The notes under the pieces: model-generated
Seen by the model: only the letters and a program-made list of their open reading frames with translations
What the model was told of the DNA's origin: nothing
The model's database searches: none
NCBI RefSeq assembly: GCF_016902615.1
Contig: NZ_JACJMB010000007.1
Span: 1-64,000, forward strand
DNA length: 64,000 nt
Source of the DNA: Collinsella tanakaei
GTDB taxonomy: Bacteria > Actinomycetota > Coriobacteriia > Coriobacteriales > Coriobacteriaceae
Reading direction: 5' to 3'
Made by a program: the position numbers and the translations under genes
In this document: positions 1-64,000 of the stretch, piece by piece
Layout of the letters: each line of letters opens with the position of its first letter
Position numbering within the stretch: the first letter of the stretch is position 1

Positions 1-60
1 ACTTGGGCGCGTATCGCGCGCCCAAGTGGCACCAAACTACCCCGTCCCCAATGAAGACAT
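1..60. repeat. Partial copy 1 of long palindromic repeat
   Basis: Right half of the repeat family, cut by the window edge. The central hairpin is ACTTGGGCGCG, a short loop, then CGCGCCCAAGT. It is followed by the shared right-hand core TGGCACCAAACTACCCCGTC and an outer arm ending ATGAAGACAT. The left outer arm would lie upstream of base 1. Confidence 0.8.
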
Positions 61-177
61 AGTGGGGATGTAACGTTTCGTACACCTAATTATTCGGTAC
101 CTTGACTTTCAGTTTCGCCGTAGTAATCTTTTTCGATCGAACCAGATTACCCGCGAAAAAAAAGAAAGGAGTACCGC

Positions 178-693
178 ATGTGTGTCAGCACGGAACCCGG
201 CCCCGACGGCAGCTCCGCCAAGGGCTTCGGTAGCCGCCGTGCGCCGGCCGATAAGCCGCAGCCGAACGACACGCCCGAGGAAGCCCGGGCCCGGCGCCTG
301 CTGTGGGATCTTGGCTATTTCAGCCATTACCTGCACTTCCATAGCGGCGGCCGTTCCGGCAGGGCGGCCATCATCTGCCTGCTCGCCAAAAACGACGGCC
401 AGATGTCGCAGCAGGAGCTCGGCGCCTATTTCGAGCTTCGCCCCGGCTCGCTCTCCGAGATTCTCGCCAAGATCGAGAACGCCGGCCTCATCGAGCGTAC
501 GCGCAATCCCGAAGACCGACGTCAGCTTTTCATCCGCCTGACCGAGAAGGGTTCCGAGGAGGCCGCTCGCGAGCAGGAAGCCAGAAAGCGCTTCCGCCAG
601 CGCGCGTTCTCGTGCATCTCGGCTGCAGAGCAGGAGCATCTCGTCGAGACCCTCGATACGATTCGCAAACATTGGGAGGAAATGGATGATTAA
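178..693 (+). CDS. MarR-family transcriptional regulator
   Basis: A 171-aa winged-helix regulator of the MarR family, which usually binds as a dimer to an operator at its own promoter and is released by a small ligand. The winged-helix region spans about residues 60-135. The recognition helix is preceded by QQELGAYFELRPGSLSEIL, and the wing carries the typical NPEDRRQLFIRLTEKG. An A/G-rich stretch (GAAAGGAG) sits a few bases before the ATG. Its stop overlaps the start of the first ABC exporter gene by 8 bp, so the three genes read as one operon. The context suggests it controls the exporter pair. The first 35 residues are poorly conserved-looking and the ligand is unknown. Confidence 0.88.
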   Translation: MCVSTEPGPDGSSAKGFGSRRAPADKPQPNDTPEEARARRLLWDLGYFSHYLHFHSGGRSGRAAIICLLAKNDGQMSQQELGAYFELRPGSLSEILAKIENAGLIERTRNPEDRRQLFIRLTEKGSEEAAREQEARKRFRQRAFSCISAAEQEHLVETLDTIRKHWEEMDD

Positions 694-2494
694 AACTCTC
701 ATGGGGAGCATCCGCGATTACAAGAAAGCGTCGATCGCCACCCCCGTCATCGTGTCGGGCGAGGTGGTCATGGAGGTCGCCATCCCCTTCGTGACCGCTC
801 AGCTCATCGATGCGATCCAGAATGGAGCGGATATCTCCGCCATGCTGCCCTACGCGGGCATCCTCGTGGCCATGGCGCTCGCCTCACTCGCCTTCGGCAT
901 CGGCGCGGGCGTCACGTGCTCTGAGGCTGCTTGCGGTTTCGCCAAGAACCTGCGCCACGACGTATTCGCCGCGGTGCAGCGCTTCAGCTTCGCCAACATC
1001 GATCAGTTCTCGAGCTCCTCGCTCGTCACGCGCCTGACCACGGACATCACCAACGTGCAGCTCGCCTACATGATGATCATCCGCACCGCTGTGCGCTGCC
1101 CGCTGATCCTCATCTGCGGCGTCGTCATGGCCTTCATCATGGGCGGTCCGCTCGCGTTCGTCTTCGTCATCATCGTACCGCTCCTCGGCTTCGGCCTGTT
1201 CAAGGTCGTGCGCACCGTGCACCCCATCTTCCGCGCGGTGTTCCATAAGTACGACGCGCTGAACGAGTCCATCGAGGAGAACGTCACGGGCATGCGCGAC
1301 GTGAAGAGCTACGTGCGCCAGGACTTCGAGAAGAAGAAGTTCGGCGTCGCCGCCCAGGACGTCTGCGCCGACTTCACGCGCGCCGAGAAGATCCTCGCGC
1401 TCAACGCCCCGATGATGAACTTCGCCGTCGACGTCGTGTTCGTCGTCATCATCCAGTTCGGCTCCTGGCTCATCATCTCCAGCCAGGGCACGCTGCTGAA
1501 CGTCGGCCAGCTCTCCGCGCTGACCACCTACGGCTTCATGATCCTCATGAGCCTCATGATGGTCTCCATGGTCTTCGCCATGATCACCATGGCCCAGGAG
1601 AGCGCCGAGCGCATCGTCGAGGTGATCGAGACCGAGCCGACCATCGAGAACCCGGAGCACCCCGTCACCTACATGCGCGACGGCTCCATCGATTTCGACG
1701 ACGTGACGTTCAAGTACTCCGAGAAGGCCGAGCACCGCGCGCTCGCCGAGATCGACCTGCACATCAAGAGCGGCGAGACGCTCGGCATCATGGGCGGCAC
1801 CGGCTCCGCCAAGACCTCGCTCGTGAACCTCATCAGCCGCCTGTACGACGTGACCGAGGGCTCCGTGAAGGTCGGCGGCGTGGACGTGCGCGACTACGAC
1901 CTCGAGTACCTGCGCAACAACGTGGCCGTCGTGCTGCAGAAAAACGTGTTGTTCTCCGGCACCATCAAGGAGAACCTGCGCTGGGGCAACCCGAACGCCT
2001 CCTACGACGAGCTCGTAGAGGTCTGCAAGCTCGCGCAGGCCGATGAGTTCATCCAGGGCTTCCCGCAGAAGTACGACACCTATATCGAGCAGGGCGGCAC
2101 GAACGTGTCCGGCGGCCAGAAGCAGCGCCTGTGCATCGCGCGCGCACTGCTGAAGCGCCCGAAGGTGCTGATCCTCGACGACTCCACGAGCGCCGTCGAC
2201 ACCAAGACCGATGCGCTCATCCGCGAGGGCCTGGCGCAGTACCTGCCCGATACCACCAAGATCATCATCGCGCAGCGCACGAGCTCGGTCGAGCACGCCG
2301 ACCGCATCCTGATCCTGGACAACGGCCACATCGCGGGCCTGGGCACGCATGAGGAGCTCATGCGGACGTGCGACATCTACCGCGATACCTATATCCAGCA
2401 GAACCGTACAGACGGAGAGGATGGATCCGCGACGGAGCAGCCGGCAGGGCAGCCCGCGACGGATGTCCAGACCACGGAAGGGGGTGTCGCGTAG
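686..2494 (+). CDS. ABC exporter subunit, TM-ATPase (degenerate site half)
   Basis: A 602-aa fused permease-ATPase, one half of a heterodimeric ABC exporter of the multidrug type in the cytoplasmic membrane. Residues 15-310 hold six membrane helices. The ATPase follows at about 330-570, with Walker A GGTGSAKTSLVN (an Ala where Gly is usual), Q-loop VVLQKNVLF, signature NVSGGQKQRL and Walker B VLILDDSTSAVD. The residue after Walker B is Asp instead of the catalytic Glu, as expected for the non-hydrolysing site partner in heterodimers. It overlaps the MarR gene by 8 bp and its stop abuts the next start. The exported substrate cannot be told from sequence. Confidence 0.92.
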   Translation: MIKTLMGSIRDYKKASIATPVIVSGEVVMEVAIPFVTAQLIDAIQNGADISAMLPYAGILVAMALASLAFGIGAGVTCSEAACGFAKNLRHDVFAAVQRFSFANIDQFSSSSLVTRLTTDITNVQLAYMMIIRTAVRCPLILICGVVMAFIMGGPLAFVFVIIVPLLGFGLFKVVRTVHPIFRAVFHKYDALNESIEENVTGMRDVKSYVRQDFEKKKFGVAAQDVCADFTRAEKILALNAPMMNFAVDVVFVVIIQFGSWLIISSQGTLLNVGQLSALTTYGFMILMSLMMVSMVFAMITMAQESAERIVEVIETEPTIENPEHPVTYMRDGSIDFDDVTFKYSEKAEHRALAEIDLHIKSGETLGIMGGTGSAKTSLVNLISRLYDVTEGSVKVGGVDVRDYDLEYLRNNVAVVLQKNVLFSGTIKENLRWGNPNASYDELVEVCKLAQADEFIQGFPQKYDTYIEQGGTNVSGGQKQRLCIARALLKRPKVLILDDSTSAVDTKTDALIREGLAQYLPDTTKIIIAQRTSSVEHADRILILDNGHIAGLGTHEELMRTCDIYRDTYIQQNRTDGEDGSATEQPAGQPATDVQTTEGGVA

Positions 2495-4465
2495 ATGAGC
2501 GTGAACGAGGACGCCAAGAAGGAATACGAGGCCAAGCGCCAAAACGTCGCCGGCCGCCAGAAGCCTGCCGACGGCAAGCAGGGCGGGCGCGGCAAGACGC
2601 TCGTGCGCCTCATCAAGACCCTGTTCCAGTTCTATCCCAAGATGCTGCCGATCGTGTTCGTGTGCATCATCGTCTCGGCCGTGCTCTCGGCCGTGCCCGC
2701 CATGTTCATGCAGCGGGCCCTCGAGGTCGTGACCGCCCACTGGCAGACCGGCGACTGGAGCGCCGTCGCCGGCCAGATCGGCGGCATCACCCTCGCGCTC
2801 GTGGGGGTGTACGTCATCGCGCTGACCTCGACCACCGTATACACCCGCATGATGGCCATCATCACGCAGGGCTCGCTGGAGAAGTTCCGCGAGCGCCTGT
2901 TCGACCACATGCAGGACCTGCCCATCAGCTACTTCGACCAGCACCAGCGCGGCGATATCATGAGCTACTACACCAACGATATCGACACGCTGCGCCAGAT
3001 GATCTCGCAGTCGCTGCCCAACATCACGCTGACCGTGATCACCTGCTTCTCCGTCGTGTTCGTCATGGTCTACTACAGCGTGTGGATGGCGCTTGTCGTG
3101 CTCATCGGCGTGTTCGTGATGGCCAACACCACCAAGACGCTCGGCGGCCGCTCCGCCCGCAACTTCGTGGCGCAGCAGCGCGAGATCGGCGTCGTCGAGG
3201 GACATGTCGAGGAGATCATGAACGGCCAGCGCGTCGTGAAGGTCTTCTGCCATGAGGACGCCGCCCAGGCCGACTTCGACGTGCGCAACGAGGCGCTGTT
3301 CCGCGCGAGCCGCGCCGCGAACATGTACACCAACACGCTCGGCCCGATCCTCATGAACCTCGGCAACCTGATGTATGTCATCGTGGCGCTCGCCGGCGGC
3401 ATCTTCATCGCCACGGGCGTGCCGAACCTGTCCATCTCGGGCCTCGGCTTCTCTATCGCCGTGACCGTTCCGTTCCTGAACATGACCAAGCAGTTCGCCG
3501 GCCAGATCGGCCAGATCTCCCAGCAGATCAACGCCGTGGTCATGGGCCTTGCCGGCGCGGAGCGCATCTTCGAGCTCATGGACGAGCAGCCCGAAGCCGA
3601 CGAGGGCTACGTCACGCTCGTGAACGCCAAGATGGAGAACGGCCAGCTCGTCGAGGTCGAGAGCGGTCGCCAGACCGGTCGCTGGGCCTGGAAGCACCCG
3701 CATGCCGACGGCACCTGCGAGCTCGTGCCGCTCCAGGGCGACGTGCGCCTGTCGCATGTCGACTTCGGCTACAAGCCCGGCCACACCGTGCTGCATGACG
3801 TGAGCGTGTGGGCGAAGCCCGGCCAGAAGATCGCCTTCGTGGGCGCCACCGGCGCGGGCAAGACGACCATCACGAACCTCATCAACCGCTTCTACGACAT
3901 CGCCGACGGCAAGATCCGCTACGACGGCATCAACATCAACAAGATCAAGAAGGACGACCTGCGCCGTTCGCTCGGCATGGTGCTGCAGGACGTGAACCTG
4001 TTCACCGGCACCGTCATGGACAACATCCGCTACGGACGTCTGGACGCCACCGACGAGGAGTGCATCGCCGCGGCCAAGCTCGCCGGCGCACACGGCTTCA
4101 TCGAGCGCCTGCCCGAGGGCTACAACACGATGCTGACTGACAACGGCTCGAACCTGTCGCAGGGCCAGCGCCAGCTGCTCTCGATCTCGCGCGCAGCCGT
4201 CGCCGACCCGCCGGTCATGATCCTCGATGAGGCAACTTCCTCGATCGACACCCGTACCGAGGCGATCGTCCAAAAGGGCATGGACGCCCTCATGAGCGGC
4301 CGCACCACGTTCGTGATTGCGCACCGCCTGTCGACCGTCCGCAACTCCGACGCGATCATCGTGCTCGACCACGGCCGCATCATCGAGCGCGGCAGCCACG
4401 ACGAGCTGATCGCCAAGCGCGGCACGTACTACCAGCTCTACACGGGCGCCTTCGAGCTCGAGTAA
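2495..4465 (+). CDS. ABC exporter subunit, TM-ATPase (catalytic half)
   Basis: A 656-aa partner of the preceding exporter half; its ATG directly follows the upstream TAG, so translation is probably coupled. A basic 35-residue N-terminal tail precedes six membrane helices (about 45-345). A roughly 50-residue linker (about 375-415) then leads into the ATPase. Walker A is GATGAGKTTITN, the Q-loop VLQDVNLFTG, and the signature NLSQGQRQLL (Gln for the first Gly). Walker B MILDEATSSID keeps the catalytic Glu, and the switch His is in FVIAHRLSTVRN. This is the normal complement to a degenerate partner. A strong terminator follows within 45 bp, closing the operon. Confidence 0.92.
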   Translation: MSVNEDAKKEYEAKRQNVAGRQKPADGKQGGRGKTLVRLIKTLFQFYPKMLPIVFVCIIVSAVLSAVPAMFMQRALEVVTAHWQTGDWSAVAGQIGGITLALVGVYVIALTSTTVYTRMMAIITQGSLEKFRERLFDHMQDLPISYFDQHQRGDIMSYYTNDIDTLRQMISQSLPNITLTVITCFSVVFVMVYYSVWMALVVLIGVFVMANTTKTLGGRSARNFVAQQREIGVVEGHVEEIMNGQRVVKVFCHEDAAQADFDVRNEALFRASRAANMYTNTLGPILMNLGNLMYVIVALAGGIFIATGVPNLSISGLGFSIAVTVPFLNMTKQFAGQIGQISQQINAVVMGLAGAERIFELMDEQPEADEGYVTLVNAKMENGQLVEVESGRQTGRWAWKHPHADGTCELVPLQGDVRLSHVDFGYKPGHTVLHDVSVWAKPGQKIAFVGATGAGKTTITNLINRFYDIADGKIRYDGININKIKKDDLRRSLGMVLQDVNLFTGTVMDNIRYGRLDATDEECIAAAKLAGAHGFIERLPEGYNTMLTDNGSNLSQGQRQLLSISRAAVADPPVMILDEATSSIDTRTEAIVQKGMDALMSGRTTFVIAHRLSTVRNSDAIIVLDHGRIIERGSHDELIAKRGTYYQLYTGAFELE

Positions 4466-4505
4466 GCGAGTAGATCTTCGCAGCGACGCGACCGTCGCAT
4501 ATGGG

Positions 4506-4560
4506 AAGCGGCGCGCACCCTTCGGCCGATGGCCCTCCGGGTGCGCGCCGCTTTTCTTGT
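4506..4560 (+). terminator. Rho-independent terminator of the MarR-ABC operon
   Basis: A 15-bp stem (AAGCGGCGCGCACCC paired with GGGTGCGCGCCGCTT) with an 18-nt loop, followed by TTTTCTTG. Confidence 0.88.
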
Positions 4561-4569
4561 CGCGCTGGC

Positions 4570-4929
4570 CTACTCGGAGCCGAGCACCTTGCGCGCCTTC
4601 TCCAACACCGCCTCGCGGATGAACTTCGACTTCGTCTGGCCGCAGGCATCCGCCGCCCGCTTCACGTAGTCGACAAGCGACCGGGGCATCTTGAACGTGA
4701 CGACCGCAGAAGGCTCGTCCTCAGACAGGGGCGGGCGCCCCGGAGGCGTCGCGTGCATGCGGCGCCATTCGCGCTTCGTGGGACCGCCGGGAGACCCGGG
4801 GCCGAGAAAGACAGGGCCCCATTCGCCCTCCGGTATCTCACCACGATCCCACGGCGCCGCCAGCTTATCTAGCAGCTCCTCTGTTAGTTCCGTTCCGTCT
4901 TCAGTGTGAAACGGTTTTATCTTCGCCAT
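4570..4929 (-). CDS. BrnA-like antitoxin with C-terminal ribbon-helix-helix
   Basis: A 119-aa protein whose last 45 residues look like a ribbon-helix-helix DNA-binding domain: strand AVVTFKMPRSL, helix VDYVKRAADACG, turn, then helix KSKFIREAVLEKARKVL. The N-terminal 70 residues are proline-rich and polar, as in the toxin-binding part of BrnA antitoxins. It lies 12 bp downstream of the small gene at 4942-5208. Toxin first, antitoxin second is the BrnT-BrnA order. It is expected to neutralise the partner and to repress the promoter through the palindrome upstream of the toxin gene. The family assignment rests on architecture and order; the RHH call itself is firm. Confidence 0.72.
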   Translation of the reverse strand: MAKIKPFHTEDGTELTEELLDKLAAPWDRGEIPEGEWGPVFLGPGSPGGPTKREWRRMHATPPGRPPLSEDEPSAVVTFKMPRSLVDYVKRAADACGQTKSKFIREAVLEKARKVLGSE

Positions 4930-4941
4930 ATTCGCCTCACC

Positions 4942-5208
4942 TCACAGAAGACCGGGTGCTTTCCTCACCTTATTTGTCGCCCTCATCGCATGAAAGATGA
5001 CCCATCGTTCCTTTTCCTCGTTCCATACGGCAACCAGCTGAATATCATGCCCTGTTGCGTCCGGCCCAATCATGACGTGCTGCGGAGGATACGGACCATG
5101 GCGTACGTGCTCCTTATACGCATTTCGCCATACATGCAAAATGTCTTGCTTGCTTAATCCATGCTGGTAAGCATGGGAAGCTACTATCGGTCTGGAACGC
5201 ATGGGCAC
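4942..5208 (-). CDS. BrnT/DUF4258-like ribonuclease toxin candidate
   Basis: An 88-aa basic protein, first gene of a two-gene module with an RHH antitoxin. Visible signposts are HGLSKQDILHVWRNA near the start, a central VMIGPDATGHDIQLVAVW and the C-terminal VIFHAMRATNKVRK. That layout (N-terminal helix, strand with IGPD..G, final HAM/R segment) matches small RelE/BrnT-fold proteins annotated as toxins in actinobacteria. The start is GTG at 5208 or ATG at 5202; AAAGGT and a G-run precede both. A 28-bp palindrome lies 10 bp upstream of the start, as expected for an autoregulated toxin-antitoxin operon. Toxic activity is inferred, not shown. Confidence 0.65.
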   Translation of the reverse strand: MPMRSRPIVASHAYQHGLSKQDILHVWRNAYKEHVRHGPYPPQHVMIGPDATGHDIQLVAVWNEEKERWVIFHAMRATNKVRKAPGLL

Positions 5209-5217
5209 CCCCTACCT

Positions 5218-5245
5218 TTAGTATTACTTTATATGGTAAAACTAA
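5218..5245. promoter_or_regulatory. Palindromic operator of the toxin-antitoxin module
   Basis: Inverted repeat TTAGTATTAC, 8-bp spacer, GTAAAACTAA: the arms match at 9 of 10 positions. It is AT-rich in a GC-rich genome and lies just upstream of the toxin start. On the minus strand a TTGAAC hexamer followed after 17 bp by TACCAT would place the -10 inside it. It is a likely site for the RHH antitoxin. Confidence 0.6.
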
Positions 5246-5250
5246 TTATC

Positions 5251-5285
5251 TTGCAGTTCAACGCTGTTTGAGCGTTGTGTTGCAA
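5251..5285. repeat. Stem-loop / inverted repeat upstream of the toxin operon
   Basis: Nested arms TTGCA...TGCAA and CAACGCT...AGCGTTG around a 5-nt loop, overlapping the proposed -35 of the toxin promoter. The rest of the gap to 5511 shows no gene or other signal that I can support. Confidence 0.45.
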
Positions 5286-5511
5286 GCGTAGATGCGATCC
5301 CTTGATGCCCATTCGGAAGTGGCCGACAAAATGCCTGTCGCATTCTTTCACGAACCTATTCGGGACCTGACCGGGGATGGATTACGCAGGGCTTGAGAGC
5401 AGGTGCCGCCCGAGGCTCCCCGGTTGTTTGTCATGGACGGCAGCCCACAGAAGCGCTCCGCATGACCATTCTTCACATGTGGATCCAGCCAACTAGAATG
5501 TGTCGGATGCC

Positions 5512-6333
5512 CTACACGAGGCCGAAGTGCTCAAGGCCGGTGGCGACGCCATCGTGCTCCGCCGTATCGGTCACATATGCCGCCATCGCCTTGACCGAAT
5601 CGAGGGCGTTGCCCATGGCGACGGGCGTCTCCACCGCACGCAGCATCGGCAGGTCGTTCTCGGAATCGCCGAACGCATAGGTGTTGTGGACGCCGTGCTG
5701 CAGATACGAGAGCGCCGAGCGAACGCCCGCGCCCTTGTCGACGCCGAGCAGGGTGCACTCGCCGGTGCCGAGGCCCAGATCGTAGCGCCCGTAATGCGCA
5801 TCGATGAAATCGGAGATCTGCGCGAGCTTCGGCAGCATGTCGTTTGTGAAGGAGAACTTGCTGAAGCGCATATCCGTGAGGTCGCGCATCTCCTCCAGCG
5901 AGTGCGTGACCACGGTGCCCGGGATGTCGGTGTAATCGCCGCCGTTCGGCAGGTAGGCCGCGAAGGTGTTCGTTCCCTCGAACACAGCCTCGATACCGAG
6001 GTCGGTGAAGCGCAGAAGCGTCTCGACGAGGAGCTGCTCGTCAATCATGCGCTCCTCGATGACGCGCCCGTCCATGTAAAGGCAGGCGCCAGCGGAAAGC
6101 ACGAGGCCGGCGGGCTCCAAGTCGAGCAGCGGCTGCTGCACCAGGCAGAGCGGGCGACCGGTGCAGATGATGGCCGCATGGCCGCGTGCCCGCAGACGCG
6201 CGAACGCATCGGCGACCGCGGCAGACGGGCGGGCCCGGGCGACGTTTTCCGCCGCGTTGTTCGCCGGATCATGCCAGACGATCGTGCCGTCGACGTCGAA
6301 AAAGATAACCGCGTTCGCGTCGTTGCCCTGCAT
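5512..6333 (-). CDS. HAD-superfamily (Cof-type, IIB) phosphatase
   Basis: About 273 aa. A cytosolic HAD hydrolase of the Cof/YkrA subfamily, which dephosphorylates sugar phosphates, nucleotides or similar small molecules. Motif I is FFDVDGT near the N-terminus, motif II IICTGRP, motif III a Lys in FSKFSFTND, and motif IV FGDSENDLPML. The type IIB cap occupies the middle, with TRP-like turns after residue 85. ATG codons at 6339 and 6333 are both possible. AAAGGA lies 9 nt before 6333 but only 3 nt before 6339, so I chose the second. It stands alone, with no operon partner. The substrate is unknown. Confidence 0.88.
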   Translation of the reverse strand: MQGNDANAVIFFDVDGTIVWHDPANNAAENVARARPSAAVADAFARLRARGHAAIICTGRPLCLVQQPLLDLEPAGLVLSAGACLYMDGRVIEERMIDEQLLVETLLRFTDLGIEAVFEGTNTFAAYLPNGGDYTDIPGTVVTHSLEEMRDLTDMRFSKFSFTNDMLPKLAQISDFIDAHYGRYDLGLGTGECTLLGVDKGAGVRSALSYLQHGVHNTYAFGDSENDLPMLRAVETPVAMGNALDSVKAMAAYVTDTAEHDGVATGLEHFGLV

Positions 6334-6669
6334 GCGCATCCGTCCTTTCTTGACTGCGCGCCATTATATGACGGCGATATGCGTAGGAGCATGAGCCACT
6401 TTGGTTTTGTACGGGATGTTCCGGCGTTTTAGCTTGAGCAAACGGCGGGCCTGGGCGCTTGCCCTCTTATCTCACATTCCCCGCGCCACGTGCATAGTGC
6501 GGATTTCCCACGGTCTTACCTGCGCAGGTTCGCCACCGCGCGCCAGCATATTATGATGCGAAGAACATATTCCCAGCACGCGGCGGCGATGCGCGCGATT
6601 CGGCTGCTCCTGCACCTCGGCACAGTGGCGCACGCAGGCATGCCGCCGCATACGTTCGAAAGGTTTCCC

Positions 6670-8976
6670 ATGGAGTTCTACGCAAGCTGCCCCGAAGGCT
6701 TTGAGTCCGCCCTCGCCGACGAGCTGCGCTCCCTGGGAACCCCGCGCGTTCGCAAGCTCAAGGGCCGCGTGTCGTTCGAGGGCGAGCCGCTCAACGCCGA
6801 GCGCGTGTGCCTGTGGTCGCGCCTGGCGAGCCGCGTGCTCGTGGTCGTAGGACGCTTCGGCTGCCGCGACGCGCGCGACCTGTATGACGGCACCTATGAC
6901 ATCGCGTGGGAGGACATCCTGCGCCGCGGGTCGACGATCGCCGTCTCGGCACGTGGCACGAACGATGAGTTGCGCAACACCCGCTACGCCTCGCTCTGCG
7001 TGAAGGACGCCATCTGCGACCGGCTGGCCGACGAGACCGGCGCCCGCGCCGACGTGGACACCGAGCACCCCGACGCGCACGTCACCCTGACGCTGCGCGG
7101 CGAGCGCGCGAGCATCCAGCTCGACCTGTCCGGCGATGCGCTGTTCCGCCGGCTGCCGCGCGACGCCACGCGTGCCGGCGGTGCCCATGTGCTGCGTCCC
7201 GATTACGCCGCACTCGCCCTCGCCCAGGCGAAATGGGCCGACGCCTGCCACACCGCCGCGGACACCAACGCGCCCTGCGTCCTGATCGACGCCTGCTGCG
7301 CTGGCGGCGGCATCGTCCTCGAAGCGGCCTCCATCGCAGCCGGCCGCGCCCCGGGCGCGCGCCGCGAGTTCTGGGGTTTCACCAGCTGGGCTGCGCACGA
7401 CCCCATCGCCTGGACCAAGCTGCTCGCCGATGCCCGCGCACATGAGTGTCGCTGCGGCGCGATCCGCATCGTCGCCACCGACAGCGACCAGCAGGCCGTC
7501 GCCCTCGCGCGGCGCATCCTCAAAAGCTCCCACCTCGACCAGCAGGTCATCTTCACGCAGGCGAACGCCGACAAGCTGCTATCCAAACTCGGCCTCAACC
7601 GCCACGATGCCATAGCACCCGTTCTGGCCGGCACCATCGTGGCGGACACCACCGATATCGCCCTTTCCCGCATGAGCCGTACGCTCACGCTGCTGCAGGA
7701 TCTGCGCGATGCGCCCGAAACCGCAGCACTGCCCCTTGTCGCACTTGAGCGCACCGATCTGCTCGAGCGAACACTCGGCGAGGACGCCATCGCCCATATC
7801 CGCATCAGGCCGAACAACGACCCGGCGCGCCTGCTGGTCTTTGGGGCCGAGGCCACGGGCGACGCCGCGGCGGCCCCCTCCCCCGCCGGCGACGGAGCGC
7901 GCGACGATGACGCCTCCGCCACGCCGCGCGCCACGGTCGACGTGGGCGATGGCTCCCCCATCCCCGTGCTCATTCCAGAATCCGACCAGTTCGCCGCGCG
8001 TCTGAAGAAGGTCGCCCGCCTGCGCCGCAAGTGGGCGAAGCGCACCGGCGTCACGTGCTATCGCGTCTACGACGCCGACCTGCCCGATTATGCCGCGGCC
8101 ATCGACCTGTACGAGGGCTCTGCCGCCACACCGGGCCGGTGGCTCGTGATCGCCGAGTACGCCGCCCCGCGCTCAGTCGACCCCGAGCTCGCCCAGGCGC
8201 GCCTGCTCGATATGCTCGCCATCGCCTCGCGCGTGCTCGGCGTCGAACCCGACCATGTGGCGGCGCGATCGCGCACCCGTTCGCGCGGCGGCTCGCAGTA
8301 TGCCGGCGCCGGGTCGCGCAACCGCGGCGGCGCCTCAACCGATGCTTCAAGCCCGCTCATCCAGGAGGGTGGCCTAACGTTCTCGGTCAACTTCAACGAT
8401 TACCTCGACACCGGCATCTTCTTGGACCACCGCGTGACCCGCGACCTCGTGCGTCAGCGCGCGCAGGGCTGCCGGCGCTTCCTCAACCTGTTCGCCTACA
8501 CGGGCACCGCGACCTGCTACGCCGCAGACGGCGGTGCCGAGCGCACCACCACGGTCGACCTCTCGAACACCTACCTGGACTGGGCGCGCCGCAATATGGA
8601 GCTCAACGGCTTCACCGGCCGCGCGCATGAGTTCGTGCGCGCCGACGTGCTCGCGTGGATCGACGATGCCAGGCGCGCGCACCGCAGTTGGGACCTCATC
8701 TTCTGCGACCCGCCGACGTTCTCCAACTCGTCGAAGATGGGCGAGCGCACTTGGGACGTGCAGCGCGACCACGTGTGGCTCCTCACCTGCCTGGCCGACC
8801 TGCTCACGCCGGGCGGTCTCGCGATCTTCTCGTGCAACCTGCGCACCTTCAAGCCCGCGCTCGACGAGCTTGCCGCGGCAGGCGTCTCGGTCGAGGACAT
8901 CACAGCCGAGACCATCCCCGAGGACTTCTCCCGCAACGGCAAGATCCACCACTGCTACCTGGTCCGCCGCGCGTAG
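6670..8976 (+). CDS. rlmKL: RlmKL-type bifunctional 23S rRNA methyltransferase (RlmL half degenerate)
   Basis: A 768-aa protein laid out like E. coli RlmKL: a THUMP/ferredoxin-like N-terminus (FYASCPEGFESALADELR), an RlmL-type methyltransferase (about 160-440) and an RlmK-type methyltransferase (about 480-768). The RlmK half looks intact: FLNLFAYTGTATCYAA for SAM binding and FCDPPTFSNSSKM for catalysis. The RlmL half is not. Its SAM loop reads DACCAGGGIVLEAA where E. coli has the GSGT type, and the NPPYG catalytic motif is replaced by VADTTDIALSRM. So only m7G2069 formation seems supported; m2G2445 is doubtful. The ATG at 6670 follows AAAGG by 6 nt. A longer reading frame back to 6490 exists but lacks conservation. 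The 330-bp gap upstream shows nothing else. Confidence 0.88.
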   Translation: MEFYASCPEGFESALADELRSLGTPRVRKLKGRVSFEGEPLNAERVCLWSRLASRVLVVVGRFGCRDARDLYDGTYDIAWEDILRRGSTIAVSARGTNDELRNTRYASLCVKDAICDRLADETGARADVDTEHPDAHVTLTLRGERASIQLDLSGDALFRRLPRDATRAGGAHVLRPDYAALALAQAKWADACHTAADTNAPCVLIDACCAGGGIVLEAASIAAGRAPGARREFWGFTSWAAHDPIAWTKLLADARAHECRCGAIRIVATDSDQQAVALARRILKSSHLDQQVIFTQANADKLLSKLGLNRHDAIAPVLAGTIVADTTDIALSRMSRTLTLLQDLRDAPETAALPLVALERTDLLERTLGEDAIAHIRIRPNNDPARLLVFGAEATGDAAAAPSPAGDGARDDDASATPRATVDVGDGSPIPVLIPESDQFAARLKKVARLRRKWAKRTGVTCYRVYDADLPDYAAAIDLYEGSAATPGRWLVIAEYAAPRSVDPELAQARLLDMLAIASRVLGVEPDHVAARSRTRSRGGSQYAGAGSRNRGGASTDASSPLIQEGGLTFSVNFNDYLDTGIFLDHRVTRDLVRQRAQGCRRFLNLFAYTGTATCYAADGGAERTTTVDLSNTYLDWARRNMELNGFTGRAHEFVRADVLAWIDDARRAHRSWDLIFCDPPTFSNSSKMGERTWDVQRDHVWLLTCLADLLTPGGLAIFSCNLRTFKPALDELAAAGVSVEDITAETIPEDFSRNGKIHHCYLVRRA

Positions 8977-8993
8977 CAGCTGTATTCGGCCGG

Positions 8994-9090
8994 GGTGTGT
9001 CCTTCAGGGGGACGGGGCAGTTTGGTGCCATCGCGCGCCGAGCCGGCGCGCGATGGCACCAAACTGCCCCGTCCCCCTGAAGGACACACC
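8994..9090. repeat. Copy 2 of long palindromic repeat (97 bp, perfect)
   Basis: Two perfect 47-bp arms around a 3-nt loop (AGC). The core reads GGGGACGGGG then CAGTTTGGTGCCA. The outer arm begins GGTGTGTCCTTCAG and the central arm is TCGCGCGCCG. It lies between rlmKL and kup. Confidence 0.95.
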
Positions 9091-9112
9091 GGAACAACTG
9101 GTACTCCTTACA

Positions 9113-9140
9113 TACAACTCGCAGCGCGTCTACGTATAAT
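9113..9140 (+). promoter_or_regulatory. Candidate promoter of kup
   Basis: Perfect -10 TATAAT at 9135-9140, preceded 16 bp upstream by TACAAC (9113-9118). It starts about 45 bp before the kup start and just after palindrome copy 2. Confidence 0.55.
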
Positions 9141-9184
9141 GTGTTCCCAAGTAACGTCGTATACCACAAGGAGTTATGTTCATC

Positions 9185-11224
9185 ATGGGTTCTTCCCTAG
9201 GACGGCGTGCCGGTTCTGATACCGGGCACGCGCATGAAATCCCGATTAGCATCGGGGCGATGCTGGTCACTCTGGGCGTCGTGTACGGAGACATCGGCAC
9301 CTCGCCCATGTACGTCACCAAGGCGCTGCTCGCCGGCAACGGCGGCATCATGTCTGTCACCGAGGAGTTCATCCTCGGCGCCCTGTCACTCGTCATCTGG
9401 ACGGTGACGCTGCTCACCACGGTGAAGTACGTCCTCATCTCGCTGCGCGCCGACAACCACGGCGAAGGCGGCATCTTCGCCCTCTACAGCATCGTTCGCC
9501 GCGGAGCCAAATGGCTCATCATCCCCGCCATGCTCGGCGGATCCGCACTGCTCGCCGACGGCGTCCTCACCCCCGCGGTGACCATCACCACCGCTATCGA
9601 GGGTCTGCGCACCATCCCCGAGGTGCACGCCATCATGGGCGACAACCAGATGAACGTCGTCATCATCACCCTCGTCATCGTCTGCATCCTGTTTATGGTG
9701 CAGCGCGCCGGCACCTCCAAGATCGGCCGCGCGTTCGGCCCGGTCATGACGTTCTGGTTCCTGTTTTTGGGCATCTCCGGCCTCATGCAGGTACTGGGCA
9801 ACCCCATCGTCCTGCAGGCGTTCAACCCCATCCGCGGCATCATGTTCCTGTTCTCGCCCAACAACCACGCGGGCGTCATGATCCTGGGCAGCTGCTTTCT
9901 CGCCACGACCGGCGCCGAGGCGCTCTATTCGGACATGGGCCACGTCGGCCGCGGCAACATCTACGCCACCTGGCCGTTCGTGAAGATCTGCCTCATCCTG
10001 TCCTATCTCGGTCAGGGCGCCTGGCTGCTCGCGAACGCCGGCAACGTCGAGCTTCTGCCCATCACCGACCTGAACCCGTTCTTCCAGATGCTGCCCGACG
10101 CGATTCGCCCGTTCGGCGTCATCCTCTCCACCTGCGCGGCCATCATCGCCTCGCAGGCCCTCATCACCGGCGCGTTCTCGCTCGTCTCCGAGGCGAGCGG
10201 CCTGGACCTCATGCCGCACATGCAGGTCTTCTACCCGGCCGAGACCAAAGGCCAGCTTTACATCCCCATGGTCAATAACGTCATGTGGGTCGGCTGCATC
10301 GTCGTCGTGCTGCTCTTCCAATCCTCCGCGCACATGGAGGCGGCCTACGGCCTGGCCATCACGATCACGATGATCTGCACCACGCTGCTGCTGTTCTTCT
10401 ACCTGCATAAGATCCGCCACGTGAAGGTGCTTCCGTTCATCTTCGTGGTGTTCTTCGTCGCGCTCGAGGGCTTTTTCTTCTTCTCCTCGCTCACGAAGTT
10501 CTTCCACGGCGGCTACTTCACCATCCTGCTGGCGGCCCTCATCATGGCCATCATGATCAGCTGGTACAACGGCAGCCGCGTGGAGCGTCGCCAGGCGAAC
10601 CTGCTGCCCATCCACGACTATCTCGACCAGCTGAACCGTCTGCGCCACGACGAGACCTACGACAAGCTGTGCGACAACCTCGTCTACCTGACGAACAACC
10701 CGCGTCCCGACTACCTGGACCGCGACATCCTGTACTCGATCTTCGACAAGCATCCCAAGCGGGCGCAGGCCTACTGGTTCTTGAACGTTCAGGTGACCGA
10801 CGAGCCGCACACCTTCGAGTACTCCGTCGAGAACTTCGGCACCGACTACGTGTTCCGCGTGACGTTCTACCTGGGCTATAAGGTCAACCAGCGCGTGAAC
10901 GCCTACCTGCGCCAGGTCGTGGGCGACCTGTCCGCTTCCGGCGAGCTGCCGGCGCAGAAGAGCGACTACTCCGTCTACAAGACGCCCGGCCCCATCGGCT
11001 CGTTCCGCTTCTGCATGGTCTACAAGACGCTTGCACCCGAGTCCGACGTCGACCCGAGCGAGCGCTCCGCCATCGCCCTCAAGTACGCGATCCGCCGCCA
11101 TGCGGGCTCGCCGGTGCAGTGGTACGGCCTGGAGAACTCCAACGTCATCTACGAGTACGTACCGCTGTTCACCAAGTTCAAGACCGTCGACCGCCTGAAG
11201 CGCATCTACCCGGAAACCGAGTAG
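9185..11224 (+). CDS. kup: Kup-family potassium uptake protein
   Basis: A 679-aa secondary transporter of the KUP/HAK/KT family, importing K+ with H+ across the cytoplasmic membrane. The diagnostic N-terminal GVVYGDIGTSPMYV lies in the first helix. About 12 membrane segments follow to residue 450, including GGEGGIFALY-like DNHGEGGIFALY and SGLMQ. The C-terminal 220-residue cytosolic domain (EYSVENFGTDYVFRVTFYLG) is typical of the family, and the length is near normal. AAGGAG lies 11 nt before the ATG at 9185; the ATG at 9176 would be only 2 nt away. It has its own promoter and a strong terminator. No c-di-AMP riboswitch fits in the short leader. Confidence 0.95.
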   Translation: MGSSLGRRAGSDTGHAHEIPISIGAMLVTLGVVYGDIGTSPMYVTKALLAGNGGIMSVTEEFILGALSLVIWTVTLLTTVKYVLISLRADNHGEGGIFALYSIVRRGAKWLIIPAMLGGSALLADGVLTPAVTITTAIEGLRTIPEVHAIMGDNQMNVVIITLVIVCILFMVQRAGTSKIGRAFGPVMTFWFLFLGISGLMQVLGNPIVLQAFNPIRGIMFLFSPNNHAGVMILGSCFLATTGAEALYSDMGHVGRGNIYATWPFVKICLILSYLGQGAWLLANAGNVELLPITDLNPFFQMLPDAIRPFGVILSTCAAIIASQALITGAFSLVSEASGLDLMPHMQVFYPAETKGQLYIPMVNNVMWVGCIVVVLLFQSSAHMEAAYGLAITITMICTTLLLFFYLHKIRHVKVLPFIFVVFFVALEGFFFFSSLTKFFHGGYFTILLAALIMAIMISWYNGSRVERRQANLLPIHDYLDQLNRLRHDETYDKLCDNLVYLTNNPRPDYLDRDILYSIFDKHPKRAQAYWFLNVQVTDEPHTFEYSVENFGTDYVFRVTFYLGYKVNQRVNAYLRQVVGDLSASGELPAQKSDYSVYKTPGPIGSFRFCMVYKTLAPESDVDPSERSAIALKYAIRRHAGSPVQWYGLENSNVIYEYVPLFTKFKTVDRLKRIYPETE

Positions 11225-11255
11225 CAGCGCAAACGGCACCCATGCGCATGACATG

Positions 11256-11298
11256 AAGCGCGCCCGTCGCCATCGTTGGCGGCGGGCGCGCTTTTGTT
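11256..11298 (+). terminator. Rho-independent terminator of kup
   Basis: A 17-bp stem (AAGCGCGCCCGTCGCCA with its complement) closed by TCGT, then CTTTTGTTCTTG. Confidence 0.9.
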
Positions 11299-11299
11299 C

Positions 11300-11383
11300 T
11301 TGTCCTCATCGGGGACGGGGTTGTTTGGTGCCACCTAGCCCGGGCTAGGTGGCACCAAACAACACCGTCCCCGATGAGGACAA
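11300..11383. repeat. Copy 3 of long palindromic repeat (84 bp)
   Basis: Arms of 42 bp meet directly at CCC/GGG, with one mismatch. The core is GGGGACGGGG then TTGTTTGGTGCCA, the outer arm TTGTCCTCATC and the central arm CCTAGCCC. It sits between the convergent kup and nitroreductase genes. Confidence 0.95.
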
Positions 11384-11401
11384 ACGGAGCTGGGCGCAGG
11401 T

Positions 11402-12211
11402 TTAGGCGCGCAGCTCCTTCCCCATCCAATTCTTGAGCCACAGCTCCATGGAGCGGCCCATCTCGACCATGAAGTCGGAGGTGTGCTTGCGGGTGTAGAT
11501 ATCGATGACGCGTTCGCCCGGCGCGCTCGCATGGGGGCGGAACATCCGGTCCATCTCGGCCACCTGGGCGTCAAGCGTGGCCGCATCGGAGCGCCGATAG
11601 CGCTCGGACATGACGAGGTTCACCGTGGGGTGCGGTGTGGCGGGGCGGTCTTTGGCGGGCGCGCCCAGGATGAGCATCGAGAGCGGAAGCGTGTGCTCGG
11701 GCAGATCGAGCAGCGCGCGCACCTCCTCGGCACACTCCACGATGTCGCCGATGTAGCAGCTCCCGAGGCCCACCGCCTCGGCGGCGACCACGGCGTTCTG
11801 AGCGGCGATGACGGCATCCTGTGCGGCGATGGCGAACTCGCCGAGACCCGGCTCGCGACGCGGCTGCTTGCCCGTGCGCGCCACGAACTCGGGCGTGAAG
11901 CAGCCCACGTGCTCGAACAGGTCAATCCACTTGCAGTAGTCGACGACGAAGACGAGCGCCCAGGGGGCCTTCGCGATCATGGGCTGGTTGTCGCAGAGCA
12001 CGGCCAGGCGGTCGAACGTGGCCTGCTCGCGGATGTCGATGATCGAGTACATCATCATGGCGCCCGCCGACGGCGCGCGCGACGCCGCGTGCAGCACGGC
12101 CTCGCGCTGCGCATCCGTCACGGGCGTATCCGGCGCGAACGCGCGCGTCGAGCTGCGCTGCTCGATCACCGCGAGCACCTCGTTGGCGTACGGCGTGCAG
12201 GTATCGTTCAT
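11402..12211 (-). CDS. Nitroreductase-family flavoprotein
   Basis: A 269-aa FMN-dependent NAD(P)H oxidoreductase. FMN-phosphate contacts are visible in EQRSSTRAFAPDTPVTD near the N-terminus, in AASRAPSAGAMMMYSII (about 43-59), and in GLGSCYIGDIVE (about 145). The C-terminal 55 residues include an extension ending KNWMGKELRA. Family members reduce nitroaromatics, quinones or flavins; the native substrate cannot be read. It is preceded by AGGAGAGG a few nt before the ATG. It is convergent with kup across palindrome copy 3 and lies downstream of guanine deaminase on the same strand, with a 109-bp gap between them. Confidence 0.9.
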   Translation of the reverse strand: MNDTCTPYANEVLAVIEQRSSTRAFAPDTPVTDAQREAVLHAASRAPSAGAMMMYSIIDIREQATFDRLAVLCDNQPMIAKAPWALVFVVDYCKWIDLFEHVGCFTPEFVARTGKQPRREPGLGEFAIAAQDAVIAAQNAVVAAEAVGLGSCYIGDIVECAEEVRALLDLPEHTLPLSMLILGAPAKDRPATPHPTVNLVMSERYRRSDAATLDAQVAEMDRMFRPHASAPGERVIDIYTRKHTSDFMVEMGRSMELWLKNWMGKELRA

Positions 12212-12320
12212 GGGACCTCTCCTCTCGCCTTCGTATCGGCACGATGGGTATCAGTATAGGTCTGCTGCAATAGCAGGCGCGGCGGATGGAAACGGGCCGC
12301 AAGTGGACAGGCGCGCGCCG

Positions 12321-13592
12321 CTAGATGACCACGCGACCCGCGACGAACTTGCGCGCGATGGCGCCCCCTTCTTCGGCAAGGTAGATATAGCGCTCCACGC
12401 GCTCCCAAATCCCCAGCTCGTGCGGGGTGCGGATACCCGCATCATCGAGCACGAGCGCATCGAGCTCGTAGCCAGGTGCAAACGAGCCCACCTGCCCGAA
12501 GAACGATCCGCCGCCGACGGTGGCGAGCCAGAAGGCCTCCTGCGCGGTCAGCGGCGCCAGGCTCTGGTCGACCAGGCGCCACCGCAGCTTGGAGGCGGCG
12601 ACGGCATCCGCCATGCAGCGAAACATCGACAGCGAGGCCCCACCGGCGATATCGGTGCCCAGACCCATGTTCACGCCGCGCTCGAGATACCGGCGCGCCG
12701 GCGCGATGCCGCTTGCCAGATAGGCGTTGCTCTGCGGGCAGTGCGCGACATAGGTGCCGCTTGCGCGCAGAAGCTCGATCTCCTCATCGCCTGAATGCAC
12801 GCAGTGGGCCATGATCGTCTGGGGGCCGAGCAGGCCGAAATGCCCATAGGCGTCCGCATAGCAGCTGGACCAGGGGCACAGCTCGCGCACCCAGTCGATC
12901 TCCGAGAGGTTCTCGGACAGATGGCTCTGCACGGGCAGGTCGAACTCCTCGCGTATGGCGGCAAGATCGGCCATCAGGGGATCGCTGACGCTCGGGGTGA
13001 ACCGGGGCGTGATGATGGGCCGTGTCCGCGCGTAGCGCCCCGCTGTGCGCTCTGCCCACACGCGCGTCGCACGGGCGGACTCCTCACGGGTTTCCCGCAG
13101 GTCGTCCGGCGAGTTGCGATCCATGTTGACCTTGCCCACATAGGTGATAAGGCCCGTCTGCTCGAGCTTGTCCATCAGAAGCTCGGTCGCCGGGACGTGC
13201 AGGGTCGCGAACACCACGGCGCGCGTGGTGGCGGAGCGTTTCAGATCCTCGACGAAGATGCCGTAGGCGCGCTCGGCATACGCCAGGTCCGCATAGTGCG
13301 CTTCCTCGGGAAACGCATGGGAATCCAGCCAGTCGATGAGCTCGAGGTCCATGCCGATACCGCGAAACGCGTACTGCGGGGCATGCAGGTGGATGTCGCT
13401 CATACCGGGTACGATGAGCTGCCCGGTACAGTCGAGACGCGGCAGCGATGCATAGGCATCGGGCAACGTCTCGAACACGCCGGCGCTCACGCCGTCGATG
13501 CAGACGAGGTACCCGTCGCGCGTGCATGAAACCTGCGTGGGCGATGTGCTGTAGCAGATGTCGCCCGCAAGGACGAATGAGTTCGCAACCAT
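12321..13592 (-). CDS. guaD: Guanine deaminase (amidohydrolase family)
   Basis: 423 aa. A cytosolic zinc amidohydrolase that converts guanine to xanthine and ammonia. Visible metal and active-site motifs: PGMSDIHLHAPQYAF (HxH plus the GuaD-type APQ), PVQSHLSENLSEIDWV (His and substrate contacts), IMAHCVHSGDEE and LGTDIAGGASLSMF (catalytic Asp). The layout and length match bacterial GuaD. I chose the ATG at 13592, which follows an AAGGGG-type site by about 7 nt. The frame stays open to 13739 but crosses the divergent promoter region. Its divergent neighbour is an LTA-synthase-like sulfatase with no obvious purine link. Confidence 0.88.
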   Translation of the reverse strand: MVANSFVLAGDICYSTSPTQVSCTRDGYLVCIDGVSAGVFETLPDAYASLPRLDCTGQLIVPGMSDIHLHAPQYAFRGIGMDLELIDWLDSHAFPEEAHYADLAYAERAYGIFVEDLKRSATTRAVVFATLHVPATELLMDKLEQTGLITYVGKVNMDRNSPDDLRETREESARATRVWAERTAGRYARTRPIITPRFTPSVSDPLMADLAAIREEFDLPVQSHLSENLSEIDWVRELCPWSSCYADAYGHFGLLGPQTIMAHCVHSGDEEIELLRASGTYVAHCPQSNAYLASGIAPARRYLERGVNMGLGTDIAGGASLSMFRCMADAVAASKLRWRLVDQSLAPLTAQEAFWLATVGGGSFFGQVGSFAPGYELDALVLDDAGIRTPHELGIWERVERYIYLAEEGGAIARKFVAGRVVI

Positions 13593-13742
13593 GGTCGACC
13601 CCTTGAGGTAAGAGAGTTGATGCCGCAGCGCAGCGGCGCCGCGCCCGCCTGAGCATACACCATGGGGCGCGCGGGGCGCGCGCCCGCCGGCGCAACGCAC
13701 AGCTTTCGGCAGCCTAAAGGCGAGCGCGCAATCGTGCACTCC

Positions 13743-13768
13743 TTGTCGAATCGATACAATCTCGACAA
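13743..13768. promoter_or_regulatory. Inverted repeat in divergent guaD / sulfatase promoter region
   Basis: TTGTCGA and TCGACAA separated by 12 bp (perfect 7-bp arms), midway between two divergent genes. It could be an operator. The remaining part of 13593-13866 shows no further feature beyond the AAAGGAG-type site before 13867. Confidence 0.4.
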
Positions 13769-13866
13769 TCGTTCGGTACCATTGGCTCTTACCGGATCAT
13801 GACGATGCCATAACCGCGGCATTATCACCTGAACTGCATCTTTGCGCCTAAAGGAGTATTTCCACC

Positions 13867-16086
13867 ATGGTCGTGACGATCATCACGTGTGTTGGCCTTA
13901 TCTGCACGCTCGCCTCCGCACTCGGTGCCGTAAGGCATGCGCGCGCCGCGCAGCGTACGCTTGCGCCGGGCGCAATCGGTTGGGGCGTTGCGTTCCTCCT
14001 GATGCAGGCGTTTATCGCCGTCTGGTCGGGCATCGGACTCGTGCAGGATGACGTGCTGTCCGCCCTGGTCGCGAACATCGCGCTCACGGGCTGTGCCGCG
14101 GCAAGCTTCAACCGCCATGCCATCGCCACGTGCGCCAGCGCTGCCGCCGGCGATGATGCCGACGGATCCATCATCCGCCGCCATCCTCTTGCAACCACCA
14201 TCGTCTTGCTGCTGATTGCGACCGTCTGCTCGGTCCTCGCACTCGAGCTCCCCTCGAACCACGACCTCACATGGATCTACCCGCCGTGCCTGCTGCTCGA
14301 GATCTTCCTGGTGGGCGGCCTGCTCGCAGGTCTCTTCTTCCTGTTCGGCCGCCGCGGCGTCGCGAGCGGCATCCTCGCATTCGCCCTGTTCTTCATCGGC
14401 ATCGCCGAGTACTTCGTCATCCTGTTCAAGTCGATGCCCATCTCACCGGGTGACCTGTCGGCACTCTCCACCGCCGCCGCCGTCGCCGGGTCGGGCTACA
14501 CCTACACGCTGTCTGCCTTCTGCCTCTACGGCCTGGCGTTCTGCGCGATTGCCCTTCTGAGCTGCGAGGCGGCCGGCTGCCTGCGCCCGGCGCGCGCGCT
14601 TCGCAGCCGCCGCAGCCTCATCATCAACCTCGTCGTGGGCATCGCGCTCATCGGCGCGGTGGGTGCGCACGCGGCCCTCATCGACTACTACAACACGCTC
14701 GGCATCACCATCTACACGTGGCGCCCGCTCGAGAGCTACTACCGCCAGGGTTTCCTGCCCGCGTTCATCTCCGGCGCGCAGACCATCAACCCGCCCAAGC
14801 CCGCCGGCTACAAGGTCTCCGAGGCCGAGGAGCTCGTCGACAAGTACGCCGCCGCCTACGATGAGGATGAGGCCACCAACCAGGACCGCGCTGCGGCCGA
14901 GACCCAGTTCAACGAGGAGAAGCCGACGGTCATCGCCATCATGAACGAGACGTTCTCCGATCTGTCCATCTACCAGATGCTGCACGCCGACTACACGGGT
15001 CCCAGCTACTTCAAGAGCCTGTCGAACTGCCTGGCGCGCGGCACACTCTACGTGTCCGCCTATGGCGGCGGCACCGCGAACACCGAGTTCGAGTTCTTGA
15101 CCGGCAACTCCATGGCGAACCTCGGCTCGGGCGTGTACCCCTACACCATCTACAACCTGTCCGACGTGGGCAACCTCGCCCAGCAGTTCAAGGACCTGGG
15201 GTACGACACGCTCGCCATGCACCCCAACCACGCCACGAACTGGAACCGCGAGAACGTCTATGAGGACTTCGGCTTCGACGAGTTTCTCTCCATCGACGAC
15301 TTCGAGGATTCCGAGACGCTGCGCGGCATGGTGACCGACAGCGCCACATACGACACGATCCTCGAGCAGCTCGAGTCGAACAGCAACCCGCAGTTCATCT
15401 TCGACGTGACGATGCAGAACCACTCGGGCTACGAGACGAACCTCATCCCCTCCGACAAGCGGGTCGAGCTGTCAATCGACGGCATGAGCAACGCCGAGGT
15501 CAACGAGTACATCTCGCTCATCCAGGAGTCCGACCGCGCGCTCGCCGAGTTCATCGGCAAGCTCCGTCAGCTCGACCGCAAGGTCGTGGTCGTGTTCTTC
15601 GGCGACCACCAGCCCTACTTCCCCTCGACGTTCAACGACCTGTGGTTCACCGACGAGGACCCGGCAGTGCACCAGGAGCGCCTGTGGCAGACCGACTACA
15701 TCATCTGGGCGAACTACGACGTGGCCGGCAACGACCAGACAAGCGAGGTCGACGACCTCTCCGTCAACTACCTGGGTGCCAAACTCATGGAGGTCATCGG
15801 TGCGCCGCTGTCCACCTACCAGAAGGCGCTCATGAGCCTGCGCGAGGCGCTGCCCGCCATCAACACGACGGGCTTCGAGGATGCTGACGGCACGTGGTAC
15901 CTGACGGGCGACGACACCGGCGATACGCTGGCGGCCCAGGCGGCCAACGCTGCACGCAAGGATTACGCAATCATTCAGTACTACGAGATGTTCTACGACG
16001 GCAAGAGCATCTACACGAAGCGCAAGCAGTCGGCTGCCAACGAGACGGATCCGAACCTCGACCCGGGCACGACGCAGATCAAGTAA
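13867..16086 (+). CDS. LTA-synthase-like membrane sulfatase / phosphoglycerol transferase
   Basis: 739 aa. An integral membrane enzyme of the lipoteichoic-acid synthase superfamily, which moves phosphoglycerol-like groups from lipids to surface glycans outside the membrane. The first 290 residues hold about seven membrane helices. The extracellular sulfatase-fold domain starts near 355 with IAIMNETFSDLS (metal Glu). The probable nucleophile Thr lies in YGGGTANTEFEFLTGNS (about 403). MQNHSGY and FFGDHQPYF supply metal and substrate ligands. The start follows AAAGGAG by about 11 nt. It is monocistronic, with palindrome copy 4 at its 3' side. Whether it builds LTA or decorates another polymer is unknown. 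Confidence 0.88.
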   Translation: MVVTIITCVGLICTLASALGAVRHARAAQRTLAPGAIGWGVAFLLMQAFIAVWSGIGLVQDDVLSALVANIALTGCAAASFNRHAIATCASAAAGDDADGSIIRRHPLATTIVLLLIATVCSVLALELPSNHDLTWIYPPCLLLEIFLVGGLLAGLFFLFGRRGVASGILAFALFFIGIAEYFVILFKSMPISPGDLSALSTAAAVAGSGYTYTLSAFCLYGLAFCAIALLSCEAAGCLRPARALRSRRSLIINLVVGIALIGAVGAHAALIDYYNTLGITIYTWRPLESYYRQGFLPAFISGAQTINPPKPAGYKVSEAEELVDKYAAAYDEDEATNQDRAAAETQFNEEKPTVIAIMNETFSDLSIYQMLHADYTGPSYFKSLSNCLARGTLYVSAYGGGTANTEFEFLTGNSMANLGSGVYPYTIYNLSDVGNLAQQFKDLGYDTLAMHPNHATNWNRENVYEDFGFDEFLSIDDFEDSETLRGMVTDSATYDTILEQLESNSNPQFIFDVTMQNHSGYETNLIPSDKRVELSIDGMSNAEVNEYISLIQESDRALAEFIGKLRQLDRKVVVVFFGDHQPYFPSTFNDLWFTDEDPAVHQERLWQTDYIIWANYDVAGNDQTSEVDDLSVNYLGAKLMEVIGAPLSTYQKALMSLREALPAINTTGFEDADGTWYLTGDDTGDTLAAQAANAARKDYAIIQYYEMFYDGKSIYTKRKQSAANETDPNLDPGTTQIK

Positions 16087-16125
16087 CGGACGGTAAAGTA
16101 ACGGACATCCGGCTCCTCAGGGGTC

Positions 16126-16222
16126 GGATGTCCTCAAAGGGGACGGGGTAGTTTGGTGCCACTTGGGCGCGCGGTACGCGCCAAAGTGGCACCAAACTAC
16201 CCCGTCCCCTTTGAGGACATCC
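16126..16222. repeat. Copy 4 of long palindromic repeat (97 bp)
   Basis: Arms of 46 bp around a 5-nt loop, with one mismatch. The core is GGGGACGGGG then TAGTTTGGTGCCA, the outer arm GGATGTCCTCAAA and the central arm CTTGGGCGCG. The right end touches the flavodoxin stop codon. It lies between convergent genes. Confidence 0.95.
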
Positions 16223-16755
16223 TACAAACCGAGAGCGTCCTTGGCTGCCGCGGCAATGGCATCGATGTCCGCTGCGTTCGGATGTTCGAGCGCCGCATCG
16301 AAGTTGGCAATCATGGCCTCGATGCGCGCATCGCCAGGCTTGTCGACGAGCATCGCCTCGTAGCGGGCGCGCACGGCAGGACCCATCTTGCCCTGGCACA
16401 TCGCCCCGCCGAGATATGTCGCATCCTGCGGGAGCTTCTCCTCGACACCGGTAAGAATACGCTCGAAGTACGCTGGTTCGCCGCCGAAGCCGGCGGTGCC
16501 GAACAGGAAGACCCGCTTGCCGTGGAGCCGATCGAGAAGCTCGGCCATCTCAGGGGTGCAGCTTCCCTTGTCGGTCCAAAAGCCCGCAAGGACCGTATCC
16601 GCTTGCGCGACGGCCTTGGAGGCCTCCGCGACCGCGCCTGTCGTCAGCTCGGTCAGCGTCGCCTCCGCTCCCGCCTCGGCAAGTGCCTTCTGCAGGCCCT
16701 CGGCCACGAGCTTCGTGTTGCCCCCGCGGCTGTTGTACACGATTGCGTAGGTCAT
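16222..16755 (-). CDS. Flavodoxin-family protein
   Basis: A 177-aa single-domain flavodoxin-fold protein, a low-potential FMN electron carrier. The FMN phosphate loop is near residue 8 (VYNSRGGNTKLVAEGL). Further conserved stretches are AGFWTDKGSCTPEM, VFLFGTAGFGGEPAYF and GGAMCQGKMGPAVRARYE. These are typical of a flavodoxin subfamily common in gut anaerobes that includes BilS-like proteins, but no bilirubin reductase partner is nearby, so I do not assign that role. The ATG at 16755 follows GGGTGAGG; the upstream in-frame ATGs lack a better site. The gene is alone, convergent with the LTA-synthase-like gene. Confidence 0.85.
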   Translation of the reverse strand: MTYAIVYNSRGGNTKLVAEGLQKALAEAGAEATLTELTTGAVAEASKAVAQADTVLAGFWTDKGSCTPEMAELLDRLHGKRVFLFGTAGFGGEPAYFERILTGVEEKLPQDATYLGGAMCQGKMGPAVRARYEAMLVDKPGDARIEAMIANFDAALEHPNAADIDAIAAAAKDALGL

Positions 16756-16854
16756 TTCCCTCACCCTACCCTGTAGATACTTTATAGCCATTACCCTATG
16801 TACCCATTTTGCCGCGTCGGGCGTACTCATCGGGGACGCCCCGACATCGATACG

Positions 16855-18723
16855 CTAGGCCTCGGCGAACTGAGAGTTGTAGAGCTCCGCGTAGGCGCCG
16901 CCGCGGTCGAGCAGCTCGTCGTGCGTGCCCCGCTCGATAATCTTGCCGTCGCGCATCACGAGGATGCAGTCGGCGTTGCGAATCGTCGACAGGCGATGCG
17001 CCACCACGAAGCTCGTGCGGCCTTCCATCAGCTTGTCGAACGCCTCCTGAACCTGTAGCTCGGTACGGGTGTCGATGCTCGAGGTCGCCTCATCGAGCAG
17101 CAGGATCGCAGGGTCGGTCAACATGACACGGGCGATGCACAGAAGCTGCTTCTGCCCGGTGGAGAACGACCCGCCGTCCTCCCCGATCATCGTGTCGTAC
17201 CCCTGCGGCAGCTGAGAGATGAACGCGTCGGCATGCGCGCGCCGGGCGGCGTCAACGACCTCCTCGCGCGTGGCGTCCGGGCGCCCGTAGGCGATGTTGT
17301 CGTGCACCGTCCCCTCGAACAGCCACGTGTCCTGCAGCACCATGCCGAAGCTCCGGCGCAGGCTCGCACGCGTGATGCCGCGCATATCGTGCCCGTCGAG
17401 TAGAATCGTGCCGTCGTCCACATCGTAGAAGCGCAGCAGCAAATTGATGAGGGTCGTCTTACCGCACCCGGTGGGGCCGACGAGCGCGAAGCGAATGCCC
17501 TGATGCGCGTCGATGCAGATGTCCTGCAGCAGCTTGCGGTCTTTCACATAGCTGAAGTCCACATGCTCCAAGCGCACCTCGCCGCGCGGGTCGGTGAGCG
17601 TGAGCGCATCGGGGGCATCGGGCGTCTCCTCCGTGGCGTCGAGCATGGCGAACAGGCGCCGTGCCGAGGCGTACGCAGTCTGAATCTGCGTGATGACGCT
17701 CGTGACCTCGTTGAACGGCTTCGTATACTGGTTGGCGTACGAGAGGAACGTCTGCACCTCGCCCACCGTGAGCGGCGCAGGCACGCCGGTGATGACGCCC
17801 GCGCAGCCGATCACGGCAACGACGGCGTAGATGATGTTGTTGATGAAGCGCGTGCCCGGGTTCGACAGCGAGCTCAAGAACTGCGCATGCTCGCCCGCCG
17901 TGTACAGCTCGCCGTTGATGGCGTCGAATCCGCTTTGCGCCTCACTGCCGTGGGCGAAGGCCTCCACGAGCCGCTGGTTGCCCACGTACTCTTCGATATA
18001 ACCGCCGAGCTGGCCCTGGATGCGCTGCTGGTCGGCGAAGCTGCGGTTGGAGAACTTCGCGATCAGCGAGGCGGCCAACACGGATAGCGGGGTGACAAGC
18101 ACTACGACGATGGCCATGGGGACCGAAATGGAGAGCATGAACAGAAGCGTCCCCACGATGGTGATCACGCCGGTGAAGAGCTGGGTGAAGCCCTGCAGCA
18201 TGCCGTCGCCCACCTGGTCGACATCGTTCACCACGCGCGAGATAAGGTCGCCATGCGGATGCGTGTCGATAAACGACAGCGGCAGACGCTCGAGCTTCTC
18301 ATCCGCCTGGATGCGCATGTCGCGCACGGTCTCGTAGCACAGGCGGTTCACGCAATAGCCCTGGAGCCACTGGAAGGCCGCTGCGCCCACGACGACGAGC
18401 GCCAACTCGCGCACCAGCGGGAACAGGGCGGCGAAGTCGACGCTGCCCGTGCCGATGATGAGGTCGATACCGCGACCGATGAGGATGGGCGTATAGAGCT
18501 GAAGCACGACCGAGATGGCCGCAGAGATAAACGAGACGGTGAGCGACACGGCATGCGGGCGCACGTAGGACAAAAGCCTGCGCGTGACCTCCCAGGTAGA
18601 GAGGCGCGCCCCACCGATGTCCTCACGCGGGGCGCCGCCGCCCTCGTCGCCGTTCAGATTGTTGTTGCCAGAAACGCTCGCCGTCACCGTCGCGACGGAA
18701 CCGGAAGATGCATACGGGTTCAT
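16855..18723 (-). CDS. ABC exporter subunit, TM-ATPase (catalytic half)
   Basis: 622 aa. The second member of an ABC exporter pair on the minus strand; its ATG immediately follows the stop of the gene at 18724-20553. A low-complexity N-terminus of about 40 residues precedes six membrane helices (about 55-350). The ATPase has Walker A GPTGCGKTTLIN, Q-loop VLQDTWLFEG, an unusual signature SFSTGQKQLL, Walker B ILLLDEATSSID with the catalytic Glu, and switch His VVAHRLSTIRN. It is the hydrolysing partner in a heterodimer. The exported compound is unknown; no regulator is adjacent, unlike the first pair at 0.2-4.5 kb. Confidence 0.92.
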   Translation of the reverse strand: MNPYASSGSVATVTASVSGNNNLNGDEGGGAPREDIGGARLSTWEVTRRLLSYVRPHAVSLTVSFISAAISVVLQLYTPILIGRGIDLIIGTGSVDFAALFPLVRELALVVVGAAAFQWLQGYCVNRLCYETVRDMRIQADEKLERLPLSFIDTHPHGDLISRVVNDVDQVGDGMLQGFTQLFTGVITIVGTLLFMLSISVPMAIVVVLVTPLSVLAASLIAKFSNRSFADQQRIQGQLGGYIEEYVGNQRLVEAFAHGSEAQSGFDAINGELYTAGEHAQFLSSLSNPGTRFINNIIYAVVAVIGCAGVITGVPAPLTVGEVQTFLSYANQYTKPFNEVTSVITQIQTAYASARRLFAMLDATEETPDAPDALTLTDPRGEVRLEHVDFSYVKDRKLLQDICIDAHQGIRFALVGPTGCGKTTLINLLLRFYDVDDGTILLDGHDMRGITRASLRRSFGMVLQDTWLFEGTVHDNIAYGRPDATREEVVDAARRAHADAFISQLPQGYDTMIGEDGGSFSTGQKQLLCIARVMLTDPAILLLDEATSSIDTRTELQVQEAFDKLMEGRTSFVVAHRLSTIRNADCILVMRDGKIIERGTHDELLDRGGAYAELYNSQFAEA

Positions 18724-20553
18724 CTAGCACCCCTCCTTTCCCAAGGTCGCCGCAGGGGTCGGACCCACCGCGCCCTCAAGCTCCTCGCGCCGCAGCTGCG
18801 ACAGACAGATTTCCTCGTAGAGCGGGCAGGTGGCGAGCAGCTCCCCATGGGTGCCCAAACCGGCCACGCGCCCGTGCGACAGCACGCAGATGAGGTCGGC
18901 GTCGCGCACCGACGAGACGCGCTGGCTCACGATGACGGTGGTGAGCGGCAGCCCGCCTGCGGCGGCACCGTTTCGCGAGCGCTGGCGGACGGCATGGCGC
19001 AGCGCCGCATCGGTCTTGAAGTCGAGCGCCGAAGCGGAGTCGTCGAGGATGAGCAGCAGGGGATTTCCCACCAGGGCGCGCGCGATCGTGAGGCGTTGGC
19101 GCTGACCGCCAGAGAAGTTCTTGCCGCCTGCCTCGACGGGCGCATCGAGCCCTGCGGGGAGCTTGCGCACGAAGTCGGCGGCCTGCGCGGTCTCAAGCGC
19201 CGACCAGAGCTCCTCGTCGGATGCCGCTCCGTCGCGCCACTGCAGGTTGGAGCGGATGGTGCCGGAGAGCAGCGAGGCGCGCTGCGGGACGATGCCCGCC
19301 ACGTGACGCAACTGATCAAGCGGCCAGGCACGCACGTTCGTGCCCATGACCTCAACTGCGCCGGAGCGCGTGTCGTACAGGCGCGGGATGAGCGAGACGA
19401 GCGTCGACTTGCCCGAACCCGTGCCGCCGATGACGCCGAGCGTCTGGCCGAGCCCGACCTCGAGCGTCACGTTGTCGAGCGTGTTCACCTCGGCGTTACC
19501 GAACGCGAAGCAGGCGGCATTCATCTTGAGCGCCGGCGCCGCCGCGTTACGCGCGACGTCTTCTGCGGACGGCAGCGCGACCGGTGCGTTGCCCGCATCG
19601 GTGATGCTCGGCTCGCAGTGCAGCACCTCGTTCACGCGCGAGGCGGAGGCGCTTGCCTTCGTGAAGACGACCACGAGGTTCGCCACGTAAACGATGGAGA
19701 GCAGCGTCTGCGTCATGTAGTTCACGAACGCCATGACCTCGCCTTGGGTGAGGTCGCCCACGTTCACCTGGATGCCGCCCATCCACAGGATGGCGCACAC
19801 GCCGAGGTTCATGACGAGGAACGTCACCGGGTTCAGGATGCTCGAGAGCTTGCCGACCGCGATGGCCACCGCCGCCTGCTCAAACGCCGCCGTACGGAAG
19901 CGGCGGCGCTCGTGCTCCTCGCGCACGAACGCACGCACGACGCGCACGCCGGACAGGCCCTCGCGCGTGATGAGGCCGATGCGATCGAGCTTCGCCTGCA
20001 TCTGCTTGAAGTAGGGCACGCAGCGCGCCATGACAAACCAGAACACCAGACCGATGAGCGGGGTGGAGATAAGGAAGATCACCCCGAGCTTGAGGTCGAT
20101 CAGAAGCGCGGCGACCATGGAGCCGACCGCCAGAAACGGCCAGCGGATGAGTTGGCGCACGCCGAGCGCCACCGCAAGCTGCACCTGGTTGATGTCGTTG
20201 GTGAGGCGCGTGATGAGCGAGGGGGTGCCGAAGCGGTCGAGCTCCGCAAACGAGAACTCGTTGATACGGCGATAGAGGGCGGAGCGGATGGCGGTGCCCA
20301 TGCCCTGCGACGCGAGAGCGGCCATCTTCTGGCACACGAGCGTGAAGCCCATGCCCACGACCGCCATCACGATAAGGAGCATGCCGTAGCGCAGCACGAC
20401 GCCGACGTCGTGGCCGTCAACGCCCTCATCGATCATCCGGGCGATCACAAGCGGTGTGAGCAGGTCGAAGAACACCTCGAGCAGCTTGCACGCGGGCCCG
20501 ATGACAAAATAGCGGCGAAAGCCGACAGAGAAACGTTTCAGCAGTTCCAGCAT
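18724..20553 (-). CDS. ABC exporter subunit, TM-ATPase (degenerate site half)
   Basis: 609 aa, the first gene of the pair. Six membrane helices occupy about residues 15-300. The ATPase shows Walker A GGTGSGKSTLVS, Q-loop GIVPQRASLLSG, signature NFSGGQRQRL, and Walker B LLILDDSASALD in which Asp replaces the catalytic Glu. The switch region is VIVSQRVSSVRD with Gln where His is usual. This end of the dimer probably does not hydrolyse ATP. A region of about 30 residues between the membrane and ATPase parts is Ala-rich. Between it and the SRP RNA gene is a short leader with an ACGTAACGTGAGCGTAAG segment that might bind a MerR-type regulator. Confidence 0.92.
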   Translation of the reverse strand: MLELLKRFSVGFRRYFVIGPACKLLEVFFDLLTPLVIARMIDEGVDGHDVGVVLRYGMLLIVMAVVGMGFTLVCQKMAALASQGMGTAIRSALYRRINEFSFAELDRFGTPSLITRLTNDINQVQLAVALGVRQLIRWPFLAVGSMVAALLIDLKLGVIFLISTPLIGLVFWFVMARCVPYFKQMQAKLDRIGLITREGLSGVRVVRAFVREEHERRRFRTAAFEQAAVAIAVGKLSSILNPVTFLVMNLGVCAILWMGGIQVNVGDLTQGEVMAFVNYMTQTLLSIVYVANLVVVFTKASASASRVNEVLHCEPSITDAGNAPVALPSAEDVARNAAAPALKMNAACFAFGNAEVNTLDNVTLEVGLGQTLGVIGGTGSGKSTLVSLIPRLYDTRSGAVEVMGTNVRAWPLDQLRHVAGIVPQRASLLSGTIRSNLQWRDGAASDEELWSALETAQAADFVRKLPAGLDAPVEAGGKNFSGGQRQRLTIARALVGNPLLLILDDSASALDFKTDAALRHAVRQRSRNGAAAGGLPLTTVIVSQRVSSVRDADLICVLSHGRVAGLGTHGELLATCPLYEEICLSQLRREELEGAVGPTPAATLGKEGC

Positions 20554-20655
20554 ACCGGGATCCTAACTGGTCGCACAATCCACCGGCATGTGGCGCCAGA
20601 CGGGACGGGCGACGAAACGAAGTCGTTCCGCCATCATACGCCACCAGCTGGCCTG

Positions 20656-20675
20656 AAACGTAACGTGAGCGTAAG
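20656..20675. promoter_or_regulatory. Possible MerR-type operator before the second ABC pair
   Basis: On the minus strand this reads CTTACGCTCACGTTACGT. It resembles the CTCACGTTACGTGAG pattern seen at some actinobacterial MerR-family sites, with the right half degraded. It lies about 105 bp before the ABC start. This is a weak call by resemblance only. Confidence 0.25.
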
Positions 20676-20731
20676 GGGCGGCCGAGAGTTCAGGCAATGC
20701 GCAGATACCCCATGCGATTACGCATGAAAAT

Positions 20732-20849
20732 GCGCCCGTGCGCTCGATGGGAACGGGTGCCCGGCAGAGGCTCCTTATGGCTGCTTCCTCCCGGACCTGA
20801 CCAGATTCGGAACATATCGTCACCCGAACCCATCGAGCGCGCAGGCGCT
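20732..20849 (-). ncRNA. ffs: Signal recognition particle RNA (small bacterial type)
   Basis: On the minus strand the apical domain is textbook: GGTCAGGTCCGGGAGG, then AAGCAGCCATAAGGAGCC. This is the Ffh-binding asymmetric loop and the GGAA-type tetraloop region. Long closing helices pair CGCTCGATGGG at one end with CCCATCGAGCG at the other, and GGCGC with GCGCC outside. It folds as a single hairpin of about 115 nt like 4.5S RNA and works with Ffh in co-translational targeting to the membrane. The exact ends are estimated from the outer helix. Confidence 0.92.
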
Positions 20850-20946
20850 GTAGGGGACATCATACCCGCTTGCCGCCCCGGTGGCAAGACGACGCGACGG
20901 AACCCGAAGCCCCGTCGCGCCTACTCCCTCAGCTAGTGGACAGGTC

Positions 20947-22185
20947 TCACGAAAGCACCCGGGCGATGCGCTCGCACGCATCGAGCAGCACGCAGCGCGG
21001 GCTCGGCACGACCATGCGCTGGAAGAACTCGCCACCCGCCGGATCGAAGTTCGTGCCGTCCTGCAACAGCACGCGCGCGTCCTCGTAGATGCGGCGGTGC
21101 AGCTCGGCTCCATCGATGCCCAGCGCACGGCAGCGGCGCTCGAAATCGAACCACAGGATATAGGTACCCTCCGGCGCGCGGACGCCCACGTCGGGCAGGT
21201 GCTCGGCGAAATACGCGATGACCGCGTTGATGTTGTCGGCGATGTAGGCCTGACACTGCGCAAGCCAGTCCTCTCCCTCCTCATACGCCGCGATTGCGGC
21301 ACTGATGGCGAACGGCGAGGGTTCCGCGTAACCGCGCATCTGCCCGAAGCGCACCTTGTCCTCAAGGCAGCTGAACACCATGTTGGTCGCGGGCAGACCG
21401 GCCAGGTTAAACGTCTTGTTCGTCGCCGTGCAGGTGATGATGCGCGCTGTCGGCGCCGCCTGGGCGAGATGGACCATGGTGAACCCGGGCTGCATGAGGT
21501 CCCCGTGAATCTCATCGGCCACGATCAGCACGTCATGGCGCATGCAGATGTCCGCCAGGCGCGCAAGCTCGTCGGCCGTCCAAGCGCGACCCACCGGGTT
21601 GTGCGGGTTGCACAAGATGAGCATGTGCGCATCGTCGCGGGAGGCAAGCTCCTCGAGGTTTTCGAAGTCCATGGTGTAGTAGAGGTTGCCCTCGGAATCG
21701 GCGTCCGTATGGCGCACGAGATGGTTGTCGAGCACCACGCGTCCCGCGCCCTCGACGGCACCCGTGAACGGCGGATACACCGGACGCTGGATGATCACCG
21801 CATCGCCCGGCTCCGTGAACGCGCGCACGCAGGTGTTGAGCGCCGACACCGTACCGGCCGAATACGCAGTTAGCGATGTATCGATATCCCATCCGTCGCG
21901 GCGGGCGAACCAGTCGTGCAGGGCAGTGTAGTAGCGCTCGTTGCCGGCAAGGCCAGAGTAGCCGAAGATGCCGTGATCGACCGTGGCGTGCAGCGCATCC
22001 AGGATCGGACGCGCGCAACGGAAGTCCATATCGGCCGTGAACAGGGCGATATGGTCGTCGGCGATATGCGATACGCCGCAGTGCGCCGCGGTCTCCGCCG
22101 AATCGCTCCACTTTTCCGAATAGCTCCAGCGATCATGGCGACGGTCGATGATCTCATCGAAGTTGTAGACGATATGCTGCGACAT
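20947..22185 (-). CDS. MalY/PatB-type PLP C-S lyase (cystathionine beta-lyase-like aminotransferase)
   Basis: A 412-aa fold-type I PLP enzyme. The MalY/PatB group is recognised by FTADMDFRCARPILDAL near residue 50, YSGLAGNERYYTALHDWF, SAGTVSALNTCVRAFTEPGD, and CNPHNPVGRAW. The Asp/Tyr pair is in VADEIHGDLMQPG and the PLP lysine in TATNKTFNLAGL. Members cleave cystathionine or cysteine conjugates, releasing pyruvate, ammonia and a thiol, and some moonlight as regulators. The ATG follows GGGAACA by a short gap. It is monocistronic, downstream of SRP RNA in the reverse direction and upstream of a 500-bp gap with an inverted repeat. The substrate is uncertain. Confidence 0.9.
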   Translation of the reverse strand: MSQHIVYNFDEIIDRRHDRWSYSEKWSDSAETAAHCGVSHIADDHIALFTADMDFRCARPILDALHATVDHGIFGYSGLAGNERYYTALHDWFARRDGWDIDTSLTAYSAGTVSALNTCVRAFTEPGDAVIIQRPVYPPFTGAVEGAGRVVLDNHLVRHTDADSEGNLYYTMDFENLEELASRDDAHMLILCNPHNPVGRAWTADELARLADICMRHDVLIVADEIHGDLMQPGFTMVHLAQAAPTARIITCTATNKTFNLAGLPATNMVFSCLEDKVRFGQMRGYAEPSPFAISAAIAAYEEGEDWLAQCQAYIADNINAVIAYFAEHLPDVGVRAPEGTYILWFDFERRCRALGIDGAELHRRIYEDARVLLQDGTNFDPAGGEFFQRMVVPSPRCVLLDACERIARVLS

Positions 22186-22408
22186 GTTGTTCCCTTCGCA
22201 TGTGGGTCATATGGTTGGCATCGTACCACGCAGCCAGCTTCGTGCCCCGCGTGCCCAATGTGCGGCGCTGAATGCACGCAGTCGCATCCGACCAGCGTCC
22301 TGCAGGCCCGTGCGCCATCTCCCGCAACGAGACAGCACATGAAATGTTTCCCAGACGATAGCCGCCCCGGCGGAAGGCCCCACCGAAGCGGTTGCCCGCC
22401 GACCCCGA

Positions 22409-22563
22409 GTTGCTCATTATTTCTGATATTAGGCGCCCCATCTGGCAGCCCCTATGAACCAGCACCTGTTCGGTGGACAAAAGCCCTGGTAAGTGCCGCT
22501 CGTCCCGGCTGCTTTTCCGCACGGTCCTATTTCAGGAGCCTAATACCGTCAATAGTGAGCAAC
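22409..22563. repeat. Long-range imperfect inverted repeat in 500-bp gene-free gap
   Basis: Two 29-bp arms, 22409-22437 (starting GTTGCTCATTATT) and 22535-22563 (ending AATAGTGAGCAAC), match in inverted orientation at 23 of 29 positions around a 97-bp interior. The gap 22186-22686 has no convincing open frame. It may be a structured leader or RNA, or a small decayed mobile element. Confidence 0.5.
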
Positions 22564-22686
22564 AGGCGGACACATACCCTCCGCGAGCCAAGGCGACCCC
22601 GGCCAAAAGCCCGATGGATCATGCTTCTCTCGGCGCAAACGCCCCTGCGCGGCGCCCTTGGTTGCGAGACCCCATCATGAACGCCG

Positions 22687-24447
22687 CTAGCGCGCAGCAT
22701 CCCTCAGCAGATAGGCGCGCACGGCCTCCTCGCCGGCGCAGCGCAGGTTCAGCGCGGCCTCCTCGGGCTTGAGCGCCTCATCAAGTGCCATGGGCTTGCG
22801 CACGATGGGAAGCACGAGGTCAACACCCTGCTCGAACACGGCGTCCAAGTCCACGGCACGCCCACCGCCGAGCGCCACGACCGGCTTGTGGACGCGATGT
22901 GCGCGCCGAGCGACCGCGACGGGAGCCTTGCCGTGGGCCGTCTGCCCGTCGACCATCCCCTCGCCCGTGATCACCACATCGGCCCATGCCACGTGCGTAT
23001 CGAAATCCAGCAGGTCGAGCACGGCCGAACCCCCCGGAACGAGCTCGGCGCCCAGCGCGAGGAGCGCAGCACCCATACCACCGGCGGCACCGGCACCCGG
23101 CACGCCGAGAACCGAGCGGAACCGCTTGCCCGAAAGGGCCTCTGTTGCATCCCGCTCCCCCATCACCGCGGCGCGCGCGGCATCGAGGGCGCGGCCGTAG
23201 GCGACCATAGCGGCATCGAGGCACACAAGCTCGGCTGCGCGGGCATCCTCGTTTTCCGCATCAGATGCCAAACCTTTCTGCGGGCCGTAGGTGCGCACCG
23301 CACCGCGCGCCCCCACCAGCGGATTGTCCACATCGGAGAGCACAACGAGGCGGCAGTTGCCGACGAGCTCATATGCGGGTGCAAGGTCGATGCGTGCGAG
23401 CTGCGCCAGCCCGTCAAGGCCGGGCGCGACCTGCTTTCCGTCCGCATAAAGCAGGCACGCACCGAGCGCCTGGAGAAAACCGGCACCGCCGTCGCTCGTC
23501 GCGCTGCCGCCTAAGGCGAAATACACGGTGCGGGCGCCGCGCTGGACCGCATCGCGCAAAAGCTCGCCCACGCCGTAGGTCGTTGCCACAAGCGCGGCAG
23601 CAGGCGTGAGCGGCGAGAACTCGATGCCCGCCGCCTCGGCCATCTCGATAACCGCGACGTCTCCCGCCTCACCCGCACCGGACAGGTAGCGCGCACGCAC
23701 GGGCGCGCCAAGCGGCCCGGTAACGTTCAGCCGGACCTCCACGCCCCCGAGCGCGGCGCCGATGGCATCGAGCGTACCCTCGCCGCCATCGGCTACGGGA
23801 AGCATTCGCACCTGCGCCGCAGGACAGGCCGCGCGCACGCCCTCGGCGACCCAGCGCTCCACCTGCGCACTCGAGGCGCATCCCTTGAAGGAATCGAGGG
23901 CGAGCAGCACCTTCGGCGCGACCGCGCGTGGCACGGGACCCCCTGCGCGCACAGGAACATCATCGGGAACCTCGCGCGACTCCGTGCGCTGCCGGGCCGC
24001 GGCGAAAAAGTCCCTCAGCACCCCGGCGCACTCGTCTTCCAGCACGCCCGCGGTGACCGAGAACGCATGGTTCAGCCGCGCATCACGGCTCAGATCGTAG
24101 AGCGACCCGACCGCGCCGCCCTTGGGGTCCGCCGCACCGTAGACGCACCGGTCGATGCGGGCGTTCACCATAAGGCCAGCGCACATACAGCAGGGTTCGA
24201 GCGTGACGTAGACCGTGCAGCCCGCCAAGCGCCAACGGCCGAGTGCACGGGCGGCGGCCACCATGGCGGAGAACTCGGCGTGGGCGGACGGATCCTCATC
24301 GAGCTCGCGACGGTTGTGCGCGCGAGCGATCACGCGCCCCTCATACACGACGACCGCGCCGATGGGAACCTCGCCCTCAGCTGCCGCGAGTTGCGCTTCG
24401 GCCAGCGCCTCGCGCATGAACCGCTCGTCGTCTTCCCGTCCGCCCAC
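22687..24447 (-). CDS. Fusion: tRNA adenosine deaminase (TadA) - glycerate kinase
   Basis: A 586-aa protein joining two enzymes that are normally separate. Residues 1-155 are a TadA-type zinc deaminase that makes inosine-34 in tRNA-Arg: MREALAEAQLAAAEGEVPIG, then HAEFSAM (zinc His and catalytic Glu) and TLEPCCMCAG (zinc cysteines). After a roughly 20-residue linker, residues 180-586 are a GlxK/GarK-type glycerate kinase (LLALDSFKGCASSAQV, LPVADGGEGTLDA, ALGGSATSDGGAGFLQALG, VITGEGMVDGQT). I chose the GTG at 24447, 5 nt after GGGAGG. The open frame continues upstream into tRNA-Ser, which cannot be coding. Both halves keep their key residues and there is no stop or frameshift between them. Confidence 0.88.
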   Translation of the reverse strand: MGGREDDERFMREALAEAQLAAAEGEVPIGAVVVYEGRVIARAHNRRELDEDPSAHAEFSAMVAAARALGRWRLAGCTVYVTLEPCCMCAGLMVNARIDRCVYGAADPKGGAVGSLYDLSRDARLNHAFSVTAGVLEDECAGVLRDFFAAARQRTESREVPDDVPVRAGGPVPRAVAPKVLLALDSFKGCASSAQVERWVAEGVRAACPAAQVRMLPVADGGEGTLDAIGAALGGVEVRLNVTGPLGAPVRARYLSGAGEAGDVAVIEMAEAAGIEFSPLTPAAALVATTYGVGELLRDAVQRGARTVYFALGGSATSDGGAGFLQALGACLLYADGKQVAPGLDGLAQLARIDLAPAYELVGNCRLVVLSDVDNPLVGARGAVRTYGPQKGLASDAENEDARAAELVCLDAAMVAYGRALDAARAAVMGERDATEALSGKRFRSVLGVPGAGAAGGMGAALLALGAELVPGGSAVLDLLDFDTHVAWADVVITGEGMVDGQTAHGKAPVAVARRAHRVHKPVVALGGGRAVDLDAVFEQGVDLVLPIVRKPMALDEALKPEEAALNLRCAGEEAVRAYLLRDAAR

Positions 24448-24501
24448 ACAAGCCTCCCGCCTCTGTACCTCACTGGATTCGATGCTATCATTACATCCTA
24501 C

Positions 24502-24596
<95 letters not shown>

Positions 24597-24704
24597 CCAT
24601 CCCCACAACTGCACCACGCGCCCGGTCGATATGCGCAAATCCGTGTAAGATGGCATGACGGTTTCACAGCCGCACCTGCACGCTCTCAATCGGAAAGACC
24701 ACGC

Positions 24705-25595
24705 ATGACCGCCTCGCTCACCATCATGTATCCCGCCATCATGGCAGCCGTCGCCGGCTCGGGAGCCGCCGGCCGCATGGTCACCATCCCCATCGGGTTC
24801 GAGATGATCGCAATCGTGGCGGCCTCGATCACCGGCGCCCTCACCGCGCGCGAAAAGCACCTCGACCTGCTCGGGTCGGTCTTTTTTGCCGTGATGTGCA
24901 GCCTCGGCGGCGGTCTTCTGCGCGACATGATCCTGCAGGTTGGCAATGTCTACATCCTGAACCAGCCGCTCGCGCTGCCCGCGGCCATGATCACGGCAGC
25001 CGTCGTCTTCCTCATCCCGTCGGTCGTGGAGAAACAGGACCGCATCATCGCCCTATTCGACATCTTCTCGGTCGGCCTGTTTTCCGCCACGGGCGCCGAC
25101 AAGGCGCTTGTCTATGGATTCGGTCCGCTCATCGGCGTCATGATGGGCTTCTTCACCGCCGTCGGTGGCGGCATGCTGCGCGACATCTGCCTCGGCCAGA
25201 CGCCCGCCATCTTCCAGCGCAGCAACTTCTACGCGGTGGCCGCCATCGGCGGCGCGATCTCCTACGTGCTGCTTGTCGACGCCGGCATCTCGAACATCTT
25301 CGCGCTCATCGTCTGCGTGGCGGTCACCATGGCCCTGCGCTACCTGTCACTCCACTTCGACATCAAGAGCCCGGCCGACGTGGACCTCGTCGAGGTGGTC
25401 GCGCGCACCCGGCGCAAAGCGCGTGCCGGCGCACGCCCCGAAACGACCAACCATTCCGTCGACGAACTCGAGGAGCGCCGTGAGCGCGTGCAGGCCGACA
25501 TCGATCGCCGTCGTCGCTACGAGCGACGCAAAGCAGCCCTCGACAAGCTGCACAAGCACCGCCGCGCCCGCTCACGCCGACGCATCGACGTATAG
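24705..25595 (+). CDS. TRIC-like / UPF0126 membrane channel protein
   Basis: A 296-aa membrane protein of the prokaryotic TRIC (UPF0126, YicG-like) family, which forms trimeric cation channels or small-solute channels. Seven helices come from two inverted copies of a three-helix unit. The hallmark glycine-rich signatures SLGGGLLRDMIL (about 65) and AVGGGMLRDICLGQTPAIF (about 150) are both present. The C-terminal 70 residues are an extra basic, Arg-rich cytosolic tail (RRKARAGARPET ... RRRYERRKAALDKLHKHRRARS), longer than usual. It lies just after tRNA-Ser and ends before a strong terminator. The substrate and the role of the tail are unknown. Confidence 0.88.
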   Translation: MTASLTIMYPAIMAAVAGSGAAGRMVTIPIGFEMIAIVAASITGALTAREKHLDLLGSVFFAVMCSLGGGLLRDMILQVGNVYILNQPLALPAAMITAAVVFLIPSVVEKQDRIIALFDIFSVGLFSATGADKALVYGFGPLIGVMMGFFTAVGGGMLRDICLGQTPAIFQRSNFYAVAAIGGAISYVLLVDAGISNIFALIVCVAVTMALRYLSLHFDIKSPADVDLVEVVARTRRKARAGARPETTNHSVDELEERRERVQADIDRRRRYERRKAALDKLHKHRRARSRRRIDV

Positions 25596-25675
25596 GGCCG
25601 CACAGGGGACTCCTGCCCATTCACGCGACGCACCGCCTGAGCGCCCCCGGTACTCTCGACAAGCGGGACGATACG

Positions 25676-25711
25676 ACGAGGGCCACCCCGGCAGGAGCGG
25701 CCCTCGTTTTC
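25676..25711. terminator. Terminator between TRIC-like gene and typA
   Basis: Stem ACGAGGGCC with GGCCCTCGT, loop of 14 nt, followed by TTTTC on the plus strand. It sits between convergent genes; the minus-strand side lacks a good T run. Confidence 0.75.
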
Positions 25712-25738
25712 ATAGCAGGTTGATGTGCGTCTGCGCTA

Positions 25739-27574
25739 CTACTTGGCGTTCATGGCGCGGACGGCCGCCTTCTTGCGGTCCGTCGCGTTCAGCAGGCGCT
25801 TGCGCAGGCGGATGTGCTTCGGCGTGATCTCCACGAGCTCATCGTCTGCGATATACTCGAGCGCCTCCTCGAGCGAGAAGGTGCGGGGCGGCACGAGCTG
25901 CACGGCGATGTCGGCCGTGGAGGAACGCTGGTTGCCCAGGTTCTTGGTGCGCGCGATGTTCACGACCATGTCGCCGGGCTTGGAGCGCTCGCCCACGATC
26001 ATGCCCTCGTAGCACTCGGTGCCGGGCTCGACGAACAGCTGACCGCGCTCCTGCAGGGTGCCCAGGGCGTAGGCGACGGCCTTCTCGGTCGTCATCGAGA
26101 TCATGGCGCCGTTGTTGCGGTTGCCGATCTCGCCGGCGTACGGACCGTACTCGAGGAAGGTGTGGTAGAACACGCCCTCGCCGTGCGTGACGTTCATGAC
26201 GCGGTTCTTCAGACCCATGATGCCGCGGGTGGGGATGCGGAACTCGATGTGGGTGACCGTCTTGCCCGCCTGCATGTTCGTCATCGTGCCGCCGGCGTTG
26301 CCGAAGACCTCGATAACCTTGCCGGCGTACTCGTCCGGGCACTCGACGACGGCCTGCTCGACCGGCTCCATGCGATTGCCGTCCTCATCCTTCTTGAACA
26401 GGACGCGCGGGCGGCCGACCTGGAACTCGAAGCCCTCGCGGCGCATGGTCTCCATAAGAACCGACAGGTGCAGAATGCCGCGGCCGGACACCTCGACGCC
26501 GCTCTTGTCGGGCAGCTCCTCGATGCGCATGGTCACGTTGTTCTCGCGCTCGTTGAACAGGCGCTCCTTCAGCTGACGGGCGCCCACGATGTCGCCGTCG
26601 CGGCCGACGAGCGGCGAGGTCGATGCCTCGAAGACGATCGACAGCGTCGGCGGGTCGATCTGGATGGGGTCGAGCTCGACGGGGTTCTCGGGATCGGTGT
26701 AGACATCGCCGATGTCGGTGGAGTCGACGCCCACGACGGCGGCGATATCGCCCGCGCCCACCTCGGTGCACTCGGTGCGGCCAAGATAGTCGAACGTGAA
26801 CAGCTGCTTGACCGTGGCGGTGGCGCGCTCGCCGTCGTTCTTCACGACGAGGATCGTGTCGCCCTGGTGGATCGTGCCGGAGTACACGCGGCCGATGCCG
26901 ATACGGCCCACGTAGCTGGAGTGGTCCACGGTCACGCACTGCATGGCGAGCGGTCCGTCGACATCCACGTCGGGCGCCGGCAGGTCCTCGAGGATCATGT
27001 CGAGCAGGGGGTACATGTCCATATTGCCGTCGTTGGGATCGAGACGGGCGAAGCCGTTGACCGCGCTCGCGTAGACCACGTGCTCCATGGCGAACTCGAG
27101 CTGATCGTCCGTGGCGCCGAGGTCGGCCATAAGGTCGAGGCAATCGTTGTAGGCGCGCTCGGGATCGGCACCGTCACGGTCGATCTTGTTGATGACGATC
27201 ATGATCTTGAGGCCCGTGTCGATGGCATGGCGCAGCACGAAGCGGGTCTGGGGCATGGGGCCCTCGAAGGCGTCGACGAGCAGCAGGGCACCGTCGGCCA
27301 TGCGCAGCACGCGCTCGACCTCGCCGCCAAAGTCGGCGTGACCCGGGGTATCGATGACGTTGATCTTCACGCCCTTGTACTCGATGGAGATGTTCTTGGC
27401 CAAGATGGTGATGCCGCGCTCGCGCTCCTGATCGTTGGAGTCGAGCACGCGATCCTCGACCTTCTGGTTCGCACGGAACGCATCGGTGGCACGAAGCAGC
27501 TTGTCCACCAGCGTGGTCTTGCCATGGTCGACGTGGGCGATAATGGCGATGTCCCTCAGGTTCTCAACGCGCAT
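25739..27574 (-). CDS. typA: Translational GTPase TypA/BipA
   Basis: A 611-aa ribosome-associated GTPase of the elongation-factor family, involved in 50S assembly and stress or cold growth. G1 is [15 protein letters not shown], the switch I region has [12 protein letters not shown]3 is [12 protein letters not shown], and G4 [10 protein letters not shown]. Domain II, an EF-G-like domain V ([15 protein letters not shown]) and the BipA-specific C-terminus ([31 protein letters not shown]) are all present. The ATG at 27574 follows GGAAAGGGA; an in-frame GTG six codons upstream is less likely. It is monocistronic, convergent with the TRIC-like gene. Confidence 0.96.
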
Positions 27575-27671
27575 GTGGTCCCTTTCCTTCACACAACAAA
27601 GCCAGCCTCAATCGGCGGGCGCACGATATTCTCGGTAACCGGTTCGAAAAACGTATATATAGTAGCGGTTC

Positions 27672-28124
27672 TTAGAAGAGCTCGGGCTCCTCACCTGCAG
27701 GTTCAGGGTCGCTCCACATAAAGTTATCGCCCTCGCCCATGCCGTCGAACAGCACGTAGGCGGAGTACCCGCACGCAAGACCGCGCTCGCAGAAGCTCAC
27801 GAGCACTGCGCTCAGGTAGTCGCCGTCCACGTCGATGCATCCCGTATAGGCGATGGCGTAGCGTTCGAGCCGGCGCACCTGTTCATCGGGAATGCCGCGC
27901 GCCGCGTGCTGGGCAACGAACTCCTGCGCGGCGGTCAGGCAGGCCTCTTCGCCGTCATCGGTGAATTCCGCCTCGTAGCGCACCCCGTTCGCGTCCTCGA
28001 CGCACACCACAACGCCGGGATCCTCGCCCTCGGCGAGACAATCCAGAAACGCCCCGATGACATCGCAGGTCATGGCGTCGAGCTCAGCCGACACCGCACC
28101 GGGCTGTTGATCGTTCTGGGGCAT
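27672..28124 (-). CDS. Conserved-looking hypothetical acidic protein
   Basis: A 150-aa, strongly acidic, soluble protein with no family that I recognise. It has no signal peptide or membrane segment. Stretches such as GVRYEAEFTDDGEEACLTAAQEFVAQ and RLERYAIAYTGCIDVDGDYLSAVLVSFCERG suggest an alpha/beta fold, and the tail is acidic (EPAGEEPELF). I chose the ATG at 28124, 9 nt after AGAGAGG. Codon usage and the high third-position GC support it as a real gene. It stands between typA and the J-domain gene, all on the minus strand but with separate gaps, so a shared operon is not clear. Confidence 0.7.
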   Translation of the reverse strand: MPQNDQQPGAVSAELDAMTCDVIGAFLDCLAEGEDPGVVVCVEDANGVRYEAEFTDDGEEACLTAAQEFVAQHAARGIPDEQVRRLERYAIAYTGCIDVDGDYLSAVLVSFCERGLACGYSAYVLFDGMGEGDNFMWSDPEPAGEEPELF

Positions 28125-28264
28125 CGCGCGCATCCTCTCTGTTGCATGCAGGGCCAACCGTTTTATTGTACCGTGGACACGCGAGTAAGATGTACGGCCG
28201 GAACGTCTCTGCACGAAAAGCGGGGTTTTTTTCTCAGTTGCGCGACCGCCAGAATCGCCTGGCG

Positions 28265-28840
28265 TCAGAGCCGCGCTGCCTCCTCGGCGATCTTTCTCGC
28301 CGCATCGCGCGTCTGCAGCAGCTCCCGCGAACGCTTCTGCAGGGCATCCACTTGGCTAGACAACAATACGGCGTCGACAATGCCCCACAGCGTGAGCATC
28401 GAGGCGATGGAGAACGCGAAGGCGCCGATGCTTCCGCGCGCGCGGGAGGACAGAAGCGCAACGATTGCTGCGACGAGCGCCATCGTGACCATAGTGCGGC
28501 GCCGCTCGCGCATGGTGCGCAGTTCCGCCACCACGGCCAGGCGCGCCGTCTCGGCAGCGTTGGCCCGGGCGGTCGCCTCGAAGACGATAGCGGATGGTGA
28601 AGCGGCAGATGCAGACGCGCGCCCCGCGGACCGGGATGTCGTTTTCGCACCCTTCAAAAGCACGCTGCGCGCCTCGTTGATGCTGCTCATCTGACGCTCG
28701 GCGCGCTCACGCAGGCGCTTGTTCGTACCGTATTTATCGGGATGGAGCATTTGGGCGAGCTCGCGATACGCCGTCGCGATCTCTTCGCGCGTGGCACCCG
28801 GTTCAAGGCCCAATACACGCAAGGCCTCGTCGCGCGTCAT
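28265..28840 (-). CDS. J-domain (DnaJ-like) membrane-anchored protein
   Basis: 191 aa. Residues 1-65 form a J domain with the catalytic HPD in LAQMLHPDKYGTNKR, expected to stimulate a DnaK-type ATPase. There is no Gly/Phe region or zinc finger, so it is a type III J protein. A basic Ser/Ala linker leads to a pair of hydrophobic segments (TMVTMALVAAIVALLS and IGAFAFSIASMLTLWGIVDAVLL). A C-terminal helix DALQKRSRELLQTRDAARKIAEEAARL could form a coiled coil. GAAGGAGG lies 7 nt before the ATG. It probably recruits Hsp70 to the membrane; the client is unknown. Confidence 0.85.
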   Translation of the reverse strand: MTRDEALRVLGLEPGATREEIATAYRELAQMLHPDKYGTNKRLRERAERQMSSINEARSVLLKGAKTTSRSAGRASASAASPSAIVFEATARANAAETARLAVVAELRTMRERRRTMVTMALVAAIVALLSSRARGSIGAFAFSIASMLTLWGIVDAVLLSSQVDALQKRSRELLQTRDAARKIAEEAARL

Positions 28841-28890
28841 GCACCGTCCTCCTTCGGAATGCGGCGCCATCGCGCCGCGGACTGACTCGA

Positions 28891-28950
28891 TATGCGAAAG
28901 GCCCCCGTCGCCGGGGGCCCTCACGTCAACAGGTGGACCGTCAGGGGTTC
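28891..28950. repeat. 60-bp direct repeat, copy A (detached tRNA-Lys 3' end plus terminator)
   Basis: Identical over 60 bp to 29075-29134. That second copy contains the last 17 bases of tRNA-Lys (from the T loop TTC to the acceptor end) and the tRNA terminator. Copy A has no tRNA body. The 124 bp between copies (28951-29074) are extremely GC-rich and end in a T-arm-like GGGTTCGAACCCCC. It looks like an att-type duplication. Confidence 0.8.
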
Positions 28951-29074
28951 CGGTCCGCCTCGCGGCGTCCCGCCCCGCTTCGGCCGCCTGCGGCGCCCTC
29001 GCGCGCTGCGCGGCCGGCGCCCCCGCGCCGGCTCGCTCCGCGCCCTCCCGGGTTCGAACCCCCAGGGCGGCGCC

Positions 29075-29134
29075 TATGCGAAAGGCCCCCGTCGCCGGGG
29101 GCCCTCACGTCAACAGGTGGACCGTCAGGGGTTC
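29075..29134. repeat. 60-bp direct repeat, copy B (overlaps tRNA-Lys 3' end)
   Basis: The partner of 28891-28950, shifted by exactly 184 bp. It carries the GGCCCCC/GGGGGCC hairpin that terminates tRNA-Lys and the 3' part of the tRNA. Confidence 0.85.
29078..29108 (-). terminator. Terminator of tRNA-Lys
   Basis: On the minus strand, GGGCCCCCGGCGACGGGGGCC followed by TTTCG. A second identical copy lies in the 60-bp repeat at 28891-28950. Confidence 0.7.
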
Positions 29135-29190
29135 GAACCCTGGGCCTTGGGATTAAAAGTCCCCTGCTCTGCCAGCTGAGCTAACGGTCC
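29118..29190 (-). tRNA. tRNA-Lys (UUU), CCA not encoded
   Basis: Acceptor GGACCGT pairs with ACGGTCC, discriminator A. The anticodon loop ACTTTTAAT gives UUU. D-arm AGCTCAGCTGGCAGAGC, T-arm CAGGGTTCGAACCCTG. The genome continues CCT, so CCA is added after transcription. A -10 (TACAAT) lies about 10 bp upstream on the minus strand. Confidence 0.95.
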
Positions 29191-29314
29191 GCGTTTCGCA
29201 TTGTACCACGCCCGGCGCGCAGACGGCTTCACAGCAGCGTCAACACATGTCGCATGCGTCTCGCACGCCAATCTCAACGCCGCGTTCATTGCACAAGCGC
29301 CGGTATCGCTTCCG

Positions 29315-30772
29315 CTACGCCGCGGCAACCTCCTCCGGCTTCACGAACAGATTCGTGATGATAAAACCTCCCGCGTAGCTCAGCACGAGCCCGATGCCGT
29401 AGAACACCATGGACATCACAGGGTCGTTTACCGGACTTGCCGTCATGACCGGAAATGCAAGTACGCCGGACGGACCCCAAGTGGTCGACGCAACCTGCAT
29501 TACCATAACGAACGCGCCGCCGAAGCCCGCACCAAGACCGGCTGTGATGAACGGCTTGCCCATGGGAAGGGTGACGCCATAGATAAGCGGCTCGCCCACG
29601 CCAAGAATGCCAGCGGGCAGCGCGCCGTCGATCACCGAGCAGATGCGCTGGTTGCCGACCTTCTTCGCCTTGAGATAAATCGCGATCGCCGCACCAACCT
29701 GACCGGCACCGGCCATCGCAAGCGCCGGATACAGCGTCACGTAGCCGAAGGTCTCAAGCTGCACGGTGTAGAGCGCCACAAGTCCGTGATGCATGCCCAT
29801 GGCCACCATAGGCAGGAACAGCAGGGCGGAAATATAACCCGCAATCACGCGCACGATCGGGTTCGCGCTCATGGCAACCTGCTGCACGATCCACACCAGA
29901 CCGGTGGAAATGAAGCCGGTAGCCGGCATGACGATGAAGACGTAGGGGATCACGGTCACGATGAGCGTAAGCAGCGGCGTGAACACGATGTCGATGTTGT
30001 CGGGCATCTTCGAACGGATAGCCTTCTCGATCTTGACCATGAACCAGACGCCGATGATCACCGCGAGCACACCGCCGCGACCGGCACGCAGAATCGCGTC
30101 GAGCGGCTGGGCATCGTTATAGAGACCGACAAGCTGCGAGATCGCATCGATGCCGGAAAGCGACGTGATCATGCCCAGCATGCCACCGAGAATCGGCGTG
30201 CCGCCGAAGCGCTCTGCCGCGCGGTAGCCCGCCCATGCGGTGATGTAGGTCATGAACGCCTGGTTGATGAGCGTGAGCAGGTTGTACACCACGCCCCAGA
30301 ACGTATCTTCCGCATACCCCGGCACGAGCTGCGTCAGCAGGGTCGCAAATCCCGAGCACAGGCCCGCGGCGATGACGCCGGGAATCAGGGGCACGAAGAT
30401 CTCGCCGAACGTCTTCAGCATGCCCTTGATCTTGCCCTGCTTCTGGCCCGCCTTCATCGCGGCCTTGTTCGCCTGCCAGTCGCCGTCGACTGAGGTTCCC
30501 CCGCCGCTCTCGGCGGACACGGGGATGCCCATGGCGGCGCAGATGTCCGCGCATTTGCGGCACTTACCCGGGCCGATGACGATCTCGATATAGCCGGGTT
30601 TGTCATGAACGATACCGAGAACGCCCTCGACGTTCTTCAGCCCCTCATCGTCGATTTTGCTGTCATCCGCCACGTGGATGCGCAGCCGCGTCATGCAGTT
30701 CGTGGCCGCCGTCACGTTGTCGCGGCCGCCCATCCTCTCGAAACACGCCTGTACGAGCTCTTCATTCGTCAT
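29315..30772 (-). CDS. murP: PTS EIIBC, N-acetylmuramic acid type
   Basis: A 485-aa membrane phosphotransferase of the glucose/sucrose superfamily. The EIIB domain (1-90) has the phosphorylated Cys26 in NCMTRLRIHV. The EIIC domain (about 120-470) has ten or so helices, with GGTPILGGMLGMITS and the GVGEPLIYGVTLPMGKPF signature near the C-terminus. There is no EIIA domain, so the phosphate must come from a separate glucose-type EIIA, as for E. coli MurP. It is the third gene after murR and murQ, which makes MurNAc (imported as MurNAc-6-P) the likely sugar. AAAGGAG lies 9 nt before the ATG. Confidence 0.87.
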   Translation of the reverse strand: MTNEELVQACFERMGGRDNVTAATNCMTRLRIHVADDSKIDDEGLKNVEGVLGIVHDKPGYIEIVIGPGKCRKCADICAAMGIPVSAESGGGTSVDGDWQANKAAMKAGQKQGKIKGMLKTFGEIFVPLIPGVIAAGLCSGFATLLTQLVPGYAEDTFWGVVYNLLTLINQAFMTYITAWAGYRAAERFGGTPILGGMLGMITSLSGIDAISQLVGLYNDAQPLDAILRAGRGGVLAVIIGVWFMVKIEKAIRSKMPDNIDIVFTPLLTLIVTVIPYVFIVMPATGFISTGLVWIVQQVAMSANPIVRVIAGYISALLFLPMVAMGMHHGLVALYTVQLETFGYVTLYPALAMAGAGQVGAAIAIYLKAKKVGNQRICSVIDGALPAGILGVGEPLIYGVTLPMGKPFITAGLGAGFGGAFVMVMQVASTTWGPSGVLAFPVMTASPVNDPVMSMVFYGIGLVLSYAGGFIITNLFVKPEEVAAA

Positions 30773-30809
30773 TGGTGTCGCTCCTTTCCGCTATGCATCA
30801 ATACGAGTG

Positions 30810-31712
30810 CTATACATTCCGTACGATGGCGGCACGCACATGGCCGTCCGCCGCTGCGAGCGCTCTTTGTGCCTCGTCTGCCGTCTGGTTGTTGAGAATC
30901 ATCACGATGGCCGTCTTCACGTGCCCGCCAGCTGCTTCGAGCGCCGAAATGGCCTCTTCGCGTGTGCATCCGGTCGCGTCCATGCAGATGTTCTGGCCGC
31001 GAACCACCAGCTTTTCATTCGTCTGCTGCACATCGACCATCAGGTTCTGGTACACCTTGCCGCACCCCACCATGCTGCCGGTCGAGATCATGTTGAGCAC
31101 GAGCTTCTGCGCGGTGCCCGCCTTGAGCCTCGTCGAGCCCGTCAAGACCTCCGGCCCGCAAACCGGCTCGATCGCGAGCTCGGCATGGGCGCCAATCACC
31201 GAACCCTTGTTGCAAGCGATGGCGACGGTGTGGCAGCCGACCTCGCGGGCGTAGTCGAGCGCGGCGGCGACATAGGGTGTGCGTCCGCTTGCCGCAATAC
31301 CGACAACTGTGTCGCGTGCGGAGATTCCGATGCCCTTCAGATCGTCAACGCCGAGGGCCTGACTGTCCTCAGCGCCTTCAACGGCGCACACGAATGCGCC
31401 GGTGCCGCCGGCCATCAGACCAACAACGGTATCGGGAGACACGCCGAACGTCGGGGGGCACTCGACGGCATCGAGCACGCCGAGCCGCCCGCTCGTACCA
31501 GCGCCCATATACACGATGCGCCCGCCCGCGCGCAGGCTTTCGGTCGCCCACTCGATCGCCTGCGCGATATGGGGCAGCTCCGCATGAATCGCCTCGATGA
31601 CATGCGCATCCTCGCGATTCATCACCTGCGCGATCTCGAGCGGGCTCATCTCGTCCAGATTCATGGTGTCGGGATTGCGTGACTCGGTGGTCAGCTGCGA
31701 CAGGTCAAGCAT
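30810..31712 (-). CDS. murQ: N-acetylmuramic acid 6-phosphate etherase
   Basis: A 300-aa cytosolic SIS-domain lyase that cleaves D-lactate from MurNAc-6-P to give GlcNAc-6-P, part of cell-wall recycling. Hallmarks are the N-terminal [20 protein letters not shown] and the SIS phosphate loop [46 protein letters not shown] and a C-terminal UBA-like helical part follow. The length matches the usual 298-303 aa. The ATG at 31712 follows AAAGGA by 9 nt and overlaps the end of murR by 8 bp. The longer frame upstream is just murR read in another frame. Confidence 0.95.
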
Positions 31713-32607
31713 CTTCGGATTTCCTTTCCAACCCGGCCGCACCGCGGCGCTTCTCCGGATCTTCCTTGACGGTGTAGTTGCGGGTGATGATGTCCGCGCA
31801 TTGCTCGTAGTTCCGCGCGACATAGACCGCATACAGCGCATCGACGACGAACAGCTGCGACATGCGCGACCCCATGGCTCCACTGCGCACGAGCGGCTCG
31901 CTTGCCGCGATGCCGAGCACGTAGTCGACGTGGCGTGCGAGACCCGCATCGTTGCCCATGCGCGTGATGGCGATGACCGGGGCACCGCGGCGATGCGCGC
32001 AGCGAGCGCATTCGATCATCTCGTCGGTAAATCCCGAGTAGCTGACCACGATCGCCAGGTCATCAGCGTGCATGTTGCGCGCACAGAGCCACTGGTTGTG
32101 CCAGTCGTCGTACACATGGCACTCCTTGTCGACCCGCGTGAGCTTCATCTCCAAATCGTGCGCCACGAGCAGGGACGCTCCGATACCGAACACATCGACC
32201 ACACGGCACGAACCGATAAGGTCGGCGCAGGTACTGAGCGTCACTATATCGAGCAGACGGCTCGTCGCCTCGATGGACAGCACGTCGCCCTGCACCACCT
32301 TGTCAACGATCTCGCCCACACTGTCGGCAGGGTCGATCTCCCGCAGGGCGATGTCGGAGCGCTCCTGCATGGCGGCGAATTCGTACACCAGCTCGCGCTG
32401 GAAGCCCTTATACCCATCGCACCCGAGCTTGCGGCAGAACCGCACGACTGCTGAAGGCGATGTGTAGGTCTGCTCGGCAAGCTCCCGGATGCTCATCGAA
32501 AGCACCCGCTGCGGATCCGCTTGAACGAATTGGATGATATTTCGCTCGGATGGGCTCGCGTAAGGCTTCTGCTCCTTGAGCCTGAGCAACAAACCGCTCG
32601 TCATCAT
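31705..32607 (-). CDS. murR: RpiR/MurR-family regulator of the MurNAc operon
   Basis: A 300-aa regulator with an N-terminal RpiR HTH (about 1-80, [37 protein letters not shown]) and a C-terminal SIS sugar-phosphate domain (about 125-265, [37 protein letters not shown]). It is first in a tight operon with murQ and murP, and would bind MurNAc-6-P or GlcNAc-6-P to relieve repression or to activate. The ATG at 32607 lies 7 nt after GGGAGGAG. The C-terminus is basic and overlaps murQ. The name follows the context; the family itself is clear. Confidence 0.85.
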
Positions 32608-32678
32608 ACTCGTGCTCCTCCCGTCACCTCGCATTACACCGCAGCGATGCTCTTTGGTCACCGCTGGAGCAAAGATAT

Positions 32679-32691
32679 GAAACTTTGTTCC
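32679..32691. promoter_or_regulatory. Possible MurR operator
   Basis: Imperfect palindrome GAAAC-TTT-GTTCC, 72 bp upstream of murR in an otherwise featureless leader. RpiR sites are often short palindromes of this kind. Low certainty. Confidence 0.25.
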
Positions 32692-32764
32692 GCTTCTTGG
32701 TGCAAAACATCCCGCCTGTGGTGGGGTTCGAACCGTTCAGCCCAAACGAGGTATACCCGCGACA

Positions 32765-32807
32765 CAAAAAACGGCGCTCCCGCCCCTCAGATGAGGCGGG
32801 ACCGCCG
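32765..32807 (-). terminator. Terminator of the M29 aminopeptidase gene
   Basis: On the minus strand, a long stem (CGGCG-GT-CCCGCC paired with GGCGGG-AG-CGCCG) followed by TTTTTTG. Confidence 0.88.
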
Positions 32808-32833
32808 ATGCCGATTCACGTGAGAGTTACGAC

Positions 32834-34114
32834 CTACTCCCAGCTCCACTGGCCGTTCACGAAGACCGGAACCTCGGTACCGTCTGCACAGATGCCCATG
32901 ATATCCAGGTCATCGGTGCCGATCATGAAATCGACGTGCGTGCTCGACGTGTTCACGCCGTGGGCGCGCAGCTCCTCGGGTGTCATGTCGTAGCCGCCCT
33001 CGTAGCATTCTGCGAACCCGATGCCGAGCGCCAGATGGCAGCTCGCGTTCTCGTCGTACAGCGTGTCGAAGAACAGCGTCTCGCTCTCGCGGATCGGCGT
33101 GTTCTTCGAGATGAGCGCAACCTCGCCCAGGCGCCGAGCGCCCTCGTCCGTCTCGAGAATGCTCGTGAGCGTGTCCTTGCCGACCACGGCGTCGTACTCC
33201 ACGACCTTGCCTCCCTCGAAGCGCAGCCAGAAGCCGTCTACGCGGTTGCCATGGTGGATAAGCGGCAGCGCCGAGTGCACGATGCCCTCGACATGCTCGC
33301 AATCAGGCGAGGTGAAGACCTCCTCGGTCGGGATGTTGGGGAAGAACGGATGGCCGTCGGGCGTCTCGCCGCAGCCGCCTGCCCACAGGTGCTTATCGGT
33401 CAGTCCGACCGTGAGGTCCGTGCCGTTCTCGGCGGTATAGTGCAGGGCCACGAAATGGTTCTCGTTCAAGAAGCGCAGATTCTTCTCGAACGTCGCGTTG
33501 TGCAGGTCCCAATCGCTTTCCGGATCGTCTCCGTCGGCGCGGGCGACCGAGAGGATCGCGCGCCACAGGCGATACATCGCGACCTCGGTCGGAACGTCGG
33601 GATACACGTGCTCAGCCCATGCGGGAACGGGAGCGCCGGCAATGCACCACGGATTGATGTTGAAGTCGAGTCCGCGACGGAACGCACGGCACTGGGTGTT
33701 GCGCGCCTTGGATGCGGCGGCGGGTTTCGCAGGATCGATACCGCGCAGGGCCTCGGGGTCGGAGCCCTCGACGAACACGAAGCACGCGCCCGCCTCGGCG
33801 AGGGAATCGAGTTGGATGCGCTGCCACTCGGGCGTCTGCTCGAAATAGGAGGTCTCAACATGCTCGTAGGTGAGCCGCGTGACGCAATCGTCGGACCAGA
33901 TGACCGTCACGTGGCCGGCGCCCGCCTCGTATCCGTGCTTCACCAGCATGCGCACGAACTCACTCGTATCGACCGGCGCCTGGATGACGAGCTCCTGACC
34001 GGGCTTGATGTTGACGCCGGTCCTGACGACCAACCGGGCATACCTGTCGATCTGTGGCATGAGGGCCCTGATGCCCTCGCGCGCCTCCTGGGCAGTCATC
34101 TCGGCTCTCTCCAT
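32834..34114 (-). CDS. M29-family (AmpS/PepS-like) metalloaminopeptidase
   Basis: A 426-aa cytosolic dimeric aminopeptidase of family M29, which needs two divalent metals. The N-terminal domain has RYARLVVRTGVNIKPGQELVI. The metal-binding part shows NIPTEEVFTSPDCEHVEG (Glu ligand), FEGGKVVEYDAVVGKD, and LGEVALISKNTPIRES (Glu). HLALGIGFAECYEGG, NTSSTHVDFMIGTDDLDI and a final GEW-like GQWSWE follow. The length matches the family (410-420). Two ATGs, 34114 and 34099, are possible. A Gly/Ala-rich GGAGAG lies at different distances from each, and the second is better spaced. It is monocistronic with its own terminator and likely works in peptide use. Confidence 0.9.
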   Translation of the reverse strand: MERAEMTAQEAREGIRALMPQIDRYARLVVRTGVNIKPGQELVIQAPVDTSEFVRMLVKHGYEAGAGHVTVIWSDDCVTRLTYEHVETSYFEQTPEWQRIQLDSLAEAGACFVFVEGSDPEALRGIDPAKPAAASKARNTQCRAFRRGLDFNINPWCIAGAPVPAWAEHVYPDVPTEVAMYRLWRAILSVARADGDDPESDWDLHNATFEKNLRFLNENHFVALHYTAENGTDLTVGLTDKHLWAGGCGETPDGHPFFPNIPTEEVFTSPDCEHVEGIVHSALPLIHHGNRVDGFWLRFEGGKVVEYDAVVGKDTLTSILETDEGARRLGEVALISKNTPIRESETLFFDTLYDENASCHLALGIGFAECYEGGYDMTPEELRAHGVNTSSTHVDFMIGTDDLDIMGICADGTEVPVFVNGQWSWE

Positions 34115-34266
34115 GTCTCTCCAATCTTACGGAAACCTCTGGCAGAAGGGCTTCCCTCTACACATATGGGGCGCGCCGCCGTATGCGACACGCCCCGTAG
34201 CCATCATATGCATGCGCGAGCGGTTCCACACGCGCATGAGTCTGTGCGCCACAGCGTCGCGCGGCG

Positions 34267-34881
34267 TTACTTCTTCTTGCTCTTGCGCTTCGCTTCGCGC
34301 TCCTCGCGCTTGGCGCGGGCGGCCGCGGCGGTCTCCTCGAGCAGCGCGTCGATCTTGGCGTCGGACATGCCCTCGGCCCGACGACGGGCATCGTTGCGCA
34401 GCGGGCGGATCTTCACCAGGTCGTAGATGAACGCGGCAATGATGCACACGTAGGCCACGACCAGACCGCCGATCTGGATCGGCGTGGAAAGCTCCGTGCT
34501 GCCCGCCGGCAGACCGAGCAGGACGATCCACACGAACACGCTCGCGATGACGCCGAGCACCAGCAGACCCCAGAACACGCGGCGATGCTTACCGTAATCG
34601 GGCTCGCTTTTCAGCAGCTCGTTCGAGGCCGTGTAGATGCGATCCTCCTTGAGGCGCAGCTCGCGCTTGCGGGCGCGCTTCTCCTCGCGCGAAAGACCGG
34701 CGAGGGACTCGCCGCGCTCGGCCTGCTTGCGCTTTTCCTTTGCTGAGGCGGGGACCACACGAACCGAAGCGGCGGCGGCGCGGGCGGGCTTGGCGGATGC
34801 GGCGGACTTGCGGGTGAAGCCGGTCATCTCGCCCTGCTGCTGCGCCTGGCTTCGCTTGTTCATAGGGTTGCGGGTACTCAC
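34267..34881 (-). CDS. Small two-helix membrane protein, basic, function unknown
   Basis: 204 aa. A lysine/arginine/alanine-rich N-terminal 95 residues (KEKRKQAERGESLAGLSREEKRARKRELRL) precede two membrane helices (FWGLLVLGVIASVFVWIVLLG and IGGLVVAYVCIIAAFIYDLV). A charged C-terminal helix ends in KKK. Both ends are probably cytosolic. It starts with GTG directly at the purC stop, so it is translationally coupled to purC. No known family is recognised. The sequence composition is that of a real gene, with good codon bias and no other frame that fits. Confidence 0.75.
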   Translation of the reverse strand: MSTRNPMNKRSQAQQQGEMTGFTRKSAASAKPARAAAASVRVVPASAKEKRKQAERGESLAGLSREEKRARKRELRLKEDRIYTASNELLKSEPDYGKHRRVFWGLLVLGVIASVFVWIVLLGLPAGSTELSTPIQIGGLVVAYVCIIAAFIYDLVKIRPLRNDARRRAEGMSDAKIDALLEETAAAARAKREEREAKRKSKKK

Positions 34882-35769
34882 TTACTTGTTCTCCTTCATG
34901 GATTCAAACTTGGTGCCCGTGAGCATCTCGTAGGCCTCGCGGTAGCGGGCCGACGTGCCCTCGATGACGTCTGCGGGCAGGTGCGGCGCGTCGCCGGTCA
35001 TATCCCAGTTGGCGAGCAGCCAGTTGCGCACGTACTGCTTGTCGTAGCTGTCCTGGACCTTGCCCTCCTCATAGGTGTCGGCGGGCCAGAAGCGGCTCGA
35101 ATCGGGCGTCAGGCACTCGTCGATGAGGGTGACCTTGCCGTCGATGATGCCGAACTCGAACTTCGTGTCGGCGATGATGATGCCGCGGGTCGCCGCGTAA
35201 TCGGCGGCGGCGGTGTAGATCTTGAGCGAAAGATCGCGGATCTGCGAGGCGATATCGGTGCCCACGATGTCGCAGCAGCGCTCGTAGGAGATATTCTCGT
35301 CGTGATCGCCCAGGTCGGCCTTCGTGGAAGGCGTGAACAGCGGCTCGGGCAGCTTCGAGGCCTCGGTCAGGCCCGCGGGCAGCTTGATGCCGCAGACGGT
35401 GCCGTCCGCATCGTAGGTCTTCTTGCCGCTACCGGTCAGGTAGCCGCGCACGATGCACTCGATCTTGATGGGATCGGCTTTCTTGACCAGCATGGCGCGA
35501 CCCGCCAGGTAATCACGGTACTCGGCGAACTCGGCAGGGAAATCGTCCACGTCGATGGAGACGAGATGGTTCGGCACGATATCGGCGAACTTGTCGAACC
35601 AGAACGCGGAGATGCGGTTCAGGACCTCGCCCTTGAAGGGGATCTCGTCGGGAAGGATGTAATCGAAGGCCGAGATGCGGTCGGACACGACCATCAGCAG
35701 GTTGTCGCCCGCATCGTAGATATCACGAACCTTGCCCTTGGAATCCGGACGACGCTCGATCGAAGTCAC
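34882..35769 (-). CDS. purC: Phosphoribosylaminoimidazole-succinocarboxamide synthase
   Basis: A 295-aa purine biosynthesis enzyme (SAICAR synthetase, ATP-dependent). Marker segments are KGKVRDIYDAGDNLLMVVSDRISAFD at the start, ECIVRGYLTGSGKKTY, FTPSTKADLGDHDENI, IIIADTKFEFGIIDG and LIDECLTPDSSRFWP. GTG at 35769 follows TGAGGAG by 9 nt and fits the family N-terminus; an ATG 13 codons earlier would add a poor extension. It is coupled downstream to the small membrane protein gene. purB lies 15 kb away on the same strand. Confidence 0.96.
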   Translation of the reverse strand: MTSIERRPDSKGKVRDIYDAGDNLLMVVSDRISAFDYILPDEIPFKGEVLNRISAFWFDKFADIVPNHLVSIDVDDFPAEFAEYRDYLAGRAMLVKKADPIKIECIVRGYLTGSGKKTYDADGTVCGIKLPAGLTEASKLPEPLFTPSTKADLGDHDENISYERCCDIVGTDIASQIRDLSLKIYTAAADYAATRGIIIADTKFEFGIIDGKVTLIDECLTPDSSRFWPADTYEEGKVQDSYDKQYVRNWLLANWDMTGDAPHLPADVIEGTSARYREAYEMLTGTKFESMKENK

Positions 35770-35837
35770 GTTGGTCAACTCCTCACATAGACGGGTTATG
35801 GCACGCATACGCGTGGTCCGCCCGATAGCGGAACGGC

Positions 35838-35867
35838 AGCGGCGGGAAGCGCAAGCTCCCCGCCGCT
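35838..35867. terminator. GC-rich hairpin downstream of the histidine kinase gene
   Basis: Stem AGCGGCGGG-AGC with GCT-CCCGCCGCT, about 30 bp after the kinase stop, without a T run. It is a weak terminator or an RNA 3'-end structure. Confidence 0.4.
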
Positions 35868-35888
35868 CCTTCACCGTATCGCGGCAGA

Positions 35889-37478
35889 CTAGTGTTTCAT
35901 TGTAGTAGATGGCGCTTCGAGTGCATGCTCACGCGGCAGATGAATCGTAAAAGTCGTACCCTTTCCAAGTTCCGACTCCACGGAGATAAACCCGTGATGA
36001 CGCTCGACGATCTGCTTCGTCACAGCGAGGCCGACACCCAGGCCACCCGCCTCGCGCGCGCGGCTCGCATCGGCGCGCCAGAAGCGGCCGAAGATGCGGG
36101 ACAGGTCCTCCTTGGCGATACCGATACCCGTATCGGCCACCGAGATCAGCACGTTTTTACGGTCGAGCGCAACCGTGGCGACCACCCAGCCGCCCTCGGG
36201 TGTGTAGCGCATGGCATTGGAGAGCAGGTTGATGATCGCCTGTGTGATCATGTCCGGATCGACCTCGATGGTGGCGCCGCGCCCGGCGGTCTCGTCGGCA
36301 AAGCGCAGACGCAGGTCGCGCTGGACGAACAGCTGCTCCTGGGCGTTCACGACGTTGCGCGCGAGCGCCACGATGTCGACCTTCTCGAGGTTGAGCGGCG
36401 CAGTGCGGTTCTCCATGCGCGACAGCTCGAGCATCTGCTGCACCAGGCGGGCCAGACGGCGCGTCTCGGAGGCGACGGTCTCGAGGTGCTCGGAGTCGGT
36501 GGGGTAGACGCCGTCCTGCATGGCCTCGACCGTGGCGAGCATGGCCATCAGCGGGGTGCGCAGCTCGTGGGCCACATCGGAGGTCAGACGGCGCTCGTGC
36601 TTGAGGTCCTTCTCGAGCGAAGTCGCCATCTCGTCGAACGTCTCGCCGAGTTGATCGATCTCGTCGTCGCCGCGCAGCTCGGTACGGGCGGACAGGTCTC
36701 CGTCGCGAATCTGTTTGGCCGTGCTCGTGATGCGGCGGATGGGATTCGTGAGCATACGCGAGACGAGCAGGCCGATCAGCAGTGCGATGGCCACGGCGAC
36801 GAACGCCGCGATGATCATGGCGTTGAACGTGCGGTCGCGAAACATCGTGTCCGCCTTGGTGAGCAGCACGTCGCTGCCCATGACCCACAGGTTCACCTTG
36901 CCCACGATCCTGCCGTCGGAGGTGACGATCGGCTCGGTGACGGCCCCTTCGGAATCGATCGGCGCGGTGGACACCAGGCTGTGGGCCTGCTTCGACCACT
37001 CCTTGTCCCCCTCATCCGACTCCTCCTGGGAGCCGGCGCTTTCCTTCAGGCGCTTGAGCTCGGCAGCCACCGGCGCTGCGGGCCAGGTGTCATCGTAGAG
37101 AATCGTCCCGTCGACATCCACCACCTGTAGACCGATATCGCTCGAAGAAATGGTCGAATCGGCGAGCGACGCCAAATCCGACAGGCTCCACGAACCGCTC
37201 GACTCATACATGTTGGCAAGCTTCTGCGCCGTGAGCTGGGCAATCTCGGTCACATTCGAGCGCGTGTACTCGGAGAACACGCCGCTCCACACCACCGAGA
37301 CGACGCACACCATGATGAGCACCGTCATGAGGGAGGTCAGCGCGAACGAGAGCGCCATGCGCGTGCCGTAGCTCATGCGGCCTCGAGAATCGGAACGAGG
37401 CGTGTTCCAGCTCGCGCGGGAACTCGCCTCGGAATCCTGCTTATTCTTCTGTTCGGTAACCAAACGTGCCGGAAGCAT
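35889..37478 (-). CDS. Sensor histidine kinase
   Basis: A 529-aa membrane histidine kinase. A cytosolic N-tail is followed by helix 1 (MALSFALTSLMTVLIMVCVVSVVW), an extracytosolic sensor of about 150 residues rich in Ser/Asp/Glu, helix 2 (NAMIIAAFVAVAIALLIGLLV) and a HAMP domain (NPIRRITSTAKQIRDGD). The HisKA box is LTSDVAHELRTPLMAML (His near 302). The ATPase has N box INLLSNAMRYTPEGG, G1 VADTGIGIAKEDL and G2 EAGGLGVGLAVTK. The start overlaps the regulator stop as TAATG, so the two are coupled. An OmpR-type partner is upstream. The stimulus is unknown. Confidence 0.93.
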   Translation of the reverse strand: MLPARLVTEQKNKQDSEASSRASWNTPRSDSRGRMSYGTRMALSFALTSLMTVLIMVCVVSVVWSGVFSEYTRSNVTEIAQLTAQKLANMYESSGSWSLSDLASLADSTISSSDIGLQVVDVDGTILYDDTWPAAPVAAELKRLKESAGSQEESDEGDKEWSKQAHSLVSTAPIDSEGAVTEPIVTSDGRIVGKVNLWVMGSDVLLTKADTMFRDRTFNAMIIAAFVAVAIALLIGLLVSRMLTNPIRRITSTAKQIRDGDLSARTELRGDDEIDQLGETFDEMATSLEKDLKHERRLTSDVAHELRTPLMAMLATVEAMQDGVYPTDSEHLETVASETRRLARLVQQMLELSRMENRTAPLNLEKVDIVALARNVVNAQEQLFVQRDLRLRFADETAGRGATIEVDPDMITQAIINLLSNAMRYTPEGGWVVATVALDRKNVLISVADTGIGIAKEDLSRIFGRFWRADASRAREAGGLGVGLAVTKQIVERHHGFISVESELGKGTTFTIHLPREHALEAPSTTMKH

Positions 37479-38206
37479 TACTTGCTGGTATCCTCATCCT
37501 TCTTGGGCTGCTGGGGCGCCTCGAAGCGATAGCCGACGCCGTGGACGGTGTAGAGCCACTTCGGCTTCTTGGGGTCGTCACCCAGCTTCGCGCGCAGGTT
37601 CTTGACGTGGCTGTCGATCGTGCGCTCATAGCCCTCGAAGTCGTAGCCGAGCACCTTCTCGACGAGCTCCATGCGGTTGTACACACGGCCCGGATGGCGC
37701 GCCAGCGTGGTCAGCAGCTTGAACTCGGACGCCGTGAGATCGACCTCGCGGCCCTCAACCAAAATCTTATGGCCGGAGATATCGATGACCAGGTCGCCGA
37801 AGTCGAGCACCTCGACCTGCGGCTCGTCGGCGAGATGAGTGCGACGGAACAGCGCACGCACGCGTGCCACGAGCTCGCGCGGGCTGAACGGCTTGATCAG
37901 GTAGTCATCTGCACCGAGCTCGAGACCGATGATGCGGTCCTCGACCTCGCCCTTGGCCGTAAGCATGATGATAGGCACGTCGGAGGTGTCGCGGATGGCG
38001 CGGCAGACGCGCTCGCCGGACAGCTTCGGCAGCATGAGGTCGAGCACGATCAGGTCGAACTGATGCTTCTCGAACTCCTCGACAGCGGACTGGCCATCGC
38101 CGACACCGACGACCCAATATCCCTCGCGCTCAAGGTAGGCGGCAACAGCGTCGCGGATTGCCTTCTCGTCTTCGACTAGCAGAATCTTCCTTGCATCCGA
38201 AGCCAT
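37478..38206 (-). CDS. OmpR/PhoB-type response regulator
   Basis: 242 aa. The receiver domain (1-125) has the acidic pocket VEDEK, phospho-acceptor Asp56 in LIVLDLMLPKL, the switch Thr in IIMLTAKGE and the Lys in DYLIKPFSP. The winged-helix output domain (about 140-230) shows LTASEFKLLTTLARHPGRVYNRMELVEKVLGY and DSHVKNLRAKLGDDPKKPKWLYTVHGVGYRF. AAAGGAGG lies 8 nt before the ATG at 38206; the longer start is less well placed. It is co-expressed with the kinase. MtrA/PhoP-like, but its target genes cannot be read here. Confidence 0.95.
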   Translation of the reverse strand: MASDARKILLVEDEKAIRDAVAAYLEREGYWVVGVGDGQSAVEEFEKHQFDLIVLDLMLPKLSGERVCRAIRDTSDVPIIMLTAKGEVEDRIIGLELGADDYLIKPFSPRELVARVRALFRRTHLADEPQVEVLDFGDLVIDISGHKILVEGREVDLTASEFKLLTTLARHPGRVYNRMELVEKVLGYDFEGYERTIDSHVKNLRAKLGDDPKKPKWLYTVHGVGYRFEAPQQPKKDEDTSK

Positions 38207-38376
38207 GTTGCGGCCTCCTTTTCCTATCTGACTCGACATTCGCCCATTTTAGCGCACATTCGTGCGCCGTGCGCATCGAGGCGCCATACGGAACGCGTCG
38301 CACCGCGGAGCGGCGTAGCTGTTGTACATTATTCCCAGGACGCAGATTGTCTTCCAGCAGAGTTCAGGGAGCAGCC

Positions 38377-38967
38377 ATGGCATTCCGGATTCGCGTCGCA
38401 ACCGTCGATGACGCAGCACAGGTCGCCGCCATCTACGAACCGTACGTACGCGACACGTGCATCAGCTTCGAAACCGAGGTACCCGATGCCGCTGAGTTCG
38501 CCCGGCGCATCGCAGACACGCTCGCACGCTTCTCGTTTATCGTCGCCGAGGACACCGACACGGGAGCTATTGCCGGCTACGCGTACAACCACGCGTTTCG
38601 CTCGCGCCCCGCATACGATTGGGCATCCGAGATCTCGATCTATATCGCCGAACCCTACCAGGGCTGTGGCCTCGGGTCGGCGCTTCTGAGCACCCTCGAG
38701 GAGCTCATGCGCCTGCAGGGCATCCATATGGCCGAATCGTGCATCACCGAGGGAAATGAGGCATCGGTCGCGTTTCATGAGCGCCATGGGTACCGGCTGT
38801 GCGGCCGTCAGGAGTCCTGCGGCTTCAAGCTCGGTCGATGGCTTTCGGTCCTCTGGCTTGAAAAGCAGCTGCTTCCCTGCGACGAAGCGCCCGCCGCGCA
38901 TCATGTTCCCACCGACTCCGAGGTGCAGGCGGTGCTCGAGCGCGCAAATACCGGGGTCGGCGTATAG
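38377..38967 (+). CDS. GNAT-family N-acetyltransferase
   Basis: A 196-aa acyltransferase of the PAT/Bar subgroup. The N-terminus FRIRVATVDDAAQVAAIYEPYV is typical, with ISIYIAEPYQGCGLGSALLS as the acetyl-CoA loop (QGxGxG-type) and HERHGYRLCGRQESCGFKLGRWLSVLWLEKQL near the end. This is the motif order of phosphinothricin/methionine-sulfoximine type acetyltransferases. The start has AGGGAG 5 nt upstream. A 30-residue C-terminal extension is unusual. Its role may be detoxification of an amino-acid analogue or another amine; the substrate is uncertain. It stands alone and ends at a strong hairpin. Confidence 0.85.
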   Translation: MAFRIRVATVDDAAQVAAIYEPYVRDTCISFETEVPDAAEFARRIADTLARFSFIVAEDTDTGAIAGYAYNHAFRSRPAYDWASEISIYIAEPYQGCGLGSALLSTLEELMRLQGIHMAESCITEGNEASVAFHERHGYRLCGRQESCGFKLGRWLSVLWLEKQLLPCDEAPAAHHVPTDSEVQAVLERANTGVGV

Positions 38968-38968
38968 C

Positions 38969-39012
38969 ACGCGTGGCCGGCACCTCGAGTCGAAGCGGTG
39001 CCGGCCACGCGT
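38969..39012. terminator. Bidirectional hairpin terminator
   Basis: A 16-bp perfect stem (ACGCGTGGCCGGCACC and its complement) with a 12-nt loop, between convergent genes. There is only a short T run (TTGCCTTACT) on the plus side. Confidence 0.7.
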
Positions 39013-39038
39013 TGCCTTACTAATATATATGAGGTTCG

Positions 39039-40250
39039 CTACAGCGCGAAGACCCGCGCCGTCACGCTGTCGGGCATGCCCTGGTCGTTCTTCACGGTCG
39101 CGTAGACCATGAACAGGTCGCAGGTTCCCTCGCTTGCCGGATAGTCGCCGTAGTCGAGCGAGCGGTCGGGGCACGCAATCATCCCGTAGGTCTGCGCGTC
39201 CGTATCGATCACGTAGTGCGACGAGCGGATCTTGACGATGTAGCGCGTCCCCTTGCCCGCCGGGCATGCAGCGGGCTCACGGCTGATGTACACATACGGA
39301 CCGCCCTCGCGACCGATAAAGGTGCCCATGTTGCCCAAGCTGCCGCTTCCGCTGTAGCTCGCCTCGATGGCGAACGCGAAGCTCGAGTTCATGTACACGG
39401 CCTCGAAGGGGTGCACACCGGCGGGCAGCACCAGCTGGTCTATCTGCTTGTAGGTGCCGTCACCCACATTGAGCGCGGTCATGCCGTAGTAGGTTCCCTC
39501 GTCAGCACGCACGCGCGGCGTGATCGTCAGGATGCCGTCGGATACCCGGGGCTGCGTGGCGAAGCGCCCGGGAGACTCCCACACGTCGCGCGGATCGTCG
39601 TCTCCCACCGCCCAGGCATAGCAATGGCTCGCCTCAGATGTGCGATCACCGGAAAGACTCGGCATCTTCTGCCAGAACACCGTCGAGCCCACCGCCGTGA
39701 ACATCGGCGGGTCCCAATCGGCGCTACCGCTGTCCAGCTCGACCGGATCGCTCGTCAACGTTCCATCGGCAAAGCTCGACGCCAAAAGCACCCAGGTCAG
39801 CGTCGAGTACTCCACCTCCAACCACGCGAACACCCCGTTGCCGCACCGGACATCGTGAAAGTCGTAGGTCCTCCCCCGAACCGGTGAGGAGACGAGCGTG
39901 ATGAGGTTGCCCGAGGTGAGCGACAGCACGCCGAGCGTATTGATGGAGGTGGCGGACTCCGGCGCCATCATAGCCGCCGACCACACGCCGTCGGTGTGAT
40001 ACAGAAGCGTTCCGAGCGGCAGGGTCCACGTGGCACTCAGCGTTGCGGCCGCATCGGCGCTGGCGTACTCGTCCAGCGCGTCGATGATCTGCGAATCGTC
40101 ATCGATTACCTGCGGCTCGCCGGTGTTGTCGTTCTCGTTGCCATCGTTGCAGCCGGCAAGCGAGACGGCAGCGGCCGTCGCAGCCGTCGCGGCTGCTCCG
40201 CCGATCAGAAACCGGCGCCGCGTCACGCCGTCTTTGCCGAACAGCTTCAT
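39039..40250 (-). CDS. Tat-exported lipoprotein, beta-propeller-like, function unknown
   Basis: 403 aa. The signal is a Tat type, TRRRFLIGGAAATAATAAAVSLAGC. The twin Arg and the LAGC lipobox together point to export folded and lipid attachment at Cys around residue 33. A polar, acidic linker follows. The body (70-403) has repeated WD/aromatic-glycine strand patterns (YDFHDVRCGNGVFAWLEV, FTAVGSTVFWQK, YAWAVGDDDPRDVWES, RYIVKIRSSHYVIDT) that look like a beta-propeller. No known enzyme motif is seen. ATG overlaps the stop of the TSCPD gene (TAATG), so it is coupled to it. It may serve in the redox cluster to its right, but this is only proximity. Confidence 0.72.
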   Translation of the reverse strand: MKLFGKDGVTRRRFLIGGAAATAATAAAVSLAGCNDGNENDNTGEPQVIDDDSQIIDALDEYASADAAATLSATWTLPLGTLLYHTDGVWSAAMMAPESATSINTLGVLSLTSGNLITLVSSPVRGRTYDFHDVRCGNGVFAWLEVEYSTLTWVLLASSFADGTLTSDPVELDSGSADWDPPMFTAVGSTVFWQKMPSLSGDRTSEASHCYAWAVGDDDPRDVWESPGRFATQPRVSDGILTITPRVRADEGTYYGMTALNVGDGTYKQIDQLVLPAGVHPFEAVYMNSSFAFAIEASYSGSGSLGNMGTFIGREGGPYVYISREPAACPAGKGTRYIVKIRSSHYVIDTDAQTYGMIACPDRSLDYGDYPASEGTCDLFMVYATVKNDQGMPDSVTARVFAL

Positions 40251-40513
40251 TACATCGCCCTCGATGCAGCCTCGGTGAGGGCGCGCGTCAGCTGGTCTGC
40301 ACACGACGTCTTGCGCGGACCGCAGGTGTTGCCCGCCAGAAGCTCAACGATGTGCTCGACCGGCTGGCCGGCAACGAGCTTGGAAACGGCCTTGAGGTTG
40401 CCGTTGCAGCCGCCCTCAAACGATACCGCCTCGATGGTCTTGCCGTCGTCGGTCAGGTCGACATGGATGGCGCGGGCGCAGACGCCACGCGGCTTGAAGT
40501 CAAGATGAATCAT
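40250..40513 (-). CDS. TSCPD-domain protein (TIGR03905 type)
   Basis: 87 aa. A small cytosolic protein with the TSCPD domain, named for ribonucleotide-reductase-like C-termini. The visible signature is FKPRGVCARAIHVDLTDDGKTIEAVSFEGGCNGNLKAVSKLVAGQPVEHIVELLAGNTCGPRKTSCADQLTRAL. Four Cys (two near GC-GN and CG-TSC) may hold a metal or cluster. ATG at 40513 is the likely start, since two small in-frame codons before it add little. The role is unknown; it is coupled with the Tat lipoprotein gene downstream. Confidence 0.85.
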   Translation of the reverse strand: MIHLDFKPRGVCARAIHVDLTDDGKTIEAVSFEGGCNGNLKAVSKLVAGQPVEHIVELLAGNTCGPRKTSCADQLTRALTEAASRAM

Positions 40514-40581
40514 CGGTACCTCTCTCAAATCGTGACGCCATTATACGGGTCGTGCTGCCCTGATACCCAGCGGCACCCCAA

Positions 40582-40620
40582 ATGACACAAACGGGGCGAC
40601 CCCTCACGGAGTCGCCCCGT
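40582..40620 (-). terminator. Terminator of the ferredoxin-AOR-cytochrome operon
   Basis: On the minus strand a 10-bp stem ACGGGGCGAC/GTCGCCCCGT is followed by TTGTGT. It lies 58 bp after the cytochrome gene. Confidence 0.75.
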
Positions 40621-40677
40621 CTTCATGCGCGCTGCATGTACGAGCGATGTCGATACCGCGCGCTTATCAGCGTGTGA

Positions 40678-41352
40678 CTACTCGGAAGCCTCGAACAGCA
40701 TCGGGGTAGTCCAGCCCTCGGGCACAGCGCCCGTCTTGCCGTCGCCCAGCTCCTGGACGACCCAGCCCTCGGGCACGCCGCCCTCGCCCTCCCAGGCACC
40801 GACCTGGTGGCAGCTCGCGCAGGTGAAGACGCTCTGGTCGTGCATCAGGTGGCAGGAGTTGCACTGCTGCACGCCGTGGTAATCGCTGTGCGGGTCGAAG
40901 CTCCAGTCGGCGGTGGAGGACTCGGTGGCGCCCGGCATCACGCCGGCCCCGGCGTGGCAGCCGCTCTGCAGGCAGAAGTCGTTGGAGAAGGCGACCTTCT
41001 CGAACGGCTGCGGGTAGTCGCCGGACAGCTGCACCTGGACCTCGTGCACCATCTGGGGCAGCGTGGCCTCATGGCAGCCGAGGCACTGGTTGTTCGCGGC
41101 GGCGCGGTGCTTGTAGACCAGCGAATCCGTGTCGTTCACGAACGTGTCGTAGTACTTGCCCATCGTGCTGTGGCAGATGGTGTCGCAGCACTCAGGGGTG
41201 GCATGCCAAGCCCAGCCGGCAACACCGATGACCGTCACGACGACGACCAGGGCGATGACGATGGGAAGGCGCTTGCCCTTCCAGTTGATCTTCTTCTTCG
41301 GAGCCTTCTCGGTGGCGGTGGCCTCCGTGGTCTCCTTCTTCTCGTCAGCCAT
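40678..41352 (-). CDS. NapC/NrfH-like membrane-anchored multiheme cytochrome c
   Basis: 224 aa. A single N-terminal helix (LPIVIALVVVVTVIGVAGWAW, about 29-49) anchors an extracytosolic domain with five potential haem c sites. Three are CXXCH: C90-C93-H94, C164-C167-H168 and C178-C181-H182. Two are CX4CH: C55-C60-H61 and C127-C132-H133. The CX4CH motifs are rarer but known in multihaem cytochromes. The first site has a nearby Met, as in NapC/NrfH. The C-terminal 35 residues are a Pro/Gly-rich tail. It is the third gene after the Tat ferredoxin and the AOR, 23 bp downstream, and probably passes electrons between the quinone pool and those partners. Confidence 0.88.
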   Translation of the reverse strand: MADEKKETTEATATEKAPKKKINWKGKRLPIVIALVVVVTVIGVAGWAWHATPECCDTICHSTMGKYYDTFVNDTDSLVYKHRAAANNQCLGCHEATLPQMVHEVQVQLSGDYPQPFEKVAFSNDFCLQSGCHAGAGVMPGATESSTADWSFDPHSDYHGVQQCNSCHLMHDQSVFTCASCHQVGAWEGEGGVPEGWVVQELGDGKTGAVPEGWTTPMLFEASE

Positions 41353-41375
41353 TGTGTTCTCCTCTCGAGCTGCGC

Positions 41376-43619
41376 TTAGGCACTCAGCGCCGGGTTGTCA
41401 CCGCAGTACTTCTCGAGCACGTGGTCGTACTTGCGCGTGCGCTCGTCGTACTTGGCGCCACCCTCGGTGAGCAGACCGAGCTCCTCGAGGTCGGCCTCCT
41501 GCTCGGTCAGGCCGAGGTCCTCCAGGCACTCCTTCGTCGGGCAGCCGAGCTCCTCGTCCCAACCGAAGCGCTTGTAGAGCATGGTAAGGGCCGTCTGCCA
41601 GTCCTCGCTCTCCATCTTGTCGGTGCCCTCGGTGAACGGCTCGATGTCCGGATCCTTGGTGAACGGCCACTCGGTGATGACGTCGTGGACGTTGCGGAAG
41701 TCGTTGCAGCCCATGTTGCCGTCAGCGTCGGTCATGCCGCGGGCGGTGTTGACGCGCTGGAGGGTCATGATGCGCTCGCCGGCCTTGTACAGGTCGTCGA
41801 TGGTGACCTCCTGGCCGGTGACCGCGGTGTAGAACTGGGCCTCGAGGTCCAGGTCGCCACGGTAGCTGCGGTCCTTGTCCGGAGCCATGGCCATCGGCCA
41901 CACCCAGTTGCACAGCGTCAGCGAGTCATGCAGGACGTCGGTGACGATGCACCACCACGCGAACTCGGCCTTCGCCTCGTTCATCGGGGTGTAGTTCTTG
42001 TCGGGGTCGACCGCGTCCTCGCTGCCCCACATCTCCGCGGCCATCTCCTTCTTGAGGTCGATGGGCAGGCCGCAGCCCTGGAAGTTGACGGCGGAGTGGA
42101 TCATGTCGTCACGGTTGAAGACCATGTTGTACAGGCCGCCGACCTGGGCGAAGCACTCGATGGCGTGATGGACCGGCCAGCCGCGGTAGTTGATCAGGCA
42201 GGAACGGGTGTCGTCGAACCACTTGGCGTCGTTCCACTTCTCCGTCCAGACAAGCGGGCCGTGCCCGAGCCAGGCGATGGGCTTGTTCTCGGTGTCGTTG
42301 GACGCGATGTCGGAGAGGATCTTGATGAACGGCGTGGGGTCGCCGGCCATGATCTGGTCGAAGCCGTACTCGGCGAACTGGTCGCCGAGCTCGCGCTCGA
42401 GGATGCCGTCCACATAGGTGTGGGCGATATCGCGGTAGAGCTGGGCATAGTTGCACCACAGGCCCAGATCGTCAACGACAGCCTGGATGAGCAGGTTGTA
42501 CAGGATGGACTGCTCGGTGAGCGTGCCTTCCTCGGTCGTGGTGCCGGGGACCTTCATCATGCTCTGCATGTAGCTGGAGAACGGGAAGTTCGGCACGCAG
42601 GTGTTGCCCATGGACTCGTAGCCGGTCATCTCGAGGATCTGCGGCTGCTTCACCTGGGCGTAGCAGCGCACGGGGCAGCCGTGGCAGCCGGCCATCTTGA
42701 CGGTGTACTTCTCAGCCTCGGGTCCGAGGTCCTTCGTGGACTTCATGCAGCGATAGCCCATGGTGTTGGGCTCATGCGGCTTCGGCTCGCCGGTCTCGAT
42801 GGGACCGCCCTCGGCGGCAGCCCAGTACAGACCCTTGCGGGCCGTCCAGCGGGAGCCCTTGTCGTAGTACTCGGCCCAGGACTGCTGGGTGGAGGGCACG
42901 ACATGGTTGTTGTTGGAGCCGATGACCTGGTCGATCATGTAGTCGGACAGGTCGGCGACCATCTGCGGGTCGGCGACGTTGACGCCCTTGGTGCCGCGCA
43001 CGACGACCGCCTTGACGTTCTTGGAACCGAGCACCGCGCCCAGGCCGGCACCCGCGGAGTGGCTGCGGGTGTTGATGACGCAGGCGTACGGAAGCAGGTT
43101 CTCGCCCGCCGGGCCGATGGCGGCCACGCAGACGTCGACGCCGTGCTTCTTGCACAGGGCCTCGTTGGTCTCACGGGTGCCCTTGCCCCACAGGGCGGAG
43201 GCGTCCTCGATCGAGATCTTGTCGTCATCGATGTAGATGTAGACCGGCTTGTCGGCCTTGCCCTCGATGATCAGGCCGTCATGGCCGGAGTACTTGAGCT
43301 TGGCGCCCAGCTGACCGCCGCAGTGGCAGTCGACGACCAGGTGGTCGGTCGTGAAGGTCGACAGGGTGGCCCAGGTGGAGCGGCCGGCCAGCGGCACGCC
43401 GGAACCGGTCAGAGGACCGACGCAGAGAACGGCCTTGTTCTCCTCGTCCATCCAGTCGACGCCGGCGGGCACCTCGTCGTACATGATCTTGTTGGCGAAG
43501 CCCATGCCACCGATATAGTCCTTCTGCATCGCCTCATCGGACTCTTCGGTGATCTCGCCAGTCGAAAGGTTGACACGGGCGATCCAGCCCATCCAACCGT
43601 AAGAGACGTTATCAGCCAT
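41376..43619 (-). CDS. Aldehyde ferredoxin oxidoreductase-family tungsten/molybdenum enzyme
   Basis: A 747-aa enzyme of the AOR family, which binds a bis-pyranopterin with W or Mo and one [4Fe-4S] cluster. It starts GWMGWIARVNLSTGEITEES. Pterin-binding segments GGMGFANKIMYDEV, VGPLTGSGVPLAGRSTW and DHLVVDCHCGGQLGAKLKYSG are present, as are AAIGPAGENLLPYACVINT and AGLGAVLGSKNVKAVVVRG. The cluster ligands are in MAGCHGCPVRCYAQ (near 310), with the fourth Cys in SLTLCNWVWP (near 570). It is about 130 residues longer than classical AOR. It has no Tat signal of its own. It sits 18 bp downstream of a Tat ferredoxin and is close to E. coli YdhV by context. Its natural substrate is unknown. Confidence 0.92.
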   Translation of the reverse strand: MADNVSYGWMGWIARVNLSTGEITEESDEAMQKDYIGGMGFANKIMYDEVPAGVDWMDEENKAVLCVGPLTGSGVPLAGRSTWATLSTFTTDHLVVDCHCGGQLGAKLKYSGHDGLIIEGKADKPVYIYIDDDKISIEDASALWGKGTRETNEALCKKHGVDVCVAAIGPAGENLLPYACVINTRSHSAGAGLGAVLGSKNVKAVVVRGTKGVNVADPQMVADLSDYMIDQVIGSNNNHVVPSTQQSWAEYYDKGSRWTARKGLYWAAAEGGPIETGEPKPHEPNTMGYRCMKSTKDLGPEAEKYTVKMAGCHGCPVRCYAQVKQPQILEMTGYESMGNTCVPNFPFSSYMQSMMKVPGTTTEEGTLTEQSILYNLLIQAVVDDLGLWCNYAQLYRDIAHTYVDGILERELGDQFAEYGFDQIMAGDPTPFIKILSDIASNDTENKPIAWLGHGPLVWTEKWNDAKWFDDTRSCLINYRGWPVHHAIECFAQVGGLYNMVFNRDDMIHSAVNFQGCGLPIDLKKEMAAEMWGSEDAVDPDKNYTPMNEAKAEFAWWCIVTDVLHDSLTLCNWVWPMAMAPDKDRSYRGDLDLEAQFYTAVTGQEVTIDDLYKAGERIMTLQRVNTARGMTDADGNMGCNDFRNVHDVITEWPFTKDPDIEPFTEGTDKMESEDWQTALTMLYKRFGWDEELGCPTKECLEDLGLTEQEADLEELGLLTEGGAKYDERTRKYDHVLEKYCGDNPALSA

Positions 43620-43637
43620 TGCGTTTCTCCCTCTACG

Positions 43638-44360
43638 TTACGCGATCTTGCCGCCGGCGACGAAGTCCTGCTCCTCGCTGACGAGCGGCAGCGGATTCTC
43701 CTGACGGGTTGGGCCGGAAGCGTGGTTGACGTCCTCCCACTCGACAAGCTCCAGGGCGCCGTTCGGGCACTGCTCGGCGCAGCGACCGCAGGCGATGCAC
43801 TTGGAAGACTTGCCGGTCACGGTGTTCACCGTGGGCATGTGCCACGGGCAGGCGGCAACACAGGTGCCGCAGCCGACGCACTTCTCGGGATCGACCTCAC
43901 GCACGCCGTTGTCGTTCGTGACGATGGCGCCGTGCGGGCAGGCGGTCTGGCACAGGGCGGTGGTGCACATGTGGCAGGTGCGGACATTCCACTCCATGGA
44001 GTAGTAGATGCCGTCGCCACTGCCGAGCTCGCTACCGTAGAAGTAGCCGTCGTTCACGTGGATGCGGGCAGCCGCCGGCTGCGCCACACCGTCGTTCAGA
44101 AGGGTGCAGCTCATCTCGCAGCGCTGGCAACCGGTGCACTTGGAGCGGTTCACCTTCAGCACGTGAGACGGGGTCGCATAGTAGTCGATCTTGCCCTTCG
44201 AACTCGTCGGAGCCGCTGCAGCGGAGTCGGGGAGCAGCCCCAGCGCCACCATGCTGGCCACGAACGCGCTCGATACCTTCACGAACCCGCGACGGGTGAA
44301 GAAGGAGTCGAGACGGTCCGCGCCGGAGCCCACATGCTCCAAAGCGGTGTTCTCTTTCAT
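43638..44360 (-). CDS. Tat-exported ferredoxin with four [4Fe-4S] motifs
   Basis: 240 aa. The N-terminal Tat signal is FTRRGFVKVSSAFVASMVALG, with an Ala-rich cleavage region near residue 48. Four cysteine clusters follow: CTGCQRCEMSC, CHMCTTALCQTACP, CVGCGTCVAACPWH and CIACGRCAEQCP. This is the DmsB/NrfC type electron-transfer subunit. GGGGGG lies 3-8 nt before the ATG. It is first in the operon with the AOR and the cytochrome, so it likely carries electrons between those two. The AOR lacks a signal and could be carried out on this one. An AT-poor gap of about 540 bp to the divergent radical SAM gene holds its promoter. Confidence 0.88.
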   Translation of the reverse strand: MKENTALEHVGSGADRLDSFFTRRGFVKVSSAFVASMVALGLLPDSAAAAPTSSKGKIDYYATPSHVLKVNRSKCTGCQRCEMSCTLLNDGVAQPAAARIHVNDGYFYGSELGSGDGIYYSMEWNVRTCHMCTTALCQTACPHGAIVTNDNGVREVDPEKCVGCGTCVAACPWHMPTVNTVTGKSSKCIACGRCAEQCPNGALELVEWEDVNHASGPTRQENPLPLVSEEQDFVAGGKIA

Positions 44361-44421
44361 AGTCCCCCCTTTTCGGTCTTCGGCCGCGGCGCCCAGGGCA
44401 GACGCCGGACCCGTTTCACGA

Positions 44422-44447
44422 CATAGCGCACGGCGATGTGCGCCATA
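44422..44447. promoter_or_regulatory. Inverted repeat upstream of the ferredoxin-AOR operon
   Basis: CATAGCGCAC, 6-bp spacer, GTGCGCCATA, arms matching at 8 of 10, about 65 bp before the ferredoxin start. It is a possible regulator site in the 538-bp divergent gap 44361-44898. I see no other firm feature there. Confidence 0.35.
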
Positions 44448-44898
44448 ACATGTCCACACTATTTTCTCTATGCGCGCGCGTATACCGTCACCTCCTTATG
44501 GGTAATTTGACCCAGGCGGCGAAAAATGGACGATTTGGCTGTCACCTGGAAGAGGGTATGCCGATTACCTGCGGGTGAGGCCTATCTCCCACCGAGCTGA
44601 TGGGTGGAGGATTCCGTCAGCGAAATCGACGCGCGCACCATGCCATCACATCATTTGACCGAACCAGATATGCGGATAGCTCTGCGCGAAACGCCATATA
44701 CGTCATGCATTTTACCTGCGCTGATTCAATGGCACCGAACCACATCCGCACCACAACACTGCGCTGGTGCATAGAGACGCAGACGGTTCGCGTCACCGTC
44801 GCGGGGCGCTCCGGCTTCTTACGCCGTACGTCCGCAGGGAGTGTGGCAAAATGGGAGAGTTGTCACACGCGGGCACGCCCCGCAGGAGGTATACGCCA

Positions 44899-46263
44899 AT
44901 GCTCTCTGAACGCTTGCTCTCGAAGACCATCGGTTTCGGCGCGACGCATCTGCTGCGCTCCAAGAACGCGGTCAGCCCCATGGTCCCCGCGCCGCAACAC
45001 GGTCATGAGTATCTGCTCTACGTGCACGTCCCGTTCTGCGACGTGCTATGCCCCTACTGCTCCTTCACGCGCTTCCCGTTCAAGGAGGACCTTGCACGCC
45101 GCTATTTCGAGGCCCTGCGCGCCGAGCTCAAGATGATCCACGACTTGGGCTACGAGCCGCCGAGCGCCTATATCGGCGGCGGCACGCCCACCATCATGAT
45201 GGATGAGCTCGAGCGCACCATCGACTACATGCGCGAGCTTTTCCCCACCATCAAGGAGGTCTCCAGCGAGACCAACCCGCCGCACCTCGACCGCAAGCGC
45301 CTGGAGCGCATCTCGCGCATGGTGCAGCGCTTCTCGGTAGGTGTCCAGAGCTTCGACGACACGCTGCTCAAGCGTATGGACCGCTACGAGAAGTACGGCA
45401 GCGCCGCTGAGATTGTCGAACGCATCCAGAGCGTCCATGACATGTTCGACACGTTCAACGTCGACATGATCTTCAACTTCCCCGGTCAGACCCCGGAGAT
45501 GATCCTGCACGATATCGACGTCTTCAAGACAACCGGTGCGAACCAGATCACCTACTACCCGCTCATGGCGTCGCCCGGCTCGGAGAAGCTCATGGAGACC
45601 TGCTTCCACGGGCAGGTCGACTACAGCCTGGAGAAGACGCTCTACAACACGCTCTTCGACCGCATGACCGCGCCCGTAAGCGAAGGGGGCGCCGGATTCT
45701 TTGCCACCGACGTCTACACGTTCGCCGCCGACCGCAACGCCATGATCGACGAGTACGTCGTGGACTACGCCGAGTACGTCGGCGCCGGATGCGGTGCGTA
45801 CTCGTTCCTCGACGAGCACATCTTCAACAACGATTCCTCGGTATCCGGCTATATCCAGCGCATCGAGAGCGGCAACATGAGCGTCGCCTCTTGCATCGAG
45901 ATGGGTCACGCCAACTGGAAGCGCTACCGCATGGGACGTGAGCTGTTCGGCCTGCGTCTCGACAACCGCGCTTGGCGCCGCGACTATGGCAAGTACATCC
46001 AGTACGACATGCCGATCGAGTACGGCTACCTCGCCGCGAACGGCGCGTTCGCCACGAACAACGCCGACGAGCTCACGCTCACACGCCGCGGACGCTACCT
46101 GGTCCTTGTCATGATGCGTCAGATCTTCATCGGCATGAACACCGAGCGCGATCGTCTGCGTACGCAGCTGCCGGCAAACGAGCGCAAGATGTTCTCGGAC
46201 TCCGCCGAGCGTCAGATCGCCGCCGCGCGTGCAGCCGATGCGGCGGAGCATCGCGCCAACTAA
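44899..46263 (+). CDS. HemN-like radical SAM protein (coproporphyrinogen III oxidase family)
   Basis: 454 aa. A radical SAM enzyme with the cluster motif FCDVLCPYCSF (CX3CX2C, about residue 50). It has GGGTPTIMMDELE, the substrate-side SSETNPPHLD, the RFSVGVQSFDD motif, and NVDMIFNFPGQT. These place it in the HemN/HemW/ChuW group. True coproporphyrinogen oxidation, haem handling (HemW) and anaerobic haem breakdown (ChuW/HutW) cannot be told apart here. The C-terminal 100 residues (ALGY... type) are divergent. ATG at 44899 follows AGGAGGT by 9 nt. It is divergent from the ferredoxin-AOR-cytochrome operon, which needs haem c. Confidence 0.82.
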   Translation: MLSERLLSKTIGFGATHLLRSKNAVSPMVPAPQHGHEYLLYVHVPFCDVLCPYCSFTRFPFKEDLARRYFEALRAELKMIHDLGYEPPSAYIGGGTPTIMMDELERTIDYMRELFPTIKEVSSETNPPHLDRKRLERISRMVQRFSVGVQSFDDTLLKRMDRYEKYGSAAEIVERIQSVHDMFDTFNVDMIFNFPGQTPEMILHDIDVFKTTGANQITYYPLMASPGSEKLMETCFHGQVDYSLEKTLYNTLFDRMTAPVSEGGAGFFATDVYTFAADRNAMIDEYVVDYAEYVGAGCGAYSFLDEHIFNNDSSVSGYIQRIESGNMSVASCIEMGHANWKRYRMGRELFGLRLDNRAWRRDYGKYIQYDMPIEYGYLAANGAFATNNADELTLTRRGRYLVLVMMRQIFIGMNTERDRLRTQLPANERKMFSDSAERQIAAARAADAAEHRAN

Positions 46264-46296
46264 AACGAAGCTGACATCAAAACACCTGTTCAGTGC

Positions 46297-46388
46297 GGTG
46301 TCTCCATGGGGGACGGGGTAGTTTGGTGCCATGCGGGCGCGACCGCGCCCGCATGGCACCAAACTACCCCGCCCCCCATGGAGACACC
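46297..46388. repeat. Copy 5 of long palindromic repeat (92 bp)
   Basis: Arms of 45 bp around a 2-nt loop, with one A/C mismatch. Core GGGGACGGGG then TAGTTTGGTGCCA, outer arm GGTGTCTCCATG, central arm TGCGGGCGCG. It lies between convergent radical SAM and NifU-like genes. Confidence 0.95.
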
Positions 46389-46408
46389 TTCGAAAAGAGG
46401 TCCCTCGT

Positions 46409-46999
46409 CTACTCGATTTCCCCGCAGGCGCGCATGTACTCGTCGACGCGCTCGTCGCGCAGCGAGCAGTTCTCGGTGATGATGCAGTCGACGGACAGGA
46501 TCTCGCAGGTAAAGAGCTCATCGAGCTCCGCCTGCGCACGCTTCACGCGAATGAGATAGTCGCCGATCACCGCCTTGACCGCACAGGTGGCCAGAATCAG
46601 GGTGTACATCTTGGATGCCGGAACCCCACCCAGACGCTCCTTGATCTCGTCTTTCGTGATGGCGAGCGCTTCGGCGAACGTCTTGCCCGGCAGCATCTCG
46701 GCCAGCGCCGCCGCACTGCCGATGGCAGCCAGGCAACCGTGGCTCCTGAATCCCACCGGCCCGAACGTCTCGGTCTCAGGATCGATGACGGCAAACAGCT
46801 GCATCTGAACTGTGCCGCGCTTCTCCTTGCCCACGCTGCAGAAGGCGTTCGCGCCATCGGGCATGCCCCCGTTGGGGGTGTCGGCGATCAGGTCGAGCAG
46901 CTTATCGGAATACTCGGTGATCGGCGCGTCGTTTTCAATCTGATACATATCGGGGGTACGCAGGAAGGGCGTGTCCTCGGTCAGTTTCCGCTTGGGCAT
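46409..46999 (-). CDS. IscU/NifU-like iron-sulfur cluster scaffold protein
   Basis: A 196-aa scaffold of the NifU N-terminal type. A 50-residue N-terminal extension precedes the core. Cluster Cys are recognisable in ANAFCSVGKEKRG, FRSHGCLAAIGSAAALAEML and LILATCAVKAVIGDYL. After the core, a short tail carries extra Cys (LFTCEILSVDC, ENC). It would assemble Fe-S clusters for local proteins such as the ferredoxin and the AOR, but no SufS/IscS partner is in the window. It is 46 bp downstream of the unknown 259-aa gene on the same strand, so the two probably form one transcript. Confidence 0.84.
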   Translation of the reverse strand: MPKRKLTEDTPFLRTPDMYQIENDAPITEYSDKLLDLIADTPNGGMPDGANAFCSVGKEKRGTVQMQLFAVIDPETETFGPVGFRSHGCLAAIGSAAALAEMLPGKTFAEALAITKDEIKERLGGVPASKMYTLILATCAVKAVIGDYLIRVKRAQAELDELFTCEILSVDCIITENCSLRDERVDEYMRACGEIE

Positions 47000-47045
47000 G
47001 GGTCTCTCCTCTTTCGAATTTCCCTCATCGCGGGCGCAATCGCGC

Positions 47046-47825
47046 CTACGGGTTCATCCCCTTCTCCACGCCGTACCATTCCGCCAACGCCTTTCCCTGG
47101 GCGTCGGACAGGTAGAGGGTGGAGTAGAAATACGGCTCGTTCATGCTCGTGCGCACCATATGGATGTCATCGAACGAACCGGACTGCTGCACCTGCTCGA
47201 ATACCTCGAGCGTCTTCGACTTCGCCCACAGGTACGGCGCGTTCATGAACGAACCGATCGACACGGGGCGCGGGTAGTTCTTCGACTCGCTGCGCACGAC
47301 ATCGACGAAGGTCGCAACCGCGCTGTTCTCAGCGGTCTGGTAGAGCGCGTGAGCGAAGCTGTGGGACATCAGCGCCTTGGAGTACAGGTAGATGCCCTTC
47401 TTGCCGAAGATAAGCACCAAATCGGTCACGTCGAGCTCGGGCAGCGGCTCGTCGGGAGAGACATCGGCCCCCTCCAGCTGGACCGTCAGCGGCTTGGGCG
47501 CCACCAGCTTGCCCATGGCCGGCGTATCCTCGGCATGCTCATGCGTCTCGATATAGGTGAGCACCTGCTCCTCGAACGCACGGCCATCCATGCCGGCGGG
47601 CGCGAGCGCAAGCTTGCGCCAGCGCGATGACTTCGTGAGCTTGCCCTCGTACGACCGCTGACGCACATCGGTCAGCGCCTCGTCCATGGCGCGGATGAAG
47701 GCGTTCTGGGCATGGATGCGCTCAAGCTCCTCGGGTGTGACCTCGGGAGCGCCGACAGGCGCCGCCGCGACCGCCTCGTTGTCGAGAGATGCGGGGCCGG
47801 CCAGCTCCTTAGACTGCTCCTGCAC
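47046..47825 (-). CDS. Unknown 259-aa protein near the redox cluster (possibly YdhW-like)
   Basis: A 259-aa soluble protein with a Glu/Ala-rich N-terminus and a conserved-looking middle and C-terminus: LDVTDLVLIFGKKGIYLYSKALMSHSFAHALYQTAENS, VRSESKNYPRPVSIGSFMNAPYLW, SFDDIHMVRTSMNEPYFYSTLYLSD. There is no signal peptide or metal motif. Its place next to a NifU-like scaffold and an AOR system recalls YdhW of the enterobacterial ydhYVWXUT operon, but I cannot verify the homology. The divergent neighbour is a membrane LuxR regulator. Confidence 0.6.
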   Translation of the reverse strand: MQEQSKELAGPASLDNEAVAAAPVGAPEVTPEELERIHAQNAFIRAMDEALTDVRQRSYEGKLTKSSRWRKLALAPAGMDGRAFEEQVLTYIETHEHAEDTPAMGKLVAPKPLTVQLEGADVSPDEPLPELDVTDLVLIFGKKGIYLYSKALMSHSFAHALYQTAENSAVATFVDVVRSESKNYPRPVSIGSFMNAPYLWAKSKTLEVFEQVQQSGSFDDIHMVRTSMNEPYFYSTLYLSDAQGKALAEWYGVEKGMNP

Positions 47826-47933
47826 TCTTGTTCACCTCGCAAAGTCCCGTATTCGAATCAGCATGGTTCAGTGTAGTACAAGCTATACTTTTATATCGCC
47901 TAAAACAGGTGACAGAGACCTTTCGCACAGGGT

Positions 47934-49499
47934 ATGGGGGTAGAGGTGCCGCAACGCGAGGACAACCAGGCGATGCCGCCGATCTCGTTTGAGACCTACC
48001 GGGTTCTCATCCCCTCCATCGTGGGGCTCGCGCTCGCATCGACGACCATCAACATCGTCGTCCAGCAGGCGCATCGAACCACGGGCGCGGCGACGTTCAA
48101 CGGCACGTCCATGGTCATCGCCGCTCTCATGTGCGGGTGCCTCTTCTTGGCAACGCTCATGGTGAAACGATTCACGAAGCGATTCGTCTCGGTGTTCGTG
48201 CTCGCTTCCACGCATATCGCTGCGCTCTGCTGCCTCGCGCTCGCGCTGCTCTCCGCCCAGGGGACCCAAATCGCGTTCGAACTGTCCGTCATCCTGCAAA
48301 CCGGCGTCGCGCTCGGGTCCACCTTCCTCAAGTTCTACTGGCTCCGCAAGCTGCGCGGTACGTCCGCCCAGGCCGCAGTCATCGTCGTGTTTTGCGCACT
48401 CGCCCTCTCCGAGTTCATCACCTTCGTGCTTAGCTTCTCAAGCGAGGTCGTGTGGTACACCGCGGGTATGCTCCTCAGTTACGCGCAGTTCACCGCCGTT
48501 CGCGCATCCCGTGTGCTGGGCGCGGCGGGCGACCCCTTCCCCGCCGTGTCCGAGTCGTATTTCGGCACCAACGAGGACCGCTTCTCCAACCGCAGCTTCC
48601 TTGCCGTCGCTGCCCTTGGCATCTGGTGCATCTCCATCCCCATGGGCATGGGACTGGGCTTTTCCGCGGGAGACGCCATCTACATGAGCACCGTCCCCCG
48701 CTTCATGGTCCTGCTGTTCGTCGTCGGCGTGTCCCTCCAGTGGATCCGCTTCGGCCTTGCCTCGCGCATGCGCGCCATCACGACGAGCATCTGGGTCGTG
48801 ATGCAGATCTTCATCGCCCTGGGCGCCATCTTTTTCGCCGTGTGGCCCAAGACGGTCTCGGTCGGTGCCGCGTTCGTCATGAGCTCATCGCTCATCCTGA
48901 ATGCCTTTGTCTGGTATCTCACCATCGCGTTCATCAGCTTCGGCTGGCGCGACCCGTTTTACTACTGCTCGGCCGCCTGGATCGCCAAGACGATCCTGGT
49001 CATTGCCGGTATGCGCGTGGATGCCGTCATAACCCGCCTCATCCCCGATAACACCCCGGTCATCATCTCCATTATGAGCCTGTTCGTGCTCATAGCGGCG
49101 CAGGTCGTGTTTACCCGCCTGCTCGCCTCCCCCACCGAGCGCGCCGAGCGCCAGCAGGCGGCAGCTCCCGTAACCGAGGAGGATATCCGTCGCATCCCGC
49201 TCATGGGCGTGCTCGCCATCGCACCGCAGGAGCAGGCGCCCATGGTCCAGCAGACTCCCGACGTGCATATCGCCACCTCCGTCATGGAAATGGGTCAACG
49301 TTTCGGCCTTACCGGACGCGAGGTGGAGGTTCTCACCCTCTACGCACTCGGCCACACGCAAGCGCGCGTAAGCGAGGAACTGCAGCTTTCGCCGAACACG
49401 GTGCACACGCACATCAAGCGCATCTACGACAAGACGGATCTCCATTCACGCCAAGAGATCCTGGACTACATCGCCGAGTACGGAAGCCCCAAGCGCTAG
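47934..49499 (+). CDS. LuxR-type regulator with about 12 membrane helices
   Basis: 521 aa. A multi-helix membrane part (about 20-415; around 12 segments such as YRVLIPSIVGLALASTTINI, SMVIAALMCGCLFLATLMV and FSVILQT-like runs) is fused to a C-terminal LuxR HTH (about 455-515, FGLTGREVEVLTLYALGHTQARVSEELQLSPNTVHTHIKRIYDKTDL). This layout is a hallmark of Coriobacteriia (Eggerthella, Collinsella). Members are thought to sense a membrane or extracellular cue and control adjacent metabolic genes. The start codon (47934 or 47973) is not firm. It is divergent from the unknown 259-aa gene and may control that gene or the AOR system. Confidence 0.88.
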   Translation: MGVEVPQREDNQAMPPISFETYRVLIPSIVGLALASTTINIVVQQAHRTTGAATFNGTSMVIAALMCGCLFLATLMVKRFTKRFVSVFVLASTHIAALCCLALALLSAQGTQIAFELSVILQTGVALGSTFLKFYWLRKLRGTSAQAAVIVVFCALALSEFITFVLSFSSEVVWYTAGMLLSYAQFTAVRASRVLGAAGDPFPAVSESYFGTNEDRFSNRSFLAVAALGIWCISIPMGMGLGFSAGDAIYMSTVPRFMVLLFVVGVSLQWIRFGLASRMRAITTSIWVVMQIFIALGAIFFAVWPKTVSVGAAFVMSSSLILNAFVWYLTIAFISFGWRDPFYYCSAAWIAKTILVIAGMRVDAVITRLIPDNTPVIISIMSLFVLIAAQVVFTRLLASPTERAERQQAAAPVTEEDIRRIPLMGVLAIAPQEQAPMVQQTPDVHIATSVMEMGQRFGLTGREVEVLTLYALGHTQARVSEELQLSPNTVHTHIKRIYDKTDLHSRQEILDYIAEYGSPKR

Positions 49500-49630
49500 A
49501 TACGCCGGTCCCGCACGCTAATGGACCGATGTCGCATGAAAATGCCCCGATAATCTGTTTATGAATACATGATCTGTATACCGTACATTCTACGATATGT
49601 TATCTCATAGTCTTCTATCTGCACCACGCA

Positions 49631-49672
49631 AGGAAAACGACCGCACCGCGCAGCATATGCACGGTGCGGTCG
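49631..49672 (-). terminator. Terminator of purB
   Basis: On the minus strand CGACCGCACCG/CGGTGCGGTCG (11 bp, 13-nt loop) is followed by TTTTCC. The rest of 49500-49709 holds nothing else I can support. Confidence 0.85.
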
Positions 49673-49709
49673 CTCAATCACGACTCGCTGTAAGCATCAA
49701 TTATGGAAG

Positions 49710-51053
49710 CTAGAACTCCAGCAGCTCCAGGCGATCGAAGACACGGTCGATGCGGGTCAAGAAGTCCCAGGGATCGAAGATCTCGTCGAGCTTCTCAGCC
49801 GGCACCGTGCAGCGCGGATCCGCCTCGAGCTTCTCGCGGAACGTCGTGCCCGCCACGCACTGCTGCACCTCGCGCCACGTTGCCATGGCGTTCTCCTGGA
49901 CGATAGCGTAGGCCTCCTCACGCGTGATGCCCGTCTCGACAAGCGCCAGCAGCACCTTGGAGGAGAAAATCAGGCCGCGCGTCTTGTTGAGATTCGCCTT
50001 CATCTGCTCCGGGTAGAGGATGAGGCCGTCGATGACGCGGATGAGACACTGGAACATGTGGTCGAGGGCGATGAAGCTGTCGGCCTGGGCCACACGCTCG
50101 GCAGAGCTGTGCGAGATGTCGCGCTCGTGCCACAGAGCCACGTTGTCGAAGGCGACCTGTGCGTTAGCCTTCACCACGCGGGAGAGGCCGCAGACCTTCT
50201 CCATGGTGATGGGGTTGCGCTTATGCGGCATGGCCGAGCTGCCCTTCTGGCCCTTCTTGAACGGCTCCTCGGCCTCGAGGGTATCGGTCTTCTGGAGGTT
50301 ACGCACTTCGGTGGCGATGCGCTCGCAGGTGGCTGCCGTCGTGGCGAGCACGCCGGCGAGATATGCGTGGTGATCGCGGCTGATAACCTGGGTGGACAGC
50401 GGATCGTGAACAAGGCCCAGGTGCTCGCAGACATACTCCTCCACGAAGGGGTCGATGGAGGAGTAGGTGCCCACCGCACCGGAGATGGCGCCGAAGGCAA
50501 CGTTGGCGCGAGCGTCCTTCAGACGATCGAGGTCGCGCTTGAGCTCCCAGGCCCAGCTGCCGAACTTCATGCCGAACGTCATGGGTTCAGCATGGATGCC
50601 GTGCGTACGGCCGACGCACAGGGTGTTGCGCTCCTCGAACGCGCGGCGCTTGCAGATCTCGCCGAGCTTCTTGCAGTCCTCAATCAGGATGTCGGTCGCC
50701 TGAACGAGCTGATAGCACAGGGCAGTGTCGCCCAGATCGGAGCTCGTCATGCCGAAGTGGACCCAGCGGCTCGGCTTGGGCTCGCCCTCGGGGACGTCCT
50801 TGTCGATATACTCGCCCATGTTGGTGAGGAAGGAGATAACATCGTGGTTGGTCACGGCCTCGATAGCGTCGACCTCTTCCTTGTTGAAGGCGGCGTGCTC
50901 GCGAATCCAAGCGGCCTCCTCCTTGGTGATGCCGATCTTGCCGAGCTCTGCCTGCGCCTCGCATGCGAGCACCTCGATCTCCTGCCAGATGGCGTACTTG
51001 TTCTCCAGCGAGAAGATGTGGCCCATCTCCGGACGGGTATAACGGTCGATCAT
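49710..51053 (-). CDS. purB: Adenylosuccinate lyase
   Basis: A 447-aa enzyme of the fumarase/aspartase superfamily. It cuts SAICAR to AICAR and adenylosuccinate to AMP, each releasing fumarate. It shows WVHFGMTSSDLGDTAL, GRTHGIHAEPMTFGMKF with the catalytic His, and the signature GSSAMPHKRNPITMEKVCGL. Helices DISHSSAERV and FIALDHMFQCLIRVIDGL also fit the family. ATG at 51053 follows AAAGGAG by 6 nt; the open frame to 51254 runs through tRNA-Gly and is not coding. It serves the same purine pathway as purC 15 kb away. Confidence 0.96.
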   Translation of the reverse strand: MIDRYTRPEMGHIFSLENKYAIWQEIEVLACEAQAELGKIGITKEEAAWIREHAAFNKEEVDAIEAVTNHDVISFLTNMGEYIDKDVPEGEPKPSRWVHFGMTSSDLGDTALCYQLVQATDILIEDCKKLGEICKRRAFEERNTLCVGRTHGIHAEPMTFGMKFGSWAWELKRDLDRLKDARANVAFGAISGAVGTYSSIDPFVEEYVCEHLGLVHDPLSTQVISRDHHAYLAGVLATTAATCERIATEVRNLQKTDTLEAEEPFKKGQKGSSAMPHKRNPITMEKVCGLSRVVKANAQVAFDNVALWHERDISHSSAERVAQADSFIALDHMFQCLIRVIDGLILYPEQMKANLNKTRGLIFSSKVLLALVETGITREEAYAIVQENAMATWREVQQCVAGTTFREKLEADPRCTVPAEKLDEIFDPWDFLTRIDRVFDRLELLEF

Positions 51054-51204
51054 GGCGGCTCCTTTTTGAGTATTGGCACGCTGTTGGTACCTCTCTATTG
51101 TACGCGGCGCAGGCGTTCTTTTCTCTTCGCCGTTGGGGGCGGGCACATTCGACAGATTTGCACGGCCTGCGACCTCGCGGTTCGAGTCATGGCGGCGCAC
51201 GCAC

Positions 51205-51232
51205 AACAAAAGGTCCCCATCGCTGGGGACCT
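51205..51232 (-). terminator. Terminator of tRNA-Gly
   Basis: On the minus strand AGGTCCCC, a 6-nt loop, GGGGACCT then TTTGTTG. Confidence 0.85.
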
Positions 51233-51242
51233 CGTCATGTAC

Positions 51243-51317
51243 TGGAGCGGGCAACGGGACTCGAACCCGCGAGTGTCAGCTTGGGAAGCTGATGCCTTAC
51301 CACTTGGCGATGCCCGC
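51243..51317 (-). tRNA. tRNA-Gly (CCC), CCA encoded
   Basis: Acceptor GCGGGCA pairs with TGCCCGC, discriminator T, then CCA. The anticodon loop CTTCCCAAG gives CCC. The T-arm CGCGGGTTCGAGTCCCG and the D-arm fit. The gene has its own terminator and promoter. Confidence 0.95.
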
Positions 51318-51352
51318 ATATGCGTTCGCCGGGGCTAACCGACGTAAGGGAT

Positions 51353-51381
51353 AGTATAGCCCGCCCGTTTTCACGGGACAA
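51353..51381 (-). promoter_or_regulatory. Promoter of tRNA-Gly
   Basis: On the minus strand -35 TTGTCC, 17-bp spacer, -10 TATACT, about 36 bp before the tRNA 5' end. Confidence 0.7.
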
Positions 51382-51636
51382 GGTTTCGAATGGGAAACAA
51401 ACTCGAACAGCATGAAATCGGCTCACCTTGCTGGTTTTGTGCGCGTGCGCTGCAGCTGGCATCGACCATCTGCCGCCAATGCCTCTAAAACCACCCGATG
51501 AGGGATCTGACCTGCATTGTTGGAAATGTTTAGGACCGCAGACGGAAGCGCGTTCGACATATGGCAGAACCGGCGGGATATCCACCAAGTACGCCCTTCT
51601 ACGATCTCCCTCACCAGTCTGTGAAGGAGGTCCGAT

Positions 51637-54600
51637 ATGAGTCCATCGACTTGCGGCGGCAACCGATTGAACGCCGCCGCATTCCGTCACCTGATACCGA
51701 ACGAAATGGCGAAACCGCCCCTGCGTGTGCTCGACCGCATCAGCGCATCCGTGAAATCGTTGATCGGCGCCATCCTGTTGTGCGTCATTGCGTTCGTGGG
51801 CATCGTCCTTGCAGCATATCCGCACGCCGCTTGGGCAGACCCGCAATCCATCGTCGTGGATTCGCTCATCCCCAACCCCTACTCGTATGGCGGGGCGGGA
51901 AGCTTCGTCCGGACGAGCAACGGGACGACTCCCGTCGCATACTGCGCGCAAGGCTGGCTCATCACACCGCAGGAGGGCCAGAAACTCGAGCGTCATGGCG
52001 ATCTCGATATCCCCGAACTCGATTACGTGATGTATCACGGCTACGACGGCGAAACCGTCACCTCCCTCTACGGGCTCGATGAGGAGCAGTCCGAAGCGGC
52101 AACCACCGCTGCGGTCTGGCTCGCCATCGGCAACCAGCGTGAGGACATCCTGGGGTACACCGCATCCGATAGCGAAGCGACCCATGGCAACAAGATGTAC
52201 CTCGAGCGCTGGCAGCGCCTTGAGAACGAGCAGGTCAAAACCGCTGCCATGGACCTGTATGAGGACGCAGTCGACTACCGCAACGAGGGAGCTGGTGGCG
52301 ACGAGGACGGATGCGCCGTCCTGTGGCTCAACCGCACCGTCAACAACAGCGACGGCACCGCGAGCTACCAAGCCCTCGTGACTGCCAAGAAGACGATTGC
52401 CGTCACCTTCCAGAAAACGTCCAGCGCACCCGACATCACCGAACTGAGTTCGGTGTACTCGCTGCAAGGCGCCACGTACGAGGTCTACCTCGCCGATAGC
52501 GAACAACTTGTCGACACCATAACCACCGACGAGAATGGACGGGCAACGCTTGCGCTTGAGCCGAACACGTCGTACTACGCGGTGGAAACGTCTGCCTCGA
52601 CCGGCTACGAGCTCACAAACGAGCACATTCCGTTCAGCACCGGCACCAGCTCCCAAACCGTTGAGCTCACAAGCACCCCGCGCACCTTCGCCTTCGAGAT
52701 CACCAAGAAGGATGCGGCAACCGGTGGAGCGGCGCAGCCGGGCGCATCGCTTGAGGGCGCAGAATATACGCTCTCCTCCATCACGACCCATCGATTCGCC
52801 ACCAGCGGAGCAACCGATAGCGAGGGCCACCTGACGCTCGAGGGCATTCCCCTGGGTAAGTTCCAGATTGTCGAAACCCGGCCCTCGCTCGGTTATGTAC
52901 TCGATACCGGCGTGAAGACCTATGAGGTAACGCCGGAAGATGCCGAGAACGGTGAACCGTTTACCCTCTCCCCTGCCAATGACTTCCCCGAAACTCCCAT
53001 CGCGTGCGACATCGAACTCATTAAGACGCTCGATATCGGACAGCCGGACGATCCGGACTACGGCTCCACCGCAGCCGAAGGCATCAGCTTCCAGATCATC
53101 TCCAACACGACGCATGAGGTCGTTGGCACGCTGACCACCGACGAACAGGGCATGGCAACGAGCGCTGACATGTGGATGGGCGCGGGCACACGCCCTGCAG
53201 ACGCTGCCGGAGCACTGCCTTTCGACGCCGCGGGCTACACGGTGCACGAAGACCCCGCAACCACGCCTGAGGGATTCACCGCACTTGAGGACTGGACCAT
53301 CAAACCCGAGGACCTCGTCAACGGCGCAACGCTTCACTTCGCCGTGACCAACACGATGGTCACCTCTCGCGTCACCATCGTCAAAACCGACGCCGCAACG
53401 GGCCACCCCGTAACCCAGGCCGGCTTCTCCTTCACCGTGCTCGACGGCACGGGGCAGCCGCTCGATGAGAGTGCCTGGTACCCCGAGGCACCGGCATCCG
53501 ACACGTTCACGACTGATGAGACGGGCCAGGTAACGCTACCTGCATACCTGCGCGCAGGCACCTATCGCATTCGCGAGACGAATGCGGTGGCACCCTATGT
53601 GCTTCCCCAAGAGGACACCGTCCTCGAAATCAGTGAGGACACGGGGTCACCCGAGGCAGCCGTATCTGTCGCGGATAGCACCGCCACCGGATCGGCCACG
53701 ATCACGAACATCTGCTCCGTCGACGGGCAACCACTTGCCGGCGCTGAGTACGACATCGTCGCGCAGAGCGATATCGTCGCCCCCGACGGCACGGTTTTGG
53801 TTCCTGCCGGCCAGGTCGCAGGACATGCGACCACCGGCGCCGACGGCACAGCCCACATCGAAGGCCTGCCCCTGGGAGGGGAACGCACCGGTTACACCCT
53901 CGTACAGACCGAAGCGGCACCCGGCCACGCCCTCAACACAGAGCCCATTCCGTTCGAACTCGCCTACCAGGATCAGCAGACACCTGACGTCGAGGCCCGC
54001 ATCGAGGCGGTCTCCGAGGCGACCGGCATCACGATCAGCAAAGTCAGCGCGCATGACAAGACAAAAGTACTTGCCGGCGCGACGTTCAATATCGTCCCCG
54101 TACAGGACGACGAGCAAGCACCAGACAGCAACGACAGCACCGATGAGACCGCGCCAGACAGTGACGACTCCACCGAAGGAGAGGATGTCGAAGCCGACGC
54201 AGAAAATGAGCGAATGGAGGACGTCGAAAATGCGGCGGAAACGAACGCTTCCGCAGAAGACGGCGACCCTGTCGAAGATGCGCCAGACGATGAAGCTGAT
54301 GCCGACCAGGCCACGGAGCCGTCCGTCAACCGACCCTCCGGAAACAATGACGATGCAGCAACCGACGAGGACGAGTCGACACCGTCCGATGACGGAAGCG
54401 ACACCGATGCCGCCACACAGTACGTGACCGACGAGACCGGTACATGCAGTGCGCTTCATCTTGAGTCGGGAACCTATCGCCTTATAGAAATCAAGGCTCC
54501 TGCCGGCTATGTCTCGGACTCCGATGGGCTCACGTTCACCATCGACGAAAACGGATTGATCGATGGCCAAGCGAACCTGCCGGTCCATATTGCCAATGAC

Positions 54601-55746
54601 TGCACCAAGGTCGACATATCCAAGCGCAGCAAACTTGACGAATCGTTCGTCGTCGGTTCACAGCTCGTCGTGCTCGATAGCGAGGACCAAGCTGTCGACA
54701 GCTGGACGACTGAAGCAGCTCCCCACCGCATCGAGGGCATCGCACCAGGGTCCTACGTTCTTGCTGAGAAAACTGCGGAGGGCACCTACATCGAGGACAC
54801 CAAGCTCGAATTCACCGTCAAAGAAACAGCCAGCGTGCAGACAGTCACCATGTACGACGAGGCACCCCTCATCTGCGGGCAGGTCGATAAGCGACAGGAA
54901 CTCCTAGATGACGAGGGAGGGGCAGGAAGGCTCGTCTCCTACAGCATCGACTTCCGAAATCTCAGCGACACCTGGGTCGACGAATTCACCGTCACCGACG
55001 AGATTGAGGCGGCAGCAGATGGTATCGCCGAGGTCGAGACCATCCGGTTGCCTGATGTCACCGGTGATGTCGATGGCCTGGTCAACGTCTGGTACCGGAC
55101 CGAAGGCGGGTCGGAAGGACCCGAGGCATCGGATGCCAACGCGACGCTCGACGACGGACACGCCAACCCGCAGCTTGAAGACCAGGCGATTCAGATGTCC
55201 ATCGGTGAAGATGCCCGGGCACTCGACTACCAGGGCTGGAGGCTCCTGAAGGAAAACGTGGAATGCTCCCATGACAACGCCGTCTCCGCCGATGATCTGG
55301 AACTTCAAGAGGGAGAACGCATCGTCGCGATTCGATTGGAATTCGGTGCGGTGGAGGCCGACTTCTCCACGAGCCCACAAACCTGGGACCGCTCGGACCT
55401 GAAAGATTCGAATGACTCGTTCACCCCCGTCCAGAGCGGCGAGCAGGATACCTCTCAGCCTTTTGTTGTCCGCCTCGCAACCACCGATGCGTTTCGCGAT
55501 GGCGCGGAACTCTCTAACACAGCATCGGTCGATTTGTATCGAAGTGGCGGAGGAGATGGGCTGGAAGCTCACGACACCGACCGCGTCACGCAGACAGCCG
55601 GAGCCGCAACGTGGGACCTCGATCAAACGGGGCTTTCAATCAGAGGGTTTCTTATGGTCGCCGCGACTGCCGCAGGCGTCAGCGCAATCTCCGTCGTCCG
55701 GGGAGGATCTCACCGCACCACGCGTAGCACTCGAAGGAGATGGTAA
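51637..55746 (+). CDS. Giant sortase-anchored adhesin with Cna-B/SpaA repeats
   Basis: 1369 aa. AAGGAGGT lies 6 nt before the ATG. A long N-terminal signal (about 38-65) ends with a probable cleavage site after AAWA. The N-terminal domain resembles a thioester domain (PVAYCAQGWLITP ... EAATTAAVWLAIGNQ), but the TQxA motif reads TTAA, lacking the Gln. About seven Cna-B/SpaA-like domains follow (starting near 255, 352, 456, 577, 685, 796 and 989; for example ITKKDAATGG, VTIVKTDAATGHPV, ISKVSAHDKTKVLAGA). A 105-residue acidic insert (about 822-928) interrupts the sixth. A beta-rich C-terminal region (about 1080-1320) leads to LDQTG (1328-1332), a hydrophobic helix and an RRRW tail. The gap 51318-51636 shows only the tRNA promoter. 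It leads an operon of surface proteins ending in a sortase. Confidence 0.88.
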   Translation: MSPSTCGGNRLNAAAFRHLIPNEMAKPPLRVLDRISASVKSLIGAILLCVIAFVGIVLAAYPHAAWADPQSIVVDSLIPNPYSYGGAGSFVRTSNGTTPVAYCAQGWLITPQEGQKLERHGDLDIPELDYVMYHGYDGETVTSLYGLDEEQSEAATTAAVWLAIGNQREDILGYTASDSEATHGNKMYLERWQRLENEQVKTAAMDLYEDAVDYRNEGAGGDEDGCAVLWLNRTVNNSDGTASYQALVTAKKTIAVTFQKTSSAPDITELSSVYSLQGATYEVYLADSEQLVDTITTDENGRATLALEPNTSYYAVETSASTGYELTNEHIPFSTGTSSQTVELTSTPRTFAFEITKKDAATGGAAQPGASLEGAEYTLSSITTHRFATSGATDSEGHLTLEGIPLGKFQIVETRPSLGYVLDTGVKTYEVTPEDAENGEPFTLSPANDFPETPIACDIELIKTLDIGQPDDPDYGSTAAEGISFQIISNTTHEVVGTLTTDEQGMATSADMWMGAGTRPADAAGALPFDAAGYTVHEDPATTPEGFTALEDWTIKPEDLVNGATLHFAVTNTMVTSRVTIVKTDAATGHPVTQAGFSFTVLDGTGQPLDESAWYPEAPASDTFTTDETGQVTLPAYLRAGTYRIRETNAVAPYVLPQEDTVLEISEDTGSPEAAVSVADSTATGSATITNICSVDGQPLAGAEYDIVAQSDIVAPDGTVLVPAGQVAGHATTGADGTAHIEGLPLGGERTGYTLVQTEAAPGHALNTEPIPFELAYQDQQTPDVEARIEAVSEATGITISKVSAHDKTKVLAGATFNIVPVQDDEQAPDSNDSTDETAPDSDDSTEGEDVEADAENERMEDVENAAETNASAEDGDPVEDAPDDEADADQATEPSVNRPSGNNDDAATDEDESTPSDDGSDTDAATQYVTDETGTCSALHLESGTYRLIEIKAPAGYVSDSDGLTFTIDENGLIDGQANLPVHIANDCTKVDISKRSKLDESFVVGSQLVVLDSEDQAVDSWTTEAAPHRIEGIAPGSYVLAEKTAEGTYIEDTKLEFTVKETASVQTVTMYDEAPLICGQVDKRQELLDDEGGAGRLVSYSIDFRNLSDTWVDEFTVTDEIEAAADGIAEVETIRLPDVTGDVDGLVNVWYRTEGGSEGPEASDANATLDDGHANPQLEDQAIQMSIGEDARALDYQGWRLLKENVECSHDNAVSADDLELQEGERIVAIRLEFGAVEADFSTSPQTWDRSDLKDSNDSFTPVQSGEQDTSQPFVVRLATTDAFRDGAELSNTASVDLYRSGGGDGLEAHDTDRVTQTAGAATWDLDQTGLSIRGFLMVAATAAGVSAISVVRGGSHRTTRSTRRRW

Positions 55747-55751
55747 TCATC

Positions 55752-56258
55752 ATGGTTTCACGTGACACATCGAGAAAGCCGACCGCTCGGCGCATCGCAA
55801 TAATTGGCGCACTGCTTGTCGCGCTTATCTGCCTCGGATGCCTCATCTGGCGCTTCGTGGGCACAGACAGGGGGCAGGTTGGCACCACCATCGGCGATTA
55901 CGAAGGACTGACCCGCGAGGAGATCATTGAGGAGCTCAACCGGTCAGCACGCGAAAACATGATGACCATCTCAGTTGCCCCGAACGCAACGATTCAGGCT
56001 GACGGCACGGTCAGGGTGAACGTCATCAACGTTTCCGAGAACAGGTTCGCCCAGCGATTCTCAATCATTCAGAACGACGAGGTTCTCTACACATCGGACC
56101 AGCTGAATCCGGGACGAAAGATTGAAACCTGCCACGTGAACGGATTGGAACCTGGGTCCGCCAGCATCGAAATCCAAGCCGTCGACCAGGAAACAGGTGA
56201 AGATCACGGCAGCCCCATGCGGGTCAACATCGCGGTCAATGAGGCATCAGCCTCGTAA
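55752..56258 (+). CDS. Membrane-anchored accessory protein of the adhesin locus
   Basis: A 168-aa protein with one N-terminal helix (IAIIGALLVALICLGCLIW) and an extracytosolic domain of about 130 residues (TREEIIEELNRSARENMMTISV, then an FQ/IQ-rich beta domain ending NVINVSENRF ... RVNIAVNEA). The beta part resembles an immunoglobulin-like domain such as in surface-assembly proteins; no name can be given. Its start lies within 12 bp of the stop of the adhesin, and its AAGGAG is inside that gene's end, so the two are co-expressed. The in-frame ATG at 55740 is less likely. Confidence 0.72.
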   Translation: MVSRDTSRKPTARRIAIIGALLVALICLGCLIWRFVGTDRGQVGTTIGDYEGLTREEIIEELNRSARENMMTISVAPNATIQADGTVRVNVINVSENRFAQRFSIIQNDEVLYTSDQLNPGRKIETCHVNGLEPGSASIEIQAVDQETGEDHGSPMRVNIAVNEASAS

Positions 56259-56304
56259 TCAGGCATCGGTAACCGACGATGCCGCGAAGAGAAAGGGATT
56301 GACC

Positions 56305-56913
56305 ATGAAAGAACAGATGCATCGAGCTTTGCGACGTTGCACCGCTTGCGCCTGCGCGCTCAGCGCATCGGCGGCGCTCCTCGCCCCGGGAGCGGCATTC
56401 GCTGCATTCTCAGATGACGGCGATAAGAACACAACAGAGGTAACCGTTGCGGCAGCGGATGGCAACCTAGAATTTACTGTCCCCACCGTCATTGCCTTTG
56501 CCGCCATGCCGGACGGTAAGCTTCAAGCGGCGAATCCCGAAAACCTTGTAATCGAAAACCGCTCGATTTTCGCCATCCACGTAACCAATATGGCGGTGAG
56601 CGCTGAATCGCCCTGGACGCTTGTAGAGGAAGCAACGACATCTGGCGTCAACAATTCAATCAGCTTTAAGGTTGGTCCAAACATGAATGCCAGATCCGCA
56701 TACGAAGCGTCTCACCCAGGTGGAATCGACCTGTCGGGAGATGCAGCTTGGGATATGGGATTTGCTAATTCAGAAAGCTCATCGCTCGAACTGAATGCGG
56801 CGGGCAATATCTCAAACACGACGCAGGATCTCTCCCTCGATGGCGGCGTAAAGGCGGCGACGATCACGTGGACCATCGAGGCTGGTCAGCACCATGATGC
56901 GCAGAGCAGCTAG
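56305..56913 (+). CDS. Exported surface-locus protein A with VPT module
   Basis: A 202-aa secreted protein with a Sec signal (RRCTACACALSASAALLAPGAAFA). The mature part has a domain (about residues 45-100) with EFTVPTVIAFAAMPDGKLQAANPENLVIENRSIFAIHVTNM. This is clearly related to the C-terminal domain of the protein at 57285-58583 (RVPTTVACTLLPSGEVVTN ... IENRSSIPVRTSSI). The end TITWTIEAGQH is similar to pilin or spore-coat-like exported proteins. It has no sorting signal or transmembrane end. AAAGGGA lies a few nt before the ATG at 56305. It overlaps the next gene by 20 bp. Confidence 0.75.
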   Translation: MKEQMHRALRRCTACACALSASAALLAPGAAFAAFSDDGDKNTTEVTVAAADGNLEFTVPTVIAFAAMPDGKLQAANPENLVIENRSIFAIHVTNMAVSAESPWTLVEEATTSGVNNSISFKVGPNMNARSAYEASHPGGIDLSGDAAWDMGFANSESSSLELNAAGNISNTTQDLSLDGGVKAATITWTIEAGQHHDAQSS

Positions 56914-57256
56914 CCTCCGAGATATCGCTGCCCGGATTTGCCTGATTGCTGGATGCGCACCACTTCTCTTCGGCGCACAGCCAGCGTGGGCGGGGCAGAC
57001 GGTCACACCAAACATCACACCCGACTCGGGATCAGGCGCAACCGATGTCACCATCACCGGCGTCGATTCGCCGCAAACCGACCAGGACAAGGCGACCTCG
57101 TCGAAACCCGCAACGACGGGAAACGCCAGCAGCCCAACTGGTGACCTGGCGCAGACCGGCGTCAACAACCCTCTCGCCATGCTCGCTATCGCCGCATGCG
57201 GGTCATGTGCGCTCTTCGCAGCGACATCGGAAAGCCCATCGCGTCAGCGCCAGTAA
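56894..57256 (+). CDS. Small LAQTG-anchored surface protein
   Basis: 120 aa. Signal peptide (ICLIAGCAPLLFGAQPAWA), then a 45-residue Thr/Ser/Asp-rich stalk. The sorting signal follows: LAQTG (85-89), a helix (NPLAMLAIAACGSCALFAA) and a basic SPSRQRQ tail. LAxTG is the substrate form preferred by class E sortases in high-GC Gram-positives. The start ATG overlaps the preceding gene by 20 bp (reading a different frame), so the two are tightly linked. It has no independent domain. It may be a base or cap of the adhesin fibre or a wall anchor. Confidence 0.75.
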   Translation: MMRRAASLRDIAARICLIAGCAPLLFGAQPAWAGQTVTPNITPDSGSGATDVTITGVDSPQTDQDKATSSKPATTGNASSPTGDLAQTGVNNPLAMLAIAACGSCALFAATSESPSRQRQ

Positions 57257-57284
57257 CCAAACCGGAAGGAAAGGGGACCGCTTC

Positions 57285-58583
57285 ATGAATCGAATCATTC
57301 ACACGACCCGTGGGGCGGTCCTCCTCCTCGCTTGTCTGCTCGCAATCGCTTTGCAGCCGATAAGCTCTTACGCCAGCGACCTTGCCGATATCGCCGACTA
57401 CTATGGGCTCCGACCTCCCGTCGACGCCACTCCTCGAACCATGTCCCTTGCACGCACCATAGAGGAGAGTCCGACCGGCATATGGATCCAGGATGACTCA
57501 GAGGTCATCAACGGGGCAAAGCAGGTAAACGAGTACCGCATCGCGGCAGAGCCTGACGATCAGGGCAACATCTTGATCGAAATCAAAACGACCATTTATA
57601 ACATCAGCCTCCCTACCGTCATGTGGACCACGACGAAAACCATTTATTGCGACGGCGTTGAGGTTGCATCTATTCCTGAGAATAGAGAGGAGGCCGGTAA
57701 GGGCGAAAGCATTAGCCAAGGCACCTCCTTCCGACTCTCCAAGGGCGGCGTGCACCACATCACAAGTATCGAGATACCGTTTCGCGGCGGCACGCAAACG
57801 AAGGCGGGGTGGGACTTCTACGTCTATGTCCCCTATGTCATTACTCCGAGCGTCACCGAGGGCGGGAGCATCAATCCCGACAAACCGACCTATGCGAAAC
57901 CGGGCTCATCCTTTGCTTGCACCATCACACCAGACGCTGGATACCGCACCGAGCAGGTCCTCATCGATGGCACGCCCTATGGACCGATTTCGTCGTTCAC
58001 GTTCAACAACGTCGATGATGATCATTGCGTCGCCGCAACATTCACCAAGGTCTGGACAGTCGTCTTCCTCGACCGCGACGGCGTTGAACTCGATCGCGTC
58101 GTTGTCGATGATGGTGCAGATGCAGCACCGCCCGCTATACCCGATATCGAGGGGTATGCCTCCTGCGGTTGGGATCAGGATCTGACGCAGATACACAGCG
58201 ACATGGTCGTGCAGCCCGTCTACGAACCGGTCATCACGGTTCGCGTACCGACGACAGTCGCATGTACGCTTCTCCCGTCAGGAGAGGTTGTCACAAACGA
58301 TAGTTACGCCATCGAGAATAGGTCGTCAATCCCCGTGCGCACCTCCAGCATCGAGGTGTTGCAACAGGCGCCGAACACCGCAGTCGAACTGCTTGACGGC
58401 GAAAGCGTTGCGTGGTCGACCGAAGACGGGGGACCAGGGTTCTCGATCGATGCCAACGCTTCCAAGAACCTCACCTGGAACGTCGCACCGTTTGACGCAG
58501 AGCTCAACGCCGAACTTATCGCCGCAGCAGCTCAATCACCCCAAGAACTCTGCTTGGTGAGTTTCACGTTCGAGGCGGAATAG
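57285..58583 (+). CDS. Exported surface-locus protein B with bacterial repeat and VPT module
   Basis: 432 aa with a Sec signal (GAVLLLACLLAIALQPISSYA). A beta-rich N-terminal half carries DDSEVINGAKQVNEYRIA and TTIYNISLPTVMWTTTKTIYC. A Flg_new/bacterial-repeat unit lies near 190-300 (GGSINPDKPTYAKPGSSFACTITPDAGY, VVFLDRDGVELDRVVV). The C-terminal 125 residues hold a VPT module (RVPTTVACTLLPSGEVVTNDSYAIENRSS) like that of protein A. There is no sorting signal or membrane end. The ATG at 57285 follows GGAAAGGGG. Two cysteines per module could form disulfides. It directly abuts the sortase gene. Confidence 0.75.
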   Translation: MNRIIHTTRGAVLLLACLLAIALQPISSYASDLADIADYYGLRPPVDATPRTMSLARTIEESPTGIWIQDDSEVINGAKQVNEYRIAAEPDDQGNILIEIKTTIYNISLPTVMWTTTKTIYCDGVEVASIPENREEAGKGESISQGTSFRLSKGGVHHITSIEIPFRGGTQTKAGWDFYVYVPYVITPSVTEGGSINPDKPTYAKPGSSFACTITPDAGYRTEQVLIDGTPYGPISSFTFNNVDDDHCVAATFTKVWTVVFLDRDGVELDRVVVDDGADAAPPAIPDIEGYASCGWDQDLTQIHSDMVVQPVYEPVITVRVPTTVACTLLPSGEVVTNDSYAIENRSSIPVRTSSIEVLQQAPNTAVELLDGESVAWSTEDGGPGFSIDANASKNLTWNVAPFDAELNAELIAAAAQSPQELCLVSFTFEAE

Positions 58584-59336
58584 ATGATGCGACTCATTCG
58601 GCGCGCCATCCACATGGGCGCCCTGTTCATCAGCGTGGTCTGTGTCATGTCGATCGCGATCCTCTTCGCTCGCAGCATCATCAGCGAGCGGGCGTATGAG
58701 AACCTTCGCGCAGCCAGTCTGTTTGATGCGTCATCGCGTGCCGGACAACCAGATAGCGCACCACAGGACGCGATCACTGAGCACATTGCCGCATGGCTTG
58801 AGGTGGAAGGAACGCATATCTCCTACCCTGTCGTCCAACCCGTCGCGAATCTCCCCCGTGACTGGTACCTCTCCCATAATGTTTGGGGAGAATGGGATCC
58901 CCTAGGGTGCCCCTACCTCGACCGGCGTTGCGACCTCACAGGACAGCACCTTATGGTGTTCGGTCACCATATGCAAGGAACCGACCAGATGTTCAGCGAG
59001 CTTTCCGAGACCCGTCAGCAAGAGGTGTTCGACAGCATCGGGGCGGCAACATGGGACACTCGAAACGGCACGGCAACAACATTCGATCCCCTCTTCGCCT
59101 TGAGCGTCGATGCATCGGATTCGGAAATCCAACGATTCACCTTTGCCAACGAGGGCGAGATGCGCTCTTGGCTCATCAGCCTGTCAAAGCGCGCCGAGGC
59201 CACCTCGCCCGATGCCAAGACGCTCATCGAGCGCGCAGCGCGCGTCCTCACGCTTGTCACCTGCTCGGAAGCGCAAGCGGGCGGAAGAACCAGAACCCTT
59301 ACAGTGTTTGTTTCGCCGGATACAGCATCACGATAG
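58584..59336 (+). CDS. Class B-like sortase
   Basis: A 250-aa membrane transpeptidase that would link the sorting signals of the LDQTG and LAQTG proteins to peptidoglycan or to each other. One N-terminal helix (ALFISVVCVMSIAILFA) precedes the catalytic domain. The core has YLSHNVWGEWDPLGCPYLDRRC, which is the class B equivalent of the SxNGxxFLD region. MVFGHHM holds the catalytic His (about 128). TLVTCSE holds the catalytic Cys227, and Arg235/237 lies in GGRTRT. TxTC with a GHHM-type His is class B. It is the last gene of the locus, so it is the likely enzyme for it. The stop TAG of the previous gene abuts its start. Confidence 0.85.
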   Translation: MMRLIRRAIHMGALFISVVCVMSIAILFARSIISERAYENLRAASLFDASSRAGQPDSAPQDAITEHIAAWLEVEGTHISYPVVQPVANLPRDWYLSHNVWGEWDPLGCPYLDRRCDLTGQHLMVFGHHMQGTDQMFSELSETRQQEVFDSIGAATWDTRNGTATTFDPLFALSVDASDSEIQRFTFANEGEMRSWLISLSKRAEATSPDAKTLIERAARVLTLVTCSEAQAGGRTRTLTVFVSPDTASR

Positions 59337-59355
59337 GCCGCAAGCTCTATGCAAC

Positions 59356-59532
59356 TCAGGACGCATCGGCCGCCGAAGCCTCACCGGACTCCGCGGCGAC
59401 CTCCGCCGCATGCACGGACTCAGGTGTCGACCCCTTGATGCCGACAAAATACGCAAGGCCGAGTCCCAAGGCGACGGCGATGACAATCCCAACCAGATAG
59501 AGTACCCAATGTCTCCTGATGAATGAGAACAC
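59356..59532 (-). CDS. Small single-helix membrane protein
   Basis: 58 aa: a short N-terminus (FSFIRRHW), one helix (VLYLVGIVIAVALGLGLAYFV) and an acidic/Ala tail. I chose GTG at 59532, 4 nt after GGGAGG; ATG at 59550 is another option. It is convergent with the sortase, its stop being 19 bp from that gene's end. No function is recognised. Confidence 0.5.
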   Translation of the reverse strand: MFSFIRRHWVLYLVGIVIAVALGLGLAYFVGIKGSTPESVHAAEVAAESGEASAADAS

Positions 59533-59663
59533 AAGCCCTCCCGAAGTCATCTTCCATGCACCGTATACTACCAGCAATCCTCGCCGCCCAGCGTTCCATG
59601 GCAGGCACACTTCGGAAAAACGAGATGCAGCCCATATGGAGACGGACGTACGCTGCAGAGTCT

Positions 59664-59683
59664 ATACCCTGATTTTTGGGTAT
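59664..59683. promoter_or_regulatory. CsoR/CstR-like operator before the glutaredoxin gene
   Basis: ATACCC, 8 bp, GGGTAT: a near-palindrome of the type bound by CsoR/CstR-family (metal or persulfide) repressors. It is 45 bp upstream of the glutaredoxin ATG. No such repressor gene is in the window. Confidence 0.4.
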
Positions 59684-59728
59684 GAGAGCCACATCACGCT
59701 CATGTTCCCGAAACGAGAGGAGACCAGC

Positions 59729-59974
59729 ATGGCCGAAACCTCATATGAGCTGTACATCATGCCCGGATGCCCGTACTGCCGTCGTGTGACAACATGGCTC
59801 GACGAGCACGGTATCAACATTCCCCTGAAGGACATCACCACGGATCACGATGCGGAGCAAACCCTTATTGCGGTAGGTGGCAAGCGCCAGGTGCCCTGCT
59901 TGTTCATCGATGGCGTCCCCCTCTACGAATCCGCCGACATCATCGAGCATCTCAGCAAGATATTCGACTGCTAG
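59729..59974 (+). CDS. Glutaredoxin-like thiol oxidoreductase
   Basis: An 81-aa thioredoxin-fold protein with a CPYC active site in YIMPGCPYCRRVTTW near residue 14. The cis-Pro motif is KRQVPCLFIDG and the C-terminal part DIIEHLSKIF. It fits a one-domain glutaredoxin and would reduce disulfides or mixed thiol adducts in the cytosol. AGAGGAG lies 7 nt before the ATG at 59729. It has a possible CsoR/CstR-like operator and a strong terminator, so it is a single-gene unit. In a genus that lacks glutathione, its physiological thiol partner is uncertain. Confidence 0.9.
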   Translation: MAETSYELYIMPGCPYCRRVTTWLDEHGINIPLKDITTDHDAEQTLIAVGGKRQVPCLFIDGVPLYESADIIEHLSKIFDC

Positions 59975-60010
59975 CAGATCGACCGCGCACAACATTTTCG
60001 GTAGATATGA

Positions 60011-60049
60011 GAAAGCGGTCGCATCCCCTAAAGGATGCGACCGCTTTTC
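60011..60049. terminator. Bidirectional terminator between glutaredoxin and the M28-like gene
   Basis: A 15-bp stem AAAGCGGTCGCATCC/GGATGCGACCGCTTT with a 6-nt loop. T runs on both strands make it work in both directions. Confidence 0.9.
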
Positions 60050-60068
60050 ATGTACCGATGCGCTGTTC

Positions 60069-63000
60069 CTACGAACGGCGAATGACCTCGGTAATCACAT
60101 CGGCAGCAAGTGCGATGTTCGACGTGTCGACGTTCAGCGAGATGTCCTCTTGGCTGTGCGAGCACGCTAAGCTCGGTCCCTCGACACCAGCAAGCGTGCA
60201 AGCACGCAAGCTCATCTCCATCGCCGCGTGCGCGTCCGTGTCGAGATACGGCATATCGACGGACCCGATCTCGTGGTGGAAGTCAGACGATACGCGCGAG
60301 ATGAGACCCATGATGCGCTTATCGCCCTTGAGGACCCGGCGCTCGCCCTCCGTCTTCAGCATGGCCAGACGACCGGCGCCGATGCACTCGAGGTTGATCA
60401 GGAACACACCGCGCAGCTTGTCACGATGCGCATCGAGGAACTCGCGGATACCGGCGTTGCCGTTCTCGGACGATCCAGTTGCCACGAACCAGATGTCGTG
60501 TCCGAGTAGCTCATCGTCGCCCAGCGAGGCGACAGCACCGCGCAGCTCGTCCTCGGTGAGGGTACCGTCGCTCGCGGCGCCACCCTTCCAGCTGTCGTCG
60601 CCGTTGAACTTATCCCACGAGCCGATATTGCGACCGGAGCTCTTGGCATCATAGTCGTCATCGACGCCGAGCCACTCGCTCATGCTTTCCTCGTCACGCT
60701 TCTTCTTGCGTCCGAACAGACCGCCGAGGCCGCGCCTCTTCTTGCCCTGCGTCGGCGAGGGAGCAGAAATGGTCTCGAAGGAGCCAGACGAGGGCTTCGG
60801 GGTTTCCTCAGAGCTCACAACCGTGAACTGAGCCGTTCCGCCCTTTGCACTCGAAGAGGTGACCGAGCTGCTCGAGCTCGCCAGCGGGTCGATCTTCGCC
60901 GCCGCAGGATCGGGCAGGTCGAACAGGGGCGAACGGCTGCGATTCTGCGGGACGGCATCGCCGGTCGGCGTGATATCCGGCAGCTTAATGGAGCGCTGAC
61001 GGCGCTGCGGGATATCATGCTCGATCTCGGACATGATCGAATCGACCGTCTCGGTCTCTCGCGGAGCCTCAGGTACATCGGGTACGGCGGGCATGGTTCG
61101 ATCGATGACGCTCGCCATATCGAACAGCTGCGTGCTGCCCGCCAGCGGCTTCTCCGCAGATTCGGGAGCAGTCTCGTCCGTCTCGACAAGCGGCAGGTTC
61201 GGTATGCTGCGAATCTCGTGACGCACGGGCTCGGAAGCCGGCACGGGCTCGGTTTCGGCAACGGGTACAGAGACGGGTTCGGGCTCGATGGCGGCGACAT
61301 CCTGATCAGAAGCCGCGGTTTCAACCGCGGTGACTTCGGGGGTCTCGTCAATCTGAACAGGCTCGGGCACAGCAACCTGGTCGAAGACGAGCTCCTCGAC
61401 CGTCTCCACGGGCTGCTCAGCGGAATCCTCGACAGAAATCTCGGAAAGCTCGGGCTCAGGCTCGGCAACGTCAGAGGGCTCATCGGTAAGCACCGGAACC
61501 TTGAACTCGACGGTGTGGTCAAGGTGGGGCTGACCGTCCTCCGTCGCGCCGAAGACGACTTCGTCCCCATCGACCACCTCGGCAGAATCATCCTCTTCGT
61601 CAACGGGTTCGTAGATAGCCTCCATGATGTCGAGATCCTCGGCGAGGGGCTCGAAATCGAACATCGACTCATCGAAATCGATGTCCTCGACGGGCTGTTC
61701 CTCCTCCTCGTCGGCCTCCTCGGTCTGCTCCGTTTCAGCCTCCTCCGTCTGCGCAGGCTCCTCGACAGCCTCCTCATCGGCATCATCGAGAATCTCGACG
61801 TCAGCCTCTTCGATAACAGGCTCCACGTACTCGGTCTCGATGGCGTCGGGATCGGAGAGCGCGGCCATGACAGCCGTGGCGTCAGGCTCGACCGCAGCAG
61901 CGGACGCATCGTCGACAGCACCGATGGTCCACGATCCGTCTTCCTGCTGCTCGAACGGCAGATGCTCCACGTTCACGTTCGAGAAGGGGCTGTAGAGCTT
62001 CTCCTCTGCGTCGCCATCCGCATCGGGACCGGCAGCAAAGGGGTCGACCTCGTTGGTCTGTACCTCGGTAACCTCGGGCTCCTCCACCTCTTCATAGCTA
62101 CAGGTATCCTCGGCGACGTACTCCTCACCGGCATCCTGCTCGGCGACCTCAGGGTCCTCGGCAGACTCCTCGAGCTGCTCGTAGGATTCGACCTCAGCGT
62201 CATCTTCGGTTTCGACCTCATCCTCGATGGCGTCATCGTCGTCGGCAGCGAATTCGTCGTACTCCTCTTCGTTTTCCACCTCGTCGACAGGGAACATATC
62301 CTCCTCGTCGATCTCGGCATCCTCGCCCTCATCCTCGTCGAGGACCTCGTCGTACAGCGCCTCCTGGGCTTCGTCGTAGTCGTACGCATCGTCATCGGTA
62401 GGCTCGCCATCGTCGACGGAGGCATCCTCGTCACCGTCTGTGACGACAATCTCGTCCTCGTCGTAGTCTTCAGAGTCATCCTCGTCATCGACGGTCTCGA
62501 AGATGGCCTCCATCGGCACATCGAGATCGTCCTCCCAGGCGTCCTCGTCCTCATCCTCGTCGGGAACATACACAGCAGCGTCCTGCTGACCATACGTCGA
62601 GGCCGTGTAGCCGGGAACGTCGACCTCCTCATAGCCCATAGGAGCCCCATCGGCCCCCTCTTCATAGGCGTCGTACGCATCGTCCGCCTCAGCCTCGGCT
62701 GCGTAGTCGTATGCCTCCTCAGCGGGAGCGGCCACATCGGATTCGAAGTCGTCCTCCTCAGCGTACGCTGCGGGCGCAACAGGCTGCTGAACCTCAGCGA
62801 CCGGGGCGACATCGATGGGGGCAGACGGAGCAACAGGGGCGGAATCGAGCACCGGTTCAGAAACGGGCTGTGGAACCGGCACGTCCGCGATGGCGCGAGG
62901 CGCCTGCTCGGCAACCGGAGCTGCCGGGACCGCAGCGCTGGCTGCAGGCACAGGCGCGGGCTCGAGCACAGGCTCGGGCTCGAGCTTCGGCGCGGTCTGA

Positions 63001-64000
63001 CGAATCTTGAAATTCAGCACCGCCTTGGGCTTCGGCTTGGGCAGTGCATTCGGCTCGTACTCGATGACGCAGGTCTCGGGCACCATGCCGAGGCCACGCA
63101 GCGTGTCGAGACCGAAACGGATGCAACCGGCGTCGTTGACGAGCGGCGGCTCCTCCTCGTAGGTCTCCTCGGCAACCTGCTCAACGGGCTCGGCAGCAGG
63201 AGCCTCTTCAGCAGGAATTTCCTCTTCCGTCTCGGGCTCATCCTCGACCGGCGCGGGCGCCCTATCGAGCGAATCGAGCGCGGCCTGGGCACCCTCGTTG
63301 GGTGACACGTCGACCGGCGCGTCAATCGGCCCGGGCAAATCGACCGCGGGCATCTGCACCGTCGCACCCGTGAGCGGAATGACCTCGTCCTGGTCGGACT
63401 CGTCAGTCGCCTCAGGTGCAAGGGGGAACCGGGTCTGCTGCTGCGCGTCCTCGTCCGGCTCCTCCTCGAAGGTCTCCTCGGACACGCCGCGCTCGATCAC
63501 GGGAGCCTGACCGTTTGCGGCCGCGGCCTCCATGAAGGCATCGTTGAACTCGCGACGCTGCTCGGCCATGTAGGCGGCAAACGGCATGTCCTCCGGGAAC
63601 TCCTTAGCACCCTTGAACGGCGAGACGGCGTCCATGACGCCAAGCATCGCCGCAACGGAGGATTTGTTGCACACCGCGCCGCTCGTGTAGGGCAGCACGT
63701 AACGGTTCGCGAGCACGGAAAGCGCGCTCACAAGCGGCACGAGCGAAATCAGCAGGGCCACGATCCACAGGATGAGGCTCGCGACCGTCGGGATGGGGAG
63801 CAGGCGCACGATGGCGACGGCCACGGGAATGACCATCGCGAACGGCAGCAGCTTCACCAGGATCGGGCGATAAGCGGCAAACGGCATCTGCGCCAGGAAG
63901 TCGGCACGAGGCGAATCGTAGTGCGCCACCACGACGACGGGGCGGTTGCGCGGCGAGGCCAGAGGGCCCGCTGCCTTGTGATACGCAATGACGTTCTGAG
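60069..64000 (-). CDS. Very large M28-like membrane peptidase with acidic insertion (5' partial)
   Basis: The frame is open to the window's right edge, so the N-terminus is missing. It begins within NVIAYHKAAG and RPVVVVAHYDSPRADFL, the M28 HxD metal-ligand strand. After two or three membrane helices (about 63680-63850) comes a region of about 900 residues that is extremely Glu/Asp/Ala/Val-rich, low in complexity, and probably disordered. A basic patch KKRRGLGGLFGRKKKRDEE follows. The C-terminal 160 residues return to the M28 fold: DIWFVATGSSENGNAGIREFL, GVFLINLECIGAGRL, TDAHAAMEMSL and SHSQEDISLNVD. Compared with M28 consensus, the catalytic Glu-Glu reads Ser-Glu and the NLD Asp reads Glu, so activity is doubtful. 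I could not tell what the acidic arm binds. Confidence 0.75.
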   Translation of the reverse strand, partial: QNVIAYHKAAGPLASPRNRPVVVVAHYDSPRADFLAQMPFAAYRPILVKLLPFAMVIPVAVAIVRLLPIPTVASLILWIVALLISLVPLVSALSVLANRYVLPYTSGAVCNKSSVAAMLGVMDAVSPFKGAKEFPEDMPFAAYMAEQRREFNDAFMEAAAANGQAPVIERGVSEETFEEEPDEDAQQQTRFPLAPEATDESDQDEVIPLTGATVQMPAVDLPGPIDAPVDVSPNEGAQAALDSLDRAPAPVEDEPETEEEIPAEEAPAAEPVEQVAEETYEEEPPLVNDAGCIRFGLDTLRGLGMVPETCVIEYEPNALPKPKPKAVLNFKIRQTAPKLEPEPVLEPAPVPAASAAVPAAPVAEQAPRAIADVPVPQPVSEPVLDSAPVAPSAPIDVAPVAEVQQPVAPAAYAEEDDFESDVAAPAEEAYDYAAEAEADDAYDAYEEGADGAPMGYEEVDVPGYTASTYGQQDAAVYVPDEDEDEDAWEDDLDVPMEAIFETVDDEDDSEDYDEDEIVVTDGDEDASVDDGEPTDDDAYDYDEAQEALYDEVLDEDEGEDAEIDEEDMFPVDEVENEEEYDEFAADDDDAIEDEVETEDDAEVESYEQLEESAEDPEVAEQDAGEEYVAEDTCSYEEVEEPEVTEVQTNEVDPFAAGPDADGDAEEKLYSPFSNVNVEHLPFEQQEDGSWTIGAVDDASAAAVEPDATAVMAALSDPDAIETEYVEPVIEEADVEILDDADEEAVEEPAQTEEAETEQTEEADEEEEQPVEDIDFDESMFDFEPLAEDLDIMEAIYEPVDEEDDSAEVVDGDEVVFGATEDGQPHLDHTVEFKVPVLTDEPSDVAEPEPELSEISVEDSAEQPVETVEELVFDQVAVPEPVQIDETPEVTAVETAASDQDVAAIEPEPVSVPVAETEPVPASEPVRHEIRSIPNLPLVETDETAPESAEKPLAGSTQLFDMASVIDRTMPAVPDVPEAPRETETVDSIMSEIEHDIPQRRQRSIKLPDITPTGDAVPQNRSRSPLFDLPDPAAAKIDPLASSSSSVTSSSAKGGTAQFTVVSSEETPKPSSGSFETISAPSPTQGKKRRGLGGLFGRKKKRDEESMSEWLGVDDDYDAKSSGRNIGSWDKFNGDDSWKGGAASDGTLTEDELRGAVASLGDDELLGHDIWFVATGSSENGNAGIREFLDAHRDKLRGVFLINLECIGAGRLAMLKTEGERRVLKGDKRIMGLISRVSSDFHHEIGSVDMPYLDTDAHAAMEMSLRACTLAGVEGPSLACSHSQEDISLNVDTSNIALAADVITEVIRRS

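What the first reader, a model, noticed from the sequence alone, without database searches (positions are those of the whole stretch)
1..46388. Family of five long near-perfect palindromes with covarying arms
Copies at 1-60 (partial), 8994-9090, 11300-11383, 16126-16222 and 46297-46388 share a core (GGGGACGGGG then about TAGTTTGGTGCCA) and its complement. The outer ends (TGTCCTCA, TGTCCTTC, TGTCTCC, TGTCTTC) and the central arms (for example CCTAGCCC, TGCGGGCGCG, TCGCGCGCCG) differ between copies, yet each copy remains self-complementary over 42-47 bp. Base changes on one arm are mirrored on the other. That pattern needs either selection on a hairpin or a copying mechanism that regenerates symmetry. 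All are intergenic, three lie between convergent genes, and none has a T run. It looks like a REP/BIME-like or MITE element, possibly moved by a RAYT-type enzyme elsewhere in the genome.
Basis: seen in the sequence. Interest (0 to 1): 0.78.

Follow-up and report, generated by a model that had tools for sequence, protein, structure and literature searches.

The report
RAYT-linked near-perfect palindrome family in Collinsella
A gut bacterium of the genus Collinsella carries about a hundred copies of a hairpin-forming DNA repeat that matches the ends of its single REP-type transposase gene; the two arms of each hairpin change together, so it is an unusually clean case of a known kind of domesticated mobile repeat that sister species have replaced with their own versions.

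Summary
Four complete palindromes with arms of 45-49 bp and one half (cut by the contig start) lie at the stated places. They belong to a family with 127 half-units in the 2.45 Mb genome (control 0) and at most 8 loose matches in any of 399 other Coriobacteriia genomes. The genome has one Y1 (HUH) transposase gene, of RAYT/TnpAREP type, flanked by inverted copies of the same half-unit. RAYTs of relatives carry their own GGGAC-core repeats, and repeat similarity follows RAYT similarity (Mantel r 0.56, 0/5000). At an orthologous gap, sister species hold unrelated palindromes or none. So this is a REPIN-RAYT system of the poorly described GGGGAC/'TIRYT' kind. Mirror covariation is extreme: 28 copies have 28 different haplotypes, about 94 mirrored steps against 15 one-arm differences, and 0/10000 permutations as symmetric. 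Symmetry reaches a few bases into the flanks, copy by copy. In C. tanakaei, palindromes of one family sit inside another. I favour RAYT-dependent spread with arms re-symmetrised by hairpin-templated copying. The first is strongly supported by association; the second is inferred. New variant of a known kind, not a new category.

The parts
1..60 (-). Right half of a palindrome cut by the contig start: mirrored centre 1-26, REP half-unit about 27-59 on the minus strand
   Evidence: window = contig C57 from base 1; the other arm is at the end of contig C7 with the same TGTCTTCATT outer end and shared centre
8994..9090 (.). Complete palindrome (REPIN); REP halves about 8998-9030 (+) and 9054-9086 (-), mirrored arms to the 3-nt centre 9041-9043
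   Evidence: 47-nt arms, 100%; RNA fold -110.8 kcal/mol, z -20
11300..11383 (.). Complete palindrome; REP halves about 11301-11333 (+) and 11350-11382 (-), short centre CCTAGCCCGGGCTAGG; one one-arm change (GGTG for GGGG)
16123..16225 (.). Complete palindrome; REP halves about 16129-16161 (+) and 16187-16219 (-)
   Evidence: 49-nt arms, 96%
46297..46388 (.). Complete palindrome; REP halves about 46299-46331 (+) and 46354-46386 (-)
   Evidence: 45-nt arms, 98%

Best explanation
A species-specific population of REPINs: inverted doublets of a 33-nt REP-like unit with a GGGGACGGGG core, spread or formerly spread through the genome by the single HUH/Y1 RAYT (TnpAREP-like) transposase whose gene carries the same units on both sides. 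The RAYT probably recognises the unit as folded single-stranded DNA and nicks and rejoins it (inferred from E. coli TnpAREP; not shown here). The two arms stay identical because the hairpin is periodically used as its own template, by replication template switching or mismatch repair within the folded strand, during movement or ordinary replication, so a change in one arm is either erased or copied to the other (inferred from the mirrored substitution pattern). Shown here: family, copy number, RAYT linkage, species specificity, mirrored changes, turnover at one orthologous gap. Inferred: actual mobility and the copying step.
For: 127 half-units with 0 in the reversed-pattern control. Only one Y1_Tnp gene, flanked by inverted units. 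H60, H62 and Y119 are invariant in 15 homologues. Of 74 RAYT loci, 57 have an exact inverted repeat of 12 nt or more on both sides (10% for shuffled partners), 43 with a GGG(G)AC-type core (control 5%). REP similarity tracks RAYT identity, Mantel r 0.56, 0/5000, mostly from pairs above 60% identity. Sister C. tanakaei An791 (G065) has 76 halves of another unit that also flank one of its RAYTs. No other of 399 class genomes has more than 8 matches to our unit. Orthologous gap of 11300: different palindromes or none in sisters. Symmetry: core mismatch within a copy 0.8% against 12% between copies, inner arm 8.7% against 48%, 0/10000 permutations; 28 distinct haplotypes, 94 mirrored steps against 15 one-arm; 405 mirrored against 89 one-arm differences in close copy pairs. 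Bertels and Rainey 2011 (PMC3116915) report compensatory changes as common in REPIN arms; template switching is known to homogenise inverted-repeat arms (PMC8604942, PMC8794818; abstracts).
Against: No movement was observed; only one genome of this species is held, so no polymorphic or empty site within the species could be read. Mirrored changes could also be inherited from many already symmetric source copies, or kept by selection on the hairpin. The RAYT reading frame runs into the downstream unit and may not be intact. The NCBIfam RAYT model is matched below its cut-off. The GTAG tag of classical REPs is not conserved here.
Confidence: 0.8

Rival explanations
1. Bidirectional transcription terminators or mRNA-stabilising hairpins: each palindrome is kept because transcripts of both neighbouring genes need the hairpin, and compensatory mutations are selected one arm after the other.
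For: Strong fold (-110.8 kcal/mol); most copies lie just downstream of genes and few between divergent genes (approximate gene calls).
Against: No T run. About half of the non-edge palindromes lie between same-strand genes. The gap at 11300 already has a terminator-like hairpin with a T-rich tail at 11255-11294. Solitary half-units without a hairpin partner exist. The same sequence is tied to the RAYT and is absent from sister species. Sequential compensation should leave many one-arm intermediates, but only 15 one-arm differences stand against about 94 mirrored steps.
Confidence: 0.1
2. Mobile REPINs in which the mirrored variants are simply inherited: many perfectly symmetric source copies diverged long ago, each gave rise to daughters, and there is no current symmetry-restoring process.
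For: Subfamily marks (TTTGG/TTCGG; GGTGCCA/GGAGACA/GGGGACA) are shared by groups of copies.
Against: Every one of 28 clean copies has its own mirrored haplotype, so some process must make new symmetric variants. Mirror symmetry also reaches copy-specific flank bases outside the unit.
Confidence: 0.2
3. An ordinary MITE mobilised by a DDE or IS-type transposase with terminal inverted repeats and target duplications.
For: Short non-coding inverted-repeat element, intergenic.
Against: No direct target duplications; flank identity is inverted, not direct. The only gene found bearing these ends is the Y1 gene.
Confidence: 0.04

Closest known systems
REPINs (REP doublets forming hairpins) with RAYTs, Pseudomonas fluorescens SBW25 (Bertels and Rainey 2011, PMC3116915)
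   Same: Inverted REP doublets forming long hairpins, intergenic, many copies, linked to a specific RAYT, compensatory changes in the arms, solitary units also present
   Different: Different core (GGGGAC rather than a GTAG-type REP); symmetry over the whole element including centre and a few flank bases; longer RAYT with an HTH-like C-terminus
TIRYT genes / TIRtrons with TIRs sharing GGGGWSAS (Di Nocera et al. 2013, PMC3733652)
   Same: Tyrosine transposase genes flanked by inverted repeats with a GGGGWSAS core; repeats can be single, dimeric or grouped elsewhere in the genome; double palindromic TIRs reported
   Different: Our core is GGGGACGG (position 7 departs from the consensus); a text search of that paper found neither Actinobacteria, Coriobacteri- nor Collinsella; copy-by-copy mirror covariation is not documented in the parts read
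TnpAREP subclass 2.1 (Quentin et al. 2018, PMC6006769)
   Same: Long Y1 proteins with an extra C-terminal HTH-like domain, probably the TIRYTs
   Different: That paper found no REP-like sequences near subclass 2.1 genes; here such a gene sits with a population of over 100 units
E. coli REP/BIME with TnpAREP (PMC8266576)
   Same: Palindromic units in inverted doublets beside a single HUH transposase gene
   Different: E. coli TnpAREP needs the GTAG tetranucleotide and a bulged stem; GTAG is not conserved here and no common single-unit stem was established

Membership tests
REPIN-RAYT system | Short palindromic unit in high copy, mainly intergenic | tested here: met
   127 half-units; intergenic in nearly all cases by approximate gene calls
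REPIN-RAYT system | Units occur as inverted doublets that fold into a hairpin | tested here: met
   33 pairs complete in the assembly, fold; solitary units also occur
REPIN-RAYT system | A RAYT gene flanked by the same unit, usually one gene per REP type | tested here: met
   Single Y1_Tnp gene with inverted units on both sides
REPIN-RAYT system | RAYT has HUH motif and catalytic tyrosine | tested here: met
   H60, H62 and Y119 invariant in 15 homologues
REPIN-RAYT system | Protein scores above the curated RAYT model cut-off (NCBIfam NF047646) | tested here: not met
   58.5 bits against cut-off 80; Pfam Y1_Tnp cut-off is passed. The model is an equivalog model, so a divergent branch may fall below it
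REPIN-RAYT system | Units are moved by the RAYT | not testable with these tools
   No second strain of the species and no experiment
Classical GTAG REP | Conserved unpaired GTAG-type tetranucleotide at one end | tested here: not met
   GTAG occurs inside the unit in 23 of 38 exact cores; others read GCAG, GTTG, GCTG or GTGG, and neither RAYT-flanking copy has GTAG preceded by the full GGGG core
TIRYT/TIRtron | Flanking inverted repeats with GGGGWSAS motif | tested here: inconclusive
   Ours is GGGGACGG (7 of 8 positions); many related loci have GGGGACAG
TIRYT/TIRtron (TnpAREP subclass 2.1) | Extra C-terminal HTH-like domain | tested here: inconclusive
   A conserved C-terminal stretch R..LR..GLT..Q..RLTGIG is seen in the alignment but no Pfam HTH model passed the threshold
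IS/MITE with target-site duplication | Direct target duplications at the ends | tested here: not met
   Flanks show short inverted, not direct, identity

The most novel reading that the evidence does not exclude
The palindrome is rebuilt as a mirror image whenever a copy is made or passes through single-stranded DNA, and insertion favours the tip or centre of existing hairpins. This would give copy-specific mirror symmetry that runs past the unit into the flanks and would produce nested palindromes, such as the 87-bp-arm composite in C. tanakaei An791. The RAYT system would then be a self-templating palindrome factory rather than a cut-and-paste element.
Probability: 0.25. Interest if true: 0.75.

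Novelty: new variant of a known kind. Interest (0 to 1): 0.5.

Why it matters
The GGGGAC/HTH branch of RAYTs was described as lacking REP-like sequences nearby (PMC6006769). These Collinsella genomes show such genes tied to populations of over 70-100 units, different in each species, and at one gap in the same orthologous place. With many Collinsella species and paired RAYT-REP sets, the genus would be a good system to test whether RAYTs still move REPINs and whether hairpin arms are kept identical by templated copying or by selection.

Tried and rejected
Rfam at gathering threshold: only tRNAs and SRP RNA in the window, no match at the palindromes. PDB by sequence: no hit at E <= 0.01; no structure prediction was attempted. 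A count of G-T wobble intermediates was dropped because a transition always gives a wobble on one strand. Gene context by home-made codon scoring is approximate: it put the wrong strand beside 46310, corrected by Pfam. The empty-site comparison did not give insertion junctions because intergenic DNA of sister species is too diverged. Folding of single half-units gave no common structure, so a single-unit hairpin shared by all lineages is not established.

Full report
WHAT IS THERE. The four complete palindromes are the longest close inverted repeats of the window: 8994-9090, 11300-11383, 16123-16225 and 46297-46388, with 45-49 nt arms at 96-100%. The copy at 1-60 is half an element because the window begins at the first base of contig C57 of a 92-contig, 2.45 Mb assembly. 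The end of contig C7 carries the matching other arm. Many other contig ends also fall inside palindromes, so copy number is underestimated. The core has 9 matches in the window against 0.01 in shuffles.

FAMILY SIZE AND ANATOMY. Genome-wide there are 61 + 66 half-units with up to 3 mismatches and none in the reversed-pattern control. The half-unit is about 33 nt, TGTCCTCATYGGGGACGGGGTAGTTTGGTGCCA, with subtypes ending TTCGGTGCCA, TTTGGAGACA, TTTGGGGACA or TTTGAGGACA. In a palindrome two half-units face each other and enclose a GC-rich mirrored arm. By script, 113 halves have full context: 76 are in pairs and 37 are not, but several of those 37 are cut by contig ends or have truncated partners. 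Unpaired units more often read ATT at positions 8-10 than paired ones (13/37 against 3/76, Fisher p 2.4e-5), as does the unit upstream of the RAYT.

MIRROR COVARIATION. In 33 pairs complete in the assembly, arm mismatch within a copy is 0.8% in the core, 9.6% in the outer part and 8.7% in the inner arm, against 12%, 29% and 48% between copies. No permutation of arms among copies in 10000 was as symmetric (50 mismatches against mean 295, minimum 209). Pairs were picked by core matches on both sides, which limits core divergence but not the outer or inner parts. In 28 clean copies (4 or fewer mismatches) there are 28 distinct mirrored haplotypes, and a minimum spanning tree needs 94 mirrored steps against 15 one-arm differences (45 against 8 in the REP part). 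Choosing clean copies lowers the one-arm count; the full set of 33 is the one used in the permutation. Symmetry runs on outside the unit: mean contiguous extension 1.91 bp against 0.64 when flanks are re-paired (0/5000). These flanks are inverted, not direct, so they are not ordinary target-site duplications.

THE TRANSPOSASE. The genome has one Y1_Tnp gene, on contig C36, outside the window. It passes the Pfam cut-off, and its only NCBIfam match is REP-associated tyrosine transposase, below that model's cut-off. H60, H62 and Y119 are invariant in 15 homologues. Half-units lie at C36:15893 (+) and C36:16980 (-), on either side of the gene, which sits between an RsfS-like gene and a DNA polymerase IV-like gene (assigned by eye). 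Orthologues in the same place in C. tanakaei An791 (G065, 54%) and an uncultured Collinsella (G008, 53%) carry related but different units: TGGCCTCATTGGGGACGTAGCC and TGTCTCCATTGGGGACGGGGGT. The names come from matching contig lengths of the two collections. Of 74 RAYT loci tested, mostly from Coriobacteriia, 57 have an exact inverted repeat of at least 12 nt on both sides against 10% in shuffled pairs, 43 with a GGG(G)AC-type core. REP and RAYT similarity correlate (Mantel r 0.56, 0/5000), carried mainly by pairs above 60% protein identity.

SPECIES SPECIFICITY AND TURNOVER. In 60 relatives and 399 other genomes of the class no genome has more than 8 matches to our unit, and those are two-mismatch relatives of other families. 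The gap orthologous to 11300 is occupied in sisters by other repeats: G065 has a near-perfect palindrome of its own TTTAGGGGACAGG family, G018 a different one, G016, G023 and G024 GGGAAAATAGGGACAGG-type units, while G013 shows none. That G065 family has 76 halves and flanks a G065 RAYT. In 400 kb samples, G065, G008 and G018 each have several families of long palindromes. Because those were found by a palindrome search, they show existence, not an unbiased measure of symmetry.

NESTING. In G065, copies of the TTTAGGGGACAGG family sit inside palindromes of the TGGCCTC..GGGGACGTAGCC family at symmetric positions (L154, L160, L161, L163), with one composite of 87-bp arms. Other copies are nested on one side only or not at all (L151, L156, L158). 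This could mean insertion at the tip of a hairpin, or outward copying of one flank to the other. The two were not separated.

HOW IT PROBABLY WORKS. Spread by the RAYT on single-stranded DNA is inferred from linkage, from E. coli TnpAREP chemistry (PMC8266576) and from REPIN work (PMC3116915). Arm identity by hairpin-templated copying is inferred from the mirrored pattern; template switching that homogenises inverted-repeat arms is established elsewhere (PMC8604942, PMC8794818; abstracts seen). A terminator role is not excluded as a by-product but does not explain RAYT linkage, solitary units or turnover.

KNOWN OR NEW. Long hairpin REPINs with compensatory arm changes are known (PMC3116915), and RAYT-like genes with GGGGWSAS inverted repeats are known as TIRYTs (PMC3733652). 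The HTH-bearing TnpAREP subclass 2.1, likely the same group, was reported to lack nearby REP-like sequences (PMC6006769). Our protein was not placed in that classification by a tree. The present system is best filed as a new variant: a large, species-specific, almost perfectly symmetric GGGGAC-type REPIN population in Collinsella.

Noticed in passing
L223 (match at 12027) and L154, L160, L161, L163 (Collinsella tanakaei An791, G065): Nested palindromes: one REP family inserted at symmetric positions inside palindromes of another, with arms up to 87 bp.
   Followed up: partly
L031 1468-2484 (G000:C36): The RAYT reading frame continues for about 338 aa, running through the downstream REP unit and antisense to the polymerase IV-like gene, whereas most homologues end near 250 aa; its C-terminus may be altered.
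   Followed up: no
L215:19460 and L229:16660, 18685 (G065): A further long-palindrome family, GATGTCCACTTTCAGGACGGAGATGTTTCCGGACATTCG, without GGGAC core and without an identified transposase.
   Followed up: no
Contig ends of G000, e.g. C57:1, C57:99852, C7:57760, C36:12, C36:18316: Many assembly breaks fall inside these palindromes, so short-read genomes of the genus undercount them and may be broken at them.
   Followed up: partly
window 20741-20836 (-): Small bacterial SRP RNA gene; the I5 inverted repeat at 20732-20848 corresponds to it.
   Followed up: yes
G177 (same order), C1:402913 and others: A related unit GGGGACGGGTTCGTTTGGTCCCA in 7 places, and a variant in an eighth, in a genome of another genus.
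   Followed up: no

Follow-up and report, generated by a model that had tools for sequence, protein, structure and literature searches.

The locus at 40678-44360 (minus strand) of the window, the 64,000-nucleotide stretch of DNA analysed from the gut bacterium Collinsella tanakaei, raises the question of whether a metalloenzyme with no export signal of its own works outside the cell, and in which direction electrons pass through it. By sequence, it encodes, in this order, a ferredoxin with a Tat signal and four [4Fe-4S] clusters, an AOR-family enzyme that lacks a signal, and a pentahaem cytochrome with a single helix; the gaps are 18 bp between ferredoxin and AOR and 23 bp between AOR and cytochrome. 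A terminator-like hairpin (40589..40622, minus strand), with a 15-pair stem and a T-rich tail, closes the three-gene unit. The initial annotation had described an AOR without a signal peptide between a Tat ferredoxin and a membrane multihaem cytochrome, and its coordinates, strand, and families were all confirmed. Gene order and tight spacing were identical in 20/20 named loci, and all three proteins were present in the 25 of 25 Coriobacteriaceae loci tested, so the trio is not a product of chance. A neighbouring radical SAM gene was rejected as a haem-linked part, since it occupied that site in some loci only.

The catalytic subunit, an AOR-superfamily YdhV ortholog (WorL; 41376..43619, minus strand), contained the Pfam domains AFOR_N and AFOR_C and scored 973.6 bits against NCBIfam NF007354/PRK09849, above the cut-off of 868. 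In the AOR tree it clustered with Eggerthellaceae orthologs and YdhV. The AF2 model, a monomer like all AF2 models here and built from an alignment that left out the E. coli row, had a pTM of 0.86, and its structural matches at E<=0.001 were AOR/BamB structures only. The [4Fe-4S] ligand cysteines C312, C315, and C319 (42663..42686, minus strand) and C570 (41910-41912, minus strand) were invariant (20/20) and aligned with C307, C310, C314, and C558 of YdhV. C341 (42597..42599, minus strand), predicted to bind the Mo/W ion as a protein ligand of the YdhV Cys336 and BamB Cys322 type, was invariant as well. In YdhV, Cys336 is an extra protein ligand of the metal (PMC12096430). The active site of aldehyde oxidisers has no protein metal ligand, whereas Cys341 corresponded to YdhV Cys336 in 20/20 sequences, and this invariance of the YdhV/BamB metal-ligand cysteine makes “aldehyde oxidoreductase” chemistry improbable. 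Carboxylate reduction from menaquinol would be thermodynamically uphill. The aldehyde and carboxylate chemistry raised in the initial annotation is thus unsupported; a clade relative had no activity on 46 aldehydes (PMC13328260). The accompanying specification of tungsten was unsupported, as the family search of the genome for TupA found only a PstS-type PF12849 protein. Mo is the metal preferred by E. coli YdhV.

The ferredoxin (43638..44360, minus strand) was identified as a small subunit (WorS, YdhY-like). It scored 184.7 bits against NF007382 (YdhY), below the cut-off of 213, and its PDB matches were the AOR small subunits 9mqx_E, 8c0z_C, and 6x1o_B. Its 16 cluster cysteines were conserved without exception in 14 relatives, E. 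coli YdhY among them. The Tat signal region (44208..44360, minus strand), FTRRGFVKVSSAFVASMVALGLLPDSAAAA, contained the twin-arginine motif TRRGFVK at 44277-44297, followed by a hydrophobic stretch and an Ala-rich c-region; FFTRRGFVKVS was invariant in 21/21 ferredoxin orthologs, which also kept the RR motif, h-region, and Ala-rich c-region. The N-terminus of the AOR, in turn, began directly with the catalytic domain (MADNVSYGWMGWIARVNL) and thus contained no signal peptide, and none of the orthologous AORs carried a signal. Solved AOR small subunits form complexes with their large subunit. The pairing of a signal-less cofactor protein with a Tat-signal subunit is that of a predicted hitchhiker.

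Export of such an enzyme is not a new idea, having been published for a clade that contains Collinsella. Putumbaka et al. 2026 (PMC13328260) defined “Class V” WORs by the Tat signal of the small subunit, inferred a periplasmic orientation, and listed Collinsella. The present unit resembled their Class V clade 41, in which Collinsella is named and a signal-less large subunit is combined with a Tat-signal small subunit and at least one further membrane-linked subunit (PMC13328260): the large subunit belonged to the YdhV clade, the small subunit carried a Tat signal by motif, and an extra membrane subunit was encoded 23 bp downstream. The Class V Coriobacteria of that study have a transmembrane subunit and an unknown pyranopterin subunit (PMC13328260), which fits Eggerthellaceae, whereas the third subunit here is a Cgr1-like pentahaem cytochrome. 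Eggerthellaceae orthologs were paired with a divergent Tat-ferredoxin/NrfD operon, with a Tat-type RR motif on 28/28 of the ferredoxins encoded divergently beside the AOR, and in Coriobacteriaceae the Cgr1-like cytochrome stood in the place of NrfD. This swap between the two families is new.

The cytochrome (40678..41352, minus strand) carried PF14537, and no second copy of its kind was found in the genome by family search. Its match to NF051471 (Cgr1; 94 bits, E 9e-27) lay below the cut-off of 340, so that by sequence it is a relative of Cgr1 and not a member. The N-terminal transmembrane helix (41206..41268, minus strand) was predicted by hydropathy and was a helix in the AF2 model, although the model, from 20 close orthologs, was poor (pLDDT 45). 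A Lys-rich stretch precedes this single helix, and by the positive-inside rule the flank is predicted to be cytosolic and the haem domain outside. Five haem motifs were found on the minus strand, namely CX3CH (CDTICH; 41170..41187, with C56, C60, and H61), CXXCH (41071..41085), CX4CH (CLQSGCH; 40954..40974), and two further CXXCH motifs (40849..40863 and 40807..40821), and all five were invariant in 20 relatives; haem occupancy at the two non-canonical motifs is assumed. Since the haem domain is predicted to lie outside, where c-type haem is attached, an AOR in the cytosol could not reach the haems.

The distribution of the enzyme was compared with that of cytochrome c maturation. Of 50 Coriobacteriaceae genomes, 20 contained the AOR, and these 20, and no others, contained CcmF_C (Fisher p 2e-14, a value that counts related genomes, which are not independent data points). 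On the TopA tree, this distribution took six parsimony changes, and at least three joint ones were forced by well-supported branches. In several genomes the AOR and ccm genes were loosely linked, lying on one contig at distances of about 14 to 154 kb, and a single deletion could therefore account for some of the joint losses. Eggerthellaceae, whose AOR neighbourhood has no such cytochrome, showed a loose association (33/4/12/5, p 0.12). At the level of genome sequence, the three-gene unit is thus coupled to cytochrome c maturation across Coriobacteriaceae, and this lockstep of an enzyme and its haem partner with the haem-attachment machinery (Ccm) is new; a literature search on Collinsella and c-type cytochromes found nothing relevant. 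Such inheritance makes Collinsella a natural test bed, since closely related species that differ in having the module may also differ in the compounds they respire or transform. Two other co-occurrence markers were discarded, TatC being nearly universal across the class and MoaA present in 44/50 Coriobacteriaceae.

Taken with its partners, the enzyme is most likely a Mo or W metalloenzyme that is exported to the cell surface on its iron-sulfur partner and wired to the membrane by its own haem protein. We read the unit, with a probability of roughly 0.7, as a variant of the Ydh (YdhV/YdhY) system that is linked to a cytochrome and as a member of Class V, which would act as an exported, menaquinol-fed reductase. 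While still in the cytosol, the catalytic subunit would receive its cluster and a bis-pterin cofactor with Mo or W and dock to the ferredoxin, and both would exit folded through Tat on the signal of the ferredoxin. Outside, electrons would pass from menaquinol via the haems, the four ferredoxin clusters, and the cluster of the catalytic subunit to the Cys-ligated metal, which would reduce an external substrate. Family searches of the source genome found TatC, CcmEFABC, MenA, MenG, and MoaA to be encoded, which supports the co-export with the Tat ferredoxin and the link to the quinone pool that had been suggested at the outset. Gut bacteria commonly carry members of this clade, yet we know of no Class V enzyme for which a substrate or an activity has been established.

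The similarity to E. coli YdhYVWXUT, noted as an analogy in the initial annotation, was real but understated, as V, Y, and W, three of the six Ydh proteins, are truly homologous and occur together here (YdhV 52% identity, YdhY about 40%, YdhW 28%), with the YdhY and YdhW matches below their equivalog cut-offs. No gene for YdhX, YdhU, or YdhT was found near the cluster, and the predicted membrane cytochrome YdhU of E. coli is replaced here by a c-type cytochrome. In E. coli K-12, the signal of YdhY reads TRLEF and not RR, and a clear Tat signal is found on YdhX. A periplasmic catalytic subunit was predicted for E. coli Ydh by Ravcheev and Thiele 2014 (PMC4257093).

Near the unit, a YdhW homologue without signal peptide or cysteine motif (47046..47825, minus strand) and a NifU_N-like protein (46409..46999, minus strand; PF01592, 62.7 bits) are encoded. 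The YdhW homologue matched NF007411 with 103.3 bits (E 1.6e-29), below the cut-off of 203, shared 28% identity over 153 aa with E. coli YdhW, and lay near the AOR in 20/20 named loci. The gene pair was kept beside the AOR in both families, often with a 4-bp overlap, and in five Eggerthellaceae genomes the two formed a single in-frame fusion. This pairing and fusion with a degenerate NifU-like protein suggest that YdhW is a candidate assembly factor, and the two proteins probably help the cytosolic assembly of cofactor or cluster; the proposal is new, and a literature search on YdhW/NifU found nothing relevant. A further-reaching version is tentative, at a little under even odds: YdhW would be a dedicated maturation factor of YdhV-type enzymes, acting together with the NifU-like protein (in some Eggerthellaceae fused to it), which would put in either the bis-pterin cofactor or the [4Fe-4S] cluster and retain the enzyme up to its Tat exit, and the exported enzyme would be the main or sole client of Ccm in Coriobacteriaceae, a one-enzyme extracellular respiration. 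It is also quite conceivable, though somewhat short of an even chance, that the two have a structural or regulatory role in the gene cluster and that the NifU fold was reused. NifU/IscU scaffolds have three canonical cluster cysteines, and alignment to NifU structures showed that two of them are lost and only the middle one is kept; the family alignment showed a conserved C-terminal Cys motif. The E. coli ydh operon, moreover, has YdhW without a NifU-like gene, and the YdhW profile found no structural relative among solved structures. The structural or regulatory role is opposed by the conserved, overlapping, and fused arrangement beside the AOR and by the lack of a signal peptide or electron-carrier redox motifs in either protein. 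YdhV showed no activity after purification and was missing its cluster (PMC9103625), and a possible reason is that it may need YdhW, here tied to the NifU-like protein; this link turns the stalled enzymology of YdhV into a testable question.

As for direction, outward electron flow is favoured by analogy, because supplying reductases is the presumed role of the nearest characterised relatives of the cytochrome (Cgr1, NapC/NrfH type). In Eggerthella lenta, the cardiac glycoside reductase Cgr1/Cgr2 likewise combines a Tat-exported reductase with a multihaem cytochrome that has one helix and belongs to the same superfamily; for this pair, wiring from quinol via haem to the exported enzyme was proposed (PMC5953540), although the partner there is a flavoenzyme and here a YdhV-type metalloenzyme with a ferredoxin. 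The architecture of the unit is itself direction-neutral. With menaquinone as acceptor, the oxidation of aldehydes is strongly downhill. AOR-family members of known function are mostly aldehyde oxidases (PMC13328260), and the same exported complex could run in reverse as an extracytoplasmic dehydrogenase, passing electrons from an external substrate through ferredoxin and haems to the menaquinone pool. We consider this unlikely, given the inactivity of the clade relative on aldehydes (PMC13328260), the absence of the aldehyde second-shell residues from the AOR (PMC12096430), and the normal role of Cgr1/NrfH-type cytochromes as donors to reductases (PMC5953540). The YdhV-type Cys-ligated metal site is also common to a reductase, the class II benzoyl-CoA reductase subunit BamB, which has the same fold and extra Cys metal ligand (PMC12096430) but works within a cytosolic multi-subunit complex and has only distant sequence kinship to the present AOR. 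E. coli ydh is, according to the title of Partridge 2008 as cited in PMC4549865, under FNR/NarL/NarP control, like alternative reductases.

That the AOR stays in the cytosol with another electron carrier, while the ferredoxin alone is exported to serve the cytochrome, is improbable: the AOR has no signal peptide, classical AORs are cytosolic, and YdhV, because it seemed to stand alone in Eggerthella and Gordonibacter, had there been assigned to the cytoplasm by an earlier prediction (PMC4257093), but the Tat ferredoxin is an AOR-type small subunit encoded with the AOR in 25/25 loci, the Eggerthellaceae ferredoxin is not absent but divergent next door in 28/28 loci, and the tracking of Ccm makes little sense for a stand-alone cytosolic enzyme. 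The divergent Eggerthellaceae ferredoxin thus corrects the view of a stand-alone YdhV in these two genera. Beside the cluster, a membrane-bound LuxR-type protein with a GerE domain and about nine predicted helices (47934..49499, plus strand) is its probable regulator, and in both Coriobacteriaceae and Eggerthellaceae most loci had this gene next to the cluster.

The trio at 40678-44360 on the minus strand consists of a YdhY-like ferredoxin with a Tat signal (43638-44360), an AOR-family large subunit (41376-43619) and a cytochrome with five haem motifs and a single helix at its N-terminus (40678-41352). The initial annotation had placed the AOR between these two partners, as the coordinates confirm. 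The gaps measure 18 and 23 bp, and a terminator-like hairpin lies directly behind the cytochrome (40622-40589, 15-pair stem). Gene order and spacing were identical in 20/20 named Collinsella, Enorma and related loci, and all three proteins were found in 25/25 Coriobacteriaceae loci. In most loci of the family, the terminator was followed by conserved genes for a Tat-type lipoprotein without a known family and a TSCPD-domain protein (39039-40528).

The trio is inherited in lockstep with cytochrome c maturation (Ccm) across Coriobacteriaceae. Among the 50 Coriobacteriaceae in a single sample of 250 Coriobacteriia genomes, used for every search, the AOR was above cut-off in 20, and the Ccm marker domain CcmF_C occurred in exactly those 20 (p 2e-14, kinship between genomes ignored). 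On the TopA tree the joint state changed six times, with at least three changes forced by well-supported branches, and the module-negative genomes G025 and G119 were close kin of positives. The AOR and ccm genes lay on separate contigs in the window's genome, where ccmE, F, A, B and C formed a single stretch. Several other genomes carried both on a single contig, separated by roughly 14 to 154 kb, so that some joint losses were perhaps single deletions. The association was weak in Eggerthellaceae, in which the cytochrome is missing from the surroundings of the AOR (33 genomes with both AOR and CcmF, 4 with AOR only, 12 with CcmF only, 5 with neither; p 0.12). TatC and MoaA, present in 50/50 and 44/50 Coriobacteriaceae, were rejected as discriminating markers.

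The window's genome contains one cytochrome of this family. Its haem motifs (three CXXCH, one CX3CH and one CX4CH) were all invariant, and motif 1 (41170-41187), a CX3CH with an invariant Asp (CDxxCH), kept its unusual spacing in all orthologs. Comparison of loci indicates that the third subunit is swapped between families, NrfD in Eggerthellaceae versus the cytochrome in Coriobacteriaceae. In Eggerthellaceae, a YdhY-type ferredoxin with an RR motif directly adjoined the AOR in divergent orientation (28/28 loci), with molybdopterin oxidoreductase and NrfD genes beside it in 27/28, the exception being a contig end; the pentahaem cytochrome was found at 0/28. NrfD or a molybdopterin subunit was found at 0/25 Coriobacteriaceae loci, which differ from the Coriobacterial composition described previously (PMC13328260). 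The divergent ferredoxin gene explains why YdhV had been described as solitary in Eggerthella and Gordonibacter (PMC4257093).

The N-terminal region of the ferredoxin contained FFTRRGFVKVS, then a hydrophobic segment and a part rich in Ala, and its twin arginine was invariant in 21/21 orthologs, while no AOR compared carried a signal, as first noted. All 16/16 cluster cysteines were invariant, E. coli YdhY included. The ferredoxin scored 184.7 bits against the NCBIfam YdhY model, below the cut-off of 213, and matched small subunits from AOR complexes of known structure (9mqx_E, 8c0z_C and 6x1o_B). In E. coli K-12, a clear twin-arginine motif is found in YdhX, while YdhY (locus L058:9852-10478) has TRLEF and a lipobox-like LLGC instead; E. 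coli YdhV may depend on YdhX for its export.

The large subunit scored 973.6 bits against the NCBIfam YdhV equivalog model (cut-off 868), and its AF2 model (pTM 0.86) matched only AOR-family structures at E<=0.001, BamB among them. The four [4Fe-4S] cysteines were invariant, as was C341, which aligns with Cys336 of YdhV. Carboxylate reduction, initially listed for screening, is set aside on redox grounds, the donor being menaquinol. Aldehydes were on the same list, but "aldehyde oxidoreductase" is a family label and such activity is not likely, since Cys336 is reported to be an additional metal ligand common to BamB and the second-shell residues of aldehyde AORs are absent (PMC12096430); a Cetobacterium clade relative was inactive on 46 aldehydes (PMC13328260). 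Tungsten, the metal first assumed, appears somewhat less likely than molybdenum: E. coli YdhV prefers Mo and a Cetobacterium relative W (PMC13328260), and no TupA candidate was found in the window's genome at the search sensitivity, the sole PF12849 protein being rejected because pst-type genes follow it and it reads as PstS. Two Eggerthellaceae genomes (G246, locus L077; G226, locus L074) each contained two YdhV-type genes near each other.

Because haems of the c type are attached on the outer side of the membrane, a cytosolic AOR would be unable to use this cytochrome. In the simplest and most likely model, the Tat signal of the ferredoxin would be the exit route for both proteins, exported together, and the complex would dock on the cytochrome, which would exchange electrons with menaquinone; MenA and MenG are present in the window's genome. 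Electrons may also pass from an external substrate into menaquinone, but outward flow to an external acceptor is favoured, because the metal site resembles that of BamB and because Cgr1, an Eggerthella lenta multihaem cytochrome, and NapC/NrfH-type cytochromes are thought to supply reductases (PMC5953540). The export idea of the initial annotation is not new, since export via the small subunit's Tat signal has been published for Class V tungsten/molybdenum oxidoreductases, Collinsella included (PMC13328260). What is new is the exchange of NrfD for the cytochrome, the link to Ccm, and the pairing of YdhW with the NifU-like protein, including their fusion; no earlier report of these was found in the literature searched, which covered only a minority of subscription journals.

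A NifU_N-like gene (46409-46999) adjoins a YdhW homologue (47046-47825; 28% identity over 153 aa, E 2e-19) that matched NF007411 at E 1.6e-29, yet below the equivalog cut-off. Together with the YdhV ortholog and YdhY-like ferredoxin, this homologue places the system, on sequence, within the Ydh kind, a homology that the analogy first drawn with ydhYVWXUT had understated. Both genes lay beside the AOR in 20/20 named Coriobacteriaceae loci and nearly all Eggerthellaceae loci; in many Eggerthellaceae they overlapped by 4 bp, and in five genomes of that family one open frame held both domains (loci L069:8340-10124, L077:8291-9994, L078:8365-10152, L082:3788-5719 and L087:8420-10063). The NifU-like protein kept 1/3 canonical scaffold cysteines and conserved a C-terminal Cys motif of its own, and is therefore no ordinary scaffold. 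Neither protein had a signal peptide, and no function is known for YdhW. The pairing and fusion suggest that YdhW, with its NifU-like partner where present, may be an assembly factor working ahead of export, as E. coli YdhV was purified inactive, lacking a functional [4Fe-4S] cluster, and has no known cofactor chaperone (PMC9103625).

A radical SAM gene of the HemN/HutW-like family (44899-46263; PRK08629 over cut-off) sits between the NifU-like and ferredoxin genes, an insertion seen in some relatives only. A LuxR-type regulator (47934-49499), for which about nine membrane helices are predicted, was kept beside the YdhV cluster in Coriobacteriaceae as well as Eggerthellaceae, and is possibly a sensor of the enzyme's substrate.
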